Made by a program: the position numbers and the translations under genes. A model generated the notes under the pieces. It worked only from the letters and a program-made list of their open reading frames with translations. It was not told the DNA's origin and ran no database searches. Below are positions 1 through 64,000 of a DNA stretch of 64,000 bases, in pieces; position 1 is the first letter of the stretch, and the number at the start of each line of letters is the position of its first letter. Source of the DNA: Rhodopseudomonas palustris (lineage in GTDB: Bacteria; Pseudomonadota; Alphaproteobacteria; Rhizobiales; Xanthobacteraceae); contig NZ_CP140155.1 of NCBI RefSeq assembly GCF_034479375.1, positions 124,001-188,000 of the forward strand. Direction: 5' to 3'.

Positions 1-1
1 C

Positions 2-163
2 GGCACGACGGTGCTGCTCGTGGAGCAGAACGCCCGCAAGGCGCTGTCGATTGCGAGCTACGGCTACGTACTCGAATCCGGCATGATCAAGACGGAGGGG
101 ACGGCCCGCGACTTGATGACGTCGCCGCAGATCGTCTCCGCCTATCTCGGCGACGCTTCCTGA
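2..163 (+). CDS. LivF-type ABC transporter ATPase, C-terminal end (partial)
   Basis: This is the last 53 codons of a branched-chain amino acid type (HAAT family) ABC ATPase; the gene enters from the left edge. The reading frame starts at base 2. It shows the LLVEQNARKAL stretch that follows the Walker B/switch region in LivF proteins, then the usual C-terminal ending about membrane position and an LGDAS terminus. The protein would sit on the cytoplasmic face of a permease encoded to the left. The substrate cannot be told from this fragment. The next gene (stop at 237) is convergent on the minus strand, so this ends its operon. Confidence 0.85.
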   Translation, partial: GTTVLLVEQNARKALSIASYGYVLESGMIKTEGTARDLMTSPQIVSAYLGDAS

Positions 164-236
164 GCGACGACTGAAGCTCCCCGCAGCGGCGGCTTATCCG
201 GTTCGAGCTCAGTCGATCATTCCGAATTGCGATCGA

Positions 237-1172
237 TCAGTAGCCGCGTTCGCGGTCGATCGCGTGCGGTGGTCTTTCACCGGCTCTGATTGCATCGGCG
301 GCCGCGAGCAGCGTCGCCGCCACGGCTTCGACGCTGACATCGCTGGCGTCGTGGGGCGTGACGACGATCTTGGGGTGACGCCAGAACGAATGTGCCGCCG
401 GCAACGGCTCCGCGGCGAACACGTCGAGCGCGGCGCCTGCGAGCTGGCCGCTGTCCAGCGCCGCCAGCAGGTCTTGCTCGACCAGATGTTCGCCGCGCCC
501 GACATGAATGAGGTAGCCGCCGCGGCGCATCCGGCCGAACAGTTCACCGTCGAGAATGCGCTGGGTCTCCTGCGTCAGCGGCAGCAGATTCACCAGCACC
601 TCGGTTTCGCCGAGCATGGCGGCGAGGCCCTCGCGCCCATGGAATCCCCTGATCGCGGCCGGCGTGGGCTTGCGCGTGCGGCTCCACACCATCACCGGGA
701 AACCGAGCGACGCGAGATCGGCGGCGACCTTCTGGCCGATCTCGCCATAGCCGAGAATGGCGACCGGCACCTCGCGCGGATTGCGCTGACGGAGCCGCTG
801 CCAGATCGCATCGCGCTGCTGCGCCAGATAGGTCGCGAAACGCCGCTGATGCCAGATCACGTGCCAGAGCACGAATCCCGACATCATCTGGGCCTGCGCC
901 GGATCGACGATTCGAACGACGTCGATGTCCGTCCGCAGGCTGGGGCAGGCGGTGATGTTGTCGACGCCGGCGCCGATCGAGCAGACCGCCTGCAGGTTGG
1001 GATAGTGCGCGAAAGCGTCGTCCGGCGGATACCAGGCGACCGCCAGGCGGATATCCGCGTTCGCGCCGTCGGTGCGATGGTCGACGAACGTGATGCGATC
1101 GGCGATGCGCTCGAAATCCGTTCCGAGGAAGCCGCGCAGATCGAGGCGGTCGCTGACGAGGGCGCAACGCAT
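237..1172 (-). CDS. D-isomer-specific 2-hydroxyacid dehydrogenase (GhrA-like)
   Basis: Predicted cytoplasmic NAD(P)-dependent 2-hydroxyacid dehydrogenase of 311 residues, of the glyoxylate/hydroxypyruvate reductase A type. Visible are the Rossmann loop GYGEIG (residues 141-146), the catalytic Arg in VGRG (Arg226), the Glu in AAEP (Glu255) and the catalytic His in TPHD (His274), in the family order and spacing. It is the last gene of a minus-strand operon and starts 4 bp after the stop of the ABC ATPase gene, so it is probably translationally coupled. The context suggests it reduces or oxidises a hydroxy or keto acid derived from the imported compound. The actual substrate is unknown. Confidence 0.85.
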   Translation of the reverse strand: MRCALVSDRLDLRGFLGTDFERIADRITFVDHRTDGANADIRLAVAWYPPDDAFAHYPNLQAVCSIGAGVDNITACPSLRTDIDVVRIVDPAQAQMMSGFVLWHVIWHQRRFATYLAQQRDAIWQRLRQRNPREVPVAILGYGEIGQKVAADLASLGFPVMVWSRTRKPTPAAIRGFHGREGLAAMLGETEVLVNLLPLTQETQRILDGELFGRMRRGGYLIHVGRGEHLVEQDLLAALDSGQLAGAALDVFAAEPLPAAHSFWRHPKIVVTPHDASDVSVEAVAATLLAAADAIRAGERPPHAIDRERGY

Positions 1173-1175
1173 CGG

Positions 1176-2792
1176 TCAGGCGGCCTTGGAAGCGGCTGTC
1201 TGCCCGGGCACCGCGGCGAGAAGCTCGCGCGTATAAGGGTGCTCCGGAGCGGAGAACAGCGCGGCGGTGGGCCGCAGTTCGACGATGCTGCCGCGCTGCA
1301 TCACCGCGATGCGGTCGCAGATCTGTGCTGCCACACGCAGATCGTGGGTGATGAACAGCATTGAAAGGCCGAGCCGGGTCTTGAGATCCTCGAGCAGATC
1401 CAGCACCTGCGCCTGCACCGACACGTCGAGCGCGGACACCGCTTCGTCGGCAACCAGAATTTCGGGGTCGAGCGCCAGCGCCCGGGCGATCCCGATGCGT
1501 TGACGCTGACCGCCCGAGAACTCGTGTGGAAAACGCTCCATCGCGCTCGCATTGAGGCCGACCAGACCGAGGAGTTCGCAGGCGCGCTGCCGCGCGGTGG
1601 CCGGGTCGACGCCGTGCGCGATCGGTCCGTCGGTGATGATGCTGCCGACCTTGCGGCGCGGATTGAGCGAGGCGAACGGGTCCTGAAAGATCATCTGGAT
1701 CCGTCGGCGCTGCTCGCGCAGCTCTTTGCCGCTGGTCCGCGTGAGATCGGTATCGCCGATGCGGACCGTGCCGCGGTCCGGCTCGATCAGCCGCATCACG
1801 AGACGCGCGACCGAAGACTTGCCGGAGCCGGATTCTCCGACCAGCCCCAGCGTCTCGCCCTGAAAGATGTCGAAACTCACCGCGTTCGCTGCCTGAACGC
1901 TGCGCTCCGGCCGAAACCAGCCGCCGCCGCTGACATAGGTCTTGTCGATGCCGATCACTTCCACTGCCTTGCGTCGATCGAGCAGAGCATGGCGTTGCGG
2001 CGGATGCATGGTCGGAACCGCGGCGAGCAGCGCCTGCGTGTAGGGATGTTGCGGGCGCAGCAGCACGTCGTCCGCCGCGCCTTGCTCGACGACCTTGCCG
2101 TGCTGGAGCACGACGACGCGATCGGCGATATCGGCGACGACGCCGAAATCGTGGGTGATGAACATCACCGCCATGTCGCGGCGGCGTTGCAGGTCGCGGA
2201 TCAGTTTGAGAATCTGCGCCTGGGTGGTGACGTCGAGCGCCGTCGTCGGCTCGTCGGCGACCAGCACGGCCGGCTCGAGCGCGAGCGCCATCGCGATCAT
2301 CGCGCGCTGCCGCTGGCCGCCGGACAATTGATGCGGATAGGCGCGCGTCGCCTGCTCCGGATCAGGCAGGCCGACTTCGCGCAGCAGGTCGACGGCCTTC
2401 TGCCGTCGCTGTTTCGGCGTCAGCAGATTGTGCGCCTCGAACATCTCGGCGATCTGGTCGCCGATCCGCATCAGCGGATTCAGCGCGGTCATCGGCTCCT
2501 GGAACACCATCGCGATGTGGCGGCCGCGCAAAGCGAGCCAGGCGTTCTCGTCGAGCGTCAGGAGGTTCTGCCCCTCGAACACGATCTCGCCGGCTTCGGC
2601 GATCACGCTGTCGGGCAGCAGCCCCATCAGCGCGTGCGCGCACATCGACTTGCCGGAGCCGGATTCACCGACGACGCAGAGGATCTTGCCGGCGGTGAGA
2701 TCGAACGACACGTCATCCACGGCGTGCGCGCGATCGCCGCCGGTCGGCAGCGCGAGTTTCAGGTTCCTGATCGATACGGCGGCTGCGGACAT
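1176..2792 (-). CDS. Fused dipeptide/oligopeptide ABC transporter ATPase (DppD-DppF type)
   Basis: A 538-residue protein with two complete ABC ATPase domains in tandem. The first has Walker A GESGSGKS, signature LSGGQRQR and Walker B VADEP; the second repeats [16 protein letters not shown] and VADEA. Each domain carries the oligopeptide C-terminal extension. It would power import by the two permeases encoded just upstream. A longer open frame reaches 2957, but the start at 2792 is chosen because [13 protein letters not shown] matches the family N-terminus and lies 3 bp after the permease stop. Natural DppDF fusions are common in rhizobia, so the fusion is not itself odd. Confidence 0.9.
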
Positions 2793-2794
2793 GA

Positions 2795-3634
2795 TCAGCG
2801 TCCGTTCCTGCTGAGGCGCGGGTTGAGCGCGTCGTTGAGACCTTCGCCGATCAGGTTCAGCGCCAGCACCGAAACCAGAATGGCGATGCCGGGAAACACC
2901 GTGATCCACCAGGCCTGACGGATCACGGTGCGGCCGGCGCCGACCATGTAGCCCCACGACATCAGGTTGGGATCGCCGAGGCCGAGGAACGACAGCGAGG
3001 ATTCCAGCAGGATGGCGGTCGCGACCATCAGCGACGCCAGCACGATGACCGGGGAAAGCGCGTTGGGCAGGATCTCGCGCCAGATGATCCAGCTATGGGT
3101 CTGTCCGGTGACGATCGCGGCCTGCACATATTCACGGGTCCGCAGCGACAGCACCTCGCCGCGCACCAGCCGCGCCACCGGCGGCCAACTGACGATCGCG
3201 ATCGCGATCACGATCGAGACGATCGACGGCTGCAGCACCGCCACCAGCACGATCGCGAGGGCGAAGCTCGGGACGGTCTGGAAGAATTCGGTGAACCGCA
3301 TCAGGGCATCGCCGATGCGGCCGCCGAAATACCCGGCCATCGCGCCGACCGGAATGCCGACCGCCAGCGCCGCCAGCGTCGAGACCAGTCCGACGAGCAG
3401 CGACACGCGGGCGCCGTAGATGATGCCGGCCATCACGTCGCGGCCGAGCGCGTCGGTCCCGAGCGGCAGACCCGCCACCGTGAACGGCGGCAGGAACGGC
3501 CGCTGCACCATGCGCCAGGGCGAGGTCGGAAACAGCAGGGGGCCGAACAGAGCCACCGCGATCACGATCACCAGGATCACCAGGCCGATCAGCCCGCCGG
3601 GATTGCGCAGCAGCATGCGCCAGAACTGTCTCAT
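2795..3634 (-). CDS. Dipeptide/oligopeptide ABC transporter permease (DppC-like)
   Basis: A 279-residue inner-membrane permease. An N-terminal membrane segment (LIGLVILVIVIAVALFG) is followed by the usual periplasmic loop and a DppC permease domain. The coupling (EAA) loop is seen around AAIVTGQTHSWIIWREILPNALSP, which contacts the ATPase. The start at 3634 overlaps the stop of the DppB-like gene as ATGA, so the two are translationally coupled. A larger open frame running to 4117 is only an upstream extension inside dppB. The family assignment is firm; the substrate is not known. Confidence 0.9.
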   Translation of the reverse strand: MRQFWRMLLRNPGGLIGLVILVIVIAVALFGPLLFPTSPWRMVQRPFLPPFTVAGLPLGTDALGRDVMAGIIYGARVSLLVGLVSTLAALAVGIPVGAMAGYFGGRIGDALMRFTEFFQTVPSFALAIVLVAVLQPSIVSIVIAIAIVSWPPVARLVRGEVLSLRTREYVQAAIVTGQTHSWIIWREILPNALSPVIVLASLMVATAILLESSLSFLGLGDPNLMSWGYMVGAGRTVIRQAWWITVFPGIAILVSVLALNLIGEGLNDALNPRLSRNGR

Positions 3635-4602
3635 GCCGCGAACTCGATACGGGGATCGACCGAGCGATAGATCAGGTCGGTGATCAGGTTGAACACCAGC
3701 ACCATCGCCGAACACACCACGAATACGCCTAGCAGAAGGTTGTAGTCGCGCTGCAACAGGGCCTCGTACATCAGACGGCCGATCCCCGGCCAGGCGAACA
3801 CGGTTTCGGTGAGCACGGCGCCGCCGACCAGAGTGCCGGCCTGTAGGCCGGCGAGCGTCACCACCGGCAGCAGCGCGTTGCGCAGTACGTGGCGGCGCTG
3901 GATCACGGCATCGCGCAGGCCCTTGGCGCGCGCCGTCTTGACGAAATCGAGCCGTTTGACCTCGAGCATCGAGGCGCGCGTCATCCGCGCATAGGTGGCC
4001 ATGAAGAACAGGCCGATCGTCGTCGCCGGCAGGACCAGGTGCGCCCCGACGTCGAGGACGTGGGCGAGGCCGGTGTAGTTCGCGCCGACGGTCTCGTAGC
4101 CGAAGCTCGGCAGCCATTCCATCGTCACCGAAAACAGCAGGATCGCCATCAGCGCGATCCAGAACAGCGGCGTGGCGTAGAAGATCAGCGCCAGCACGGT
4201 GATCAGCGTGTCTGCCCAGGTGCCGGCCCGCCGCGCCGCCAGCGCGCCGAACAGCACCCCGAACGCCAGCGAAATCGCGAAGGCCGTGCCGGTCAGCAGC
4301 ATCGTGGCCGGAAGCCGATCGAGGATCAGTTTGGACACCGGCATCTGCTGGCGGAAGGAATAGCCGAGATCGAGGCTGAGGATTCCCTTGACGTACATGA
4401 AGAGCTGCACCGGCAACGGCCGGTCGAGGCCGAATTTTTCGCGGAGCTGGGTGACGAAGAGTTCATCGCTGGCGCCGGCCTCGCCGGCCATCACGATGGC
4501 CGGATCGCCGGGCGCGAGGCGGATCAGGAAGAAGTTGAGCACGACGATCGCGAGCAGGACGATAACGGCCTTGCCGATTCTCTGGGCAATGAATGCGAGC
4601 AT
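3631..4602 (-). CDS. Dipeptide/oligopeptide ABC transporter permease (DppB-like)
   Basis: A 323-residue inner-membrane permease. It begins MLAFIAQRIGKAVIVLL, the classic DppB N-terminus, and continues with NFFLIRLAPGDPA and several membrane segments. The coupling loop ends near RRHVLRNALLPVVTLAGLQ. It pairs with the DppC-like protein encoded downstream in a four-base overlap. An 87-bp gap with a GC-rich hairpin separates it from the substrate-binding protein gene upstream. That layout usually lets the binding protein be made in excess over the membrane parts. Confidence 0.9.
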   Translation of the reverse strand: MLAFIAQRIGKAVIVLLAIVVLNFFLIRLAPGDPAIVMAGEAGASDELFVTQLREKFGLDRPLPVQLFMYVKGILSLDLGYSFRQQMPVSKLILDRLPATMLLTGTAFAISLAFGVLFGALAARRAGTWADTLITVLALIFYATPLFWIALMAILLFSVTMEWLPSFGYETVGANYTGLAHVLDVGAHLVLPATTIGLFFMATYARMTRASMLEVKRLDFVKTARAKGLRDAVIQRRHVLRNALLPVVTLAGLQAGTLVGGAVLTETVFAWPGIGRLMYEALLQRDYNLLLGVFVVCSAMVLVFNLITDLIYRSVDPRIEFAA

Positions 4603-4644
4603 CTCAGGTTTCCATTGCGTTCGAGACGAGGCTTCGGAAGTCCA

Positions 4645-4674
4645 CCGGCGGCGGGCGCGGAGCGCCGCCGCCGG
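4645..4674 (-). terminator. Intra-operon GC hairpin (attenuator-like)
   Basis: The stem CCGGCGGCG / CGCCGCCGG has further pairing inside the loop and lies between the binding-protein gene and the first permease gene. No T-run follows, so it is more likely an RNA-stabilising or partial-termination hairpin than a full terminator. Confidence 0.5.
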
Positions 4675-4688
4675 CATTGTCGGAGGAG

Positions 4689-6239
4689 TTACTTGTCCAG
4701 CCAGGCGTCGCGGAAGCCGTCGTTGACGCCGATCGCGGTGGTGACCAGATTCTTGACGTTGCAGCGGGTGATGGTGGGGAACTGCAGCTCGAGCAGCCAT
4801 GCGACCGGCACGTCTTCGACCAGGATCTTCTGCGCCTTGGCGTAGATCTCGTCGCGCTTGGAGTCGGGGAAGGCGACGGCACCTTCGGCGAACAGCTTGT
4901 CGACCTCCGGATTCGTGTAGCCCTCGACGTTGTTGAAAGGCGAGCCCTTGGCGATCTGGCTGCTGACGTAGTTGCGGGCGACGCCGAGCGCCGGGTCGCC
5001 GTACTGATACAGATAGGTGAAGGCGATGTCGTAATCCCAGTCGGAGACCTTCTTGTTCCAGCCGGGGACGTCGGTGGCGATCATTTCGACATTGATGCCG
5101 ACGTCCTGCAGATTCTGCTTCACCGCTTCGGCCCAGCGCTGCCAGGTTTCCCCGTAAGGCAGCGGCAGCATGCGGACTTTCTCGCCATTGTAGCCGGCTT
5201 CCTTGAGCAGGGCCTTGGCCTTCGCCGGGTCGAGATCGTATTTCGGCACGGCGCTGGTGTAGTATTTGATCGTGGAGCCGGAGGGGCCGGTCGCGACCTT
5301 GGCGAAGCCGTTCCAGATCACGTCCTTGGCGAAATTGCGGTCGATCGCGTACATCAGCGCCTGACGGAACTTCTTGTTCGCCGTCGGACCGGAGCGGTTG
5401 TTGAGCCACAGCCACGAATGCGGGCTGAAGAACTCCCAGCCGTTGCCGGTGACGCAGACGTTCTTGAGTTTGCTCAGCCTCGGAACGTCGAAGTTCTCGA
5501 CCGAGCCGCCGGGCAGCACGTCGATCTTGCCGGTCTCGAACGCCACCGATCGCGCCGCCGCGTCCGGAATGACGTGCCAGTAGATCTCGTCGAGATGCGG
5601 CTTGCCCTTGATGTAGTAGTTCGGATTTTTCACCAGCCGGATGAACGAACCCTTCTGCCAATCCTTGAACATGAACGGGCCGGTGCCGATCGGCGTGTTG
5701 TTGGCGGGATTGGTCTTGAAATCCGTTCCCTCGTAGATGTGCTTCGGGATCATCGGCAGCGAGCCGACCTCGAAGATGCCGAGGAACGGCCCGAACGGCT
5801 CCTTCAGCGTGAACACGACGGTGGAGTCGTCGGGCGCCTCGACCTTGTCGAGCGTCGCCAGGTTGCCGCGGGCGCGGGCATGAGTCTGCTTGAGGAATTC
5901 GATCGAGAACAGCACGTCGGCCGAGGTGAACGGCTTGCCGTCGTGCCAGCTGACGCCCTTCCTGAGCTTGAAGGTGTAGACCTTGCCGTCCTCGCTCACC
6001 GTCCAGCTCTCGGCCAGACCGGGCTGCGGCTCCAGCTTCGGACTGTAGCGCAGCAGGCCTTCATAGATGTTGCCCGAGATCATCTGGGTCGGCCCGTTCT
6101 GGACCAGACCCAGCATCAGGCCCGGAGGCTCCGGCTGGATCACCGCATTGACGACGCCGCCGGCTTTCGGTTCTTCCGCCAGGGCCGCGGCGCTCACACC
6201 GCATATCATCGCAAGACCAATCAAACTGCGCTTGAGCAT
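4689..6239 (-). CDS. ABC transporter periplasmic substrate-binding protein, family 5 (DppA/OppA-like)
   Basis: A 516-residue secreted binding protein. A Sec signal peptide (MLKRSLIGLAMICGVSAAALAEE, cleavage near residue 22) precedes an SBP_bac_5 domain with family signatures such as NIYEGLLRY, AESWTVSEDGKVYTFKLR, WHDGKPFTSADV and FRQALMYAIDR. The start at 6239 is chosen over an extension to 6350 because it opens directly into the signal peptide. The family binds peptides, opines, nickel chelates or sugars. The nearby aldolase and hydroxyacid dehydrogenase argue for a small organic acid, opine or amino-acid conjugate, but this is inference. Confidence 0.88.
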   Translation of the reverse strand: MLKRSLIGLAMICGVSAAALAEEPKAGGVVNAVIQPEPPGLMLGLVQNGPTQMISGNIYEGLLRYSPKLEPQPGLAESWTVSEDGKVYTFKLRKGVSWHDGKPFTSADVLFSIEFLKQTHARARGNLATLDKVEAPDDSTVVFTLKEPFGPFLGIFEVGSLPMIPKHIYEGTDFKTNPANNTPIGTGPFMFKDWQKGSFIRLVKNPNYYIKGKPHLDEIYWHVIPDAAARSVAFETGKIDVLPGGSVENFDVPRLSKLKNVCVTGNGWEFFSPHSWLWLNNRSGPTANKKFRQALMYAIDRNFAKDVIWNGFAKVATGPSGSTIKYYTSAVPKYDLDPAKAKALLKEAGYNGEKVRMLPLPYGETWQRWAEAVKQNLQDVGINVEMIATDVPGWNKKVSDWDYDIAFTYLYQYGDPALGVARNYVSSQIAKGSPFNNVEGYTNPEVDKLFAEGAVAFPDSKRDEIYAKAQKILVEDVPVAWLLELQFPTITRCNVKNLVTTAIGVNDGFRDAWLDK

Positions 6240-6295
6240 GACATCTCTCTTTCTCGATCGCCTGATCCGCGCGTTGGAATGGACTTGGGCGCGGG

Positions 6296-7069
6296 CTAGT
6301 TGATGAAGTCGGGATCGGTGCGTTCCAGCATCCGCTTGAAGGCGGCCCATTCGCTGTCGGGCTGCCCTCGGACTTCGATGCTGTCGTAGAAGTTGGCGTA
6401 CTGGCCCGCGGTCTTGCGGGCGACGGTCTCGGACAACGGGCAGATCTCGGCGCCGGCCGCCTGAATCGCGAGCTGGGCGCGACAGGAGCGTTCGAGATTG
6501 TGCATCAGCTTGAAAGCTTCCGCGACGGATCGTCCGCAGGTGAGCATGCCGTGATTACGAAGAACCATGACGAACTTGTCGCCGAGGTCGGCGACCAGAC
6601 GCGCGCGCTCGTCCAGATCGAGCGCGATCCCTTCGTAGTCGTGGTAGGCGAGGCGATCGGTGAACTGTATCGACCATTGATTCAGCGGTAGCAGTCCCTG
6701 CTGTTGGCAGGACACCGCGACGCCGGCGACGGTGTGGGTGTGCAGCACGCACATCGCGTCCGTCCGCGCCGCGTGGACCGCGCTGTGAATGGTGAAGCCG
6801 GCCGGATTGATGCCAAGACCCAGCGGATCGTCGACGATGTTGCCGTCGATATCGACTTCCACCAGGTTGGATGCCGTCACCTCCTCGAACCGCATGCCGT
6901 AGGGGTTGATCAGGAAGCGGTCGTGGCGGCCGGGCAGCCGGACTGAGATATGGGTGTAGATGCTGTCGTCGAGTCCGAGCCGGTGGATCAGCCGGTAGGC
7001 GGCCGCGAGATTGATCCGGGCCTGGCGGGTTTGGTCGATTACGGCGGCCGGCGGTACGTGAGCTGTCAT
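6296..7069 (-). CDS. Class II aldolase/adducin family protein
   Basis: A 257-residue cytoplasmic protein of the class II aldolase (AraD/FucA) fold. The zinc-site histidines are visible in VLHTHTVAG (His-x-His) and LRNHGML, and FLINPYGMRFEEV is the usual substrate-loop region. The family includes L-fuculose-phosphate aldolase, ribulose-phosphate epimerases and decarboxylases; the exact reaction is not clear. It is the promoter-proximal gene of the Dpp-like operon and is divergent from a GntR regulator. The ATG at 7069 is preferred over a TTG extension to 7114. The shorter start leaves the inverted repeat at 7086 in the leader. Confidence 0.82.
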   Translation of the reverse strand: MTAHVPPAAVIDQTRQARINLAAAYRLIHRLGLDDSIYTHISVRLPGRHDRFLINPYGMRFEEVTASNLVEVDIDGNIVDDPLGLGINPAGFTIHSAVHAARTDAMCVLHTHTVAGVAVSCQQQGLLPLNQWSIQFTDRLAYHDYEGIALDLDERARLVADLGDKFVMVLRNHGMLTCGRSVAEAFKLMHNLERSCRAQLAIQAAGAEICPLSETVARKTAGQYANFYDSIEVRGQPDSEWAAFKRMLERTDPDFIN

Positions 7070-7085
7070 CGTCGCAGTTCCAGTT

Positions 7086-7099
7086 TTGATCTGGATCAA
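7086..7099. promoter_or_regulatory. Inverted repeat TTGATC-NN-GATCAA, candidate operator
   Basis: A perfect 6-bp inverted repeat with a 2-bp spacer lies in the divergent promoter region between the aldolase operon and the GntR gene. A second palindrome, TGTCGACA, lies at 7137-7144. Either could bind the adjacent GntR protein. FadR/FCD proteins usually prefer GT-N(2-3)-AC half-sites, which fits TGTCGACA better. Confidence 0.4.
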
Positions 7100-7189
7100 T
7101 TTTTGATGCGACAAAGACGCAACCGCAAGGCTAAACTGTCGACAATCGGCGCTTAATTATTGTCCATCCGCCAAAACGGACCCCGTTTC

Positions 7190-7912
7190 ATGCGCACTAT
7201 GTCTCCCCCGGTCGGGCTGCCGGCCCTCGCTGCAACGGATCTGGTCGGTCAGGTCGCCCGCGCTTTGACGCTGGCGATTCTGCAGGGCCGGTTGCCGCCC
7301 GGCTCGAAAGTCGTGGAAGCGGGGATCGCCCGGGAGCTGGGTGTCAGCAGGGCGCCGGTGCGGGAGGCGGCGCGATTACTTGAAAGCCAGGGCCTGCTGG
7401 TGGCGAGTCCACGACGCGGCTTCTTCGTGCGGCAATTCGCGGCCGACGATATCGACGACATCTTCGACTTGCGCCTGTGCGTGGAGCGGCATGCCGGCGT
7501 GCTGGCCGCGCGCAAACTGACTCCGGAGACGCGCGACGCGTTGCGGCGGCAGATCGATGTTCTTCACCAGACCGCCGATCTTGATGACCCGGCGCGGCAG
7601 GTCGAAGAGGACTACCGGTTTCATCGGCTGATCTGCGAGATCGCCGGCAACCGACGGCTGTTGCGCCTGTTCGATGACCTCGCGTCCGAACTACGCATGG
7701 TCATCGGCCTGATCGGCCGGCTGTACGACGATCCGCACCAAATCGCGCGCACGCACGAACCCGTTCTCGCCGCGATCGAGCAGGGCCACCCCGAGCGGAT
7801 CGTGGCGCATATCGACTATCACATCGGTCATGCCTGGCGCGAGGTCGCGAAACTGGTGCGGGAGATTCCTCCCGTGACCGCCGGCGTGAAAGCCCCGTCG
7901 GTCTCAGGCTGA
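7190..7912 (+). CDS. GntR family transcriptional regulator (FadR/FCD subfamily)
   Basis: A 240-residue DNA-binding regulator. The N-terminal winged helix includes GSKVVEAGIARELGVSRAPV and RLLESQGLL, the GntR signature. The C-terminal all-helical FCD ligand domain shows RLCVERHAGVLAA and metal-type His residues in DYRFHRLICEIAGN and the closing HIDYHI. It is divergent from the aldolase-Dpp operon and so is the likely local repressor, relieved by a substrate or product of that operon. ATG codons at 7190 and 7199 are both possible; a TTG at 7160 is less likely. Confidence 0.88.
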   Translation: MRTMSPPVGLPALAATDLVGQVARALTLAILQGRLPPGSKVVEAGIARELGVSRAPVREAARLLESQGLLVASPRRGFFVRQFAADDIDDIFDLRLCVERHAGVLAARKLTPETRDALRRQIDVLHQTADLDDPARQVEEDYRFHRLICEIAGNRRLLRLFDDLASELRMVIGLIGRLYDDPHQIARTHEPVLAAIEQGHPERIVAHIDYHIGHAWREVAKLVREIPPVTAGVKAPSVSG

Positions 7913-7954
7913 CGAAGGCGCAGACCTATCATCTCCAGCCATGGGAGTATTCGT

Positions 7955-8980
7955 GTGAAGGCCGTCTACACCGAACACCATCGCAGCCACGATCCGCAGT
8001 TCTTTCTGGTCCGCGGCGTGGTCCAGCGGACCACCGAACAACCCGAACGGGCCGACAGGCTGCTCGCGGGACTGAAGGCCGGCAAGCACGACCTGGTCGC
8101 GCCGACCGATTTCGGACAGGGGCCGCGCGCAAGGGTTCACAGCCCGGAATATCTGAGCTTTCTCGCGGAGGCCTGGGACGCCTGGGCCGCGCTCGGGGAT
8201 TCCGGCCCAGAGATGATCGCCAACCTCCACCCCGTCCGCAACGAGGCGACATACCCGACGCATATCGTCGGTCGCCTCGGCTGGCACACGATCGATACGT
8301 CCTGTCCGATCGGACCCGGCACCTGGGCTGCGGCCTGCGCCGCCACCGACGTTGCGGCGACGGCGGCGCAACTGGTGATGGATGGGGACGACGCCACCTA
8401 CGCGCTGTGTCGTCCGCCGGGGCATCACGCCTATCGCGATCTCGCCAGCGGCTTCTGCTTCCTCAACAACAGCGCGATCGCGGCGGCTCATCTGCGGCTG
8501 AAGCACGAGCGTGTCGCGATCCTCGACGTCGACGTTCATCATGGCAACGGCACGCAGGGCATCTTCTACGAGCGGCCCGATGTGCTGACCGTGTCGATCC
8601 ACGCCGATCCGACCTTCTTCAATCCGTTCGTCTGGGGCTACGCGCACGAACGCGGCAAGGGTCCGGGCCTCGGCGCTAATCTCAACATTCCGCTGGCGAA
8701 GGGCACCGACGATGACGGTTACATCCAGGCGATCGGTGTCGCCGAAAAGACGATCCGCGCGTTCGCGCCGGGCGCACTCGTGGTCGCCCTCGGCCTCGAC
8801 GCCTCCGAGCACGATCCTCTCGCGGGTCTCGCCGTGACCACCGCCGGATTCGGGCGGATCGGTGCGGCGATCGCGCGGCTGGGGCTTCCCACCGTGTTCG
8901 TCCAGGAGGGCGGATACCTGTCCGAGATCCTCGGGCCCAATCTGACGTCTGCACTCGGCGGCTTCGAGCAGGTTCGCTAG
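7955..8980 (+). CDS. Histone deacetylase-fold acetylpolyamine amidohydrolase
   Basis: A 341-residue zinc hydrolase of the class II histone deacetylase/acetylpolyamine amidohydrolase family, cytoplasmic. The catalytic His pair is in RPPGHH (153-158), metal ligands are in DVDVHHGNG (191-199), and GLDASEHDPL near 283 supplies the third Asp. The family removes acetyl groups from acetylated polyamines or related amides. It uses a GTG start at 7955; GGGAG at 7943-7947 is well placed, and an ATG at 7941 runs into a stop. It lies 42 bp after the GntR gene and is probably co-transcribed with it. It also lies next to the siderophore island (see findings). Confidence 0.85.
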   Translation: MKAVYTEHHRSHDPQFFLVRGVVQRTTEQPERADRLLAGLKAGKHDLVAPTDFGQGPRARVHSPEYLSFLAEAWDAWAALGDSGPEMIANLHPVRNEATYPTHIVGRLGWHTIDTSCPIGPGTWAAACAATDVAATAAQLVMDGDDATYALCRPPGHHAYRDLASGFCFLNNSAIAAAHLRLKHERVAILDVDVHHGNGTQGIFYERPDVLTVSIHADPTFFNPFVWGYAHERGKGPGLGANLNIPLAKGTDDDGYIQAIGVAEKTIRAFAPGALVVALGLDASEHDPLAGLAVTTAGFGRIGAAIARLGLPTVFVQEGGYLSEILGPNLTSALGGFEQVR

Positions 8981-9016
8981 GCAGCGGGCTTCCGACATCG
9001 ACGTCAGCCTCGAAAC

Positions 9017-9036
9017 CCCCGGCCTAGCGGTCGGGG
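9017..9036 (+). terminator. Stem-loop terminator after the amidohydrolase gene
   Basis: The stem CCCCGGCC / GGTCGGGG (one G-U pair) has a TAGC loop and is followed by TCTTTGCT, 37 bp after the stop codon. The T-run is short, but the position and stem are typical of GC-rich alphaproteobacterial terminators. Confidence 0.65.
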
Positions 9037-9515
9037 TCTTTGCTGTCGGGGAGATCGCGGGCCGCTTCGACGCGGCCCCGCAGTCCGGCGTCGAAGGCAT
9101 GCTGCGATGGCGGTGTCGTCGAGCCGTGCGAACGTCTGCAGCTTCGCGCGAAATGCGAGTCGGAGCTTAGATGGATTGTAACTCCGCAAGATTGCAGAGC
9201 CGGGCGAAGAACTCTAATCGTGTCCTGATACACCAGCCGGGGACAATCAATCATTGCTTGTCCCGGCGGCCTGTTCGAGACCGTGGATGCTGCGCGGCGC
9301 GGCACACGCGGGTTTGCACGTCGTCTGCATATTGTGCCGGCGGCGAAATACACATCGCGGCGACTGGATTGGATTGGCGGTCGCGACGAGGATTGCCGGG
9401 TGCGGCGGCTCGGCCGAGCCCTGCGATGCAGGAGCGTGGGTGCCCCGCGCATGATGTTTGCAATGATCGGCCACGCTTTTCTCGGTGGCAATTCGAACGA
9501 AAGAGGCGTTTCGGA
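9037..9515. promoter_or_regulatory. Long intergenic region upstream of exbB
   Basis: About 480 bp with no convincing gene. Short frames here have arginine/cysteine-rich shadow composition. The sequence TTAGATGGATTGTAA at 9167-9181 weakly resembles an iron-control palindrome (TTAGAA-N3-TTCTAA as I recall it; 2 mismatches in 12). It would be about 335 bp upstream of exbB, which is far. No other structure is seen. Confidence 0.3.
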
Positions 9516-10385
9516 ATGAATGTTGTGATGCGGCGGCTCGCTCTCGGGGCGATCTTCGTGCTGGTTCATTTGCCGGCCGCGGCGCGGGAGGCGACACCGG
9601 CCGCTGAGACGCCGATACCGCCGATGCCGATGCCGACGCCTCAGGCCGTGCCCGCCAACCTGCCGCACGACTTGTCGCCCTGGGCGATGTTTGTTGCGGC
9701 GGACAACATCGTCAAAGCGGTGATCATCGGGCTGGCGCTCGCCTCGCTCGCAACCTGGACGGTATGGCTCGCCAAGATCATCGAACTCACGAGCGCGCTG
9801 CGCAAGGCGCGTAGCGCGCTACGCAAGCTGCAGCGCGCCGACAATCTGTCCGACGCCACCCGTGAGATCGAGGCCGAGTGGACCAAGGACGGTCCCGTGG
9901 CCGAACTGGTGCAGGCGGCGATGCGCGAGACCGAGCGGTCCGTCGATCTGTCGGCCGACGGCGTGAAGGAGCGGCTCGCCATCGCGCTGTCCCGGATCGA
10001 AGCCAGAGCCGGCCGCGATATGGCACGGTCGACCGGACTGCTCGCGACCATCGGGGCGACCGCGCCGTTCATCGGCCTGTTCGGCACGGTGTGGGGCATC
10101 ATGAATTCGTTCATCGGCATCGCGCAGTCGAAGACGACCAATCTGGCGGTGGTGGCGCCCGGCATCGCCGAAGCGCTGCTCGCCACCGCGATCGGTCTGG
10201 TCGCGGCGATTCCGGCGGTGATCATCTACAACGTATTCGCCCGCGCCATCGCCGGCTATCGCGCTCTGCTGTCGGATGCATCCGGCGAGGTGCTGCAGCA
10301 CCTGTCGCGCGATCTGGAGCGGCAGCAAAAGCCGGTCGCCAGCCGCGCCGCGTCGTCGGCGCGCTCGCGCTGGATGGCGGAGTAA
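9516..10385 (+). CDS. exbB: TonB-system proton channel protein ExbB
   Basis: A 289-residue inner-membrane protein of the MotA/TolQ/ExbB family. A signal-like N-terminus (MRRLALGAIFVLVHLPAAA) and a Pro/Met-rich periplasmic linker precede three membrane segments. The third lies in the conserved TGLLATIGATAPFIGLFGTVWGIM region and the closing AEALLATAIGLVAAIPAVI region. With ExbD it converts proton flow into movement of TonB. It heads a tight exbB-exbD-tonB operon. The ATG at 9516 is chosen over a long upstream extension because that extension is low-complexity. Confidence 0.93.
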   Translation: MNVVMRRLALGAIFVLVHLPAAAREATPAAETPIPPMPMPTPQAVPANLPHDLSPWAMFVAADNIVKAVIIGLALASLATWTVWLAKIIELTSALRKARSALRKLQRADNLSDATREIEAEWTKDGPVAELVQAAMRETERSVDLSADGVKERLAIALSRIEARAGRDMARSTGLLATIGATAPFIGLFGTVWGIMNSFIGIAQSKTTNLAVVAPGIAEALLATAIGLVAAIPAVIIYNVFARAIAGYRALLSDASGEVLQHLSRDLERQQKPVASRAASSARSRWMAE

Positions 10386-10391
10386 CCGGCC

Positions 10392-10847
10392 ATGGCGGTG
10401 ACGCTGAAGGATCCGCACGACGGCGACCTCGCCGAACTGTCGGAAATCAACGTGACGCCGTTCATCGACGTGATGCTGGTACTGCTGATCATCTTCATGG
10501 TGGCGGCGCCGCTGTCGACCGTCGATGTCGGCGTCGATCTGCCGACCTCCAATGCGCAGCCGCAGCCGCGGCCCGACAAGCCGCTGTATCTCACCGTCAA
10601 GCCGGACCTGTCACTGGCGCTCGGCAATGAGGATGTGGCGCGCGAAGCGTTGCAGGCCGCGCTCGACGGACAGACCTCCGGCGATCGCGAGCAACGGGTG
10701 TTCCTGCGCGCCGATGGCGTAGTGCCGTACCGCGACCTGATGGCGGTGATGAACCTGCTACGCGGGGCGGGCTATCTCAAGGTGGCGTTGGTCGGCCTCG
10801 AAGACACCGGGCAGGGCAGTGCAATCGCTGCGACGCCGCGGCCATGA
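10392..10847 (+). CDS. exbD: TonB-system proton channel protein ExbD
   Basis: A 151-residue single-pass inner-membrane protein of the ExbD/TolR family. The membrane helix follows INVTPFIDVMLVLLIIFMV, which carries the essential proton-path Asp (FIDVML). The periplasmic domain contains KPLYLTVKPD and RADGVVPYRDLMAVMNLLR as in other ExbD proteins. It starts 6 bp after exbB and its stop overlaps the tonB start as ATGA, so the three proteins are made together. Confidence 0.93.
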   Translation: MAVTLKDPHDGDLAELSEINVTPFIDVMLVLLIIFMVAAPLSTVDVGVDLPTSNAQPQPRPDKPLYLTVKPDLSLALGNEDVAREALQAALDGQTSGDREQRVFLRADGVVPYRDLMAVMNLLRGAGYLKVALVGLEDTGQGSAIAATPRP

Positions 10848-11683
10848 GATTCGGCTGGCACGATCCGGACGCGCGGCCTGCCGGCTCGCCGAAAGGCGCC
10901 GGCGCGCGCTGGCTGCTTGCGGCGGCGACGGTCACCGGACTGCATGCGGCCGCGATCGTGATCGGTCTGAACCGGAAGCCCGCCGAGGCGGCGGGTGAGC
11001 CGCCGGCGGCGCTGATGCTGGAGCTTGCGCCGCTCGCCGTCGCGCCCGACGTGCCGCAGCAGGACCTGCCCCCGGGACCACTTCTCGCCGAGGCGCAGCC
11101 CGAAACCGATCCCGAGCCTGAAACCCCGGTCGAGGAGAAGGTGCAGGAGATCGAGCCGAAGCCGGAGGAAACCTCGATCGAACCGCCGCCGGCGCCCGCG
11201 ATGCCCTCCGCCGCCGTGCTGCCACCGCCGCCGAAGCCGAAGCCCGAGAAGAAGCCGCAACCGAAGAAGAAACGCGCCGCCGACCGGGCCAAGCCGATCA
11301 ACCCGGACCAGCCGAAAATGACGCAGACCTCGGCGCCGCCGAGTGCACAGGTGGAAAGATCCGATCAGATGGCTGCGCCGCGGGCGGGCGCCTCGATCCC
11401 GTCGGCGGCTTCGGTCGCCTCGTGGCGCGGCAGCCTGATGGCGCATCTCAACCGTCACAAGCGGTTTCCGCCCGGCGGCGGCATGGGCACCGCGTCGGTG
11501 GCGTTCACCATCGATCGGTCCGGGCAGGTGCGCTCGGCGCGACTGGTCGGATCGTCCGGCGACGCCGCGCTCGATGCCGAAGCCGTCGGTCTGGTTCGCC
11601 GCGCCAGTCCGGTTCCGCCGCCGCCAGCCAATGTCGGCGGCTCGTCGATTTCACTGTCGGTCCCGATCCGGTTCAGCCGCTGA
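10844..11683 (+). CDS. tonB: Energy transducer TonB
   Basis: A 279-residue TonB. One N-terminal membrane segment (WLLAAATVTGLHAAAIVIG) is followed by a Pro/Glu/Lys-rich periplasmic spacer (about residues 60-150, many EP and KP repeats). The C-terminal TonB domain contains MAHLNRHKRFP, ASVAFTIDRSGQV and the terminal strand SISLSVPIRFSR. It spans the periplasm and pulls on TonB boxes of outer-membrane receptors, most obviously the two receptors of this island. It is coupled to exbD by a 4-base overlap. Confidence 0.92.
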   Translation: MRFGWHDPDARPAGSPKGAGARWLLAAATVTGLHAAAIVIGLNRKPAEAAGEPPAALMLELAPLAVAPDVPQQDLPPGPLLAEAQPETDPEPETPVEEKVQEIEPKPEETSIEPPPAPAMPSAAVLPPPPKPKPEKKPQPKKKRAADRAKPINPDQPKMTQTSAPPSAQVERSDQMAAPRAGASIPSAASVASWRGSLMAHLNRHKRFPPGGGMGTASVAFTIDRSGQVRSARLVGSSGDAALDAEAVGLVRRASPVPPPPANVGGSSISLSVPIRFSR

Positions 11684-11755
11684 GGTCGACCTCGCGGGTT
11701 CTGTATCCGTGCGATGGCGCTGGCAAGCCCCGAAGCCGTGGAAGCTGAAGCCGCT

Positions 11756-13474
11756 ATGTCCCAGCACATGCTCGCCAAGTTCTTTGCTTACTACCGGCCT
11801 TGGAAGACGCTGTTCATTTTGGATTTCTCCTGCGCCGTGGTGTCGGCCCTGCTCGAGCTCGGCTTCCCGATGGCGATCAGGGCGTTCGTCGACGATCTGT
11901 TGCCGACCCAGCAATGGGGCCTGATCCTGATGGCATCCGCGGGTCTGCTCGCGATCTACCTGACCAACACCGCGCTGATGGCGGTGGTGGTGTATTGGGG
12001 CCACACGCTCGGCATCAACATCGAGACCGAGATGCGCCGCAAGGCGTTCGATCATCTGCAGAAGCAGTCGTTCCGGTTCTTCGACGACAACAACAGCGGC
12101 CATCTGGTGGCGCGGGTCACCAAGGATCTCGAGGAGATCGGCGAGGTGGCGCATCATGGTCCGGAAGACATGTTCATCGCGGTGATGACGTTCATCGGCG
12201 CCTTCGCGCTGATGTTCGCCGTCAACCCGAAGCTGGCGCTGATCACCGCGGCGATCGTGCCGCTGATCGCCTGGATCACCTCGCGCTACGGCGCGCGGAT
12301 GACCGCCAATTGGCAGCAGATCTACGGCCGGGTCGGCGACTTCAACGTCCGCATCGTCGAGAATGTCGGCGGCATCCGCGTCGTCCAGGCCTTCGCCAAC
12401 GAGGACCACGAACGCCGGCTGTTCGCCCGCGACAATGCGAATTATCGCCGGACCAAGCTCGACGCCTATCGTATCATCGCCGCGAGCAGCGCGCTGAGCT
12501 ACATGGGCACCCGGCTGATCCAGCTTGTGGTGATGGTGGCCGGCAGCTACTTCGTGTTGGGCGGGGAGCTCTCGAATGGCGGCTTCATCGGGTTTCTGTT
12601 GCTGGTCAACGTGTTCTTCCGGCCGATCGACAAGATGCTGTCGGTGATCGAGACCTACCCGAAGGGCATCGCCGGCTTCCGGCGCTATCTCGCACTGCTG
12701 GAGTCCGAGCCCGAGATCGTCGATCGTCCGGGCGCCATCAGCGTCACCGGACTGCGCGGCGAGGTGCGCTATCGCGGCGTCGGCTTCAGCTACGCCGAGG
12801 GGCGTCCGGTGTTCCAGAACATCGATCTCGACATTCGGGCCGGCGAGACCGTCGCGGTGGTCGGCCCGTCCGGCACCGGCAAGACCACGCTGTGCTCATT
12901 GTTGCCGCGGTTCTACGAAATCGATGCCGGATCGATCACCGTGGACGGCATCGACATCCGCGACATCACGCTGGCCTCGCTGCGCAGCCAGATCGGCATC
13001 GTGCAGCAGGACGTGTTCCTGTTCGGCGGCTCGATCCGCGACAATATCGGCTACGGCCGGCTCGGCGCCGATGAGGCCGACATCATGGAGGCGGCGCGCC
13101 GCGCCCGGCTCGACGACATGATCGCGGCGATGCCCGACGGACTCGACACCGTGATCGGCGAGCGCGGCGTCAAACTGTCGGGCGGCCAGAAGCAACGGCT
13201 GGCGATCGCGCGGATGTTCCTGAAGAACCCGCCGATCCTGATTCTCGACGAGGCCACGTCGGCGCTCGACATCCGCACCGAGCGGGAAATTCAGCGCTCG
13301 CTGGAAGAACTCTCCCGGGGCCGCACCACATTGGTGATCGCGCATCGCCTGGCGACCATCCGCAACGCCGACCGCATCGTGGTGGTCGATCACAGCGGCA
13401 TTGCCGAGCAGGGCACCCACGACGAACTGCTGAGACGGGGCGGGGCGTACAGCAGCCTGCACGTGCTGCAATAG
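11756..13474 (+). CDS. ABC exporter, fused permease and ATPase
   Basis: A 572-residue type IV ABC half-transporter acting as a homodimer in the inner membrane. Six membrane segments occupy about residues 20-310; the ATPase domain follows with Walker A GPSGTGKTT, signature LSGGQKQR, Walker B ILILDEATSALD and H-loop IAHRL. A start at 11714 is also possible. It begins 72 bp after tonB in the same direction, inside the siderophore island, so export of the siderophore is a reasonable guess. The family also exports lipids and drugs, and no residue here identifies a substrate. Confidence 0.85.
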   Translation: MSQHMLAKFFAYYRPWKTLFILDFSCAVVSALLELGFPMAIRAFVDDLLPTQQWGLILMASAGLLAIYLTNTALMAVVVYWGHTLGINIETEMRRKAFDHLQKQSFRFFDDNNSGHLVARVTKDLEEIGEVAHHGPEDMFIAVMTFIGAFALMFAVNPKLALITAAIVPLIAWITSRYGARMTANWQQIYGRVGDFNVRIVENVGGIRVVQAFANEDHERRLFARDNANYRRTKLDAYRIIAASSALSYMGTRLIQLVVMVAGSYFVLGGELSNGGFIGFLLLVNVFFRPIDKMLSVIETYPKGIAGFRRYLALLESEPEIVDRPGAISVTGLRGEVRYRGVGFSYAEGRPVFQNIDLDIRAGETVAVVGPSGTGKTTLCSLLPRFYEIDAGSITVDGIDIRDITLASLRSQIGIVQQDVFLFGGSIRDNIGYGRLGADEADIMEAARRARLDDMIAAMPDGLDTVIGERGVKLSGGQKQRLAIARMFLKNPPILILDEATSALDIRTEREIQRSLEELSRGRTTLVIAHRLATIRNADRIVVVDHSGIAEQGTHDELLRRGGAYSSLHVLQ

Positions 13475-13521
13475 TGCGGTGAATAACAATGCGATGAGTT
13501 TCGCGACTGCGTGAGTGTCGT

Positions 13522-13824
13522 TTACTCCCAGTCGAAGCGGAGCGTCTCGCGAAACGCAAATCTCTCGATATGACTGGCCACGACGTCCTGGAGCGTGGTG
13601 AGAGCGGCCGCGTCCCCCGCGGTCAGATCGATCACCAGGCGCTCCGGTTCGGCCGTCAACCGCGCCTCTCCCAGCGGAAGCGCGATCCGGCCCTTGACCG
13701 CATCGAACTCGGTTTCGAATTTGTGGGACCAATGCTTGCAGAGCTGCTGCAAATATCGGCTCGCATGCGCCGTGTTCACGGTTGCGCGGCTGGTTTGCAT
13801 GGCGGTGTCCGATTTCTGATTCAT
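13522..13824 (-). CDS. DUF2218 domain protein
   Basis: A 100-residue protein of the DUF2218 family, recognised by HASRYLQQLCKHWSHKF near the N-terminus and a C-terminal FDWE. The family has no established function that I know of, but members often lie beside siderophore receptors and iron regulators, as here. An alternative start at 13800 gives 92 residues; no strong ribosome site separates the two. It lies 115 bp downstream of a receptor gene and beyond that gene's terminator, so it probably has its own promoter. Confidence 0.75.
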   Translation of the reverse strand: MNQKSDTAMQTSRATVNTAHASRYLQQLCKHWSHKFETEFDAVKGRIALPLGEARLTAEPERLVIDLTAGDAAALTTLQDVVASHIERFAFRETLRFDWE

Positions 13825-13890
13825 GAAGAGGCCCGTGAACGCGAATTGCGGTTCTATCGTGACCTTCACGTTACAATCGATGGCTGTCGC

Positions 13891-13927
13891 AAGGATGCCC
13901 CCTCGGCGTCGTCGAAGGGGCATCCTT
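13891..13927 (-). terminator. Stem-loop terminator of the siderophore receptor gene
   Basis: A perfect 11-bp inverted repeat, AAGGATGCCCC / GGGGCATCCTT, with a 15-nt loop lies 12 bp beyond the receptor stop codon. It is a strong hairpin but has no long T-run. Confidence 0.7.
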
Positions 13928-13939
13928 CCAGATCGGCGA

Positions 13940-16258
13940 TTAGAAGTTGAACGTGGCCGACAGCACGAAAGTTCGCGGCGCACCGACCGCGAGGTAACCA
14001 CGGGCCGCGGATAGATAGTAGGCGTTGTCGGCCACGTTCTCGATGGCGGCGCGCAGCACGGCCGGCTTGCCGGACGGACCCGTGAACGCATACCCCGCTC
14101 CGATGTCCACCCGCGTCCAGTCGGAGACGGTCTGCGTGTTGGCCTGATCGTAGAACACATCGCCGGTGTGGATCACCCGGCCGGTCACCGTCACGCCCGG
14201 ACCCAGCCAATGTGGCAGATCATATTCGCCGTAGAGGTTCAGCGCCGTGACCGGCACGCCCGGAGCGTCGTTGCCGTTGTAGCGGCCACCGATCGTCGAA
14301 ACCAACTTGGCATCGATGAGGGTGATGCCGCCGAGCAGACGCAGCCCCTTGATCGGCTCGCCGAAAACGCTGAACTCGGCGCCGCGGTTACGCTGCAGCC
14401 CGCTGACGGAGAAGATATTGGTGGCCGGATCCGTGAAGGCGTTCGGCTGCTCGATCTGGAAGAACGATGCCGTCAGCCCCACGATCCCGAAGTCGTATTT
14501 CGCGCCGATTTCCTGTTGCTTGCTGACCACCGGCGGAAAGATCGTATTGCGATTGTTCGCGAGTGCGGGCGCGGTGGGGCCGGACTCCAGCGACTCGATG
14601 TAGTTGCCGTACACCGACAGTCGATCGGTCGCACGGAAGACCGCGCCGACGGCAGGACTGAAGCGGGCCTCCTGATAACGAGACGACACGGTGCCCAGCG
14701 TGGGGCCCGGCGCGGTCACGAAGCCGTTCAGCGCGATATCCTGCCAGCGACCACCGAGGGTCACAAGCAGCCGATCGTCGAACAGAGCGAGCGTATCGGA
14801 GACCGCGACGCTGCGAGCGGTGAGCCGGGACAACAAAGGTCTGTCATCGGATTTGGCGAAGCCGCTGGTCTGAAACGACCCCGGCGGCAATCGGACGGGA
14901 TTGTAGATATTCGTCACGTAACTGAACGGCGTGAAGCCGAGGACGCCGCCGCGGTAGAGCTCATTGTTCGCGTCGACGGCCGAGATATTCAGTTGATGTC
15001 CGACGACGCCGGTCCGGAACTTGGACCGCAGGCCGATCTCGCCGGTGTATCCCTCCAATCGCTGAGGTTGGATCGCGAGCGAGTTGGTCGCAGTTCCGTT
15101 CGAATTGGTGATCCGGTAGGAAGACGTCAGAAAATCCTCGTTGTATACGCTGCCGCCGCCCGCAAGATACATCGTCGTGTCCGGCAGAAGATCATATTCG
15201 GCGCGGCCGGCGATCATCTTGTAGCGACTGTCGACGAATTCGTCGCGGCTCGCTGTGTTGGTGCGGCCGTTCGGCGCGGGCGGGACGACGATGTTGGGGG
15301 CCGCAGAATTGAACAGCGACGTCGGTGCCGTGATGTTCTGAACCGAGCTGTTGAGGTCCAGCGACGCGCGGAAGCGTTCGCTGCGATAATCGAGACCGAG
15401 GGCGGCGACACCGACCTCGGCCGAGTTGAGATCGAGCGGCGTGTCGCCGTTGCGGTAGGAGCCGTTGAATCGGACGCCCCACTCCTTGTTGTCTCCGAAG
15501 CGACGACCCAGATCGAGATGGTTCCAGATCTGCGAATTGCTGATGTAGCTCGTCGTCAGGCGCGTCAGCGGTTCGTCGGTGGCGCGCTTCGGAATCAGAT
15601 TGATGGTACCGCCGACGCGCCCGGTGCCGCCGCTGAGCAGTGCGCTCGGTCCCTTGAGGATTTCGACACGCTCGATGCCTTCGAGGAAGGCGCGGCGCGG
15701 GTTGGCGAGGTAGAACAGCCCATCGTAGGCAGTGTCGAGGTTGGTCACCGAAAAACCGCGAATGAAGAACGAGTCGCGTTCGCTGAACGGCGGCGCGTCG
15801 TTCCGCACCGAGGGATCGTTGAGGACGACGTCCGCGATACTGCGCGCCTGCTGATCCTCCATGAGCTTCGATGTGTACCCTGTGACGTTGAACGGCGCCG
15901 TGAAGACGGAGGTGTTCCCCAGCAGGCCAAGTCGCGCGCCGGTTCCGACCTGTCCGCCCACATAGGGCACCGGAGGCTGCCCGACGGTTGCAGTCTGCGG
16001 GGGGACGGCGGGCACGGGAGGAGTGGGCGTCGGGGTTGCAACTTCACGCGGGCGTGGCCGAGTTGCTGCCCGACGGGGATTTTGCGACGCGCGGACCCGG
16101 CCCGGGGGCCGCGGCCGCACCTGTGGGGCGATGATTTCGACCGGTGCGAGCGTCGTAGCAGCGGGCGAGGACAGCGCTTGTGCCAATGCACTTTCGGAAA
16201 GGGACAGCACGCTGAAGCTCGAGACAAAGAGAGCAACCGGACCAACTGATTTCTTCAT
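13940..16258 (-). CDS. TonB-dependent siderophore receptor
   Basis: A 772-residue outer-membrane receptor. A signal peptide (about residues 1-26, ending SALAQ) and a Pro/Arg-rich linker (residues 40-95) precede a plug domain (around 125-240: SIADVVLNDPSVR, FFIRGFSV, ERVEILKGPSALL) and a beta-barrel. The barrel ends with the C-terminal aromatic signature FVLSATFNF. This is the FhuA/FoxA-type ferric-siderophore family and would import the ferric siderophore in a TonB-dependent way. GGAGGGG lies 4 bases upstream of the ATG at 16258. It is the last receptor of the minus-strand iron cluster. Confidence 0.9.
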   Translation of the reverse strand: MKKSVGPVALFVSSFSVLSLSESALAQALSSPAATTLAPVEIIAPQVRPRPPGRVRASQNPRRAATRPRPREVATPTPTPPVPAVPPQTATVGQPPVPYVGGQVGTGARLGLLGNTSVFTAPFNVTGYTSKLMEDQQARSIADVVLNDPSVRNDAPPFSERDSFFIRGFSVTNLDTAYDGLFYLANPRRAFLEGIERVEILKGPSALLSGGTGRVGGTINLIPKRATDEPLTRLTTSYISNSQIWNHLDLGRRFGDNKEWGVRFNGSYRNGDTPLDLNSAEVGVAALGLDYRSERFRASLDLNSSVQNITAPTSLFNSAAPNIVVPPAPNGRTNTASRDEFVDSRYKMIAGRAEYDLLPDTTMYLAGGGSVYNEDFLTSSYRITNSNGTATNSLAIQPQRLEGYTGEIGLRSKFRTGVVGHQLNISAVDANNELYRGGVLGFTPFSYVTNIYNPVRLPPGSFQTSGFAKSDDRPLLSRLTARSVAVSDTLALFDDRLLVTLGGRWQDIALNGFVTAPGPTLGTVSSRYQEARFSPAVGAVFRATDRLSVYGNYIESLESGPTAPALANNRNTIFPPVVSKQQEIGAKYDFGIVGLTASFFQIEQPNAFTDPATNIFSVSGLQRNRGAEFSVFGEPIKGLRLLGGITLIDAKLVSTIGGRYNGNDAPGVPVTALNLYGEYDLPHWLGPGVTVTGRVIHTGDVFYDQANTQTVSDWTRVDIGAGYAFTGPSGKPAVLRAAIENVADNAYYLSAARGYLAVGAPRTFVLSATFNF

Positions 16259-16338
16259 GCACCCCTCCGATCAATTTCCGTTCAATGCAAATGTGCGCTT
16301 CAGTGTGAAGTGGCCGCTTGCGGCGAATTGCGTGCGGA

Positions 16339-16824
16339 TCATCGCAATCGCGCCATGCAATGGGCGTCGACGAACACGCCTTCCCTGAACGTCGCGGCCT
16401 TGTGGGTTCCTTCGATCTCGAAACCGAACTTGTCGTACAGCGCCAGCGCGCTGACATTGTCGGTGAACACCGTCATCTCGATCCGCTTGATGTTCAGCCA
16501 GTTGTCGGCGGTGTCGATCATCGCGGCGAGCAGTCGCGTGCCGATGCCGCGTCGGGCGTATTCTTCATGCACGCCGATCCAGAATTCGGCCGCGTGGGCG
16601 CGGCGCCCGTAGAACGGGCGCAACGCGGACGCGCCGACGACGCGGCCGTCCAGCTCCGCCGAAAAATGCAGATCCCGTGGTGATTGTGGCTCCAGCCACT
16701 TCTTGATGGTGTCGAACGATTCATAGGGGAGGGAGAGCGTCCAGTAGCGAAATGCACGCTGATTGACGATCTCGAAAATGTCGGCAGCGTCCTCGCTGCG
16801 CATCGCGCGGATGGTAACGTCCAT
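16339..16824 (-). CDS. GNAT N-acetyltransferase (YhhY-like)
   Basis: A 161-residue cytoplasmic acetyltransferase closely resembling E. coli YhhY in architecture. It has the acetyl-CoA loop RRGIGTRLL and the family's typical IDTADNWLNIKRIEMTVF, NVSALALYDKFGFEIEGT and final VDAHCMARLR. It sits between two TonB-receptor genes in the siderophore cluster, in the same direction. YhhY acetylates amino acids. Here a role in acetylating the siderophore's polyamine arm is possible because petrobactin relatives from R. palustris are reported to carry N-acetylated linkers. That role is inference. Confidence 0.82.
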   Translation of the reverse strand: MDVTIRAMRSEDAADIFEIVNQRAFRYWTLSLPYESFDTIKKWLEPQSPRDLHFSAELDGRVVGASALRPFYGRRAHAAEFWIGVHEEYARRGIGTRLLAAMIDTADNWLNIKRIEMTVFTDNVSALALYDKFGFEIEGTHKAATFREGVFVDAHCMARLR

Positions 16825-16970
16825 TTTGATCTCCGAAGTCCGTCAGACGATCACGCGATACGCATCTCGCTGATCCGCAGGCCGCACCCCGAGCAGGGAT
16901 GCAGCCTCCGGACCCAGCGGATTGCGGTCCACTTGCGATACTCGCCACCGAAGACGGCGTCGTTCATTCG

Positions 16971-19232
16971 TCAGAAGTCGAGCTTGGCGCTGACCAGGAA
17001 GGAGCGGCCGGGCTCGTAGAGCGGCCGCACCACGCCTGTGCCGTACTCGAGGCCGTAGGTGCCGCGGGCCGCGTAGTTCCTGTTGAACAGGTTTCTGACT
17101 TCACCCCGCAGCAACAGCGACGGCAGCGCGAACGGGCGATGCTCGACGAAGGCGTTGAGGACTTCGTAGCCTTCGAGCTTGCCGATTCCCGTCACCGGAT
17201 TCAGCAGCTTGTCGTAGTCGAAGACGATTTCGACGTCGCCGCCGAATGTCAGATTCCACGGCACCACGGTATGCGCGAGTTGAAACGTCAGGATGTCGCC
17301 GATCGGCGCCGTGAGATACTGGCCGAGATAGGTGTCGGCCGGCTTGCCGTCGACCTCGGCGTCGGTGCGGGCGAACCGCACCCGCGCGAAACCGTCGCCC
17401 CAGTTGTAGGTGCCGCCGACGTGGAAGCCCTGCGTCTGCACGTCGAAGGCGCGCAGCGCCTGGTTGGCGGCCCAGAGAGGCACGCGCGCGTCGTAGATCT
17501 TGGTCCGGAACACGCCGCCCTCGAAGCGGAAGTCGCCGTAGTGAGCGACCAGTCCGGCGGTGGCGTTGTCGGACGTGACCGACTTGGGGCCGACGCCGTA
17601 GACCCATGCCGGGTTCTGGACGTAGTTCTCGGCGAGCGGAACACCGGCCCAGACGTGCGAGTAGCCCGCCTTGGCGGTGAGGAAGCTGGTCAGTTCATAT
17701 TCGCCGGAGGCGTTGCCGCTGAAGCCCTGGTCGCTCGAGCGAAAGCCGTTGACCCCCTTGAAATCCTGGTGGTCTCCGCGCACGCCGAAGGAGAGCTTGG
17801 TGCGCTCCCAGGGCCGCAGCCGCGCCTGCGCATAGGCGCCGACATTGTCGGCTTTCTCCATCGTCCGATAGCTCACGTCGGTGTATTCGGCGCGGTCCCG
17901 GTAAAAGTCGATGCCGGCGATGACGTCGCCGATGGAAAAGGCGAACTTGTTCTCCAGCTTGCCGTTGAGGCTGTCGCTGATTCCCTGGCTGGTGTAGCTG
18001 TAGGTGTTGAGCGTGGCGCCGGTGTATTGGTCCACCGCGACTTTCGAGCGATTGTAGCCCAGCACGAATTTGGGGTCCCACCAGCCGTCGGGGGATTCGT
18101 TGGTGTAGGTGAAGACGGTGTTCTGCCGGTCGAGCGTGTAGGGGCGCACCAGCGGGGTCGGCCTTCCGCCGATGATCTGCACGGCATTCGCCCGGAACGG
18201 CCGCAGGGCGTCGTCACGCATCTGCTCGTGGCTCAGCGAGAAACGATGGCCCTCGAGGCTCTGATAGGCGATCTTGCCGAGCCCACTCAGAAAATTGGTC
18301 GCGGTGCCGAGCACCTCCTGGCCGTTGCCGGCCTTGAACTCGCTTCCCTTGGCATAGGTGAAGGAGCCGAGCGCTTCGAAGCCGCCCTGGCGCGTGTAGC
18401 TGGTGAGATTGTTGGTCGAGGTGTTGCCGTTGAAGTTGAACGTCGATTTGATCGAGCCGCCGAAGCCGTCATTGGGCAGGAAGTCCCGCGCATCCTTGGT
18501 CACATAGGCGATCGCGCCGCCGAGCGCGCCGGGGCCGGCATCGGCGGGCGCCACGCCCGCATCGACCCGCACCGCCTTGAGCAGGCTGGGGTCGATCATC
18601 GTCGTCGCATTGTGGTGAAAGACCTTGTTGTTCTGACGCGAGCCGTCGATCGAGACCGCGAGATTGGTTTCCTCGATGCCCTGCACGTAGAGTTTCTGCG
18701 ACATCGGCAGCGAGGAGCCGACGATGACGCTCGGCTCGCCGCGAAACACGCCCTTGAGGTCGGTCGCATTGCGGCGCTCGATATCGACGCTCGTGATATT
18801 GATCTCGCTGACGCCGTCGCGGCCGATCCCCTGGCCGGCGCCCGTGACGCTGATCGTATCCAGCGCGATGCCGCCGCCCGCCACCGCGCCGCCGCCGGCG
18901 CCCGGCGCCTCGATCGCGACCGTGCGCGGCCCGGTGAAGCGATAGTTCAGGCCGGAGCCGGCCAGAATCGTCCGCAGCGCCGTGTCGGCGGGATATCGGC
19001 CGCTCACCACCTGGGACGTGCCGCCGATCGCGCCCGCGCCCTGATGCACCACCTGGATCCCGGTCGCAGCCGTGAAGTCCGCAAGCGCGGCGAGGCGCGA
19101 TTTGGCCGGAATACTGAAATTATAGGCGTTGTTCGCCTGCGCCCGCGCTTCGGGCACAGCGGCAACGGCAAGCGCCACTGCAATCATCGATACGCCGCAG
19201 TTCAACACGGCAGCACTTGCGAATTTCCGCAT
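16971..19232 (-). CDS. TonB-dependent receptor with STN signalling domain
   Basis: A 753-residue outer-membrane receptor. The signal peptide ends near EARAQ. An STN (secretin/TonB N-terminal) domain follows at about residues 35-100 (NFSIPAKSRLAALADF, TDTALRTILAGSGLNYRF-like), then a plug with KLYVQGIEETNLAVSIDGS and GPGALGGAIAYVTKDA, then the barrel ending SFLVSAKLDF. The plug resembles heme/hemoglobin-type TonB receptors, but the location argues for a siderophore. An STN domain marks a receptor that signals to a FecR anti-sigma factor, whose gene is 100 bp upstream in the same direction. The ATG at 19232 is preferred over a TTG at 19292. Confidence 0.88.
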   Translation of the reverse strand: MRKFASAAVLNCGVSMIAVALAVAAVPEARAQANNAYNFSIPAKSRLAALADFTAATGIQVVHQGAGAIGGTSQVVSGRYPADTALRTILAGSGLNYRFTGPRTVAIEAPGAGGGAVAGGGIALDTISVTGAGQGIGRDGVSEINITSVDIERRNATDLKGVFRGEPSVIVGSSLPMSQKLYVQGIEETNLAVSIDGSRQNNKVFHHNATTMIDPSLLKAVRVDAGVAPADAGPGALGGAIAYVTKDARDFLPNDGFGGSIKSTFNFNGNTSTNNLTSYTRQGGFEALGSFTYAKGSEFKAGNGQEVLGTATNFLSGLGKIAYQSLEGHRFSLSHEQMRDDALRPFRANAVQIIGGRPTPLVRPYTLDRQNTVFTYTNESPDGWWDPKFVLGYNRSKVAVDQYTGATLNTYSYTSQGISDSLNGKLENKFAFSIGDVIAGIDFYRDRAEYTDVSYRTMEKADNVGAYAQARLRPWERTKLSFGVRGDHQDFKGVNGFRSSDQGFSGNASGEYELTSFLTAKAGYSHVWAGVPLAENYVQNPAWVYGVGPKSVTSDNATAGLVAHYGDFRFEGGVFRTKIYDARVPLWAANQALRAFDVQTQGFHVGGTYNWGDGFARVRFARTDAEVDGKPADTYLGQYLTAPIGDILTFQLAHTVVPWNLTFGGDVEIVFDYDKLLNPVTGIGKLEGYEVLNAFVEHRPFALPSLLLRGEVRNLFNRNYAARGTYGLEYGTGVVRPLYEPGRSFLVSAKLDF

Positions 19233-19332
19233 GGTCTCGAGGTCCCCCACTCCGCTCGGGGCACGCAATTGACGGCCCCTCCCGTTGTTCAACGGGCAGG
19301 TCGGGCAAACCCCGCAAAAATACTGGAGACCC

Positions 19333-20319
19333 TCAGCGATAGATCAGCGTCGCGAAGCCCGGGACGGACACTGTGCGGAGCCCGAGCGCGCTGCGTAGGG
19401 CTTCCAGCACCGCGCCGGGTTCGTCGGTGCGGAACGCTCCGGACAGCGTCAGGCGCTTCAGCTCCGGATCGGCGATCAGCACGCGGCCGGGCGCCATTTT
19501 GTCGAGCTCTTCCACAACCTGGGAGAGCGGAGCGCGATCGAGAATGATCAGCCCCCGCCGCCATGCGAACATCTGCTCCGGATCGACGGGCACCGGTGCG
19601 CCGAGCATTCCGTCCTGAAGCGCAACGCGCTGCCAGGCCGTCAGCTTGACCCGACCATGTTGGTTTTCGACGGCGGACACCGCGACTTCGCCACGTTCGA
19701 CAGTGACCGCGGCGGCCTCTCGGTTGACCTCGAAGGCGGTGCCGAGCACCCGGGTCTCGACGCGTCCGGCATGCACCGTGAAGGGCCGCGCCGGATCGCT
19801 GGTCACATCGAACCAGACCCGGCCGCGCAGCATGGTGACTTCGCGGCGCTCGCCGTCCATGCGGCTCTTGAGTGCGGTGTCGCCATCGAGAAAGGCGAGG
19901 GTGCCGTCGGCGAGACTTACTTCAATCCGCTCGCCGGGATGCGTCGCGACATCGGCGAACGCCCGGTCGATCAGGCCGGGATCGCGCCACACCGCCAGTC
20001 CGCCCGCCAGCGCCACGAGAACGACGGCGGCAGTCGCGAGTCGGGATCCCGTCGCGAACCATCTGCGCGGCCGCGGCGCGACGTCGGCGGAGCGATGCCA
20101 GCCGGTGGCAGCGAGTTCCGCGGCGGGCTGATCGAGCGCGCCCCACAATTCCGATACGTCGCGGATCGCATCGCGATGGGCGGGGTCGGCCATCAGCCAG
20201 TCCCGGTAAGCCCGCCGGGTGTCGTCGGAGGCGAGGGGATTCTGGAGACGCACGAACCACTCGGTCGCCTCCCGCGACGTCCGCTCCCGGTCCTTGCTGT
20301 CATCGGATGCGAAATTCAT
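19333..20319 (-). CDS. fecR: FecR-family anti-sigma factor
   Basis: A 328-residue inner-membrane regulator. The N-terminal cytoplasmic FecR domain contains EATEWFVRLQNPLASDDTRRAY and FRxWLxADPAHRDAI-like residues. One membrane helix follows (LATAAVVLVALAGGLAVW, about 105-122). The periplasmic part has the FecR core (GERIEVSLADGT, FDVTSDPARPFTVHAG, VLGTAFEVN) and a C-terminal secretin-like domain. It would receive the signal from the STN receptor encoded just downstream and control an ECF sigma factor. No sigma gene adjoins it. The only candidate in the window is 10 kb away at 30537. Confidence 0.88.
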   Translation of the reverse strand: MNFASDDSKDRERTSREATEWFVRLQNPLASDDTRRAYRDWLMADPAHRDAIRDVSELWGALDQPAAELAATGWHRSADVAPRPRRWFATGSRLATAAVVLVALAGGLAVWRDPGLIDRAFADVATHPGERIEVSLADGTLAFLDGDTALKSRMDGERREVTMLRGRVWFDVTSDPARPFTVHAGRVETRVLGTAFEVNREAAAVTVERGEVAVSAVENQHGRVKLTAWQRVALQDGMLGAPVPVDPEQMFAWRRGLIILDRAPLSQVVEELDKMAPGRVLIADPELKRLTLSGAFRTDEPGAVLEALRSALGLRTVSVPGFATLIYR

Positions 20320-20509
20320 CGCCACGCGTTCTCTCGCAAAAGCGTCTGCTGTTGTGGCAAGCGCCGCTCTTCTATGCCGCACCGCGAACGACCCCAAGCG
20401 GGGATGATTGACGACGTTCGGCCTGGGTCCGCGAGGCCATCACCGATCCCGGCGCGGCATGGGATCAGTTGAAAACTCGCAATTTGGAATTGTCCGAAGC
20501 ATCTTTTCA

Positions 20510-21268
20510 CTACAGGTGATTCAGCACAATCGGTTTCCCGCAATAGGTCTCGACCGGCATGTCATAGCCGAAGATCCGCCGCAGGCTTGCGGTATTGGCG
20601 ATCTGATCGGGGGAGCCATTCGCAATCACGGCGCCGCCTTTCATGGCCACGATGTGGTCCGCATAGGTCACGGCCTGATTGATGTCGTGGAGCACGATCA
20701 CGATCGCGCGGCGCTCGCTGTCGGCGACTTCGCGCAAGGAGCGCATCAGTTCGCGGGCATAGAACATGTCGAGATTGTTGAGCGGCTCGTCGAGCAGCAG
20801 CCACCGCGTGCCCTGGCAGAACGTCATCGCCACCAGCACGAGCTGCCGCTGTCCGCCCGACAGTGTATCGATGAAGCGGTCGGCGAAGGCGGTCAGGTCG
20901 AAGCGCTCGAGCGCGGCCTGCGTCAGCGCCCGGTCCTCGTCCGTGGCGCGGCCGTTGTTGTGCGGAAAGCGGCCGAACGCCACCAGCTCGCGCACCCTGA
21001 GGCGGCTGGCGATCGCCGGATCCTGGCGCAGGATCGCCAGCGTGCGCGCCAGCACGCGGCTGGGAGTGTGACCGATCGGCAGCCCGTCGACGCTGATCGA
21101 ACCGGTCTGGATCGGCTGAAGCCGCGCGATCAGCGACAGCAGGCTCGACTTGCCCGCGCCGTTCGGGCCGATCAAGGCGGTGACGCCGGTCTCTGGAATC
21201 TCCAGATTGATGTCCCGCAGGATCGCCGCGCCCTGATAGGCGAGCGAGATGTTCTTCACGACGATCAT
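20510..21268 (-). CDS. Ferric-siderophore ABC transporter ATPase (YclP/VctC-like)
   Basis: A 252-residue ATPase of the iron-chelate family. Visible motifs are Walker A GPNGAGKSS, signature LSGGQRQLV, Walker B LLLDEPLNNLD and the H-loop VLHDINQAV. It overlaps the second permease by ATGA and completes a four-gene importer. Its closest recognisable relatives are the ATPases of petrobactin/catecholate systems (YclP, VctC, CeuD). A 190-bp gap separates it from fecR downstream. In that gap I see no terminator. Confidence 0.9.
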   Translation of the reverse strand: MIVVKNISLAYQGAAILRDINLEIPETGVTALIGPNGAGKSSLLSLIARLQPIQTGSISVDGLPIGHTPSRVLARTLAILRQDPAIASRLRVRELVAFGRFPHNNGRATDEDRALTQAALERFDLTAFADRFIDTLSGGQRQLVLVAMTFCQGTRWLLLDEPLNNLDMFYARELMRSLREVADSERRAIVIVLHDINQAVTYADHIVAMKGGAVIANGSPDQIANTASLRRIFGYDMPVETYCGKPIVLNHL

Positions 21269-22215
21269 CGCCGCACTCCATGGAGAAGCATTGCGAGGAA
21301 GACGAGGCCACCGACGAATTCGATGACGACGCCCAGCGTGGAGACGCCGCCCAATCCATGCTGCAGAATGGTCTGACCGCCGACAAGCACGATGATCGCC
21401 ACCAGCGCTGCGGCGGGCAGCAGGATCGCATGACGGCGGGTGTCGATCAGCCGCTCGCCCAACGCCACCACGAGCAGGCCGAAGAACGCTACCGGCCCGA
21501 CCAGCGCGGTGGAGACGGCGACCAGTGCGGCGACCAGCATGATCAGGCCGGCGACGACGCGGGTCCATTCGAGGCCGAGGCCCGTCGCGGTGTCGCGCCC
21601 GAGTGCAAGAACATCCAGCACGTGGCGCATCCGCCAGGCGATCGCGATCCCGATCGATGACAACACGCCGGCCGCGAGCAGGAGCTCGCCGTGAATCTTG
21701 CCGAACCCGGCATAGCTCGCGCCTTGCAGCAGGGCGAAGTCGTTGGGGTCGATCAGGCGCGCGAGCAGCGACGACAGGCTCCGGAACAGCACGCCGATGG
21801 TGACGCCCGCCAGCAGCATCAGGATCAGGTCGACGCGCGACCTCAGCAAAGGCAGGAACAGCAGCGCCGCGAGCGCGACCATCACCAGCGCCTCGCCGGC
21901 AAATTTGAGTCGTGGGTCGAGTGACGCGAAGCCGAGCCCGCCGACCGCAAACACCAGCAGCGACTGGCTGAACACGTAGAGCGCGTCGAGCCCCATGATC
22001 GACGGCGTCAGGATCCGGTTCGCCGTCACGGTCTGAAACACCACCGTCGAGACGGCGATGGAAATCGCGACGAGCACCAGGGCGAGCAGGCGTGTACTGC
22101 GCAGTTCGAGTGCGAAGGCTATATTGCCGCGGAGTCCGATCGTCATGAAGGCGCCGATGCAGGCGAGTGCAGTCAGGCCGAGGGCCGCCAGCACGATCGT
22201 GGAGCGATCACGCAT
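21265..22215 (-). CDS. Ferric-siderophore ABC transporter permease 2 (YclO/CeuC-like)
   Basis: A 316-residue FecCD-family permease with about nine membrane segments. MRDRSTIVLAALGLTALACIG opens the protein, and the FecCD signatures GRDTATGLGLEW and GPVAFFGLLV are seen. Its start overlaps the end of permease 1 by 8 bp and its stop overlaps the ATPase start, so it is tightly coupled. With permease 1 it forms a heterodimeric channel in the inner membrane for the ferric siderophore. Confidence 0.9.
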   Translation of the reverse strand: MRDRSTIVLAALGLTALACIGAFMTIGLRGNIAFALELRSTRLLALVLVAISIAVSTVVFQTVTANRILTPSIMGLDALYVFSQSLLVFAVGGLGFASLDPRLKFAGEALVMVALAALLFLPLLRSRVDLILMLLAGVTIGVLFRSLSSLLARLIDPNDFALLQGASYAGFGKIHGELLLAAGVLSSIGIAIAWRMRHVLDVLALGRDTATGLGLEWTRVVAGLIMLVAALVAVSTALVGPVAFFGLLVVALGERLIDTRRHAILLPAAALVAIIVLVGGQTILQHGLGGVSTLGVVIEFVGGLVFLAMLLHGVRR

Positions 22216-23185
22216 GGGCCGGCCTGCGAAACAGCAGCCAGAGGAAGGCCGCGGCGCCGACCACGCCGAGCACGGTGCCGACGGGGATCTCGTAGGGAAA
22301 GCGCAGCAGCCGGCCGACGATGTCGCAGACCAGAACCAGCGCTGCGCCGCTGCCCGCCACCCAGGGGATCGCCGACCGCATGTTGTCGCCCATCAGCCGC
22401 GAAACCATGTTGGGCACGACCAAGCCGACGAACGGAATCAGCCCGACCACTACGACGGTCAGCGCGGTGACGACCGAAATGATGACGAGGCCGATCTGCA
22501 TCATCCGGGCATAGTCGAGGCCCAACCCGACGCTGACGTCGCGCCCGAGTGACATCAGGGTGAAGCGGTCGGCGAAGATCCATGTCGCCGCCAGCATCGC
22601 GGCCGAGACCCACAGCAGTTCGTAGCGCCCGCGTAGCACGCCCGAGAACTCGCCACTGGTCCAGATCTCGACGAACTGAAGAAGATCGGCATGCCAGGCC
22701 ACGAAGGTGACGGCGGCGCCGACGACACCGCCATAGACCAGCCCGAACAGCGGCACGAGGAAGGGCTGCGTCGGCGGCAGCCGATGCGCGATCGACAGGA
22801 ACAACGATGTCCCGGCGAGCGCGGTCAGGCTTGCGACGAGAGTTTTCAGGGCGATCGAGGCCGACGGCATCAAGAGCGTGACGAGCAGGATGCCGAGCGC
22901 GGCGCTCTGGCCGGTGCCCGCGGTCGTCGGCTCGACAAAACGATTGCGCGCCAGCGTCTGCATCACGAGGCCTGCGATCGCGAGGCCGGCCCCCGTCAGC
23001 ACGGCGGCGAGCGTTCGCGGCAGGCGACTGGCCGCGATGAGATAGAGCGCATCGGGATCGGTGAAGGCGCCGCCGAGTGAGACCTCGCCGACGCCCACGA
23101 ACAGACTCGTGACGAACAGCCCTGCCAGCACCAGAAGCGCGGCCGCGCCGACAGGGCGCCCGACCGCCTGTTCGACGGGCATCAT
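22208..23185 (-). CDS. Ferric-siderophore ABC transporter permease 1 (YclN/CeuB-like)
   Basis: A 325-residue FecCD-family permease with about nine membrane segments. FecCD hallmarks are SRLPRTLAAVLTGAGLAIAG near the N-terminus, MQTLARNRFVEPTTAGTGQ, GRDVSVGLGLDY and IPFVGLVVPN. Its start overlaps the binding-protein stop as ATGA. Having two distinct permease genes instead of one fused or homodimeric permease matches the YclNOPQ/CeuBCDE/VctPDGC group, which handles petrobactin and catecholates. Confidence 0.9.
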   Translation of the reverse strand: MMPVEQAVGRPVGAAALLVLAGLFVTSLFVGVGEVSLGGAFTDPDALYLIAASRLPRTLAAVLTGAGLAIAGLVMQTLARNRFVEPTTAGTGQSAALGILLVTLLMPSASIALKTLVASLTALAGTSLFLSIAHRLPPTQPFLVPLFGLVYGGVVGAAVTFVAWHADLLQFVEIWTSGEFSGVLRGRYELLWVSAAMLAATWIFADRFTLMSLGRDVSVGLGLDYARMMQIGLVIISVVTALTVVVVGLIPFVGLVVPNMVSRLMGDNMRSAIPWVAGSGAALVLVCDIVGRLLRFPYEIPVGTVLGVVGAAAFLWLLFRRPAHA

Positions 23186-24087
23186 TGCGTGGCCGAAAAT
23201 CCGCGGGTGATCGCCGCGAGCACGCGGGTCATGGCCTGGATGCCGCCTCCCGCAATGTACAGATCGGCCGCGGGAAGATAGATCACGCGGCCCTGCTTCC
23301 AGGCCTTGGTGCTCCGCACAAGCTCATTGTCGAGCGTCGCACGCGCCTGGCTGTCGCCGGCGCCGATCGCGAGCGCGCGATCGACCACGATCAGCCAGTC
23401 GGGGTCGGCCTTGCGGACGAATTCGAACGACACCGCCTCGCCGTGTATTCCGGGACCCATCGAGGTCACTGCGGGTTCGATGCCGAGCGTCGCGTGCAGC
23501 CAGCCGAACCGCGACCCGACGCCGAAGGCGGAGATCTTGGGCCCGTTCGTCATCAGGATCAGCGCCCGACCCTTGTCCTTCGCCGCCTCGCGCGCGGCGG
23601 CGACGGCGGCAACGAACGTCCGCTGCGCCTCGCGCGCCGCCTGCTCGCGGCCGAACAGCCGGCCATAGGTGTCGAGGCGCGCTTCAGCGTCCTTGATGAG
23701 ATCCTGTCCGTCGATCGACATGTCGATGGTCGGTGCGACGCGCGAGGTCTGTTGCAGTTTCGGCGAAGAGCGTCCGCCGAGAATGATCAGATCGGGGCCG
23801 AGTGCGCTGAGGGCTTCGAGGTCCGGTTCGAACAGAGTGCCGACGACTTCCGCGCCGGCGGCGGCCTTCTTCAGCTCGGGCAGATAGACCCGATCCGGCA
23901 CGCCGGCGGCTTTCACCCCGAGCAGATCGAGCGTGTCGAGCGCCGCCATGTCGAACACCGCGACGCGTCGAGGCTTGGCCTGCAGCGCCACCACCCCGCG
24001 CGCCGTGCTGACATCGACCGACTCGGCGAAGGCCGCTGCCGGAAGAACGAAGGCGGCCAGAATAGCGATCAACCGGATCATGAACAT
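23182..24087 (-). CDS. Siderophore-binding periplasmic protein (CeuE/YclQ/VctP-like)
   Basis: A 301-residue secreted binding protein. The signal peptide (MIRLIAILAAFVLPAAAFA) is followed by a TroA/FecB-like bilobed domain. AVFDMAALDTLDLLG, VGTLFEPDLEALSALGPDLIILGGRSS and APTIDMSID are the features that set the CeuE/YclQ group apart; that group binds petrobactin and other catecholates. The ATG at 24087 is preferred, with AAAGG seven bases upstream. It starts 82 bp after the last biosynthesis gene, so uptake and synthesis genes are likely one transcript. Confidence 0.88.
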   Translation of the reverse strand: MFMIRLIAILAAFVLPAAAFAESVDVSTARGVVALQAKPRRVAVFDMAALDTLDLLGVKAAGVPDRVYLPELKKAAAGAEVVGTLFEPDLEALSALGPDLIILGGRSSPKLQQTSRVAPTIDMSIDGQDLIKDAEARLDTYGRLFGREQAAREAQRTFVAAVAAAREAAKDKGRALILMTNGPKISAFGVGSRFGWLHATLGIEPAVTSMGPGIHGEAVSFEFVRKADPDWLIVVDRALAIGAGDSQARATLDNELVRSTKAWKQGRVIYLPAADLYIAGGGIQAMTRVLAAITRGFSATQ

Positions 24088-24169
24088 GGATTGCCTTTGA
24101 ACAGAACGTAGCCGCAAGCGCGGCAAGGGGCGATGATCACGGCGTGGCGGAGACTGCATACCGGGAGGC

Positions 24170-25480
24170 TCATCCTGCTGCCAGTCGGCTATCGGACGAG
24201 GGCACAAGCATGAAGCCCTGGTCGACGCACCAGTCGAGGAACGCCGCGTGCAGCCGCGACTTGATGGCGGCTTCGAGCGCGTCGAGACGATCGAGCGTTT
24301 CGAAGATCTTCGCCGCATGGCAATGGTCGTGGGTCTGCGCCAGTCGCAGGATCGCGAAATGCAGGCCCTTCAGGCCGAGCGCGAGCTCTTCGATTTCGTC
24401 GCACCAATGCAGGAACTCGCCGTTCGGCAGGCGCAGTTCTCGCCAAAAGTAAGCGAAGCCGTGCTCATAGGCCCATTTACGGATCGAGATCACCGGCAGC
24501 TCGCGCAGAGCGATGTCCAGCTCCTCCACGCAGAGACCATTGCGACCCTCGACATGCGCCGTAACGATATCCCGCACACGGCGGATCAAGGGATTGTCGT
24601 CGGCAATGAAGCACGCGAGGAAAAAATCGCGGATGTCCGCGGCCGCGGGCCGTCTCACCGCGCTGCGGTCGAACACGTAGCCGCCCGCGACGCTCGGCTG
24701 GGCGATGGCGTTGAGCAGACGCTCGCGCGCGATCGGGCCTTCCCAGCGAAAATCCGGATCGCGCACCTGCCAGATCTCGGGATCTTCTGTCGGCTCCACC
24801 ATGAGATAGTGCGGGAAGGGATTCTGGTTGAACTTGTTCTCCCGCTCGGGCAGGTGAAACATGTCCAGCATCACCATCACGCTTTCGGTCGGACGGTGAG
24901 CGGCCATCAGGCCGAGCAGCTTGTCCAGATTGGCTTGCTTCGATGCGGAATGGTCGTACCACTCGGTGATCCGCGCGCCGTAGAGCCGCTGAAACCAGCG
25001 GCGGAAGAAATCATGGCTGATCTGCGGCGTGTGATACAGCAGTTGGTAGCGCTCGGAGACGGCGAAGTCCGCGTCCCAGATGCTGAAATACATCGGCCGG
25101 TGATCGAACCCGGCCGCCTTCACCGCGTCGCACAGGCACGAGACGAAGCAGTGGACCTTGATGTCCTGATAGACCTCGCCGTGCACGTCGGGCTCGGCGG
25201 TGTCGGCCGCGGTCGTCGCGTCCTTGGGGGCAGGCATCTCGTCGGCCAGCAAGGCCGCGAGATCGCCCACCGTCTCGATGTCCGCGCCGGCGACGATCTC
25301 CTCGGGTGCGGGAAGGCCGTGGTCCAGCTCCAGATGCAGAAACAGGTTCAGCATCAAGACGGAGTCGAGATACAGATCGGCGTTCAGCCGCGATTGCGGG
25401 CCGAAGCCGTCGAGGTGTTTGTTGTCCATCCGCTCGGCGAGCACGGTGCGGATCGCGGCGACGATCTCCTCGCGGGTCAT
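24170..25480 (-). CDS. Fused AsbD-AsbE: aryl carrier protein plus petrobactin condensing enzyme
   Basis: A 436-residue protein. Residues 1-82 form an acyl-carrier domain with the phosphopantetheine Ser in LYLDSVLM (Ser40). An Ala/Pro/Thr/Asp linker (82-105) leads to an AsbE-like domain (about 106-436; DIKVHCFVSCLCDAVKAAGFDHRP, FSIWDADF, MVMLDMFHLPERENKF). In Bacillus anthracis, AsbD (about 91 residues) carries 3,4-dihydroxybenzoate and AsbE joins it to a polyamine amine; they are separate proteins there. The combined length fits a simple fusion. The start overlaps the asbC stop as ATGA. The carrier needs a phosphopantetheinyl transferase from elsewhere. Confidence 0.85.
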   Translation of the reverse strand: MTREEIVAAIRTVLAERMDNKHLDGFGPQSRLNADLYLDSVLMLNLFLHLELDHGLPAPEEIVAGADIETVGDLAALLADEMPAPKDATTAADTAEPDVHGEVYQDIKVHCFVSCLCDAVKAAGFDHRPMYFSIWDADFAVSERYQLLYHTPQISHDFFRRWFQRLYGARITEWYDHSASKQANLDKLLGLMAAHRPTESVMVMLDMFHLPERENKFNQNPFPHYLMVEPTEDPEIWQVRDPDFRWEGPIARERLLNAIAQPSVAGGYVFDRSAVRRPAAADIRDFFLACFIADDNPLIRRVRDIVTAHVEGRNGLCVEELDIALRELPVISIRKWAYEHGFAYFWRELRLPNGEFLHWCDEIEELALGLKGLHFAILRLAQTHDHCHAAKIFETLDRLDALEAAIKSRLHAAFLDWCVDQGFMLVPSSDSRLAAG

Positions 25481-26745
25481 GCCATGGCCTCCGCGGCGAT
25501 CCGCTCCAGCCGGCCATCCGCATAGAGGGTCGCGATCGCGCGCCGGTTGATCTTGCCGTTCGCCTGCCGCGGCACACGGGCGACGCGCATCGTTTCCATC
25601 GGCACCTGGTGCGCGGCGAGGTTCTGCGCGCACCATTCGCGCAGGCTCGCGGGCGCGATGGCGTGCTCGGCGCTGAAGGCGAGGGCCACCCGCTCGCCCG
25701 CGAACGGGTCGAGCTTGCGGAAAGCCACCGCATCGGTCACGCCCGGCATCGCCATCACCACGTCCTCGACCTCGCGCGGATAGACGTTGAGACCGGAAAC
25801 GCTGATCGTGTCGTCGAGCCTGGCGACGAAGACGAGGGTTCCGTCGGCCTTCAAGTAACCGAGATCGGCAGTGTGAATCTCGTGCTCGCCCGCGCGCACC
25901 ACGATCTCCCGCGGGGCGTCGGCCGTGCCGGTGTCGACGCTGAGATGTGGCAGCGGATGTCCCATCTCATCGGCGGCAGCGAGGTCGGGATTGATCGCGA
26001 TGCATCCCGCTTCCGAGCAGCCGTATTGCTGGAACAGATGTCTGGTCCGGCCGCGGATCGCGGCGAACCAGCTTTCCGGCAGCAGCGTGCCCGACGTCAT
26101 GGCGGCGAAGATCGTCTCGCCGGCCGGCAGCAGCCGGGCGATCGTGTGCAGCATGGCGGGCGATGAATACAGCAGCGGCCGTCGTGTCTCGCGCAGGCGA
26201 GCGATCAGGAATTTCGGGTTGCCGGTGTTGAGCACATGCGGGACCTGGCCGCGCCTCAGCGCCACGAGCACGCCGCAGATCAGGCCATAGGAATGCGTGA
26301 CCGGGCAGGCGACCACGGGAGTCATGTCCTCCGGCTCACGGAAGAACGAGACGTAGCTCTCGATCTCGCGGTCGATCTCGGCCCAGCTCCGCGCGATCCG
26401 CTTCGGCTCGCCGGTGGTGCCGGAGGTCGTCTGCAGCAAACGTCCCGGGCCCGGAGCGCCGCCTTCGAGTTTTTCGATCGCGTAACCATCGCAGATCAGC
26501 CGATCGCAGCCCGCGTCGATCGCCGTTCGGCGCGCCGCCGCGCGCGGCGTCGAGGGGTGGATCGGCAGGATGCTGGCGCCGGCCTCGCGGATCGCGAACA
26601 ACAGCGCCAGGAATTCGGCGGTGTCGGACAGGCACACCGCGTAGCTGAGGTCCGCGCCTTCCGCGAGCCCTGTGGCCAGCGCGGCGCGTTCGCTCATGGC
26701 CTGCATGAGGGCGCGATCGTAGTGCTTGTCGTCGATATGGATCAT
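25477..26745 (-). CDS. asbC: Aryl-AMP ligase, AsbC-like (3,4-dihydroxybenzoate activation)
   Basis: A 422-residue cytoplasmic member of the ANL adenylating family, short like AsbC (about 412). The A3 ATP loop TTSGTTGEPKRI is at about 105-116. QQYGCSEAG (A5), TADLGYL with DDTISVSGLNVYPREVED (A7-A8) and a C-terminal Lys in NGKINRRAI (A10) complete the core. It would activate 3,4-dihydroxybenzoate as an adenylate and load it on the AsbD domain encoded next. It overlaps both neighbours by four bases. Substrate choice is inferred from the complete asb set. Confidence 0.88.
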   Translation of the reverse strand: MIHIDDKHYDRALMQAMSERAALATGLAEGADLSYAVCLSDTAEFLALLFAIREAGASILPIHPSTPRAAARRTAIDAGCDRLICDGYAIEKLEGGAPGPGRLLQTTSGTTGEPKRIARSWAEIDREIESYVSFFREPEDMTPVVACPVTHSYGLICGVLVALRRGQVPHVLNTGNPKFLIARLRETRRPLLYSSPAMLHTIARLLPAGETIFAAMTSGTLLPESWFAAIRGRTRHLFQQYGCSEAGCIAINPDLAAADEMGHPLPHLSVDTGTADAPREIVVRAGEHEIHTADLGYLKADGTLVFVARLDDTISVSGLNVYPREVEDVVMAMPGVTDAVAFRKLDPFAGERVALAFSAEHAIAPASLREWCAQNLAAHQVPMETMRVARVPRQANGKINRRAIATLYADGRLERIAAEAMA

Positions 26746-28475
26746 GCGTGCTCTCGGGTCATCAGGGAAAGCCCCGCGAGCGCATTCGGGACTCTGTGCT
26801 GGAGATCGGGGCCGCTGAGCCCGAGCTTTCGCGCGAGCAGACTTTCAGTCTCGATCTCGCGCGTGCCGAAGCCGAGCCGGGCGGCGCGATCACCGAGGCG
26901 ATGCTCGGCGAGATCGGCGAGGAGGCGCTGCGTCACGCGATACCAGAATGCGCTTTCGTTCAATCCATAGAAGCTCTGCACAAGATGCGAGATTTCGGAG
27001 AGGTTGAAGACGAACAGGCAGTCGACGAACAGGTCACGCAGATCCTCGGGGCGTTGCATCCAGTAATATTGATTGGGCTGCGCGCTACGATATTCGGGAC
27101 TGAGCGTGTCGAAGTCCGGCGCCAGCGCCGGGCTGGCCAGAAATCCCGGTACGAATTCCAGGCTGTCGTGGAAATCGCGCAGGATCAGCCGCTCGGGCCA
27201 GCCGTCGCGGTGAACCAGCACCATGTTCTGCCCATGCGCTTCGGTCGCGATGCCGTGGACGACGAGGAGCCGCCAGACCGGCAACACGGCGACGTCGATG
27301 AAGCGGTCGAGCCATTCCTTGATGCCGTAGCGGATCAGCCATGGATCAATGAACGGTCGCCCGTCCGCCTCCACCGCCATCAGCGCGTTCAACGGCGCCG
27401 CGGCCTCGCCATCGGCGAGTTTGCTCTCGACGCTCTCGCGCCAGATCGCCGCGATCTGCCCGCCGAGCGGTCCGTCCCGGTCGACGATCGCGCCGGCATA
27501 TTCGCGCAGGATGTCGAGCCGGTAGCGGCTCTTGAACAACGGGTCGCTATCAAGGACTTCGCCGAGCCAGTGCGACAGCACCGGAGCGGTGCCGACCGAG
27601 TGGGGTTCGAGCGTGCGGCGCGTCGACGTGTTGACGATGTTCATCGCGAGTTTCACGCCGCTCGCGCGCGGGTCCCGCGCATTGCTCAGCGAGCGCACCG
27701 ACTGGCTGGCGCGGTAGCGATCTCCCGCCGTCCCCAGATCGTGCACGCGCCCGGACTGGATGAGCGGCTTCAATTGGTCCCGAGACAGGTCACGCCACTG
27801 CCAGGGATGAATCGGCATCAGGCCGAATTCCGCTGCGTCGAGTCCGCGTGCAGCGGCCCGCGCGCCCAGCGCCAGCTTGGCCTCGGCGCCGATCTCGCAC
27901 TCCCAGAATCCGTCCTCGCTGTCCGGCAGCGACAGATGCAGCAGGTTGCGCGCGACCGCGAGCCAGACGAGCTGGAACGTGCGGCCTGCCTCCGGCCCGT
28001 AGGCGCCGTGATCGCGTTCGTCGAACCCGGTCCGTGATTTGAAACAGGGGTGGTAGGGATGTCCCTCGTCGATCGCCGCGTCGAGTTCGGAGAATGGCAA
28101 ATGCCGCCGGTCGCGACGGGGCAAGTGATCGACATTCCAGCGCATCAACGCGGCGGTCTGCGCCAGTTCGCGGCCGAGCCGCTCGCGCTCACACTCTGCG
28201 CCGGGCAGGGCCGAGACCACGTCCGCGATCGCCGCCTGCCGCCATTCGGTGGTCGCGCGCCATGCGACTGTTCCGGCTTCCAGCCGCGGACGGCCGAAGG
28301 CGCCGATGCGGCCGCGCGCCCGCCAGGCGCGGCCGTCGATGCACCATTCGAATTCGCGAGGACCGCATCTGGCGGAATCCTGCGATTCGAACAGATTCTC
28401 GTAGAGTGCCGCCTCGACGAGTTGGCGCACGACGCGCTCTTCCGGCCGCTCGACGATGTCAAACGGCAGCGGCAC
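26742..28475 (-). CDS. asbB: NIS siderophore synthetase, AsbB-like (IucA/IucC family)
   Basis: A 577-residue NRPS-independent siderophore synthetase. IucA/IucC landmarks include EGHPYHPCFKSRTG, LMPIHPWQWRDLS, ASQSVRSLSN, KLAMNIVNTSTRR and the FhuF-like C-terminal part with EAHGQNMVLVHRDG and LRDFHDSLEF. AsbB attaches the second polyamine arm to the citrate monoamide. The start is a GTG at 28475, overlapping the end of asbA by 17 bp and preceded five bases upstream by GGGAGG. The open frame extends upstream to 28703 inside asbA, but the ribosome site decides for the GTG. Confidence 0.88.
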   Translation of the reverse strand: MPLPFDIVERPEERVVRQLVEAALYENLFESQDSARCGPREFEWCIDGRAWRARGRIGAFGRPRLEAGTVAWRATTEWRQAAIADVVSALPGAECERERLGRELAQTAALMRWNVDHLPRRDRRHLPFSELDAAIDEGHPYHPCFKSRTGFDERDHGAYGPEAGRTFQLVWLAVARNLLHLSLPDSEDGFWECEIGAEAKLALGARAAARGLDAAEFGLMPIHPWQWRDLSRDQLKPLIQSGRVHDLGTAGDRYRASQSVRSLSNARDPRASGVKLAMNIVNTSTRRTLEPHSVGTAPVLSHWLGEVLDSDPLFKSRYRLDILREYAGAIVDRDGPLGGQIAAIWRESVESKLADGEAAAPLNALMAVEADGRPFIDPWLIRYGIKEWLDRFIDVAVLPVWRLLVVHGIATEAHGQNMVLVHRDGWPERLILRDFHDSLEFVPGFLASPALAPDFDTLSPEYRSAQPNQYYWMQRPEDLRDLFVDCLFVFNLSEISHLVQSFYGLNESAFWYRVTQRLLADLAEHRLGDRAARLGFGTREIETESLLARKLGLSGPDLQHRVPNALAGLSLMTREHA

Positions 28476-30246
28476 GGGCGCCTCCCTGCCGGGTGGTGCG
28501 GCTTCCCGAAAACAGCGGATTGCGTAGCTGCACATAGATCGCCCGGCCGTCATCGGCCTCCAGCTCATCGATGTCGAGCAGGCGCGTGAGGAGGTTGGCC
28601 TTGGCGGCAACGGTTGGGCGGCTGAGAAATCCCGCGGCGAATTCGCCGCCGACGCCGGTGAGTTCGTGCGCCAACAGCTCCAGTCGCTCGCGCAGCATCG
28701 CAAGCAGCGCCTCTTCCGCGGTCAGCCCGTCCTGCCCCATGCGCGCGATGACGGAGAACATCTGATTGACGATCAGGTAGTAACCGAAGCGTTCCTGAAC
28801 GATGCAATCGTCGAAATACAGCCCGGCGATTCCGGCGGTCTCCGGCACCAGCGCCATCAGCCGGTCGCGGTGCGCGTTCGACAGATAGAACCCTTGATTG
28901 TCGCGGTAGTAGAAAGCGCTCGGAAGGCCGGCCGAGACGTCGAGCAGGCCGTTCTGCTGATGCGCCTCGAAGGCCACGCCGAGCTCGTCGTAGAGCCGGA
29001 TCATCGGTTCGAGCGCGCAGTCGAGATAGGCCGCGAACCAGCGCCTGCAGACGTCTCCCAACGGCTCGCCGCTGCGCGCGGCGAGATCCCGGATGATCCG
29101 CTCGAGCCTGGAGCGGACGCCCGGCTGTGGATCGGCCGTCAGCGCAGCGATCGTGACGCCGGTGTTCTCGAAGCCTCTCGTGAACGGGTTCTCTCGGAAG
29201 ATCACCTCGAATCCACTCTCCCTGCGTCCCGGCAGTTCGAGCGTGAGATAGGCCGGATCACGGATCAGGCGAAAGCGCGGATGGCGCGCGAGAAAATCCG
29301 TGCGCGCGAACAGCCGCGACATGGCGACGCCTGCTTCGAGCTCGGACATCTGGTTGACGCGCAGCGAGTTGGTGATCTTGACCGGGAGGGAGAATTTGAG
29401 CATCCACGGAACGTCCGCGCTGTAGACCGTGCGCACCGATGAGGTCGGCGAAAAGCAGGCGCCGATGCGACCAAGCGGGCGCAGCCGTCCCTCGGTGACC
29501 AGCCTTGCGACCGCGGGATCCAGCATCAGCGCTTCGGCCTGCAGCGGATGCATCGGCACCAGCACCTCGCCTGACTGCAGCAGGGGACGATCATGCGGTG
29601 GTATCATCGTCTCGACGATGTCGGGCAGGGAAACGCCCGGCGTCGCATCCTGCCGCAACAGTGCTGAGTCGGCGGCGAAGAAGGCGAGTTGGAACTGGCT
29701 GCGGTATTCGGGTGCGTAGGCGGGCCTTTGCCAACCTGTCATCCCCTGGTGGCTCTTCGGCGTGGGATGCAGCCAGTGTCCGAATATCAGGCTCTGCTCG
29801 CCATCGAGGAAGTCCGGCCCCCCATTTTCCGCGCCCCGTTCCAGGCCATCGGCCATGCAATCATAGCTGTTGAGCACGCGGCCCAGCAGCTCGGCCTCTT
29901 CGTGGCGCAACGCATCCGCCCGCTCCGCACCCATGCTGGCGTAGCATTCCTGCACCATGAGATAGAGCGCGCGCAGCGGCGCGATCTCGCGCCAGGCGTT
30001 CTCCTGCGCCCGGCAGATGAAGACCCGCCCGAAACGAAGCGGCCCGCATACCGAGTGCCGCTCGATCTCGGCGCGCAGCGCCGCGGCAGCCATCGGGCAG
30101 GCCCATTCGATGTAGTCCACGGGTTCACCGTGTTCCGCCCCGTGCGCAGACGGCGCGCCCGGATCGACCTCTCGGAGATAGCAATTGGCGAAGCTCTGGA
30201 ATGCAGCGCGCTCGGCGACCTCGCGCATGGATACGTGCATCGGCAT
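28459..30246 (-). CDS. asbA: NIS siderophore synthetase, AsbA-like (IucA/IucC family)
   Basis: A 595-residue NRPS-independent siderophore synthetase, cytoplasmic. Family motifs are GHWLHPTPKSHQG (about 156-168), VLVPMHPLQAEAL (228-240), PTSSVRT (267-273, ATP-binding region) and KFSLPVKITNSLR (284-296), with a C-terminal FhuF-like domain containing FEAHQQNGLL. AsbA condenses citrate with a polyamine in an ATP-dependent step, the first committed step of petrobactin-type assembly. It is the first gene of the long minus-strand transcript. ATGs at 30246 and 30240 are both possible. An iron-box-like palindrome lies about 93 bp upstream. Confidence 0.9.
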   Translation of the reverse strand: MPMHVSMREVAERAAFQSFANCYLREVDPGAPSAHGAEHGEPVDYIEWACPMAAAALRAEIERHSVCGPLRFGRVFICRAQENAWREIAPLRALYLMVQECYASMGAERADALRHEEAELLGRVLNSYDCMADGLERGAENGGPDFLDGEQSLIFGHWLHPTPKSHQGMTGWQRPAYAPEYRSQFQLAFFAADSALLRQDATPGVSLPDIVETMIPPHDRPLLQSGEVLVPMHPLQAEALMLDPAVARLVTEGRLRPLGRIGACFSPTSSVRTVYSADVPWMLKFSLPVKITNSLRVNQMSELEAGVAMSRLFARTDFLARHPRFRLIRDPAYLTLELPGRRESGFEVIFRENPFTRGFENTGVTIAALTADPQPGVRSRLERIIRDLAARSGEPLGDVCRRWFAAYLDCALEPMIRLYDELGVAFEAHQQNGLLDVSAGLPSAFYYRDNQGFYLSNAHRDRLMALVPETAGIAGLYFDDCIVQERFGYYLIVNQMFSVIARMGQDGLTAEEALLAMLRERLELLAHELTGVGGEFAAGFLSRPTVAAKANLLTRLLDIDELEADDGRAIYVQLRNPLFSGSRTTRQGGARAAAV

Positions 30247-30338
30247 GTTTTCTTTCGCGAAACGCCCCGGGGCTGACGGGCCTCATGGGATAAACGGTTC
30301 GCGGCCGTCAAAGCCGTAACTGCGAGTTCGATCCGCAG

Positions 30339-30355
30339 TTTAGAATTCAACTAGC
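30339..30355. promoter_or_regulatory. Iron-control-element-like box upstream of asbA
   Basis: TTTAGAATTCAACTAGC matches the left half and part of the right half of the Irr-box/ICE palindrome of rhizobia (TTTAGAA...TTCTAAA type, as I recall it). It lies in the 290-bp divergent region between asbA and the ECF sigma gene, on the asbA side. Irr would act here under iron control. Confidence 0.5.
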
Positions 30356-30442
30356 AACCATTCGTTGAGATGTCGTCGGCGTTGACATCGCCAAGAGGAA
30401 TGCGGTTAGAAGAATGGTAGGTAATAGCTTCTGAAACAACAC

Positions 30443-30459
30443 TTTTGAATCGTTACAAA
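30443..30459. promoter_or_regulatory. Second iron-control-element-like box, upstream of the sigma gene
   Basis: TTTTGAATCGTTACAAA is an imperfect palindrome (TTTTGAA against TTACAAA) of the same type. It lies 78 bp upstream of the sigma-factor start. It could control the sigma gene, or both divergent genes together with the box at 30339. Confidence 0.45.
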
Positions 30460-30536
30460 TAGTGCTGCGGCGGCCCTAAGATCATCTCCGGACGTTCGCT
30501 GTCCGGATCGGGCTGATGCGCGACGATGAGGGTACC

Positions 30537-31037
30537 ATGTCGTCTGCGACAGAACTGCTCAATATCTTCGGGGCAGAGCAGGGCCATCTCCAGCGGCTGG
30601 TCCGACGTATCACGGGCAATACGCACACCGCGGAGGATGTCGTCCACGAGACGTTCATCAAGCTGATGAACCGCGACGTGGGCAAACGCGATGTCGGTCT
30701 CGTCGTCACCACCGCGCGCAATCTCGCGCGCGACGCGATGCGCGCGGAACGCGTCCGCATGTCCTATGCCGAAAGCGTGTCGCGCGAGCAGTTGCAGGCT
30801 TCCGTCGTATGCCCCGAGGACGAGGTTGCGAGCCGGATGGACCTGCATTCGCTGTTGCGTGCGCTGGAGACCCTGCCGCGACGCACGCAGCGGATTTTCC
30901 TGCTGAGCAAGATCGACGGCATGACCTATCCGCAGATCGCCCGCAGCCTGGATATCTCGGTCTCGACGGTCGAAAAGGAAATGATCTCCGCCCTCGAATT
31001 CTGTCGCAACTGGCGACGTCGTCGCGAGAAGATCTGA
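30537..31037 (+). CDS. fecI: ECF RNA polymerase sigma factor, FecI-like
   Basis: A 166-residue extracytoplasmic-function sigma factor. Region 2 is seen as LQRLVRRITGNTHTAEDVVHETFIKL and FIxTARNLARDAMR-like residues. Region 4 is LETLPRRTQRIFLLSKIDGMTYPQIARSLDISVSTVEKEM, the FecI helix-turn-helix. It would direct RNA polymerase to siderophore-uptake promoters when FecR signals. GAGGG ends four bases before the ATG at 30537; an in-frame ATG at 30516 is possible. It stands alone: the FecR/STN-receptor pair is 10 kb away on the other strand with the whole asb operon between. Confidence 0.9.
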   Translation: MSSATELLNIFGAEQGHLQRLVRRITGNTHTAEDVVHETFIKLMNRDVGKRDVGLVVTTARNLARDAMRAERVRMSYAESVSREQLQASVVCPEDEVASRMDLHSLLRALETLPRRTQRIFLLSKIDGMTYPQIARSLDISVSTVEKEMISALEFCRNWRRRREKI

Positions 31038-31113
31038 GCTGGGTTCTGTTGCGACCCGAACCCGTGCAGACCACAACGCAGCATGGTCCGGTTTTCCGGC
31101 CGCGGGAGCGGCT

Positions 31114-32031
31114 CTATTCCGGAGGGGTCTCGTCCGATCGCAATGCTGAAGCGCGATCATTTCCGGTCTCGCCTGCGAGATCGCGCGCGGCGCGCACCAG
31201 CGCGCCGTCCGGTCGGCGCAGTTCGGCCAGAATCGAGAAGTGATTGTGCCCGGCGATCGGCAGCAGCAGCCCCGGTGCGCCGGCAGCGCTGCGACGCGCG
31301 TGAAGATTGATGGAATCCAGCACCAGGGTCGGTAGTTCGTCGTCGCCATAAGCGAGGTCGAGCCGCTTGTCGATCACCGGCAGCCGCAGCGGCGACAGCG
31401 TTTCGATCTCGGCGTCGGTCAGTTGCAGGGCCGTGTTCAGGCCGGTGTCGCGAAGCGGCGCGAGATCGAACACGCCCGAGATCGACAGGCCGGCCGCGAC
31501 CAGCGGATGGTCGAGCGTCATCGCCACGAGATGGCCGCCGGCCGACCAGCCCGAGGTGACGACCGGACCGGCGACGCCGTGGTCCGGCGCATGCGCGGCA
31601 AGCCAGTCCAGCGCCTGCCGCACCTCGTCGACGATTTCGGTGAGCGATACTTCGGGCGCCAGCGAATAACCGGGGATCGCCATCGACCAGCCATGCGCTG
31701 CGACGCCTTCGACCATCATGGCGAACAGCTCGCGCGTGTTCTTCTGCCAGTAGCCGCCGTGCAGGAACAACAGGCAGGGCGCATCCGGGTCGGCCGCAGG
31801 ATAGAGGTCGATCTTGTTGTTTTTCCTCGGGCCGTAGGGCAGGTCGAGCACCGATCGCAACGTCGCGCGCGCCCGCGCGGAGGTCGCGTTGCGTTCGGCG
31901 ATCAGCTCCGGGCTGTTCGCGACCGCGGTGTTGTTGTCGTAGGCGGCGTCGCGCTCGCTCTGTGAAAGCTGCGCCCAGCCGGCTCTCGGATCGGCAGGGC
32001 GGTTCGCTCCGGATTCGTGCGCGTCAGGCAT
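31114..32031 (-). CDS. Alpha/beta hydrolase, kynurenine formamidase-like
   Basis: A 305-residue cytoplasmic alpha/beta hydrolase. It carries the oxyanion motif HGGYW (typical of arylformamidases), the nucleophile elbow GWSAGGH and a C-terminal His in AGHNHFS. The start at 32031 overlaps no upstream gene and lies 2 bp after the MarR stop, so it is the last gene of the island's minus-strand operon. Its presence in a nicotinate pathway suggests it cuts an amide or formyl group from a ring-opened intermediate. The reference 2-formylglutarate route needs no such enzyme, so its true substrate is unclear. Confidence 0.82.
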   Translation of the reverse strand: MPDAHESGANRPADPRAGWAQLSQSERDAAYDNNTAVANSPELIAERNATSARARATLRSVLDLPYGPRKNNKIDLYPAADPDAPCLLFLHGGYWQKNTRELFAMMVEGVAAHGWSMAIPGYSLAPEVSLTEIVDEVRQALDWLAAHAPDHGVAGPVVTSGWSAGGHLVAMTLDHPLVAAGLSISGVFDLAPLRDTGLNTALQLTDAEIETLSPLRLPVIDKRLDLAYGDDELPTLVLDSINLHARRSAAGAPGLLLPIAGHNHFSILAELRRPDGALVRAARDLAGETGNDRASALRSDETPPE

Positions 32032-32033
32032 CG

Positions 32034-32495
32034 CTATTTCAATCGTTCGAGCAGGCTGAGGAACTGCGCGCGCTCTTCCTTCGCGAGCGGGGACAGCGTC
32101 GCTTTGGTGATTTCTTGCGCCAGCGGAATGGATCGCTCCGCCAGCGCCGTGCCTTCCGGCGTGAGCGCCACCAGCAGGCGGCGGCCGTCCTCCGGATCGG
32201 CGCTGGTTTCCAGCAGGCCGCGCTTCACCAGGCGCTCGACCACGCCCTTGATGGTGGCGGCGTCCATCGCCGTGTGCCGGCCCAGCAAGTTCTGCGAACA
32301 CGGCCCGAGTTCCCGGAGCTTCGCGAGCGCGGCCCATTGCGTCATCGTCAGATCCTCGCCCATGCGGCCGACGAAGATCGTCGCATGACGCTGCAGCACC
32401 TGACGCAGAACGAAACCGACCTGGGCGTCGAGGACATAAGCCGATCCGCTCTTGCTCTTCGTGCGCCGCTTGTCCGATAGGCTCTTCTTACCCAA
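32034..32495 (-). CDS. MarR family transcriptional regulator
   Basis: A 153-residue winged-helix regulator. MTQWAALAKLRELGPCSQNLLGRHTAMDAATIKGVVERLVKRGLL is the DNA-binding core and DGRRLLVALTPEG the wing. The start is uncertain. There is no ATG near the N-terminus, so either the TTG at 32495 (MGKKSLSD) or a GTG at 32525 that overlaps the livF stop is used. The known nicotinate regulator NicR is also a MarR protein, so this gene is the natural candidate to bind the repeated 20-bp boxes at the island's promoters. The effector is likely nicotinate or 6-hydroxynicotinate. Confidence 0.82.
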   Translation of the reverse strand: MGKKSLSDKRRTKSKSGSAYVLDAQVGFVLRQVLQRHATIFVGRMGEDLTMTQWAALAKLRELGPCSQNLLGRHTAMDAATIKGVVERLVKRGLLETSADPEDGRRLLVALTPEGTALAERSIPLAQEITKATLSPLAKEERAQFLSLLERLK

Positions 32496-32521
32496 CTCGT
32501 CGCCCCGCTGCCCCGTCCTGG

Positions 32522-33226
32522 TCACACCGCAAGATAAGCGTCCCGGATTTCGGGATGCGCCTCGAGCTCGTCGATGGTGCCGGAGAATCGAATTCGTCCC
32601 TTCTCGATAATATAGGCGCGATCGCAGATCAGCTTGGCAAAATGCAGGTTCTGCTCGGAAATCACGATGCTGAGCCCTTCGCGTTTCATCGCCAGAATGG
32701 CGTCGGCCATCTGCTCGACGATCTTGGGCGCCAGCCCCTCCGACGGTTCGTCCAGCAGCACGAGCGAGGGGTTGCCCATCAGCGTGCGGCCGATGCTGAG
32801 CATCTGCTGTTCGCCGCCGCTCATGTCGCCGCCCAGCCGTTTGCGCATTTCGCCGAGATTGGGGAACAGTTTGTAGATCCGGTCCGGCGTCCAGGCCGCG
32901 ACGCCGGGGCGGGCCTTCTGGCGGCCGACCTCGAAATTCTCCTCGACGCTCAGCTCGGTGAAGATCCGCCGGTCCTCCGGCACGTAGCCGAGGCCGCGAC
33001 GCACGATCTCGTAGGGCGGCATCCGCGAGACGTCCTCGCCTTCGAACGTCACCTTGCCCGCGCGGCGTGACACCAGCCCGACCACCGATCGGAAGGTCGT
33101 GCTCTTGCCCGCGCCGTTGCGCCCCAGCATCGCGACGACCTCGCCTTCGCCGACCGCGAATCCGACGTCGAACAGGATATGGGCCGGCCCGTAAAAACTG
33201 TTGAGGTCGGAGACTTCGAGCTTCAT
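32522..33226 (-). CDS. livF: Branched-chain-type ABC transporter ATPase LivF
   Basis: A 234-residue ABC ATPase of the HAAT family. It has Walker A GRNGAGKST, signature MSGGEQQMLSIGR, Walker B LVLLDEP followed by SEGLAPKIVEQM, and the closing EAHPEIRDAYLAV typical of LivF. The start overlaps the livG stop as ATGA. It works with LivG on the fused permease encoded upstream. The operon's catabolic genes make nicotinate or a related pyridine acid the likely cargo, which is inference. Confidence 0.92.
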   Translation of the reverse strand: MKLEVSDLNSFYGPAHILFDVGFAVGEGEVVAMLGRNGAGKSTTFRSVVGLVSRRAGKVTFEGEDVSRMPPYEIVRRGLGYVPEDRRIFTELSVEENFEVGRQKARPGVAAWTPDRIYKLFPNLGEMRKRLGGDMSGGEQQMLSIGRTLMGNPSLVLLDEPSEGLAPKIVEQMADAILAMKREGLSIVISEQNLHFAKLICDRAYIIEKGRIRFSGTIDELEAHPEIRDAYLAV

Positions 33227-34005
33227 TGCACGGCCTCCTTGCGGTGCTTGGGATCGTAGAGCAGGCCATCGCCGAGATAGATCGCCTGGACATGCGGATC
33301 GCTGCGGACCTGCTGCGGGGTGCCGCGCGCGACCAGTTGGCCGCGGTTCAGCACCATCACCTCGTCCGCATGTTCGAACACGACGTCCATATCGTGCTCG
33401 GTGAACAGCACGCCGATGTTCTTCCGGCGGGCGATGCCGGCGGTGAGGCGCATCAGCTCGACGCGTTCCTTGGGCGCCATACCGGCGGTGGGCTCGTCCA
33501 TCAGCAACAGCCGCGGCTGATTGGCCAGCGCCACGGCCAGCTCCAACCGCTTCAGATCGCCGTAAGCCAGCTCGCCGCAGGGCCGCCCGGCCTGCTCTTC
33601 CATGCCGACGAGGACGAGAAGTTCGTTCGCCTCGGCGAGATAGCTCGCGCCCGCATAGCCGACCAGCGACCACAGCCGGCGATGAAACGACAGCAGCGCG
33701 ACCTGAACGTTCTCGCGCACCGTCATCGACGAAAACGTCGCGGTGATCTGAAAGGTGCGCCCGACGCCGCGCCGCCACACCGTGCGCGGCGGCAGGCCGA
33801 CGATCTCATCATCGGCCAATTTGATCGATCCGGCGTCGGGCCGGATCTGGCCGTTGAGCATGTTGAAGCAGGTGCTCTTGCCGGCGCCGTTGGGGCCGAT
33901 CAGCGCCAGGATTTCGCCGGGGCGCACCGAGAAGCTGACGTCGCGCACCGCATGCACGCCGGAATAGGACTTCACCAGCCCCTTCACATCGAGAAGCGCG
34001 GTCAT
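33223..34005 (-). CDS. livG: Branched-chain-type ABC transporter ATPase LivG
   Basis: A 260-residue ABC ATPase of the HAAT family. It shows Walker A GPNGAGKST, the LivG-typical GVGRTFQITATFSSMTV, LAYGDLKRLELAVALA in place of the common signature, and Walker B LLLMDEPTAGM. The start overlaps the permease stop as ATGA. A long open frame continuing to 35442 in this phase is a shadow of the permease gene. Confidence 0.92.
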   Translation of the reverse strand: MTALLDVKGLVKSYSGVHAVRDVSFSVRPGEILALIGPNGAGKSTCFNMLNGQIRPDAGSIKLADDEIVGLPPRTVWRRGVGRTFQITATFSSMTVRENVQVALLSFHRRLWSLVGYAGASYLAEANELLVLVGMEEQAGRPCGELAYGDLKRLELAVALANQPRLLLMDEPTAGMAPKERVELMRLTAGIARRKNIGVLFTEHDMDVVFEHADEVMVLNRGQLVARGTPQQVRSDPHVQAIYLGDGLLYDPKHRKEAVQ

Positions 34006-35915
34006 TCGGCGGCCTCCATCTTGGCGATCCCGAGCGCGTCGGACTTGCCCGCGGCCGCCGGTCCGGCGCCGTTCGGCGCGGGCGGCCGGCGATGGCGCCA
34101 GTCCTCGATGAAGCCGACGATGCCCTTGGGCGCCGCCACCACCAGCAGCACGATGATCGCGCCGAGCACGAGCTTGGACAGATCGGTCTGGCTCATCAGC
34201 CAGATCGCCAGCGCCTTGTAGACGATCGCGCCGACCACGGCGCCCGACACGGTCTCGATGCCGCCGAGCAGCACCATCACCAGGCCGTCGACCGAGATCG
34301 GGATCGCCAGCGATTCGGGAAACACCGAGCCCTTGAGGAACGCGAACAGCGCGCCGGCAACGCCGGCGAAGGTGCCGGCGACGATCAGCGCGGCCCACTG
34401 CACCGATTTGCGGTCGATGCCGATCGCGTCCGCGCGCAACGTGTTGTCGCGCGTCGCCCGCAGGCCAAATCCGTAGGGCGAGAACACCAGCATCCGCAGC
34501 AACGCCACGCCGGCGACGACCACGCCGAGGGTCAGCCAGAAGAAGCCCTGCGGGGTCGACGCCCAGGCCGACGGCCAGATCCCGAGAATGCCGTTGTCGC
34601 CGCCGGTCACCTCGACCCACTGGAACGCGATCGACCAGATGATCTGCGCGAAGGCCAGCGTCAGCATGGCGAAATACACGCCCGAGAGCCGCACGCAGAA
34701 CCAGCCGGCGACGACGGCCCCGATCAGGCCGAACACCGGGCCGACCAGCAGTGCCAGTTCCATCGGGGCGCCGAGAAACTTGACGGCGAACGCCGCGCCA
34801 TAAGCGCCGAGACCGAAATAGGCGGCGTGGCCGAACGAGGCCAGCCCACCCACCGTCATCATGAAGTGCAGGCTGGCGGCGAACAGCACGAACACCAGAA
34901 TCTCCGCGCCGACGCTCAACAGATAGTTGCCGGCGAACAGCGGCAGGCCGGCCGCCGCCACGACCAGCACCGCGGCGCCGATGCGCTCCCATTGCGACAG
35001 CGGCTTCCACGGCCGGAACGAGATCCCGGCGCTGGCGCGGACGCCGCGCTCCGCCTTGCCGAGCAGTCCGTAGGGCCGAACCACCAGCACCACCGCCATC
35101 ACCAGGAACACGGCGACCAGTGAGATCTTCGGCAGCACCAGAATGCCCAGCGCGTTCAATTCCGACACCAGCACCGCCGCGATGAAAGCGCCCGTCACCG
35201 AGCCGAGGCCGCCGATCACCACCACCACGAACACCTCGACGATGATCGACAGGTCCATGTAGTGGGTCACGGTGGTGCGCGGGATCTGCAGCGCGCCGCC
35301 GAGCGCGGCCAGGAACACGCCGAGCGCGAACACGCTGGTGAACAGCCATTTCTGATTGACGCCGAGGCAGGCCACCATGTCGCGGTCCTGGGTCGCGGCG
35401 CGCACCAGCACGCCCCAGCGGGTGCGGTGGAACAGCAGCCACAAGGCGCCGAGCACCGCCGGACCGAGCACGATCAGCAGCAGGTCGTAGGTCGGCACCA
35501 GCCGGCCGAACAGGCTGAACGCGCCTGTGAAGTAGGGCGCGCGCGGGCCCATCAGATCGTCGGCGCCCCAGATCAGCACCACGATGTCCTGCACCATCAG
35601 CGTCACGCCGAAGGTGGCGAGCAACTGGAACAGTTCCGGCGCATGATAGATCCGGCGCAGCAGCACCATCTCCATCAGCGCGCCGAGCACCGCCACGATC
35701 AGGCTGGCGGCGACGAGGCCGCCCCAGAAGCCGAGCGGGCCCGAGAAGCGGTCGGTCAGCGTGAAGGCCACGTAGGCGCCGAGCATGTAGAACGCGCCGT
35801 GCGCGAAATTCACGATGCGGGTGACGCCGAAGATGATCGAAAGCCCCGACGCCACCAGGAACAGCGACGCAGCGCTGGCGAGACCGCTGAGGGCCTGGAC
35901 CAAGATCAGTTCCAC
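34002..35915 (-). CDS. Fused branched-chain-type ABC permease (LivH-LivM)
   Basis: A 637-residue inner-membrane protein that joins both permease subunits. Residues 1-290 are LivH-like (ASGLSIIFGVTRIVNFAHGAFYMLG; coupling region AATQDRDMVACLGVN). About residues 320-600 are LivM-like (LASFGHAAYFGLGAYGAA; GLRATRDNTLRADAIGID). The join is a short charged linker (GKAERGVRASAGISFRPW). Such LivHM fusions are known in rhizobia. The C-terminal 35 residues are a Pro/Ala-rich tail. A 108-bp gap without a gene separates it from the binding-protein gene upstream. Confidence 0.9.
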   Translation of the reverse strand: MELILVQALSGLASAASLFLVASGLSIIFGVTRIVNFAHGAFYMLGAYVAFTLTDRFSGPLGFWGGLVAASLIVAVLGALMEMVLLRRIYHAPELFQLLATFGVTLMVQDIVVLIWGADDLMGPRAPYFTGAFSLFGRLVPTYDLLLIVLGPAVLGALWLLFHRTRWGVLVRAATQDRDMVACLGVNQKWLFTSVFALGVFLAALGGALQIPRTTVTHYMDLSIIVEVFVVVVIGGLGSVTGAFIAAVLVSELNALGILVLPKISLVAVFLVMAVVLVVRPYGLLGKAERGVRASAGISFRPWKPLSQWERIGAAVLVVAAAGLPLFAGNYLLSVGAEILVFVLFAASLHFMMTVGGLASFGHAAYFGLGAYGAAFAVKFLGAPMELALLVGPVFGLIGAVVAGWFCVRLSGVYFAMLTLAFAQIIWSIAFQWVEVTGGDNGILGIWPSAWASTPQGFFWLTLGVVVAGVALLRMLVFSPYGFGLRATRDNTLRADAIGIDRKSVQWAALIVAGTFAGVAGALFAFLKGSVFPESLAIPISVDGLVMVLLGGIETVSGAVVGAIVYKALAIWLMSQTDLSKLVLGAIIVLLVVAAPKGIVGFIEDWRHRRPPAPNGAGPAAAGKSDALGIAKMEAAE

Positions 35916-36023
35916 GGCGACGCCTTTCGTGCTGGAGGAGGAGCGTGGTGCGCTCGGTGCCCGCCGCTGAGGTCAGCGGCGGACAGTCGCGGAGGAGAAA
36001 GCAGCCTCATGCCGCCCCGGGCT

Positions 36024-37220
36024 TCAGTTCGCCGGACGAAGCTTGGCGGCCTCGGCCTCGGGCGGCAGATAGTCGGCGCCCTTCTTGAACTGGATGTCCA
36101 CCATGATGCCCTTGCCGTCCTTCTGCGCGGTCTTGCCGACATAGGCGCCCATCGTCGACTGGTGATCGCCGGCGCGGTAGACGACCGCACCGAACGGGGT
36201 GTCGACTTTCAGGTTCTTCATCGCCTTGACCAGGCCGTCGGTGGAGTGATCGTCGGTGGCGGTCAGCACGGCGGCGATGGTCTTCACCGTGGCGTAGCCG
36301 ACCACGGAGCCCAGTCGCGGATAGTCCTTGTTGAGCTGCTGATAGGCGTCCAGGAACGCTTTGTGCTCCGGCGTGTCGATCGCGTACCAGGGATAGCCGG
36401 TGACGATCCAGCCTTCCGGCGTCTCGGTCTTCAGCGGGTCGAGATATTCCGGCTCGCCGGTGAGATAGCTCACCACCGCGCGATCCTTGAACACGCCGCG
36501 GGTATTGCCTTCGCGCACCAGCTTCACCAGGTCGCCGGCGAAGGTGGCGTTGAGGATGGCGTCGGGCTTGGCGGCGTCGATCGCCTGCAGCACCGGGCCG
36601 GCGTCGATCTTGTTCAGCGGCGGCCACTGCTCGGCCACGAATTCCACGTCGGGCCGCTTCTTCTTCAGCAGGTCCTTGAACGCGGCCACGAACGACTGGC
36701 CGAATTCGTAGTTGGGCGCGATCGTCGCCCACTTCTTGGCCGGCAGCTTGGCGGCTTCCTCGGCCAACATCGAGGCCTGCATGTAGTTCGAGGTGCGCAG
36801 CCGGAAGGTGTAGTCGTTGCCCTTCGACCAGACGATCGCGTCGGTCAGCGGCTCCGCCGCGACGTAGAGGATCTTCTTCTGCTTGGCGAAGTCGGACAGC
36901 GCCAGGCCGATATTGGACAGGAAGCCGCCGGCGATCATCACCACGCCGTCGCGCGACACCAGCTCGTTGGCGGCGGTGAGCGCGTCGCCCGGCTTGCCGC
37001 CGTCGTCCTTGGTGATGACGACGAGCTTCTTGCCCTTGATGCCGCCGGCATCGTTGATCTGCTTCAGCGCCAGTTCCATGCCCTTGCGGTACGGCTCGGT
37101 GAAGCCGGGCAGTGCCGAATAGGAGTTGATCTCTCCAACCTTGATCTCGCCTTGCTGCGCATGTGCCGCGCCGGAAGCGAAAAGCAGTGCCGTCAAAGCC
37201 AGTCGTGCGATATGTTTCAT
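36024..37220 (-). CDS. Branched-chain-type ABC transporter substrate-binding protein
   Basis: A 398-residue periplasmic binding protein of the Leu/Ile/Val (type I) fold. The signal peptide is MKHIARLALTALLFASGAAHA, cleaved near residue 21. The mature part opens EIKVGEINSYSALPGFTEPYRKGMELALKQIN, typical of the family members used for aromatic or heterocyclic acids. It belongs to the LivHM-LivG-LivF importer and lies between the AA_synth genes and the permease, all in one direction. The ligand is probably nicotinate or a hydroxylated relative by context. The ATG at 37220 is chosen because it opens the signal peptide. Confidence 0.88.
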   Translation of the reverse strand: MKHIARLALTALLFASGAAHAQQGEIKVGEINSYSALPGFTEPYRKGMELALKQINDAGGIKGKKLVVITKDDGGKPGDALTAANELVSRDGVVMIAGGFLSNIGLALSDFAKQKKILYVAAEPLTDAIVWSKGNDYTFRLRTSNYMQASMLAEEAAKLPAKKWATIAPNYEFGQSFVAAFKDLLKKKRPDVEFVAEQWPPLNKIDAGPVLQAIDAAKPDAILNATFAGDLVKLVREGNTRGVFKDRAVVSYLTGEPEYLDPLKTETPEGWIVTGYPWYAIDTPEHKAFLDAYQQLNKDYPRLGSVVGYATVKTIAAVLTATDDHSTDGLVKAMKNLKVDTPFGAVVYRAGDHQSTMGAYVGKTAQKDGKGIMVDIQFKKGADYLPPEAEAAKLRPAN

Positions 37221-37318
37221 ACGCTCATGCCCTCTGTTTGAACGAACCTCAGCCACTCGTCGTCTTGACGCGTTCTTCACGCGAACTGACTTCCCAGTTC
37301 GTGCGCACCGCGGTCTCT

Positions 37319-37903
37319 TCAGCGCAACCCGTCTTCGCCTTTGATCTCGGCGCTCGTCAGTCCGCCGACGCGCGGAAGCGGTCGGCCGGAATCCGTGATG
37401 GCCACCGCCACCACGATCTCGTTGGCGCGCGGCGCATCCGCCACGCTCACCTGCATGCCGTCGAAATGGCTGCGGACGAAGGCCGCGTCCTTGTGCCCGA
37501 GCGGAATGTCCAGCTCGGCGCCGAGGCCGCCGCGCCGCTTCGACGACGGAATCAGCGCCGCGCCCTTGCCCAGCACCTTGCGCACCGGCGCGCCCATCTT
37601 AGGGTGCAGCAAGGCTGCCGCGTGTTCGAGCTCGCCGTTCTCGCCGACGAGGGCTGCCTTGCCGTAGCTTTCGGCCTTGGCGCCGTCGATGCCGAGCGCG
37701 TCCACCGCCTTCTGCGCGAGCAGCCCGCCGAGTTCTTCTCCGATCGCGATCAGCTCCGAGAGATCCTCGACATAGCGGCCGGCGAACGGATTTTCGATCA
37801 CCGCCACCGCAGCCGCCCGCCGCGTCGGCGGCGTCACCGCACGGCCCATCTCGGTCAGCGTCTCTTCGACCACGACGACGATCTTGCGGATTTTCGCGCT
37901 CAT
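37319..37903 (-). CDS. AA_synth (DUF1185) family protein, copy 2
   Basis: A 194-residue protein of the amino-acid-synthesis family (PF06684 type), function not established. Conserved stretches shared with copy 1 are AVIENPFAGRYV near the N-terminus, YGKAALVGENGELEHAAALLHPK in the middle, FVRSHFDGMQV and the C-terminal EIKGEDGLR. Copy 1 overlaps it by four bases (ATGA). The pair lies between a UPF0280 gene and an importer gene in the nicotinate operon. They may form a heteromeric enzyme acting after ring opening; this is a guess from position only. Confidence 0.8.
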   Translation of the reverse strand: MSAKIRKIVVVVEETLTEMGRAVTPPTRRAAAVAVIENPFAGRYVEDLSELIAIGEELGGLLAQKAVDALGIDGAKAESYGKAALVGENGELEHAAALLHPKMGAPVRKVLGKGAALIPSSKRRGGLGAELDIPLGHKDAAFVRSHFDGMQVSVADAPRANEIVVAVAITDSGRPLPRVGGLTSAEIKGEDGLR

Positions 37904-38484
37904 CGCAGCCCGTCCTCACCCTTGATATCCGCCGCTTTGAGCCCGCCGACGCGGGCGTGAATCCGCGGGCCGGTGCTCATCACCAGCACCAGCGCGATCT
38001 CGTCGGCCTTGGGGCCGTCCGGGACGCCGACTTCCATCGCGTCGAAATGGCTGCGCACGTAGGAGGCGTTGACATGGGTCACCGGCACGTCGAGCCGCGT
38101 CCCCGGACCGCCGACCTTCTTGGTCGAGGGCACGATCGCCTTGGCGTCGCCGAGGATCTCGCGCATCGCGTAGCCGCCCGGCACGTGCCACAGCGCGCCG
38201 TGCTCCAGTTCGCCGGCGGCGCCGACGATGGCGCCCTTGCCGTAGCCGTCGATCGCCTTGGCGTCGCCGCCGAGCGCCTGCAGCAGTTCGCCTGCGAGCG
38301 CCACGCCGAGCGGCGTCAGATCGTCCATGAAGCCGGCGATGTCCTGAACGTAGCGGCCGGCGAACGGGTTTTCGATCACCGCGATGATCGCGCCGCGCCT
38401 CCGCGGCGTAGCCGCCACCGGGCCGCCCTCGTGGAAGATCTCCTCGGTGATCAGGAGCTTCTTGCGGATTTTGACCTCAGGCAT
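37900..38484 (-). CDS. AA_synth (DUF1185) family protein, copy 1
   Basis: A 194-residue protein of the same family and exactly the same length as its downstream neighbour, clearly a tandem duplicate that has diverged. Shared elements are IIAVIENPFAGRYVQDI, YGKGAIVGAAGELEHGALWH, YVRSHFDAMEV and DIKGEDGLR. No signal peptide or membrane segment is seen, so it is cytoplasmic. The start overlaps the end of the UPF0280 gene by 8 bp. Co-translation with both neighbours implies that the three products act together. Confidence 0.8.
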   Translation of the reverse strand: MPEVKIRKKLLITEEIFHEGGPVAATPRRRGAIIAVIENPFAGRYVQDIAGFMDDLTPLGVALAGELLQALGGDAKAIDGYGKGAIVGAAGELEHGALWHVPGGYAMREILGDAKAIVPSTKKVGGPGTRLDVPVTHVNASYVRSHFDAMEVGVPDGPKADEIALVLVMSTGPRIHARVGGLKAADIKGEDGLR

Positions 38485-39409
38485 CAGGCTGCTCTTGTTG
38501 TGGTTGCAAAGGAACGAAATTCGTTATGCCGGCGCTCGCGGTGTCTCCCTGCAAAGCGGTGTCTCCCTGCAAATGCAGGGCCGCGGCGTAGATCAGTCCG
38601 CGCGACAGAAGCGCGCGCGCCACGGTCACGCCCCCGGCGAGCGCCTCGGAACGCTCGGCTGCGCCGAGTCGCGGCACGTGCCGGGTAACCTGCAGTGTAC
38701 CCAGATCGCTGTCCGGTTGAAGATCGCATGCGGCCTCCCGGACGACACCGCGATGGCCGGGCAGGTCGACCGCATTGGCGACCACGGTCGCCGCCGCATC
38801 CGCCATCGCGGCGGTGGGCGCGAGGATCGTGACCGCATCGGCGATGCCGAGCGAGAAGCTGCGCCCGCGCCAGCCGCTGGTCGCGACGCCGCGCACCGGG
38901 CTGTTCGCATCGATCGTGGCGCGGCCGAGCAGGCGCGGCTGGTCCGGACGATCCACCAGCCCGACCGTGAAGCGCGCGCCTTGCGCCAGATGCAGCGCGA
39001 TGTCGCCGCCATTGTTGACATAAGCGCGGGTGATGCCGGGGCAGATCAGCGCTTTCAGGATGTCGTCGGCGACAGAGCCAGCCACCGCTGCCATTGGCGT
39101 GATGAAGAGTTCATCGGCGAATGGCGTCACCGCCTCAGCCATGCGCTGCGCGACCGGGTGGACCAGCGGCAGCACGTCGCGTCCGGCGGGCTTTCGCAGC
39201 GCAGGCAACTCGCCGCACAGCGCATCGAGCAGGCCGGCGAAGCGCTGCGTCGCCGCGGCATAAGCGTGCCGGACGGCGCGCGGGTCGCCGGTCGCCTCGA
39301 TGATCAGGTCGATCGGACCATCCTGTAAGTGCAAGCGCCGTCCGTCCGCCAGCATCGCCGCCTGCGGCGCGCGCCCCCGTGTTGGTGTGAGGAACTGCGG
39401 GGCGGCCAT
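38477..39409 (-). CDS. UPF0280 family protein (ApbE-like fold)
   Basis: A 310-residue protein of the UPF0280 family, which belongs to the ApbE/FAD:protein FMN transferase-like fold. Typical parts are AVAGSVADDILKAL, AYVNNGGDIALHL and VATSGWRGRSFSLGIADAV. ApbE proteins attach flavin to other proteins; whether UPF0280 does is not settled to my knowledge. The next gene upstream encodes 6-hydroxynicotinate reductase, an iron-sulfur flavoenzyme, so a role in its maturation is attractive but unproven. The ATG at 39409 lies 4 bp after the reductase stop; an overlapping start at 39439 is possible. Confidence 0.8.
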   Translation of the reverse strand: MAAPQFLTPTRGRAPQAAMLADGRRLHLQDGPIDLIIEATGDPRAVRHAYAAATQRFAGLLDALCGELPALRKPAGRDVLPLVHPVAQRMAEAVTPFADELFITPMAAVAGSVADDILKALICPGITRAYVNNGGDIALHLAQGARFTVGLVDRPDQPRLLGRATIDANSPVRGVATSGWRGRSFSLGIADAVTILAPTAAMADAAATVVANAVDLPGHRGVVREAACDLQPDSDLGTLQVTRHVPRLGAAERSEALAGGVTVARALLSRGLIYAAALHLQGDTALQGDTASAGITNFVPLQPQQEQPDA

Positions 39410-39413
39410 CGGA

Positions 39414-40910
39414 TCAGCCGAAGAAGCGCTTGGCCGCATTGGGAGCGAGCGGCCACGGGTTGTCGGAATGCGGCCCTACGGTCTGCAGGCCGTCGTTCAG
39501 AGCGATCGACGACACCGGCCGAACCTCGGCCATATGGCCGCCGAGTTCTTCGTAGTCCGACAGCCGCAGCGTGAATTCGATCGGCGCCACCAGGGCCGGC
39601 GTCGGCACGTAGCCGAATGCGTTCTCCGGCATCTTGGTCACGTCGACCATCAGCGTGATGCCGCCGCCGGGATAGACATAGACCGGCGCGCCGCCGCAGG
39701 TGACGTAGGTCAGCGCATCCTTCACCGAGTGGGTGAGGCGCACCGGATTTTCGGTGACGCCCGCGCGCAGCGAGCCGCCGGCGCCGGCCATGAACAGCAC
39801 CGTGGACAGCGCCGGCTCGCAATTGTCCTTCACCCGCTGCGACAAGGCCGCGAGCTCCGCCGGCATCTCCTTCTCGCGGGGAGAGAGCGTTTCGTCGAGT
39901 TCGTAGTAGGCCGCGTGTTCGCCGGTGGTCGAGATGAAGTACAGCCGCAGCCCCGGCCAGGCGACCTTGCGGTCGAACGGACCGAGGATCGACAGCGGGT
40001 CGGAAATGTTGGTGCCGCCCCAGCCGGTGCCGGGCTCGGCGACCTGGAAGTAACGGCCGGGCGTCGAGCGGCGGCCCTTGATCTTGATGCCGGTGTCGGG
40101 CACGCCGAGCACCTTGCCGGCCTGATGTTCGGACAAGACGCCGGTGATGTGATCGTCGACCACCACCACGTCGTCGACGAGGCCGAGCCATTGCTTGGCG
40201 AACATCCCGATGGTCGCCGAGCCGCAGCCGACCCGCATCCGCTCTTCCTTGACGCCGTTGACGATCGGCGGCTGGCCGGCCTGCACGACCACAGTCGATC
40301 CGCCGTCGATGGTGAGCTCGACCGCCTTGCCGTTGCACAGATCGAGCAGGATCTCGCAGGTGACGCGGCCTTCCTTCTTGCTGCCGCCGGTGAGGTGATG
40401 CACGCCGCCGAGCGACAGCATCTGCGAGCCGTATTCGGAGGTGGTGACGTGGCCCACGGCTTCGCCCGCGGCGCGCACGGTGGACTGCTCGGGACCGAGG
40501 AAGCGGTCGGTGTCGATCTTCACCTTGACGCCGCAGTAACTGAAGATTCCTTCGGTGACGACCGTCACCATGTCGACGCCGTCGACTTCAGAGGAGACGA
40601 TGAACGGCGCGGGTTTGTAGTCCGGATAGGTCGTGCCGGCGCCGATCGCGGTGACGAAGGTCTCGGGCGGTGCGATCAGTTGACCGTCCCAGGAGCCGTC
40701 GCGGTGAAACGGCACCACGGTGCCGCCATGCGCCAGCGCGCGGTCGAGCACGATATGCGGGTCGACGCGCACCAGGTCGCCGTTATGATTGGCGTAGCGA
40801 TCGCAGGCGCCGCTCATGCCGGGCTTGATGTAGCACATCACCGGACAGGCATCGCAGCGGATCTTTCCGTCGCTCGCTCCCTCGGTCCCGGCAGTGGTTT
40901 CGTCGGCCAT
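39414..40910 (-). CDS. hnr: 6-hydroxynicotinate reductase
   Basis: A 498-residue cytoplasmic enzyme matching the ferredoxin-dependent 6-hydroxynicotinate reductase of anaerobic nicotinate fermentation. It converts 6-hydroxynicotinate to 1,4,5,6-tetrahydro-6-oxonicotinate. A four-Cys iron-sulfur motif lies at residues 19, 22, 26 and 36 (CDACPVMCYIKPGMSGAC). A long conserved body follows with GVKVKIDTDRFLGPEQSTV and VGCGSATIGMFAKQWLGLVDDVVVVDDHITG. It is the first gene of the minus-strand operon and divergent from nicA. A reduced-ferredoxin supply is offered by the reductase at 45487. The ATG at 40910 is chosen because the frame upstream is low-complexity. Confidence 0.88.
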   Translation of the reverse strand: MADETTAGTEGASDGKIRCDACPVMCYIKPGMSGACDRYANHNGDLVRVDPHIVLDRALAHGGTVVPFHRDGSWDGQLIAPPETFVTAIGAGTTYPDYKPAPFIVSSEVDGVDMVTVVTEGIFSYCGVKVKIDTDRFLGPEQSTVRAAGEAVGHVTTSEYGSQMLSLGGVHHLTGGSKKEGRVTCEILLDLCNGKAVELTIDGGSTVVVQAGQPPIVNGVKEERMRVGCGSATIGMFAKQWLGLVDDVVVVDDHITGVLSEHQAGKVLGVPDTGIKIKGRRSTPGRYFQVAEPGTGWGGTNISDPLSILGPFDRKVAWPGLRLYFISTTGEHAAYYELDETLSPREKEMPAELAALSQRVKDNCEPALSTVLFMAGAGGSLRAGVTENPVRLTHSVKDALTYVTCGGAPVYVYPGGGITLMVDVTKMPENAFGYVPTPALVAPIEFTLRLSDYEELGGHMAEVRPVSSIALNDGLQTVGPHSDNPWPLAPNAAKRFFG

Positions 40911-40965
40911 GTGGCTCTGCTCTTCGCTCCGGTCGCCGGCCCGACGTCGTCGTCGCCCGCCGCAG

Positions 40966-41008
40966 TTTGTATGTATACTAATGAAAAGCCGGACCCGATC
41001 CAAGTCAA
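40966..41008 (-). promoter_or_regulatory. Promoter/operator of the hnr operon (box 1)
   Basis: Read on the minus strand, a TTGACT -35-like hexamer (41008-41003) is followed after 17 bp by TTCATT. The 20-bp box TTTGTATGTATACTAATGAA (plus-strand reading, 40966-40985) covers the -10 region. The box is an imperfect palindrome (7 of 10 pairs) and resembles three other boxes in the island. Confidence 0.5.
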
Positions 41009-41062
41009 GCATAAGGAATGGGCAGCGTCTGCCCAAACCATCATCGCGGTGCAAAACGGCGC

Positions 41063-41091
41063 TTGACGTATTTTATTGGTGTAGAAACAAT
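41063..41091 (+). promoter_or_regulatory. Promoter/operator of nicAB (box 2)
   Basis: TTGACG at 41063-41068 is a good -35. The sequence TTTATTGGTGTAGAAACAAT at 41072-41091 aligns to the other boxes (14 of 20 identical to box 3) and overlaps the expected -10. It lies 115 bp upstream of the nicA start. It is the weakest palindrome of the four. Confidence 0.4.
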
Positions 41092-41205
41092 CGGGACAGC
41101 AGGATCACCGCGAATGCAGGGTATCGGACGTGTCGGGACGAACTGAGTTTGCAGTGCACACTATCCGATCCGGCCACGTGCCGCTTGCTGCAGGGCACAA
41201 TTGAA

Positions 41206-41739
41206 ATGTCGTCCTCGGCTCTCACCGGCGGACCTGTTGTGCTGACCGTCAACGGCAGCACGTGCAGTTTCGATCTGCCGCGCGACACCAGGCTGATCTA
41301 TGTGCTGCGCAATGATCTCGGTCTCAATGGTCCGAAGTTCGGTTGCGGGCTCGGCGAATGCGGCGCGTGCACTGTGCTGATCGACGGCGTTGCGGCGCGG
41401 TCCTGCGTGGTGACGCTCAAGACCGTCGAGGGACGCGCCGTCACGACGCTCGAGGGCTTGGGCGAACTCACTGCATTGCACCCGGTGCAGGCGGCGTTCA
41501 TCGCGGCGCAGGCGGCGCAGTGCGGTTACTGCCTCAACGGCATGATCATGACCACCGTGTCGTTTCTCGCCCGCAACCCTGCGCCGACACTCGAGCAGGT
41601 GCGCGAGGCGCTGCGCTACAATCTGTGCCGCTGCGGCACCCATGTGGAAATCATGCGCGCCGTGATGGCCGCTGCCGGCCTGACGGCGATCGACGCCGAT
41701 CCTGATACGAGCGATGCAACGTCGGGTGGCCGACGATGA
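41206..41739 (+). CDS. nicA: Nicotinate dehydrogenase small (2Fe-2S) subunit NicA
   Basis: A 177-residue iron-sulfur subunit of a xanthine-dehydrogenase-family enzyme. The plant-type cluster Cys are in GCGLGECGACTV and the second cluster in QCGYCLNGM with NLCRCGTH. It passes electrons from the molybdenum subunit to the cytochrome part of NicB during hydroxylation of nicotinate to 6-hydroxynicotinate. Its C-terminal 20 residues are an acidic tail. The stop overlaps the nicB start as ATGA. The ATG at 41206 is chosen; the open frame upstream holds no conserved sequence. Confidence 0.9.
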   Translation: MSSSALTGGPVVLTVNGSTCSFDLPRDTRLIYVLRNDLGLNGPKFGCGLGECGACTVLIDGVAARSCVVTLKTVEGRAVTTLEGLGELTALHPVQAAFIAAQAAQCGYCLNGMIMTTVSFLARNPAPTLEQVREALRYNLCRCGTHVEIMRAVMAAAGLTAIDADPDTSDATSGGRR

Positions 41740-44700
41740 GCGAGCCCACGCCGGTCGCCTCGGAGCTACTCGCGCGCATCGGCACGCTGGCGGTGCTGCG
41801 GCCGTCGCAGCACGTCAAGGGTCTGGTGCCGACAGCGCCGCCTCCGGAAGGCGCGCTCGACCTGTTCCTGTATCTCGACGACGCCGGGCAGGTGCTCGCC
41901 TTCAACGGCCATGTCGACCTCGGCACCGGCATCCGCACTGCGCTGGCTCAGATCGTCGCCGAAGAACTCGACGTGCCGTTCGCCGCCGTCACCATGGTGC
42001 TCGGCCACACCTCCGGCACGCCCAACCAGGGCGCCACCATCGCTAGCGACAGCATCCAGGTCTCGGCCGCGCCGCTGCGGACGGCGGCGGCGCAGGCGCG
42101 GCATCATCTGATCACCCTGGCCGCGGCTGAACTTGCGCTGGCGCCTGACGATCTCACCGTCACCGACGGCATCGTGCATCCGCGCGGCGGCGCCAATATC
42201 GGCGTCTCCTACGCAGCGCTGCTGCAGGGCCGCAACGACCGCCTGATGCTCGCCGAGGGTGTCGCGCTGAAGCCGGTCGCCGAGCATCGCATCGTCGGCC
42301 AGCGCATCGCGCGCTCGGATATTCCCGCCAAGGCCACCGGCGATTTCGTCTATGTGCACGACGTGCGCGTCCCCGGCATGTTGCACGGCCGCGTGGTGCG
42401 GCCGCCTTATGCCGGAATCGATGCCGGCGACTTCATCAGTACCAGCCTGATCGGCGTCGACGAGACGTCCGTCGCGCATATTTTGGGCATGGTCGCCGTC
42501 ATCACCATGGGCGACTTCGTCGGCGTCGTCGCCGAGCGCGAGGAGCAGGCGGCCGAAGCCGCGCGAATATTGAAGGTGGAATGGAAGCCGCCGCCGCCGC
42601 TGCCGGATCTCGATGATCTTGCCACGGCGCTGCGCGCCAACCCGGCGACGACGCGGACGCTGCACGACAAAGGCGACGTCGATCGCGCCCGCGCCGACGC
42701 CGCGGTGCCGATGGATCGCAGCTATGTCTGGCCGTATCAGATGCACGGCTCGATCGGCCCGTCCTGCGCGGTGGCGGATGTGCGCGACGGCGCGGCGACG
42801 ATCTGGTCGGGCACGCAGAATCCCTATCCGCTGCGGCTCGACATTTCGGTGCTGCTCGGCCTTCCCGAGCAAGACATCGAGATCCTGCGCTACGAGGCAG
42901 CGGGCTGCTATGGGCGCAATTGCGCCGACGACGTTTCTGCGGATGCGGCGCTGCTTTCGCGCGCCGTGGGGCGGCCGGTGCGGGTGCAGTTGACCCGCGA
43001 GCAGGAGCACGCCTGGGAGCCGAAGGGCGCGGCGCAACTGATGGAGATTTCCGGCGGGCTGAACGCCGACGGCAGCCCGGCCGCGTATGATTTCGCGACG
43101 CGCTATCCGTCGAATGCGGCGACCACGCTGGCGCTGCTGCTGACCGGGCGGGTGCCGGCGAACAATCCGGTGTTCGAGATGGGCGATCGCACCGCGATCC
43201 CGCCTTATGCCTACGACAACATCCGCGTGAAGGTGCACGACATGGCGCCGATCGTGCGCGCCGCCTGGCTGCGCGGCGTCTCGGCGCTGCCGAATTCCTT
43301 CGCGCACGAGAGCTATATCGACGAACTCGCCGCCGCGGCCGGGGTCGATCCGGTGGAGTATCGGCTGCGCTATCTGCACGATCCGCGCGCCGTCGATCTG
43401 GTCAAGGAAGTCGCCGCGCGCGCCGGCTGGGTGCATCGCACCGGCCCGCGTCAGGAGGTGGTCGAGGGCGACGTCGTGCGCGGGCAGGGCATGGCCTATG
43501 CGCTGTACGTCCATTCGAAATTTCCCGGCTATGGCGCGGCGTGGTCGGCATGGGTCGCCGATGTCGAGGTCAACAAGGCGACCGGCGACGTCGCGGTGAA
43601 GCGCGTCGTGGTCGGGCAGGATTCCGGGCTGATGATCAATCCGGCCGGGATCGAACATCAGATCCACGGCAACGTCATTCAATCGACCAGCCGCGCGCTG
43701 AAGGAACAGGTGAGCTTCACCGACACCGCGGTGGCCGACAAGGAATGGGGCGCGTATCCGATCCTCACCTTCCCGGACGTGCCGGTGATCAACGTCGTGC
43801 TGATGCCGCGGCCGAACGATCCGCCGCTCGGCAGCGGCGAGTCGGCGTCGGTGCCGTCGGCGGCGGCGATCGCCAATGCGATCTTCGACGCCACCGGCGT
43901 GCGGCTGCGCGAGCCGCCGTTCACGCCGGAGCGGGTGCGGGCCGCGCTCGGCAATCCGATGCTGCCGCCGCCGCCAGCGCCGGCACCGAAGAGGCGGTCG
44001 TGGTTCGCGCTGGCCGGCGCGGCGCTGGTGGGCGCGCTCGGCATGGCGACGGTGGCGCTGCCGATCCGCGGTGCCATGGCGCCGATCGCGGCGCCCGATC
44101 CGGCGAGCTTTTCGGCCGAGATGATCTCGCGCGGACGGCAGCTCGCCGCGCTCGGCGGCTGCGCGGTGTGCCACACCGAGATCGGCGGCGTGACCAATGC
44201 GGGAGGTCGTCCGGTCGAGACGCCGTTCGGCACGGTGTATTCCACCAACCTCACGCCCGATCCGGAGACCGGCATCGGCCGCTGGTCCTACGCGGCGTTC
44301 GAGCGCGCGATGCGCGAGGGCATTGCGCGCGATGGACGGCATCTGTACCCCGCGTTTCCCTACGCCTCGTTCACGCGGACCTCGGATACCGACCTTCAGG
44401 CGCTCTACGCTTACCTGATGTCGCAAACGCCGGTGGTAGCGCCGACGCCCGAGGCGCGGATGGCGTTTCCGTTCAACATCCGGCCGCTGATGGCCGGCTG
44501 GAATACGCTGTTCCTGCGCACCGGCCAGATGCAGGCGGACCCCGCCAAAGCCCCGCAATGGAATCGCGGCGCCTATCTGGTCGAAAGCCTCGGCCATTGC
44601 GGCGCCTGCCACACGCCGCGCAATGCGCTGGGTGCCGAGAAGGCGCGAACGTCCTACTTGAGCGGCGGCGCCGTCGACGGCTGGCACGCGCCGGCGCTGA

Positions 44701-45287
44701 ACACGCTGTCCAGCGCGCCGATTCCATGGACGGAGGCCGAATTGTTCTCCTATCTGCGCACGGGGTTCTCGCAATTCCACGGCACGGCGGCCGGGCCGAT
44801 GGCGCCGGTGGTGGAGCAGCTCGCGGCGCTGCCGGATGCCGATATCCGCGCGATGGCGACGTATCTGGCCTCGTTCGCGCCGGCGCCCGAAGCGCAGCCG
44901 GCCGAGCGCGCCGCAGCGCTGCAGGCCGCGGCGACAGCCACGCTGCGGCCGCTGGATTCGCTCGGCGGCAAACTCTACGAAGGCGCCTGCGCGTCCTGCC
45001 ACAGCGACGCCGGCCCGACTTTGTTCGGCGTTCGCCCGGCGCTGGCGCTCAACACCAATGTTCACGCCGCGGAACCGGACAATCTGATTAGGGTCATTCT
45101 AGACGGAATACCTAGTCCGGCGGCCGCCGAACTGGGGGACATGCCTGGGTTCCGCCACAGTTTCGACGATAACCAGATCGCGGCGCTGGTCCGTTATCTC
45201 CGCGCCTCCTTCGCCCCCCAGGCGCCCGCCTGGGGCGGCCTGGACCAAGCGGTGGCGCGCCTGCGCGCCCACCGGGGATCTCACTGA
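41736..45287 (+). CDS. nicB: Nicotinate dehydrogenase large subunit NicB: molybdopterin domain fused to triheme cytochrome c
   Basis: A 1183-residue protein, the same build and nearly the same length as Pseudomonas putida NicB. Residues 1 to about 740 are the molybdenum-cofactor aldehyde/xanthine oxidase-type domain (GHVDLGTGIRTALAQIVAEEL, GQDSGLMINPAGIEHQIHGN). A membrane or export segment (WFALAGAALVGALGMATVAL) is at about 755-775. Three cytochrome c domains follow with CAVCH (near 809), CGACH (near 955) and CASCH (near 1086). It hydroxylates nicotinate at C6 using water and hands electrons to the respiratory chain rather than to NAD. It probably sits at the membrane with the hemes outside. 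Confidence 0.92.
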   Translation: MSEPTPVASELLARIGTLAVLRPSQHVKGLVPTAPPPEGALDLFLYLDDAGQVLAFNGHVDLGTGIRTALAQIVAEELDVPFAAVTMVLGHTSGTPNQGATIASDSIQVSAAPLRTAAAQARHHLITLAAAELALAPDDLTVTDGIVHPRGGANIGVSYAALLQGRNDRLMLAEGVALKPVAEHRIVGQRIARSDIPAKATGDFVYVHDVRVPGMLHGRVVRPPYAGIDAGDFISTSLIGVDETSVAHILGMVAVITMGDFVGVVAEREEQAAEAARILKVEWKPPPPLPDLDDLATALRANPATTRTLHDKGDVDRARADAAVPMDRSYVWPYQMHGSIGPSCAVADVRDGAATIWSGTQNPYPLRLDISVLLGLPEQDIEILRYEAAGCYGRNCADDVSADAALLSRAVGRPVRVQLTREQEHAWEPKGAAQLMEISGGLNADGSPAAYDFATRYPSNAATTLALLLTGRVPANNPVFEMGDRTAIPPYAYDNIRVKVHDMAPIVRAAWLRGVSALPNSFAHESYIDELAAAAGVDPVEYRLRYLHDPRAVDLVKEVAARAGWVHRTGPRQEVVEGDVVRGQGMAYALYVHSKFPGYGAAWSAWVADVEVNKATGDVAVKRVVVGQDSGLMINPAGIEHQIHGNVIQSTSRALKEQVSFTDTAVADKEWGAYPILTFPDVPVINVVLMPRPNDPPLGSGESASVPSAAAIANAIFDATGVRLREPPFTPERVRAALGNPMLPPPPAPAPKRRSWFALAGAALVGALGMATVALPIRGAMAPIAAPDPASFSAEMISRGRQLAALGGCAVCHTEIGGVTNAGGRPVETPFGTVYSTNLTPDPETGIGRWSYAAFERAMREGIARDGRHLYPAFPYASFTRTSDTDLQALYAYLMSQTPVVAPTPEARMAFPFNIRPLMAGWNTLFLRTGQMQADPAKAPQWNRGAYLVESLGHCGACHTPRNALGAEKARTSYLSGGAVDGWHAPALNTLSSAPIPWTEAELFSYLRTGFSQFHGTAAGPMAPVVEQLAALPDADIRAMATYLASFAPAPEAQPAERAAALQAAATATLRPLDSLGGKLYEGACASCHSDAGPTLFGVRPALALNTNVHAAEPDNLIRVILDGIPSPAAAELGDMPGFRHSFDDNQIAALVRYLRASFAPQAPAWGGLDQAVARLRAHRGSH

Positions 45288-45366
45288 TCGTCGTTTTTCC
45301 CTTCAGGTTGCCCGTTAATTCGGCGCGATTGCCTGAAATGTCCGCGCGGCACGGGCGTTTGCCGCG

Positions 45367-45414
45367 TTGACAGGGGCCGGGCGCCGATCCTATTTTCATT
45401 CGTGTACAAATGAA
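45367..45414 (+). promoter_or_regulatory. Promoter/operator of the ferredoxin reductase gene (box 3)
   Basis: The hexamers TTGACA (45367-45372) and TATTTT (45391-45396) are 18 bp apart. The box TTCATTCGTGTACAAATGAA (45395-45414) overlaps the -10 and is the best palindrome of the family (8 of 10 pairs). Binding here would block polymerase. It lies 73 bp upstream of the GTG start. Confidence 0.55.
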
Positions 45415-45486
45415 TTGGCCGCGACCCGCACGCACTGTTCTGCCGTGCCCTCCCGGCCGATCACACACCAACTCCGGAGTTCTCCC

Positions 45487-46260
45487 GTGAGCAATCTGAT
45501 GGAAGAGCGCGTTCTCTCCGTTCGCCACTGGACCGATCGTCTGTTCAGCTTCACCACCACCCGTGACTCCGGCTTCCGTTTCCGGAACGGCGAGTTCACC
45601 ATGACCGGCATCAGGATCGACGGCCGCCCACTGCTGCGCGCCTATTCGGTGGCGAGCCCGAACTACGAAGAGACGCTGGAGTTCTATTCGATCAAGGTGC
45701 CGAACGGCCCGCTGACCTCGCGCCTGCAGCACCTGAAAGAGGGCGACACCATCATCGTCGGCCGCAAGGCGACCGGCACGCTGGTGATCGACAATCTGCG
45801 CCACGGCGCGACGCTGTATCTGCTCGCCACGGGCACCGGCGTCGCCCCCTTCCTGTCGATCATCCGCGACCCCGAGACCTACGAGCGGTTCGAGAAGATC
45901 GTGCTGGTTCACGGCTGCCGGCAGGTGGCCGAGCTGGCCTATGGCGAGTCGATGGTGGCGGCGCTGCAGGATCACGAATTCCTCGGCGACGACGTCAAAG
46001 CCAAGCTGATCTACTACCCGACCGTCACCCGCGAGCCGTTCATCCACGAGGGTCGGATCTCGAAGCTGATGGACAGCGGCCAGCTCTACAGCGACATCGG
46101 CCTGCCGCAGCTCGACAGGTCGCGCGACCGCGTGATGCTGTGCGGCTCGACGCAGATGATGGTCGATCTGAAGAGCCGTCTGGCCGATCTCGGTTTCGAA
46201 GAGGGCAATCACGGCGAAGCCGGCGACTTCGTGCTGGAGAAGGCCTTCGCCGAGCGCTGA
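45487..46260 (+). CDS. fpr: Ferredoxin-NADP+ reductase
   Basis: A 257-residue bacterial-type (Fpr) flavoprotein. The FAD motif RAYSVASPNY is at about 55-64, and the NADP-binding loop LLATGTGVAPFLS and C-terminal VLEKAFAER are family hallmarks. It normally moves electrons between NADPH and ferredoxin or flavodoxin. Its position between nicB and the enamidase gene, under a shared-type operator, suggests that it provides reduced ferredoxin to 6-hydroxynicotinate reductase. It uses a GTG start at 45487 with GGAG seven bases upstream. No ferredoxin gene is seen in the island. Confidence 0.9.
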   Translation: MSNLMEERVLSVRHWTDRLFSFTTTRDSGFRFRNGEFTMTGIRIDGRPLLRAYSVASPNYEETLEFYSIKVPNGPLTSRLQHLKEGDTIIVGRKATGTLVIDNLRHGATLYLLATGTGVAPFLSIIRDPETYERFEKIVLVHGCRQVAELAYGESMVAALQDHEFLGDDVKAKLIYYPTVTREPFIHEGRISKLMDSGQLYSDIGLPQLDRSRDRVMLCGSTQMMVDLKSRLADLGFEEGNHGEAGDFVLEKAFAER

Positions 46261-46294
46261 TCCGGAATTTTCGGAGCGATCCCCTCGACGCGGA

Positions 46295-46341
46295 TTGCAA
46301 CAGCGTGGCGCGGCCGTAGAATTCGTATGTTCGCAAATGAC
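46295..46341 (+). promoter_or_regulatory. Promoter/operator of the enamidase gene (box 4)
   Basis: The hexamers TTGCAA (46295-46300) and TAGAAT (46317-46322) are 16 bp apart. TTCGTATGTTCGCAAATGAC (46322-46341) begins at the end of the -10. It matches box 3 at 13 of 20 and box 1 at 14 of 20 positions. The gene starts 30 bp downstream. Confidence 0.45.
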
Positions 46342-46370
46342 CGGGCTCACACCTTTCGGAGACGTCAGAC

Positions 46371-47567
46371 ATGGCTCACGATGCCGCCGCACCCACCGGA
46401 CCGACCAAGCTCGTCATTCGCAACATCGGCCTCCTGATCAGCGGTGACCTCGACAAGCCGATCCTCGACGCCGACACCATCGTCGCCGAGAACGGCAAGA
46501 TCACCGCGATCGGCCGGCTGAAGGACGTCGACACCGAAGGCGCCACCACTATCGTCGATGCGCACGGCGCCGCGGTCACTCCGGGGCTGATCGACAGCCA
46601 CGTCCATCCGGTGGCGGGCGACTGGACGCCGCGGCAGAGCCAGCTCAACTGGATCGATTCCTCGCTGCACGGCGGCGTCACCACCATGATCTCGGCGGGC
46701 GAGGTGCACTATCCCGGCCGGCCGCGCGACGTCATCGGCATCAAGGCGCTGGCGATCACCGCGCAGCGCAGCTTCTCCGCGTTCCGCGCCAGCGGCGTGA
46801 AGGTCCATGCCGGCGCTCCGGTGATCGAGCACGAAATGGAGGAGAACGACTTCAAGGAACTGGCGGCGGCCGGCGTCAAGCTGCTCGGCGAGATCGGCCT
46901 CGGTGGCGTCAAGGACGGTCCGACGGCGAAGAAGATGGTGGCGTGGGCCCGCAAATACGGCATCCAGTCCACCATCCACACCGGCGGCCCGTCGATCGCG
47001 GGCTCCGGACTGATCGACAAGGACGTCGTGCTGGAAGCCGGCACCGATGTCGTCGGCCACATCAACGGTGGCCACACCGCGCTGCCGGACGGACAGATCC
47101 GCTGCATCTGCGAGGGCTGCAAGGCCGGCCTGGAACTGGTCCACAACGGCAACGAGCGTTCGGCGCTGTACACGCTGCGGATCGCGCGCGAGATGGGCGA
47201 TCTGCACCGCGTCATCCTCGGCACCGACGGGCCGGCCGGCTCCGGCGTCCAGCCGCTCGGCATCCTGCGCATGATCTCGCTATTGTCGTCGCTCGGCGAT
47301 CTTCCCGCCGAGCAGGCGTTCTGCCTCGCCACCGGCAACACCGCCCGGATGCGCGAACTCGACTGCGGCCTGATCGAAGTCGGACGCGTCGCCGACTTCG
47401 TGATCATGGACGCGGCTCAGCATTCGGCCAGCTCGTCGCTGCTGGAGAGCGTGCGCCTCGGCGATCTGCCGGGCATCGGCATGACCATCATCGACGGCAT
47501 CGTCCGCAGTGAGCGCTCGCGCAACACCCCGCCGGCGACGCGGTTGCCCAGCATCGTCAAGGCCTGA
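46371..47567 (+). CDS. ena: Enamidase (1,4,5,6-tetrahydro-6-oxonicotinate hydrolase)
   Basis: A 398-residue amidohydrolase-superfamily enzyme resembling Eubacterium barkeri enamidase, a binuclear metal enzyme. It opens the reduced ring to 2-formylglutarate and ammonia. Metal-site residues are visible in DSHVHP (HxH), the bridging acid in LLGEIGLGG, a His in TIHTGGPS, GHINGGHTA, and the closing Asp in LGTDGPAGSG. It is cytoplasmic. It follows the ferredoxin reductase gene with its own promoter and operator-like box. No genes for the later clostridial steps (2-hydroxymethylglutarate dehydrogenase, 2-methyleneglutarate mutase) follow it. Confidence 0.88.
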   Translation: MAHDAAAPTGPTKLVIRNIGLLISGDLDKPILDADTIVAENGKITAIGRLKDVDTEGATTIVDAHGAAVTPGLIDSHVHPVAGDWTPRQSQLNWIDSSLHGGVTTMISAGEVHYPGRPRDVIGIKALAITAQRSFSAFRASGVKVHAGAPVIEHEMEENDFKELAAAGVKLLGEIGLGGVKDGPTAKKMVAWARKYGIQSTIHTGGPSIAGSGLIDKDVVLEAGTDVVGHINGGHTALPDGQIRCICEGCKAGLELVHNGNERSALYTLRIAREMGDLHRVILGTDGPAGSGVQPLGILRMISLLSSLGDLPAEQAFCLATGNTARMRELDCGLIEVGRVADFVIMDAAQHSASSSLLESVRLGDLPGIGMTIIDGIVRSERSRNTPPATRLPSIVKA

Positions 47568-47698
47568 CCTGGCGGGTCTTTACGCAGCGCGGTTGATCGA
47601 CCTGCCGTGATTCTGCTCTAAGTCTCTGCGACCGCCATTGGTCGCGGACGGACGGGGCAGGTCAGCCCGGCCGAGCCGGCGGCTGAGATCATCCGCAA

Positions 47699-47848
47699 GT
47701 GGAAACGCATCGCTTGAAATCGCTCGGCATCATTGTTCTGCTCGCTCTGGCCGCGTTCGCTTATGGTCTGTACGCGGACATCACGATGACGCGCTGCGTT
47801 CGCGGCTCGGTCACGGCGATGCTGGGCATGTGCGCCAAGGGCGACTGA
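47699..47848 (+). CDS. Small single-pass membrane protein (49 aa), unrecognised
   Basis: A short frame absent from standard length cut-offs. It has a GTG start (47699; a TTG at 47714 is possible), a basic N-terminus METHRLK, then the hydrophobic helix SLGIIVLLALAAFAYGLYA, then a short tail with two Cys (TRCVRG and GMCAKGD). The charge-helix-tail layout and codon use look like a real peptide rather than a shadow. I do not recognise a family. The ribosome site is weak. It lies between the enamidase gene and the DUF3095 gene in the same direction. Confidence 0.5.
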   Translation: METHRLKSLGIIVLLALAAFAYGLYADITMTRCVRGSVTAMLGMCAKGD

Positions 47849-47923
47849 ACATTCGCGCGTCTTGCAACCTCGGTCGACGCCCGACGTATCTGCTCTGATA
47901 TCTGCCGCGAGAGGCCTGCCACG

Positions 47924-49075
47924 ATGGACGGGGACGACAGCGCCGCATTTTACGACAAGGTCGCGGTGTTCAGCGGGTTTCGCAGCCTGATGGACCCGGC
48001 ACTGTATTCGGCGCTGCCCGACGACTGGATCATCGGCACGGCCGACATCGTCGACTCCACCCGCGCGATCGCGGCGCAGCGCTACAAGGCCGTCAACATG
48101 GCCGGCGCCTCGGTGATCGCCGCGGTCACCAACGCGCTCGACGGCCGCGACTTCCCATTCGTGTTCGGCGGCGACGGCGCGAGCTTCGCGGTCGCGCCGG
48201 GCGATCTCGAGCGTGCGCGCGAGGCGATGGCCGCCTCGGCCGCCTGGGTCAGCGACGAACTCGAACTCACGATGCGGATCGCGCTGGTGCCGGTCGCTGC
48301 CGTCCGGCCGCAGGGGCTGGACGTCCGTGTCGCCCGCTTCGCGCCGTCGGCCAACGTCTCCTATGCGATGTTCTCGGGCGGTGGCCTCGCCTGGGCGGAG
48401 GCGGCGATGAAGCGCGGCGAATTCGCGGTCGCGCCGGCGCCGTCCGGTACGGCGCCGGATCTCACCGGCCTGTCGTGCCGGTTCGAGGAGATCCCCTCGG
48501 CACAGGGCGTGATCCTGTCGGTGCTGATCGTGCCCGCGCCCGGTGCCGATCCGGCGGCGTTCCGCAGCCTGATCGAGGAGGCTGTGGCGCGCACCGAGCG
48601 CAGCCCCGACGCGGGCCGGCCGGTGCCGTCGCACGGCCCCGCGTTGCGATGGCCGCCGGCCGGGTTCGATCTGGAGGCGCGCGCCGCGCGTGGCGGTTCG
48701 TTGTTCAAGCGCCGCATCGCCGTGCTGCTCTACACGCTGTTCATCTATGTGGTCATGCGCCTTCGCATCACCGTCGGCGGCTTCGTGCCGCGGACCTATA
48801 TCGCGGAAGTCGTGGAGAATTCCGATTTCCGCAAATACGACGACGGCCTGCGCATGATCCTGGATTGCACGCCCGAACTCGCCGACGCGCTGGAGCAACT
48901 CCTGGCCGCCGCCGCGTCGGCGGGTGTCGCGCGCTACGGCCTGTTCCGGCAGGAGGCCGCGATGATGACCTGCTTCACGCCGTCGGTGATGCGCAGCGAT
49001 CATGTGCATTTCATCGACGGCGCCGGCGGCGGCTATGCGTCCGCGGCGATCACGCTGAAAGCGATGCAGGCCTGA
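47924..49075 (+). CDS. DUF3095 domain protein, cyclase-like
   Basis: A 383-residue protein of the DUF3095 family. The N-terminal half shows IGTADIVDSTRAI (about 38-50) and PFVFGGDGASFAV (about 78-90). These two Asp-bearing strands are spaced like the metal-binding parts of class III nucleotide cyclases. The remainder includes a hydrophobic stretch (IAVLLYTLFIYVVMRL, about 263-278) and a C-terminal domain with MMTCFTPSV. The family has no known function that I can name. It seems to stand alone after the small membrane protein gene. Confidence 0.78.
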   Translation: MDGDDSAAFYDKVAVFSGFRSLMDPALYSALPDDWIIGTADIVDSTRAIAAQRYKAVNMAGASVIAAVTNALDGRDFPFVFGGDGASFAVAPGDLERAREAMAASAAWVSDELELTMRIALVPVAAVRPQGLDVRVARFAPSANVSYAMFSGGGLAWAEAAMKRGEFAVAPAPSGTAPDLTGLSCRFEEIPSAQGVILSVLIVPAPGADPAAFRSLIEEAVARTERSPDAGRPVPSHGPALRWPPAGFDLEARAARGGSLFKRRIAVLLYTLFIYVVMRLRITVGGFVPRTYIAEVVENSDFRKYDDGLRMILDCTPELADALEQLLAAAASAGVARYGLFRQEAAMMTCFTPSVMRSDHVHFIDGAGGGYASAAITLKAMQA

Positions 49076-49112
49076 GCACGCGGCGCGTCCGTAGGCCCGC
49101 GGCGTCAGCCGC

Positions 49113-49556
49113 TCAGCGCCCGGCGAAAGTCCAGGTCTCGCCGCCGCACAGTGTGCCGACGCAGCCCTCGACATACAGCGTCGTCGGCCCGGTGTGGGAG
49201 ATGCTGCTCTGGTAGGTCTTGCCGTCGTCGGCGTTGTAGATATGGCCCGACCATTTGCCCTGCGACACCGGCTGCATGTCGCCGAAGATCTGCAACCCGA
49301 GCACCGGCCGTGCGGCGCGGGCGGGGTCGGGGTTCTTGTCGTCGACCTGCGGTCGGCCGGTGTTCGGGTCGGTCGGCTGCCTCAGCCAGACCACCGTGCC
49401 GCACAGCGCGGCGCCGCAGCTCTTGATCCGCACCCTGGCGTCGCCGGCCTGCGTCAGCCAGGTGCCTTGCGGTCCGGGCGCCGATTGCGCGTCGGCAGCG
49501 GCAGGCGCCAGCACAGCGAGCAGCGCAGCGACAACGAGAGCAGTTCGGGTCGTCAT
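49113..49556 (-). CDS. DUF2147 family secreted protein
   Basis: A 147-residue exported protein. A signal peptide (MTTRTALVVAALLAVLAPAAADA, cleavage near residue 23) precedes a DUF2147 beta-rich domain: GTWLTQAGDARVRIKSCGAALCGTVVWL, LGLQIFGDM, GHIYNADDGKTYQSSI and a terminal CGGETWTFAGR. Four Cys form likely disulfides. GGAGG lies four bases upstream of the ATG. The role is unknown, probably envelope-related. It is convergent with the DUF3095 gene, with 37 bp between them. Confidence 0.82.
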   Translation of the reverse strand: MTTRTALVVAALLAVLAPAAADAQSAPGPQGTWLTQAGDARVRIKSCGAALCGTVVWLRQPTDPNTGRPQVDDKNPDPARAARPVLGLQIFGDMQPVSQGKWSGHIYNADDGKTYQSSISHTGPTTLYVEGCVGTLCGGETWTFAGR

Positions 49557-49678
49557 TCGTCCTCCAGAGTATCGTTCAGGCGCCGCGCCGACCGGTACTG
49601 CGTCGCGTCGCGCTGAATAGCAGAGCAGGAGATTCGTGCCAAAGGTGTGGCCGTGTCGGCAAGTCGTCAGCCTGAGAT

Positions 49679-51052
49679 TCACTTGACCCAGCGTGTCAGG
49701 CGGATCGCGGCAGCGGTGCTGAGCCCGTAGACCACCATCGCCACGAGGACCAGCGCGAACAGCGCCGAGGCGGGGGCGCCGGACGCGACCAGCGCGGTGC
49801 CGCCGATCGCGACCAGGACGAGCCGCGCAGTCGCGGCGAGCACCGGGCCGCCGACCTTGGCCGCGCCTTGCGAGGCGAAATACAGCGTCACGCCGAGTCC
49901 GAAAAAGGCGAAGCCGGGACCGGCCCAGTTGAAATAGGAACTCGCCGCCGTCGCCACCGCGGGATCGCTGGTGAACAGCGAGACCCACAGCGACGGCCGG
50001 ATCGCCAGCACCAGCCCGACCAGCCCGAGGATCAACGCCGACACCGCACCGGCGGTCCACGCGACGCGCCGCGCGCGCGCCACCTGGCCGGCGCCGATCG
50101 CCATGCCGACCATCGGGATCGAGGCGACTCCGAAGGCGAACGCGATCGGGATCAGCAGGAATTCGAGGCGCGAGCCGATGCCATAGCCGGCCAGCGTCGC
50201 GACGTCGTAGGTCGCGATGATCTTGGTGAAGATCAGGATCGTCAGCACCGATTGCAGCGGCGAGAGGCAGGCCATCGCGCCGACCTTGAGAATGTCGACG
50301 AACATCGGCCGCTGAAACACGAACGAGTCGAGCCGCAGCGTCAGCCGTCCGCGGCCGCTCGCCATGTAGGCCAGCAGGAACAGCGCGCCGAGCGAAAACG
50401 CGATCAATTGCCCCGACGCGACGCCCGGCATGCCGAGCCGCGGCAGGCCGAACAGGCCGAATCCGAGCACGCCGCCGATCACGATCTGCAGCGCCGCGAT
50501 GCCGAGCAGCGTCGCCGACGGCAGCACCATGTCGCCGGTGCCGCGCAGCACCGACGCCAGCGTGTTGACCAGCCAGATCGACACCGCGCCCGAGAACAGC
50601 ACGACCGAATAGCTGCTGGCCTGTTCGAGAACTTCGCCGCGTCCGCCGAGCAGCGCGTAGAGCGACCGCCCGAACAGCAGCATCGCCAGTGTGAACACCA
50701 GCCCGGCGCCGACGCCGATGATGATCGCGTGTAGCGCCAGCACCCCGGCGCGGGTGCGATCGCCGGCGCCGAGCGCACGGCTGACGGCGGAGGAGACTCC
50801 GCCGCCCATCGCGCCCGCCGACATCATCTGCGTCAGCATCGCGAACGGGAACACCAGCGCGATCGCCGCCAGCGGCTCGGTGCCGAGGCGGCCGATGTAG
50901 GAGGTCTCGGCGATCGCCACCACCGCGGTGCCGACCATCGCGATCACGTTCGGGATCGCCAGCCGGATCAGCGTCGGCAGGATCGGCGCGGTCAGCAGCC
51001 GTTCGGCCGGGGCGGCGGGACGCCGCTGGTCTGCCGGCGCGTCGATGGTCAT
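49679..51052 (-). CDS. MATE family multidrug efflux transporter
   Basis: A 457-residue inner-membrane protein with about 12 membrane helices in two MatE repeats. IAMVGTAVVAIAETSYIGRLGTEPLAAIALVFP opens the first; GIGSRLEFLLIPIAFAFGVASIPMVG opens the second. Members export cationic drugs or metabolites by sodium or proton antiport. The ATG at 51052 is preferred over extension to 51130. It is monocistronic, with a palindromic repeat upstream. Confidence 0.88.
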   Translation of the reverse strand: MTIDAPADQRRPAAPAERLLTAPILPTLIRLAIPNVIAMVGTAVVAIAETSYIGRLGTEPLAAIALVFPFAMLTQMMSAGAMGGGVSSAVSRALGAGDRTRAGVLALHAIIIGVGAGLVFTLAMLLFGRSLYALLGGRGEVLEQASSYSVVLFSGAVSIWLVNTLASVLRGTGDMVLPSATLLGIAALQIVIGGVLGFGLFGLPRLGMPGVASGQLIAFSLGALFLLAYMASGRGRLTLRLDSFVFQRPMFVDILKVGAMACLSPLQSVLTILIFTKIIATYDVATLAGYGIGSRLEFLLIPIAFAFGVASIPMVGMAIGAGQVARARRVAWTAGAVSALILGLVGLVLAIRPSLWVSLFTSDPAVATAASSYFNWAGPGFAFFGLGVTLYFASQGAAKVGGPVLAATARLVLVAIGGTALVASGAPASALFALVLVAMVVYGLSTAAAIRLTRWVK

Positions 51053-51139
51053 GCGCTTTCCTGCCCGTGCGGACCGCTCACGGGCGGCGGTCGATGATTG
51101 GATTATGATCAACATATTATCGGCGCGCAAGCCGCACGG

Positions 51140-51256
51140 TCGTCCCCGCGCAGGCGGGGACTCCTAACCCCTGGCTTCTCGCGGGAAGGAAGGCCTTCGC
51201 CATTGTGCTTGGACCGAAACGACACGGCGTATGGATCCCCGCCTGCGAGGGGACGA
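51140..51256. repeat. Long inverted repeat (dispersed palindromic element, family 1)
   Basis: The arms are TCGTCCCCGCGCAGGCGGGG (from 51140) and the reverse complement ending CGAGGGGACGA (to 51256). They match at 20 of 21 positions and enclose about 75 bp. This is the form of small dispersed palindromes of Bradyrhizobium and Rhodopseudomonas. It lies in the 450-bp gene-free stretch between the MATE and MFS genes; nothing else stands out there. Confidence 0.75.
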
Positions 51257-51505
51257 CAAAGGGGAGGCGAGGGCAACGCACGAGCCGAAGGCAGGAACTC
51301 GAGTTTACCTTGGGGAAGCGGCGGCTCGGGTCTCACCGGCTGACCTGACCGCTACTGCCGGGCCATTTCCGGTCGCATCAATCCGGTCGTGCCGGCCAAC
51401 CCCTGCGCTCCGTGCAGAACCCCGATACCGGCCGCAAGGATGGTCAAACGTTGCATTTCAGGGCATGAGTATTCTCAAAATCGCGATGCGAGAGGAAACG
51501 ATCCC

Positions 51506-52741
51506 ATGAAGGCAGCCCAGCTCAGCTCGTTTCAGCGCTGGTCGATTCTGATCGGCGCGTCCGTGCTGCTCAGCCTCGCGATGGGCATGCGGCAGAGCTT
51601 CGGGCTGTTTCAGCCGTCCGTGATTCGCGACATCGGCATCACCAGCGCCGACTTCTCGCTGGCGACGGCCTTGCAGAACATCATCTGGGGCGTGACGCAG
51701 CCGATGGTCGGGCTGATCGCCGACCGTTACGGCACGCGCTGGGTCATGCTCGGTGGCGTCGTGGTCTACGCCGCAGGTCTGGTGCTGATGATGGTCGCCG
51801 AATCGGCGCTGGTGTTCACGCTCGGCGCCGGCGTCTGCGTCGGCATCGCGCTGTCCTGCACCGCCTCCAGCATGACCATGACCGTCACGTCGCGCACCGT
51901 GTCGGCGGCCAAGCGCAGCGTCGCGATGGGCGCGGTGTCGGCGGCGGGTTCGCTCGGCCTGGTGATCGCGTCGCCGCTGGCGCAGACGCTGATCACCACC
52001 GCGGGCTGGCAGATGGCGCTGATCGGATTTCTCGGCCTCGTCGTGGTGATGCTGCCGTCGGCATTGTTCGCCGGCCGCGCCGACAAGATCGAGATCGAGA
52101 AGGCCGACGATCTGCAGCAGTCCGCCGGCGAAGTGGTGCAGAGCGCGCTCGGCCATTCCGGCTTCATGGTGATGGCGATCGCGTTCTTCGTCTGCGGCCT
52201 GCAACTCGTCTTCATCACCACGCATCTGCCGAACTATCTGGCGATCTGCGGCCTCGATCCGTCGCTCGGCGCCAGCGCGCTGGCGGTGATCGGATTGTTC
52301 AACGTGATCGGCTCCTACGCCTTCGGCTGGCTCGGTGGGCGCTATCCCAAGCAATATCTGCTCGGCGGCATCTACATCGTGCGCTCGCTGGCGATCGCGG
52401 CGTATTTCTACTTCCCGGCGTCGGCGACCACCACGCTGGTGTTCGCCGCGGTGATGGGCACGCTGTGGCTCGGCGTGATTCCGCTGGTCAACGGCCTGGT
52501 CGCGCAACTGTTCGGACTGCGCTACATGGCGACGCTGACCGGCATCGCCTTCCTCAGCCACCAAGTCGGCTCGTTCATCGGCGCCTGGGGCGGCGGCGTG
52601 ATCTACGATCATCTCGGCAATTACGACCGCGCCTGGCAGGCGGCGGTTCTGATCGGCCTGATCGCGGGCACCGCGCAGATGCTGATGAACGTTCGCCCGC
52701 CGCAGCGGCGGGAAGGGCTCGTGGTGCCGGCCGCCGCGTGA
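51506..52741 (+). CDS. MFS transporter, oxalate/formate antiporter-like
   Basis: A 411-residue, 12-helix major facilitator. GMRQSFGLFQPSVIRDIGITSADFSLATALQNIIWGVTQPMVGLIADRYG contains the loop 2-3 motif typical of the family. A second half begins near residue 215. The closest group by appearance is OFA-type monocarboxylate transporters. The substrate is unknown. The ATG at 51506 with GAGG about ten bases upstream is chosen over a non-conserved extension to 51389. Confidence 0.85.
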   Translation: MKAAQLSSFQRWSILIGASVLLSLAMGMRQSFGLFQPSVIRDIGITSADFSLATALQNIIWGVTQPMVGLIADRYGTRWVMLGGVVVYAAGLVLMMVAESALVFTLGAGVCVGIALSCTASSMTMTVTSRTVSAAKRSVAMGAVSAAGSLGLVIASPLAQTLITTAGWQMALIGFLGLVVVMLPSALFAGRADKIEIEKADDLQQSAGEVVQSALGHSGFMVMAIAFFVCGLQLVFITTHLPNYLAICGLDPSLGASALAVIGLFNVIGSYAFGWLGGRYPKQYLLGGIYIVRSLAIAAYFYFPASATTTLVFAAVMGTLWLGVIPLVNGLVAQLFGLRYMATLTGIAFLSHQVGSFIGAWGGGVIYDHLGNYDRAWQAAVLIGLIAGTAQMLMNVRPPQRREGLVVPAAA

Positions 52742-52914
52742 GCGGTCGCGCCGTTCGCACAAGCTAACCTGCTCAGGCGTCGACGGTATCTGCAGGGGCA
52801 GCGCCGCTGTGACACACCGTTGCAATTCAGAATAGATATTGGGTCCGTAGTCGGAACCTTCTATAAGGGGGCTCGTTAAGTCGAAGTCCCCCACCATTGT
52901 GGAAATGATGACCC

Positions 52915-53511
52915 ATGACCTTCACGCTTCCTGAATTGCCGTATGCCTACGACGCGCTCCAGCCGTACATGTCGAAGGAAACGCTCGAATATCACCACGA
53001 CAAGCATCATCAGGCCTATGTCACCAATGGCAACAACCTGCTGAAGGGCACCGAATTCGAGGGCAAGTCGCTCGAGGAGATCGTCAAGGGCTCGTTCGGC
53101 AAGAACGCTCCGCTGTTCAACAACGCCGGCCAGCACTTCAATCACATCCACTTCTGGAAGTGGATGAAGCCGAATGGCGGCGGCACCAAGCTGCCGGGCG
53201 CGCTCGAGAAGAAGATCAACGAGGACCTCGGCGGGCTCGACAAGTTCAAGGCCGATTTCGCCGCCGCCGGCGCCGGCCAGTTCGGCTCGGGCTGGGCCTG
53301 GCTGTCGGTCAAGGACGGCAAGCTCGAAATCTCCAAGACCGCCAACGGCGAGAATCCGCTGGTGCACGGCGCCACGCCGATCCTCGGCGTCGACGTCTGG
53401 GAGCACTCCTACTACATCGACTATCGCAACCGCCGTCCCGACTATCTCAAGGCCTTCGTCGACAACCTGATCAACTGGGAATACGTCGAGGAGTTGTACT
53501 CCAAGGCCTGA
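52915..53511 (+). CDS. sodB: Superoxide dismutase, Fe type
   Basis: A 198-residue cytoplasmic superoxide dismutase. Metal ligands are in YHHDKHHQAY (first His), NHIHFW, and DVWEHSYY (Asp and last His). The Gln in NNAGQHFNH stands at the position that distinguishes Fe enzymes from Mn enzymes, so Fe is likely. It converts superoxide to peroxide and oxygen. It is monocistronic, ended by a strong terminator. The 170 bp upstream hold a short GGGGG/CCCCC pairing near 52867-52890 but no clear box. Confidence 0.93.
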   Translation: MTFTLPELPYAYDALQPYMSKETLEYHHDKHHQAYVTNGNNLLKGTEFEGKSLEEIVKGSFGKNAPLFNNAGQHFNHIHFWKWMKPNGGGTKLPGALEKKINEDLGGLDKFKADFAAAGAGQFGSGWAWLSVKDGKLEISKTANGENPLVHGATPILGVDVWEHSYYIDYRNRRPDYLKAFVDNLINWEYVEELYSKA

Positions 53512-53566
53512 TCGACGGCCTGATCGCGGCGCCCGCTGGGGCGCGCGCGTTCACGATTTGGTAATC

Positions 53567-53596
53567 AAAAGGCGGCCGCACCACGGCCGCCTTTTT
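53567..53596 (+). terminator. Rho-independent terminator of sodB
   Basis: The stem GGCGGCCG / CGGCCGCC has a CACCA loop, an A-run before it and TTTTT after it, 55 bp beyond the stop codon. The A-run and T-run make it suitable for both directions. Confidence 0.9.
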
Positions 53597-53675
53597 CGTG
53601 CCCCGCAGCCCTTGCAGGACTTGCCCTGCTGCGGCACAACGGCGCGCCGGCATCGCGCGACGCGGAGACAACGGA

Positions 53676-54050
53676 ATGGCTTATGTGGTGGTGTTCCTGG
53701 GGGGCGGGCTCGGGGCGGTGTTGCGCCACTTGATCAACACCCTCAGCTCACGGATGCTGGGCACCGCATTCCCGTATCACACCTTCTTCATCAACGTCAC
53801 CGGCTCGCTGGTGATGGGCCTGATCGCCGGCTATTTCGCCTTCAAGGGCGGCTCGTCGCAGCACGTCCGGCTGTTCCTGATGACCGGCATCCTCGGCGGC
53901 TACACCACCTTCTCGGCCTTCTCGCTCGACGCCGCGCTGTTGTACGAGCGCGGCGCGGTCGGCCTCGCGGCGCTCTACGTGCTCGGCTCGGTGGTGCTGG
54001 CGATCGCCGGGCTGTTCGCCGGCCTCGCGCTGGTCCGCGCCGTCACCTGA
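53676..54050 (+). CDS. crcB: Fluoride exporter CrcB/FluC
   Basis: A 124-residue four-helix inner-membrane protein. GGGLGAVLRHLIN, FFINVTGSLVMGLIAG and TGILGGYTTFSAFSLD are the Fluc signatures, the last holding the sodium/phenylalanine pore region. It forms a dual-topology dimer that leaks fluoride out of the cell. I looked upstream for a fluoride riboswitch and found none. The ATG at 53676 is chosen over an extension to 53598 that lies right after the sodB terminator. Confidence 0.9.
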   Translation: MAYVVVFLGGGLGAVLRHLINTLSSRMLGTAFPYHTFFINVTGSLVMGLIAGYFAFKGGSSQHVRLFLMTGILGGYTTFSAFSLDAALLYERGAVGLAALYVLGSVVLAIAGLFAGLALVRAVT

Positions 54051-54056
54051 TCCTGC

Positions 54057-54548
54057 TCAGTCCTGCTGCGCCATCGTGTGCAGCAGAAACGTCAGCGCGG
54101 TGTTCGCGAACACGTGCATGTTGTCGAGCCGGTCGCTGCTCGCCGTCTCCAGCGTCATCACCGCCTGCGCCGGTCCCGCGACCGCGATGCAGGTGTGGCC
54201 GGCGGCGTCGCCGTAGCGATTGCCGCCGGGGCCCGCCGCGCCGGTCTCCGACAGCGCCCAGTCGCAGGAGAACCGCTCGCGCATCCGTCGCGCCAGCAGC
54301 TCCGCATAGGGCTCCGACGACGAGCGAAACCCCTTCATCTGCGGATCCGGAATATCCATCAGGATGCGCCGGGCCTCGCGGGTGTAGACCACCGCGGAGC
54401 CGAGGAAATAGGCCGACGCTCCGGGCACCGCGAGCAGCGCCGCCGCGATCAGCCCGCCGGTCGACGATTCCGCCACCGTGATGGTCTGCTTCCGCGCGAT
54501 CAGCCGCACCGCGACCTTTTCGGCGAGGGGGACGAGATCCTTCATCAT
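54057..54548 (-). CDS. CinA C-terminal domain protein (nicotinamide-nucleotide amidase type)
   Basis: A 163-residue protein consisting only of the CinA C-terminal domain (PncC type), which deamidates nicotinamide mononucleotide. Family motifs are VAESSTGGLIAAAL, SAVVYTREARRILM and ALSETGAAGPGG. It lacks the N-terminal competence-damage domain, which is normal for stand-alone PncC proteins. Its ATG overlaps the stop of the LysR gene, so it is co-expressed with that regulator. Convergent with crcB. Confidence 0.85.
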   Translation of the reverse strand: MMKDLVPLAEKVAVRLIARKQTITVAESSTGGLIAAALLAVPGASAYFLGSAVVYTREARRILMDIPDPQMKGFRSSSEPYAELLARRMRERFSCDWALSETGAAGPGGNRYGDAAGHTCIAVAGPAQAVMTLETASSDRLDNMHVFANTALTFLLHTMAQQD

Positions 54549-55456
54549 CGTTTGTCTCCGGCTTTGCCGCTGGTGTCGGCCGTCAGCCATTGCCGGAACG
54601 CCGACAGTTTCGGCGAATCCGCGCTGGCCTGTGGTGATACCAGATAGAAGCCCCATTCGTCCGGCAACGCGATCGTGAACGGCACCACCAGCCGCCCCTT
54701 GGCGATGTCGGCCTCGACATAGGAGGTGCGGCCGATCGCGACGCCGAGCCCGTCGATCGCCGCCTGCACCGTCATGAACACCAGGTCGAACGACAGCCCC
54801 GGCTGCCTGGAGAAATCCGGCGGCAGGCCGGCGGCGGTGAGCCACAGCCGCCAGTCGTCGTGATAGCTGCCGGTGGTGTGCAGCAGCGTCTGCTCGGCGA
54901 GGTCCTGCGGGCATCGCAACGGCTTTCCGGCGGCGAGCAGCGCCGGGCTGCACACCGGAAACAGCTCGTCGGCCATCAGCCAGTCGGCGCGTAGCCCCGG
55001 CCATTGCCCGCGTCCATAGCGGATCGCGGCGTCGACATCGTCGCGCGCGAAGTCGACCAGCGCCGTCGACGTGGTGATCCGCACGTCGATGCCCGGATGA
55101 GCTTCCTGAAATGCCGACAGTCGCGGCAGCAGCCATTTCGCCGCCAGCGACGACAGCGTGCTGACGGTGAGCACGCGATCATTGTCCTTGCGCAGCAGCC
55201 GGTCGGTGGCGAGCCGCAGATCGTTGAAGGCGGCGCGGATGCCGGGGAGATAGTCGCGGGCCTGCGGCGTCAGCGCCAGCGCCCGATTCTGCCGCACGAA
55301 CAGCTTCACGCCGAGCTCCTGCTCGAGCCGCTTGATCTGATGGCTGATCGCGGTCTGCGTCACGTTCAGCTCCGCCGCGGCCAGCGTGAAGCTGAGATGC
55401 CGCGCAGCCGCTTCGAACGCGCGCAACCCGTTCAGCGATGGCAGCCGGGACGTCAT
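54545..55456 (-). CDS. LysR family regulator (GcvA-like)
   Basis: A 303-residue regulator. The N-terminal helix-turn-helix is LSFTLAAAELNVTQTAISHQIKRLEQELGVKLF. The C-terminal effector domain has RDDVDAAIRYGRG, a feature of the GcvA/AmpR group. It shares an operon with the CinA-domain gene and is divergent from a small DUF1127 gene, 111 bp away, which is a possible target. Confidence 0.87.
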   Translation of the reverse strand: MTSRLPSLNGLRAFEAAARHLSFTLAAAELNVTQTAISHQIKRLEQELGVKLFVRQNRALALTPQARDYLPGIRAAFNDLRLATDRLLRKDNDRVLTVSTLSSLAAKWLLPRLSAFQEAHPGIDVRITTSTALVDFARDDVDAAIRYGRGQWPGLRADWLMADELFPVCSPALLAAGKPLRCPQDLAEQTLLHTTGSYHDDWRLWLTAAGLPPDFSRQPGLSFDLVFMTVQAAIDGLGVAIGRTSYVEADIAKGRLVVPFTIALPDEWGFYLVSPQASADSPKLSAFRQWLTADTSGKAGDKR

Positions 55457-55567
55457 GACGCCTCCTCATCCATGAGTTTGTCTCATCCGAAGCCAGCCGC
55501 AATGTCGTTTGTCAGGGCGGCGCATCGCGCTGATATTTTGCAAACAAGCATACTAATGGAGGCCGAA

Positions 55568-55771
55568 ATGTCCATATGCGCAGAGCATTCGATGACAAAT
55601 CTTCATGATTCAAGCGTTTGGGCCCGGATTGCGGAGACGGTCCGGTGCTGGCGCCAGCGGCACAACGAGCGGCTCGAGCTGGCGAAGTATTCGGAGCGCG
55701 AGCTGCGCGATGTCGGCCTGTCCTGGGGCGAGATGATCTTCGAGGCCGAGAAGCCGTTCTGGCGGGCCTGA
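55568..55771 (+). CDS. DUF1127 small protein
   Basis: A 67-residue cytoplasmic protein of the DUF1127 family, recognised by RQRHNERLELAKYSERELRDVGLSWGEM. Such small Arg-rich proteins are common in alphaproteobacteria and have been tied to RNA turnover and phosphate or stress responses. GGAGG lies five bases upstream of the ATG. A GNAT gene follows 30 bp later. Confidence 0.85.
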   Translation: MSICAEHSMTNLHDSSVWARIAETVRCWRQRHNERLELAKYSERELRDVGLSWGEMIFEAEKPFWRA

Positions 55772-55801
55772 TCCGGAGAAGACGGTCGGGGAGATCCAGC
55801 G

Positions 55802-56413
55802 ATGGCGTTCGATGTCGACGATCCGGGCCGTTTCACCGACACGGTTCGGCTGAGTTCGGGCGCTTCGCTGACTCTCCGCTTCGCCGGGGTGGCCGACACG
55901 GATCTGCTGCAGCACTACTTCCGCACACTGTCCGACGCATCGCGCTACAGCCGGCTGATGGGCGCGGCGCCCGAGCTGCCGCACAGCCAGCTCGCCAGAT
56001 TCGTCCATATCGGAGAGGCCGACGCCTTCACCGTGCTGGCGTCGATCGCGTCGGACAGCGGCGAGACCGTCGTCGGCGAGATTCGCTACGCGTTGCATCG
56101 GGCCGAAGCCGCGGTGGAGTTCGGCATCTCGGTCGATGATCGCTGGCACGGCCGGGGCGTCGGCATAGCGCTGCTGTCGAATCTCGAATGCCGCGCAGCC
56201 GCGCTCGGCGCCGACCGCATCTTCGGCGACACGCTGCGCTCCAACGCGGCGATGATCCGGCTCGCCCGCAAATGCGGCTATGAGTTTCAACCATCGCCCT
56301 ACGACTGGAAGCAGACCCGCCTCGGCAAGGCGGTGGACTACGCGCCGCAGGACATTCCCTGTGCGAGCTGGCGGCTCGCCGCGGCAACGCGCGGCGTTGC
56401 GCCGGCGCGTTAG
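55802..56413 (+). CDS. GNAT family N-acetyltransferase
   Basis: A 203-residue acetyltransferase. The acetyl-CoA binding loop is seen as DRWHGRGVGIALLSNLE with the downstream NAAMIRLARKCGYEF helix. The N-terminal part (FRTLSDASRYSRLM) resembles the GNAT domain found next to acyl-CoA synthetase in protein acetyltransferases of the Pat type. The substrate is unknown. Probably co-transcribed with the DUF1127 gene. Confidence 0.82.
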   Translation: MAFDVDDPGRFTDTVRLSSGASLTLRFAGVADTDLLQHYFRTLSDASRYSRLMGAAPELPHSQLARFVHIGEADAFTVLASIASDSGETVVGEIRYALHRAEAAVEFGISVDDRWHGRGVGIALLSNLECRAAALGADRIFGDTLRSNAAMIRLARKCGYEFQPSPYDWKQTRLGKAVDYAPQDIPCASWRLAAATRGVAPAR

Positions 56414-56491
56414 CCGCTGGAATCTCGCGCCCCGCCCAGCGCTGTCGATGTCTTCCGCGCCGCCGCTGTCGGCGGCGGCCCGAGTCGCCAA

Positions 56492-57997
56492 CTAATCGGC
56501 GAACGCCGGCGGAGCCTTGAAGCCGCCGAATTCGCGCTCGATCAGTTCGGCGAGTTTCAGCGGCGTGCGATCTTCCAGCCACGGCCCGACGATCTGCACG
56601 CCGATCGGCAGACCTTCGGCCGATATGGCGATCGGCAGCGCCGTCGCGGGCAGGCCGGGCAGCGTCGCGATGCCGGGCCAGACCAGTTGATCGACGTAAG
56701 GGTAGGGCTTGCCGTCGATCTCGATACGGCGCTCTTCCTGCGGTTCGTGATGATCGTGCGGATAGGCCGGCGTCGGCATCAGCGGACAGATCACGGCGTC
56801 GAACTGCTTGAACAATTCCTGCCATTGCGCGCGCAGGCCGGTGCGGCGGCCGTCGGCGACCAGCCAGTCGCGATGGTTGAGCACGATGCCGCGCAGCCGC
56901 TCGGCGGCGAGGCTGTCGTCGGCGGCGTCGAGCTGCGCCGCCATCGCCTGGGCGCCGGCGTAAATCTCCGGCGGGAAGCCCGCCGCGAGGAACGACAGCA
57001 GCATCCGCATATAGACGCGCGAAGTTTCCGCAAGATCCGGCAGCAGCGGCGATTGCCGGGTGACGCTGACGCCGGCCTTGGTCAGTCCGGCTTCGAGCGT
57101 CGCGATCGCGCCCCGCACGCTCGCGCCGGTCGGCAGCAGCGGATGCGTATCGAGCAGCAGTACGCGAAAATCCTTCAGCGCGGCATGGCGCGGCGCGGGC
57201 ATGTCGAGCTTGTAGCCGATGCCGTCGAAAATCGGGTCCGGCCCGGCCATCACCTCGAGCAGCAGCGCGAGGTCGGCGGCGGAGCGCGCCATCGGTCCGA
57301 TCACCGACAGGTCGCGGTTGGAAGGCAGCGGCGGCAGCGGCGGCGGGGTGTGGCCGCGCGCGGGGCACAGCCCGAAGGTCGGCTTGTGCGCGTAGACGCC
57401 GCAATAATGCGCCGGCACGCGGAGCGATCCGCCGATATCGGAGCCGAGCGACAGCGCGCCGTAGCCGGCCGCGAGCGCGGCCGACGATCCGCCGGAGGAG
57501 CCGCCCGGGGTGCGGCCGAGATCGAACGGATTGTTGGTGATGCCGTAGATGTCGTTGTAGCTCTGCCAGTCGCCGAGCGCGACCGGCACGTTGGTCTTGC
57601 CGACGATCACCGCGCCCGCGGCCTTGACCCGCTCGATCGCCAGCGCGTCGTCCTGGGCGACGAAATCCTTATGCGGGACGAAGCCCCAGGTCGTCGGCAG
57701 GCCCGCGACATTGAAGCTCTCCTTCACCGTCATCGGAATTCCGAGCAGCGATCCACGGCCGCCACGCGACAGCGCGAGGTCGGCGGCGCGCGCGGTCTGC
57801 AGCGCCCGGTCGAAGTCGCGCACGCAGACCGCATTGATCTGGCCGTCATGCCGCTCGATGCGGGCGATGGCGTCCTGCGTCAGTTCGACGGAAGAGACCT
57901 TCTTCGCCTTCAGCGCGGCGCTGAGTTCGGTGGCGGACGCGAAGCTCCATTGTGATGCGGTCAAGGCCGGACTCCCTTTGTTGCGGCGGCGCATCAT
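56492..57997 (-). CDS. Amidase (amidase signature family)
   Basis: A 501-residue cytoplasmic amide hydrolase. The Ser-cisSer-Lys triad is visible: Lys in PMTVKESF, and the Ser pair in PGGSSGGSSAALAAG and LGSDIGGSLR. C-terminal VGPWLEDRTPLKLAELIE closes the domain. The start is taken as the ATG at 57997; a second ATG is at 57994 and a GTG at 58030. The substrate (amide, acylated amine or lactam) cannot be told. It is monocistronic. Confidence 0.88.
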   Translation of the reverse strand: MMRRRNKGSPALTASQWSFASATELSAALKAKKVSSVELTQDAIARIERHDGQINAVCVRDFDRALQTARAADLALSRGGRGSLLGIPMTVKESFNVAGLPTTWGFVPHKDFVAQDDALAIERVKAAGAVIVGKTNVPVALGDWQSYNDIYGITNNPFDLGRTPGGSSGGSSAALAAGYGALSLGSDIGGSLRVPAHYCGVYAHKPTFGLCPARGHTPPPLPPLPSNRDLSVIGPMARSAADLALLLEVMAGPDPIFDGIGYKLDMPAPRHAALKDFRVLLLDTHPLLPTGASVRGAIATLEAGLTKAGVSVTRQSPLLPDLAETSRVYMRMLLSFLAAGFPPEIYAGAQAMAAQLDAADDSLAAERLRGIVLNHRDWLVADGRRTGLRAQWQELFKQFDAVICPLMPTPAYPHDHHEPQEERRIEIDGKPYPYVDQLVWPGIATLPGLPATALPIAISAEGLPIGVQIVGPWLEDRTPLKLAELIEREFGGFKAPPAFAD

Positions 57998-58104
57998 GAC
58001 CGCCGAGGGGCGATTTGCAATTCCGGACACCGCCAGTGGCGGCGCCGGGCTTGCCGATCCGTGACATTTTGATAGCGAATCCCGTGAGGCGGGATATTGT
58101 TGAC

Positions 58105-58226
58105 GTGCATCAAGGATGCACCCCGCGCCGGATGCTCTGATTGCGCGAGTTTCGGATTCCGACCGAATGGATCGGTCGGTTCGTGTCTCCCTTGACTTAA
58201 AGCTCCGGCGGTTCCGGAGCTTTCTT
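58105..58226 (+). ncRNA. Candidate small RNA with three hairpins and intrinsic terminator
   Basis: No coding frame fits this stretch. A promoter-like pair TTGATA (58069-58074) and GATATT (58093-58098), 18 bp apart, leads into a perfect hairpin GTGCATC-AAG-GATGCAC (58105-58121). A second hairpin CCGACCGA / TCGGTCGG lies at 58059+100 (58159-58179). The element ends with a terminator: AGCTCCGG / CCGGAGCT with an AA lead and TTCTTTA tail (58199-58226). A CTCCC single-stranded segment lies before the terminator. I cannot match it to a named family with certainty. Confidence 0.5.
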
Positions 58227-58349
58227 TATGGGCACCGCCGCTGACCCGACCCCGGCAGACCGCGCGGTTGCCGCCCGCGGGTCCGCCGTTAGATGTGAGC
58301 GGTTCATCGATTGATTGAAGCGATCTGGCCCTTGCCAGATGCACTGACT

Positions 58350-58456
58350 CCTCGTCCTGAGGAGCCCGGCGAAGCCGGGCGTCTCGAAGGACGGGGGCGA
58401 CGCAGTGCCGGCGGCGCATGGTTCGAGAAAGCGCTTCGCGCCTCCTCACCATGAGG
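58350..58456. repeat. Palindromic repeat pair (family 2)
   Basis: Two imperfect palindromes stand side by side: CCTCGTCCTGAGGAGC...GTCTCGAAGGACG (58350-58393) and GCATGGTTCGAGA...CTCCTCACCATGAGG (58416-58456). The same design recurs at 61142 and 63538. With the small RNA candidate they account for most of the 520-bp gap between the amidase and TonB-like genes. Confidence 0.7.
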
Positions 58457-58516
58457 TTGCACCGGCGGCGAGTATCCCTGAGCGCCAGTGCTGATTCCAT
58501 CGGAGACAGAACGGCT

Positions 58517-59392
58517 CTAACCGCCGCGGAAATCACGCGGCGTGAAGTCGATGTCGAGCACTTTCCATTCCCTGTATTTGTCGGCCGGCAGCATACCGTA
58601 GGGCTGGCACGCCGCCAGCGCGTCGATCGCGCCCTGCATCAGCGCCGGGCCCTTCGCCGAGGCGCTGGCCTCGATCAGGATCGGCTCCTGTGCCAGCCGG
58701 CCGTCCGGCAGCAGCGCCACGCGCAGCACGATCTTCACATTGTCGGACGGAGCAATGGCGGCCGGCAATGTCGCGCAGGATTTGAGCCGCTGCCGCAACG
58801 CCGCAATCGCGTCGGCGCTGATATCGGCCGCGATCTCTGCGGGCGCGTCGAAAGTGGGGTCCGTGGGCAGCCCGAGCGCCACCGAATATTTCACCGTGAG
58901 GTCCGGCTCCTGCGCAATCGCGGGTGGATACGGCGCAGGCGCCGCCTGCTGGGCTTGCTGCGCCTGCGGTGTCGCTGCGGGCGGCAATGGCTGCGGCGGT
59001 TCAGGCTTCGGGGGCTCCGGCTGCGGAGCATCGGCCTGTTTCTGAACAGGCTCGGGCTTGGCAGGCTCAGGCTTGGCAGGCTCCGGCTTTGCAGGCTCCG
59101 GTTTGGCGGCTTCCGGCTTCTGCGCGGCTTCGGGCCTGGCCGGCGGTTGTTGCGCAGCCGGCTCGGATTCCTCGATCTTGAATTCGGGCAGTTCCAGCGC
59201 CGGCTTGCTCTCCGCCTTCGGCTCCGGCACCGGCGGGGCTTCGTCCGCAGTGACGACGTCGACCTCGATCCGCTGTTCGGGCACTTCGGCGAACGGGCGC
59301 ACCTCCGCGAACAGCAGCACCGCGCCGACCAGCCCGAGATGGGCCAGAACGGACGCGGCGACGCCGGCACGGATCGGAAAACGCAACGTCAT
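58517..59392 (-). CDS. TonB/TolA-like periplasmic energy-transducer protein
   Basis: A 291-residue protein. One membrane helix near the N-terminus (GVAASVLAHLGLVGAVLLF) is followed by a long Pro/Glu/Lys/Ala spacer (about 50-175) that includes four tandem AKPEP units. The C-terminal domain has VKIVLRVALLPDGRL and a final DIDFTPRDF, as in TonB/TolA C-terminal domains. It lacks ExbB/ExbD neighbours here, so it is a second, orphan member in this window. The function could be TonB- or TolA-type. The ATG at 59392 is chosen as nearest to the membrane helix. Confidence 0.75.
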   Translation of the reverse strand: MTLRFPIRAGVAASVLAHLGLVGAVLLFAEVRPFAEVPEQRIEVDVVTADEAPPVPEPKAESKPALELPEFKIEESEPAAQQPPARPEAAQKPEAAKPEPAKPEPAKPEPAKPEPVQKQADAPQPEPPKPEPPQPLPPAATPQAQQAQQAAPAPYPPAIAQEPDLTVKYSVALGLPTDPTFDAPAEIAADISADAIAALRQRLKSCATLPAAIAPSDNVKIVLRVALLPDGRLAQEPILIEASASAKGPALMQGAIDALAACQPYGMLPADKYREWKVLDIDFTPRDFRGG

Positions 59393-59539
59393 GGCAACCG
59401 GGAGCGAGCAAGGGAGCCCCAGCATAGCGTGCCCGGCCGGCCGGCGGGACTGGTTATCTTGGTCGCAGTCGTCGCGGTGGCGGCCATCGCCGACCGATCG
59501 CCCGCCTCGCCGTTCCCGCAGCTCTCAGGATCGCGCTGT

Positions 59540-61084
59540 TTACGCGAGCGCCGCTTGCTTCTTCGGCCAGTAGCGGTCCTTGAGATGGCGCTTGACCAGC
59601 TTGCCGGTCGGCGTGCGCGGCAGTTCGGCCTCGAAGTCGATCGAGCGCGGGCATTTGATCGCGGAGAGCCGGTCGCGGCAGAAGCCGATCAGTTTGGCCT
59701 CGAGGTCCTTGCTCGGCGTGACGCCGTCGCGGGTCTGCACCACGGCCTTGACCTCTTCGCCCATCTCCTCGTTCGGTACGCCGAACACCGCGACGTCGGC
59801 GACGTCGGGATGCGTCAACAGCACGTCCTCGGTCTCCTGCGGATAGATGTTCACGCCGCCGGAGATGATCATGTAGCTCTTGCGGTCGGTGAGATAGAGA
59901 AAGCCCTCGGCGTCGAGATAGCCGACGTCGCCGAGAGTCGACCAGCCCTTGTCGTTGTAGGCGTTCTTGGTCTTGTCGGGATCGTTGTGATAGCTGAACG
60001 CCGGCGCGTCGGCGAAATACACCGTGCCGATTTCGCCCGTCGGCATCTCGTCGCCGGCCTCGTCGAGGATCTTGATGATGCCGACCACCGCCTTGCCGAC
60101 CGTGCCGCGATGGCTGAGCCATTGCTGCGAGGTCGACACCGTGACGCCGTTGCCTTCGGAGCCGGCGTAGTACTCGATCAGGATCGGACCCCACCACTCG
60201 ATCATCTTCGCCTTGACGTCGACCGGGCAGGGCGCGGCCGCATGGATCGCGCCCTTCAGCGACGACACGTCGTAGCGGGTGCGGACCTCGTCCGGCAGCT
60301 TCAGCATCCGCACGAACATCGTCGGCACCAATTGCGACTGCGTCACCTTGTACTTCTCGACCAGCGCCAAAAACTGCTCGGCGTCGAAATGCTCCATGAT
60401 CACCGAGGTGCCGCCCAGCGTGATCGCCATCATGTTGAAGCGCAACGGAGCCGCGTGATACAGCGGCGCCGGCGACAAATAGATGCTGTCCCGGTTCATG
60501 CCGCACATCTTCTCGCACAACAAACGGAGGAAAGGACTCGGCACGTCGATGGCGTTGCCCTCGAACTCGCGCTTGATACCCTTCGGACGGCCGGTGGTGC
60601 CGGACGAATACAGCATGTCGTAGCCGGCGACTTCGTCGGCGATCGGCGTCTTGGGCTGCGCGCCGGCTTCTGTGTCCCAGGAGCGGAAGCCCGGGGCCGG
60701 TTCGTCGACCATGAAGAATTCAACGCCGGGCAGGGTGCCGAGCAGCGGCGCGATCGCGTCCGCACCCTGCGGCGAGGTGATCACGACACGGGCGCCGCAA
60801 TCCTGCACGATATAGGCGATCTCGTCCTTCTTCAGGTAACGGCTGATCGCCGTGTAGTACAGGCCGGCGCGCTGCGCCGCCCAGCAGATCTCCATGAACG
60901 CCAGCCGGTTTTCCATCAGCAGCGCGACGTGATCGCCGGCCTTGAGGCCGAGCGCGCGGAATAGCTGCGCGCCCTGGTTCGAGAGTTCGTCGAGCTCGCG
61001 ATAAGTGATCGCCTTGCCGGTCGACGCCATCTGATAGGCGATCTTGTCGGGCTGGGTGCGGGCGTGAATCGACGGATGCGTCAT
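59540..61084 (-). CDS. Acyl-CoA synthetase (AMP-forming)
   Basis: A 514-residue cytoplasmic adenylating enzyme. A3 loop YSSGTTGRPKGIKREF (about 173-188), A5 EYYAGSEGNG, A7 GDVGYLDAEGFLYLTDR, A8 MIISGGVNIYPQETE and the catalytic Lys in PTGKLVKR (A10) are all present. It activates a fatty, aromatic or cyclic acid as its CoA thioester. A thiolase gene follows upstream in the same direction, then a TetR gene, suggesting an acyl-CoA degradation group. The acid is unknown. Confidence 0.88.
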   Translation of the reverse strand: MTHPSIHARTQPDKIAYQMASTGKAITYRELDELSNQGAQLFRALGLKAGDHVALLMENRLAFMEICWAAQRAGLYYTAISRYLKKDEIAYIVQDCGARVVITSPQGADAIAPLLGTLPGVEFFMVDEPAPGFRSWDTEAGAQPKTPIADEVAGYDMLYSSGTTGRPKGIKREFEGNAIDVPSPFLRLLCEKMCGMNRDSIYLSPAPLYHAAPLRFNMMAITLGGTSVIMEHFDAEQFLALVEKYKVTQSQLVPTMFVRMLKLPDEVRTRYDVSSLKGAIHAAAPCPVDVKAKMIEWWGPILIEYYAGSEGNGVTVSTSQQWLSHRGTVGKAVVGIIKILDEAGDEMPTGEIGTVYFADAPAFSYHNDPDKTKNAYNDKGWSTLGDVGYLDAEGFLYLTDRKSYMIISGGVNIYPQETEDVLLTHPDVADVAVFGVPNEEMGEEVKAVVQTRDGVTPSKDLEAKLIGFCRDRLSAIKCPRSIDFEAELPRTPTGKLVKRHLKDRYWPKKQAALA

Positions 61085-61141
61085 GGGCGTGTCCTCGGTG
61101 ATGCGGCGGATTGATCCCGCTCATTTTGACTTGGTACGACG

Positions 61142-61242
61142 CCTCATGGTGAGGAGCGCGCCTATTAGCGCGCGTCTCGAACCATGAGGATGATCAATTC
61201 ATCCTTCGAGACGCGGCGAAAACGCCGCTCCTCAGGATGAGG
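61142..61242. repeat. Palindromic repeat pair (family 2)
   Basis: A near-perfect palindrome CCTCATGGTGAGGAGCGCGC...GTCTCGAACCATGAGG (61142-61189) is followed by CATCCTTCGAGACGCGGCG...CTCCTCAGGATGAGG (61200-61242). It fills the 173-bp space between the thiolase and acyl-CoA synthetase genes. Confidence 0.78.
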
Positions 61243-61257
61243 GCCGACGCTTGTCGC

Positions 61258-62433
61258 TTACAGCCGCTCGACGATGGTGACGTTGGCCATGCCGCCGCCT
61301 TCGCACATCGTCTGCAGGCCGTAGCGCTTGCCGGACTGCTGCAGCGCGTGGATCAGCGTCGTCATCAGCTTGGTGCCGGAGCCGCCGAGCGGATGCCCGA
61401 GCGCGATCGCGCCGCCGTTGACGTTGAGCCGGGCCGGATCGGCGCCGGTCGCCTTCAGCCACGCGGTCGGGATCGAGGCGAAGGCTTCGTTGACCTCGAA
61501 CAGGTCGATGTCGTCGATGGTCATGCCGGCCTTCTTCAGCGCCCGTTCGGTCGCCGGCAGCGGCGCTTCCAGCATGATCACCGGGTCGCCGCCGATCATC
61601 GTCATGTGGTGGATGCGTGCCATCGGTTTGACACCGAGTTGCCGCAAGCCTTTTTCGTTCACGACCATCACCCCGGAGGCGCCGTCGCAGATCTGGCTGG
61701 CGGTCGCAGCGGTCAGCCTGCCGCCGTTCTCGTTGATCAGCTTGACGCCCTTGATACCGTCCAGCGTGACGTCGAAGCGGATGCCTTCATCGATCGCATG
61801 GGTATCGGTCGAGCCGTCGGCGCGGGTGATCGGCAGCGGGATGATCTCGTCCTTGAACTTGCCCCCCTGAGTCGCCGCGATCGCGCGCTGGTGGCTCTGA
61901 TAGGCGTATTCGTCGAGCTGATCCTTCGACAGATCGTATTTGTGCGCAACCATTTCGGCGCCGGTAAACTGGTTGAACTGGATGTTCGGGTAGCGCTCTT
62001 CCATCTGCGGGCTCTTGTAGGTGCCCATCCCGGCTTTGGCGGCGAGGATGGCCGGCGAGCCCATCGGCACCCGCGTCATGCTCTCGACGCCGGCCGCGAT
62101 CACGATGTCCATCGAGCCCGCCATCACCGCCTGCGCGGCGAAATGCAGCGCCTGCTGCGACGAGCCGCACTGCCGGTCGATCGAGGTGCCCGGCACGCTT
62201 TCCGGCAGCTTCGACGCCAGCACCGCGTTGCGGCCGATATTCACAGCCTGCTCGCCGGCCTGACCGACGCAGCCCATGATGACGTCCTCGATCTGGTCCG
62301 GCGCGGCGCCGGAACGGTCCACCAGCGCATTCAGCACGGAAGCGGCGAGATCGGCCGGATGCCAGCCGGCGAGGCGGCCTCCCTTGCGGCCACCGGCGGT
62401 GCGTGCGGCGGCGACGATATAGGCCTCGGCCAT
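61258..62433 (-). CDS. Acetyl-CoA acetyltransferase (thiolase)
   Basis: A 391-residue cytoplasmic thiolase. The nucleophilic Cys is in SIDRQCGSSQQAL (near residue 89), the catalytic His in ALGHPLGGSGTKL, and the second Cys in TMCEGGGMANV. It either cleaves 3-ketoacyl-CoA or condenses two acetyl-CoA. Its location beside an acyl-CoA synthetase and a TetR regulator favours a degradative role. The ATG is at 62433. Confidence 0.9.
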   Translation of the reverse strand: MAEAYIVAAARTAGGRKGGRLAGWHPADLAASVLNALVDRSGAAPDQIEDVIMGCVGQAGEQAVNIGRNAVLASKLPESVPGTSIDRQCGSSQQALHFAAQAVMAGSMDIVIAAGVESMTRVPMGSPAILAAKAGMGTYKSPQMEERYPNIQFNQFTGAEMVAHKYDLSKDQLDEYAYQSHQRAIAATQGGKFKDEIIPLPITRADGSTDTHAIDEGIRFDVTLDGIKGVKLINENGGRLTAATASQICDGASGVMVVNEKGLRQLGVKPMARIHHMTMIGGDPVIMLEAPLPATERALKKAGMTIDDIDLFEVNEAFASIPTAWLKATGADPARLNVNGGAIALGHPLGGSGTKLMTTLIHALQQSGKRYGLQTMCEGGGMANVTIVERL

Positions 62434-62499
62434 GCGTTTCTTCTCCCTGATGAGGTGTTGTTTGGCGGGCTGCGGGCGGATTTAAGGGGCGGGGATGGA

Positions 62500-62520
62500 T
62501 TTAGTCAATCAATCAATTAA
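62500..62520. promoter_or_regulatory. Candidate TetR operator
   Basis: TTTAGTCAATCAATCAATTA is an AT-rich, partly palindromic sequence (TTAGT...AATTAA) with repeated TCAA. It lies in the 127-bp divergent space between the thiolase and TetR genes. It contrasts sharply with the GC-rich surroundings. Confidence 0.45.
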
Positions 62521-62560
62521 CGCTTGAGCCCGGCTGCGGGATGGGCTAATTCCTGCGTCG

Positions 62561-63244
62561 ATGGCAGCGCAACCGACCCCAGCTCTGGCGACCCGACTCC
62601 CGGCGGTGAAGAATTCCACCGCCGACAAGCTGTTGGTCGCGGCCGGCGAATTGATGATCGAGCGCAACTCGGTCGAGATCTCGCTGTCGGACATCGCGCA
62701 GAAATCGGGCGTCAACGCCGCGCTGGTGAAGTATCATTTCGGCAACAAGGACGGCCTGCTGCTGGCGCTGCTGGAGCGCGACGCCGCCAACGAGATGACG
62801 CATCTCGATTATCTGCTGGCGCAGCCGCTTCCGCCGACCACCAAGATGAAGCTGCACATCGCCGGCATCATCAAGGCGTATCACCAGTTTCCCTACATGA
62901 ACCGGCTGATTCACTATCTGCTGCACGGCAGCAATCGCGACGCCGCCGATGAGGTCACCAAGTTCTTCGTCGGCCCGCTGCTCGACTTCCATCGGCGGCT
63001 GATCGCCGAAGGTATCGCGGCCGGTGAATTCCGCAACGTCGATCCGGTGCTGTTCTACACCACGCTGATCGGCGCCTGCGATCATCTGTTCTTCGGACGG
63101 CAAACGATGATGCGGGCGGCCGGCGTCGGGCCGGTCACCGACGACGTCTGCCGCGCCTATATACGCCACATCGAACTGATCATCCTCGGCGGGCTGCTTG
63201 TGCCCAATCGGCAGGGTAAGCCGAAGCAGGCCGCCGCCGGATAA
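62561..63244 (+). CDS. TetR family transcriptional regulator
   Basis: A 227-residue repressor-type regulator. The helix-turn-helix is NSVEISLSDIAQKSGVNAALVKYHFGNKDGLLLALLE (about 36-72). The C-terminal ligand domain is of the type found beside fatty-acid genes (FVGPLLDFHRRLIAEGIAAGEFR). It is divergent from the thiolase gene and lies upstream of a short-chain dehydrogenase gene, so it probably controls both sides. Confidence 0.87.
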   Translation: MAAQPTPALATRLPAVKNSTADKLLVAAGELMIERNSVEISLSDIAQKSGVNAALVKYHFGNKDGLLLALLERDAANEMTHLDYLLAQPLPPTTKMKLHIAGIIKAYHQFPYMNRLIHYLLHGSNRDAADEVTKFFVGPLLDFHRRLIAEGIAAGEFRNVDPVLFYTTLIGACDHLFFGRQTMMRAAGVGPVTDDVCRAYIRHIELIILGGLLVPNRQGKPKQAAAG

Positions 63245-63940
63245 CGGACTAACAACAAGAAGAGCCGGACAACGAGCTGACAATAACAAGAAACGACCCC
63301 AAGCAACTGCGAGACTTTCAAGCAAGACCCGGGAAAAGCCAAAGAAAATCCGAACAACAACAATAACGCCCAAGGATCGGTTCACGGAATCTGCCCGCAA
63401 GAGGCAGACGGAATGGAACTTCAGGCACCCCCGGGACCTCGTTTGAGCTGACGACTTCAAGAACACGATCGGGAAACGCCCAAGCTTCTTTGTGGACGCG
63501 AGGCCCCAATCCGAGGGGCAGCGCAACAAGCAAAGACCCTCATCCCGAGGAGCCGCGAAGCGGCACGAAGGATGGCGGCGAGGCGAGGCCAGAGCAGGAC
63601 GATTCATCCTTCGAGACGCATCCTGCGGATGCTCCTCAGGATGACGGCATTCGGAATGCCGATGCTCATCTAGATGAGGGCTTCGAACCTGGGGATGCAC
63701 CTCGGAGACGATGACCTAGAAATCCAAACCGAAGGCCGCGCGGTCCGCGCGAAGTACCTTCGGAGCACAACAATCGGGGAAACGCCCAGGGGGCCGTTGA
63801 TCAATCCGGCCCGAAAGCGCAAGAAGGCCACGCCGAAGGATCTGTCCGAGGTCCGTTGAACCGTTCGAAGAAACGCCCAAGGACCGCACCCGCAACGGCT
63901 GCTAAAAGAGTTCAGAAAGTCCAAGGAAAGGGATTTTACG
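63245..63940 (+). other. 696-bp gene-free region with repeated AACGCCCA motif
   Basis: No convincing coding frame is present. The first 130 bases are unusually A-rich on the plus strand. AACGCCCAAGG or a near copy occurs at 63365, 63475, 63781 and 63872. Copies 2 and 3 extend to ATCGGG(G)AAACGCCCA, which can fold as GGG-AAACG-CCC. A family 2 repeat pair sits in the middle. It may be a long transcribed leader of the dehydrogenase gene. Confidence 0.5.
63538..63644. repeat. Palindromic repeat pair (family 2)
   Basis: CCTCATCCCGAGGAGCCGCG...ACGAAGGATGG (63538-63575) and CATCCTTCGAGACGCATCC...CTCCTCAGGATGA (63605-63644) are the third occurrence of the same paired element, here inside the leader region of the dehydrogenase gene. 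Confidence 0.75.
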
Positions 63941-64000
63941 ATGCAGTTGAAAGACGTCTCCGTTCTCATCACCGGCGGAGGGTCGGGGCTCGGCGCCGCG
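63941..64000 (+). CDS. Short-chain dehydrogenase, N-terminus (partial)
   Basis: The first 20 codons of a gene that runs off the right edge. LITGGGSGLGAA is the nucleotide-binding loop of short-chain dehydrogenases. The opening MQLKDVSVLITGGG resembles 3-hydroxy-2-methylbutyryl-CoA/3-hydroxyacyl-CoA dehydrogenases, which would fit the thiolase and acyl-CoA synthetase nearby. AAGGAAAGG lies upstream of the ATG. Confidence 0.8.
   Translation, partial: MQLKDVSVLITGGGSGLGAA

Follow-up and report, generated by a model that had tools for sequence, protein, structure and literature searches.

A predicted reductive nicotinate-degradation island in Rhodopseudomonas palustris, with a UPF0280 protein as candidate maturation factor for 6-hydroxynicotinate reductase

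By which route would this Rhodopseudomonas palustris locus degrade nicotinate, and what might the conserved genes that accompany its recognized enzymes contribute? Within the window (the whole stretch of 64,000 nucleotides that was analysed), the initial annotation had placed a nicotinate island at positions 31114..47567, and the genes it named, encoding NicA, NicB, a ferredoxin-NADP reductase (FNR), enamidase, 6-hydroxynicotinate reductase (Hnr), a Liv importer and a MarR regulator, were all found as open reading frames. The conserved cluster, however, spans about 32034-47567. The first gene of the interval, on the minus strand (31114..31965, ORF 31117-31965), encodes an esterase-type alpha/beta hydrolase (Pfam BD-FAE/Abhydrolase_3; best solved match Lipase 1, 9n8r, E = 4e-51) and probably does not belong to the cluster, since it was matched in none of the best 80 of at least 588 related loci. 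Many of these loci are from Bradyrhizobium, and some of the 80 end at contig ends, so that neighbour counts other than those for UPF0280 are lower bounds. A role of the hydrolase as NicD or as 2-formylglutarate hydrolase was rejected on the same count and on its dissimilarity to the hydrolase in the NicD position of the Azospirillum ramasamyi locus L257.

The regulator and importer genes lie on the minus strand. They encode the MarR-family regulator (32034..32519; Pfam MarR, E = 2.6e-12), LivF-type and LivG-type ABC ATPases (32522..33232, ABC_tran; 33223..34014, ABC_tran and BCA_ABC_TP_C), LivH-LivM type permeases fused in a single ORF with two BPD_transp_2 stretches (34002..35915), and the periplasmic substrate-binding protein of the importer (36024..37220; Peripla_BP_6, E = 7e-69). 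Among the best 80 of the at least 588 related loci, the regulator is matched in at least 53 and the binding protein in at least 49. The initial annotation had left out three conserved genes that separate the importer from hnr: two DUF1185/PF06684 paralogues and a gene of the UPF0280 family.

On the plus strand, nicA (41203..41739) encodes the small subunit of nicotinate dehydrogenase with two 2Fe-2S domains (Fer2, Fer2_2), and nicB (41736..45287) a molybdopterin subunit (MoCoBD_1/2) fused to a cytochrome c part (Cytochrom_C). In agreement with the three c-type hemes ascribed to it, NicB carries CXXCH motifs at residues 809, 955 and 1085. The FNR gene (45499..46260; longest ORF from 45367, true start uncertain) matches NF008178, a model for ferredoxin-NADP reductase, with E = 6e-47, its score of 159.9 bits lying below the cut-off (390). 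The amidohydrolase-family enamidase (46371..47567) matches the solved enamidase 2vun with E = 1.2e-107, which we take to be the Eubacterium barkeri enzyme.

Hnr (39414..40910, minus strand) has no Pfam or NCBIfam family match at E <= 0.001. It is 63-76% identical to 17 relatives in the class and 62-71% identical to 26 plasmid copies, and its name derives from the annotation of these relatives, 17/26 of the plasmid copies being annotated as 6-hydroxynicotinate reductase, and from PMC3511419. Eight of its cysteines are invariant or nearly so, and Hnr is for this reason probably an Fe-S protein.

The initial annotation had seen in the island a possible genetic form of the reductive nicotinate route of Azorhizobium. 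That reading is supported, but a reading of the pathway as new to print was rejected, as the cluster type is already listed in the relevant passages of a 2012 paper (PMC3511419) for Azorhizobium AZC_2804-2790, Bradyrhizobium blr3818-3830, Rhodopseudomonas RPB_1671-1658 and strain SG-6C. According to the same passages, the E. barkeri cluster from a cited 2006 study served as the query by which these clusters were identified. By the description given there, the clusters of Azorhizobium caulinodans ORS571, Bradyrhizobium USDA110, R. palustris HaA2 and SG-6C resemble the one described here in encoding the enzymes of steps one to three, together with an ABC transporter and conserved, functionally uncharacterized proteins. 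The combination of the Azorhizobium type, NicAB with Hnr, enamidase and an ABC importer, is present in full, which makes the island a further instance of the described cluster type. Hnr and enamidase are shared with the nicotinate fermentation cluster of E. barkeri, reportedly described by Alhapel in 2006. The latter, however, has a four-subunit dehydrogenase in place of the NicAB with c-type hemes, and its clostridial tail genes have no counterpart among the genes of the island.

In the proposed scheme, each enzymatic step of which is drawn from homologues and the literature, nicotinate would enter through the Liv-type importer and be converted by NicAB to 6-hydroxynicotinate, with the electrons passing via the c-type hemes to the respiratory chain. 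FNR would deliver electrons from NADPH through ferredoxin to Hnr, which would reduce the ring of 6-hydroxynicotinate to tetrahydro-6-oxonicotinate, and ring opening by the enamidase would yield 2-formylglutarate and ammonia. Decarboxylation and oxidation of 2-formylglutarate could then lead to glutarate, and further to glutaryl-CoA and crotonyl-CoA. The initial annotation had left the fate of 2-formylglutarate open. This is now answered in part by the passage of PMC3511419 in which the Azorhizobium route continues via glutarate, and the DUF1185 genes described below are our candidate for the step. The genome does encode a glutaryl-CoA dehydrogenase (L228:1417-2631, near C1:4984790; E = 8e-185), whose best solved match is 4w9u, named acyl-CoA dehydrogenase, followed by 3gnc and others named glutaryl-CoA dehydrogenase. 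Its presence would fit an end through glutarate, as a capacity rather than as evidence of use.

NicAB alone is silent on the route, because NicB is 61.5% identical to the NicB of an oxidative nic cluster, that of Azospirillum ramasamyi (L257; Nic names assigned from annotation), and a MarR regulator is found in both. The two loci differ in the remainder. The A. ramasamyi cluster encodes an FAD monooxygenase, 2,5-dihydroxypyridine dioxygenase, alpha/beta hydrolase, racemase and amidohydrolase, whereas Hnr, UPF0280, DUF1185, FNR and enamidase stand on the side of the island. One could thus imagine that nicotinate is broken down oxidatively by NicC and NicX and that the reductive genes are mere passengers. 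A search of the 5.3 Mb genome with the Azospirillum NicX (2,5-dihydroxypyridine 5,6-dioxygenase) returned no match at E <= 0.001, an absence that is observed as directly as the gene content itself, and NicC (6-hydroxynicotinate 3-monooxygenase) only two matches of 31% identity each, which may be other FAD monooxygenases. We consider an oxidative route in this genome highly improbable. These results and the glutaryl-CoA dehydrogenase support a reductive route through Hnr and enamidase that starts with a NicAB of the respiratory type, and the island very probably encodes a catabolic nicotinate pathway of the Azorhizobium/Bradyrhizobiaceae type.

The UPF0280/COG2122 gene (38477..39439, minus strand, start codon uncertain) follows hnr. 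Its product belongs to UPF0280/PRK04334 (NCBIfam NF003322, 420.4 bits, cut-off 290) and is assigned the ApbE fold, with a score of 23.1 bits that lies below the Pfam ApbE (PF02424) cut-off of 25.6. Among 289 sampled genomes of the class, the gene is present in 44/44 genomes with Hnr and adjoins hnr in 43. Genomes lacking Hnr gave one weak match, at the sensitivity of a search in which only a handful of preliminary hits was scored in each genome (7 or 8 with UPF0280). The adjacency count includes G064 and G087, whose matches are partial and lie at contig ends; for G028 (Hnr) and G194 (UPF0280), a match split in two pieces was treated as one range. All sampled Hnr genomes hold UPF0280 in both counts (44/44 and 21/21); relatedness among these genomes and the occurrence of the cluster on plasmids make the independent events fewer than the genomes. 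This association makes it likely that UPF0280 is an Hnr-dedicated factor of some kind.

It might be argued that UPF0280 catalyses a step of the pathway, or that its tie to Hnr merely reflects an operon travelling as a block, and block transfer is plausible because Hnr is found on 26 plasmid records. Yet UPF0280 is retained where other genes vary or drop out (another dehydrogenase, HyuA/HyuB, no DUF1185) and where it does not adjoin hnr (L078, L075, L101), and we regard this explanation as rather improbable.

Hnr of E. barkeri is reported to hold a covalent flavin, and it is for this reason that we propose UPF0280 as a dedicated maturation factor of Hnr. It may act in the cytosol by transferring the FMN moiety of FAD onto a threonine or serine of Hnr, with Thr386 as the first candidate. 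The magnesium-binding Asp and Thr and the active-site Ser are conserved in UPF0280 (D214 in 43/44, T218 in 44/44, S188 in 44/44) and align with those of the genome's own ApbE (hhalign, probability 50%, E = 1.6e-4). The catalytic His of the ApbE/Ftp/FmnB flavin transferases, the general base (His273 of FmnB, His257 of V. cholerae ApbE), has no counterpart in UPF0280, where the alignment with the same ApbE shows a gap. Hnr, for its part, lacks the canonical target motif of ApbE. It has five G-x-T/S triplets whose first and last residues are invariant, and its longest invariant stretch contains Thr93-Thr94, not Thr386. The missing His and the link of COG2122 to sulfur assimilation elsewhere count against a flavin transferase.

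The latter leads to another explanation, in which UPF0280 would serve Hnr as an Fe-S or sulfur-trafficking factor, as proposed for COG2122 of methanogens. PMC5764234 reports that COG2122 and DUF39 are required for homocysteine formation in D. vulgaris and that the homology between COG2122 and ApbE seemingly stops short of the flavin-binding region, and PMC12068725 terms MA1715 a sulfur trafficking protein. The COG2122 proteins of Methanosarcina (MA1715) and Desulfovibrio belong to the same family by name and are likewise needed for one particular enzyme system. Their partner, however, is DUF39 (PF01837), while here it would be Hnr: DUF39 (HcyBio) was not found in the genome and matched none of 18 Hnr sequences. 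The probable Fe-S nature of Hnr and the missing His agree with a sulfur-related role, but UPF0280 shares its fold, its Mg-binding pair and its Thr-Ser pair with flavin transferases, and the lack of any cysteine in its invariant or nearly invariant columns would be odd for a persulfide carrier. We therefore consider a sulfur or Fe-S factor unlikely, if somewhat less so than block travel, and give a probability of roughly 40% to the reading in which the UPF0280 of nicotinate degraders acts in the cytosol as a flavin transferase dedicated to Hnr, one that has the ApbE fold without its His and would attach flavin covalently to one of the invariant Thr or Ser residues of its target.

The two DUF1185 paralogues (37319..37903 and 37900..38484, minus strand; 48% identity in the alignment) match Pfam AA_synth with 248.7 and 238.5 bits (cut-off 27; E = 3e-74 and 4e-71). 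They may act on the ring-opened product, an enamine or formyl-diacid, and are a tentative candidate for the step after ring opening. DUF1185 is missing from 5/44 Hnr genomes and present in 18 genomes without Hnr (289 sampled), which counts against such a step. The 'amino acid synthesis' label of the family is based in part on Liv-type neighbours. The cluster suggests that this label misleads and that many proteins of the family take part in the breakdown of N-heterocycles.

The island offers a test bed for UPF0280, a family of unsettled function. If UPF0280 flavinylates Hnr, the annotation of the family in bacteria and archaea would change, and work with recombinant Hnr would need co-expression of UPF0280. 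COG2122 of methanogens and sulfate reducers may then likewise modify its DUF39 partner, which is less likely than the claim for Hnr itself but would recast a supposed sulfur-trafficking protein.

The genome containing the window (G000:C1:124001-188000) is a single contig of 5,305,909 bases, and all genes that the initial annotation had named are present in the island at 31114-47567. The minus strand encodes MarR, LivF, LivG, a fused LivHM permease, a substrate-binding protein, two DUF1185 (PF06684) proteins, a UPF0280 protein (38477-39439) and 6-hydroxynicotinate reductase (Hnr). Divergent from hnr, the plus strand carries nicA, nicB and the genes for ferredoxin-NADP reductase and enamidase. 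NicB contains three CXXCH motifs, and the enamidase matches the solved enamidase 2vun (E 1.2e-107). The closest named Hnr relative among the matches listed, from which records very near the own genome may have been left out, is 96% identical and stems from a Rhodopseudomonas palustris metagenome bin. The island is flanked on the left by genes for an IucA/IucC-type siderophore synthetase (28459-30246) and an ECF sigma factor (30516-31037), and downstream of the enamidase by a DUF3095 protein gene (47924-49075).

The proposed pathway, in which NicAB is joined to a reductive Hnr-enamidase route, holds in outline, but its novelty does not: this cluster type is already on record for Azorhizobium caulinodans, Bradyrhizobium japonicum USDA110 and Rhodopseudomonas (PMC3511419). 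For the oxidative route, NicX and 6-hydroxynicotinate 3-monooxygenase (NicC) encoded on a plasmid of Azospirillum ramasamyi served as queries; the NicB of that plasmid cluster shares 61.5% identity with the one in the window. NicX had no match in the own genome, and NicC had only two, both at 31% identity. In a class sample of 289 evenly drawn genomes, NicX-family matches, most at 35-42% identity, occur in 38, and 23 of those also have Hnr, so that mutual exclusion of the two routes is not demonstrated. Glutaryl-CoA dehydrogenase is encoded in the own genome. Related loci number at least 588; in the best 80 of these, ferredoxin-NADP reductase was matched in 30 and nicotinate phosphoribosyltransferase in 16, which fits nicotinate as the substrate and a step that depends on ferredoxin. 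In many relatives (L095, L049, L061, L072, L074 and others, Acidobacteria bins among them), a dehydrogenase whose FAD subunit is a separate protein lies near hnr, where it replaces or accompanies the cytochrome-type NicAB; the FAD subunit was matched in 27 of the best 80.

Enamidase was found in 44 of the best 80 loci. Three (L097, L099, L107) instead carry genes of the HyuA/HyuB (hydantoinase/oxoprolinase) type, which is often ATP-dependent, and 33, many of them incomplete, show neither. The same genes, with no enamidase seen, occur in five of eight annotated Hnr plasmid regions inspected (L218, L219, L220, L265, L266). Hnr, UPF0280 and DUF1185 are all retained in such loci, and HyuA/HyuB is likely an alternative ring opener. 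On four marine Roseobacter-group plasmids (L221, L264, L265, L266), a Rieske ring-hydroxylating oxygenase alpha subunit directly precedes the importer genes; we would guess that it is perhaps a demethylase channelling trigonelline into the route.

DUF1185 was detected in 57 of the 289 class-sample genomes, in one of them by a match that scores under the family cut-off. Of the 57, 39 have Hnr and 18 do not, and five Hnr genomes lack DUF1185, a distribution that differs from that of UPF0280. The window's pair is close to the solved structure 2qtp (E 9e-92), which we take to be SPO0826. Around 20 DUF1185 genes located away from Hnr (from 16 of the 18 non-Hnr genomes, plus four in Hnr genomes), the recurrent families, each named from one representative, are alpha/beta hydrolase (10 loci), luciferase-like monooxygenase (8), aldehyde dehydrogenase (8) and flavin reductase (6). 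An enamidase-like amidohydrolase (39-41% identity) adjoins DUF1185 in two of the 20, and in locus L201 a 71% enamidase lies beside it, with the Hnr of that genome on another contig. According to PMC7913881, TgnF of the trigonelline pathway is a homologue of the DUF1185 protein HcdD, for which attempts to detect an effect were unsuccessful. The neighbouring families, the TgnF homology and the retention of DUF1185 where HyuA/HyuB is present and enamidase is not seen favour the inference that DUF1185 acts once the ring is open, with an aminomethylene or formyl diacid as its substrate.

UPF0280 follows Hnr far more closely. Both are present in 44 of 44 Hnr genomes of the class sample, where UPF0280 totals 45 (Fisher P 2e-51, relatedness ignored); the one genome with UPF0280 only, G099, has a match of 34% identity (E 4e-5). 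In 43 of the 44, counting partial matches at contig ends in G064 and G087, the matched stretches share contig and strand and are separated by -61 to +104 bp; in G231, an assembly of 460 contigs, they are on separate contigs. A phylum sample of 299 genomes, sharing four Hnr genomes with the first, gave Hnr in 21 and UPF0280 in 22, with both in all 21; the additional match, in G558, covers 62 positions (E 4.5e-4). Among those 80 best loci (from at least 588), UPF0280 is likewise found in 78, within 283 bp of hnr in 77 and 8.2 kb away in one; L075 and L101 lack it in the locus but encode it elsewhere in the genome. In one single-contig genome (G028:C1:2969796-2971261), Hnr is split over two overlapping ORFs, with UPF0280 after it as elsewhere.

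The Hnr of Eubacterium barkeri reportedly contains covalently bound flavin, and targets of ApbE have an SGAT-type form. Across 51 Hnr sequences, eight cysteines are fully or almost fully conserved; four of these form a CxxCxxxCx9C pattern close to the N-terminus. Hnr also has five G-x-T/S sites whose two outer residues never vary (92, 298, 378, 384, 417). We name Thr386 as first candidate solely because AGVT at 384-386 (SGVT in the relative L075) is nearest in form to the ApbE target. The longest invariant run, residues 92-104, contains Thr93 and Thr94; this run and the region of Thr386 both have low confidence in a weak structure model. Within the island, the protein to follow up is UPF0280, which may serve as a maturation enzyme for Hnr.
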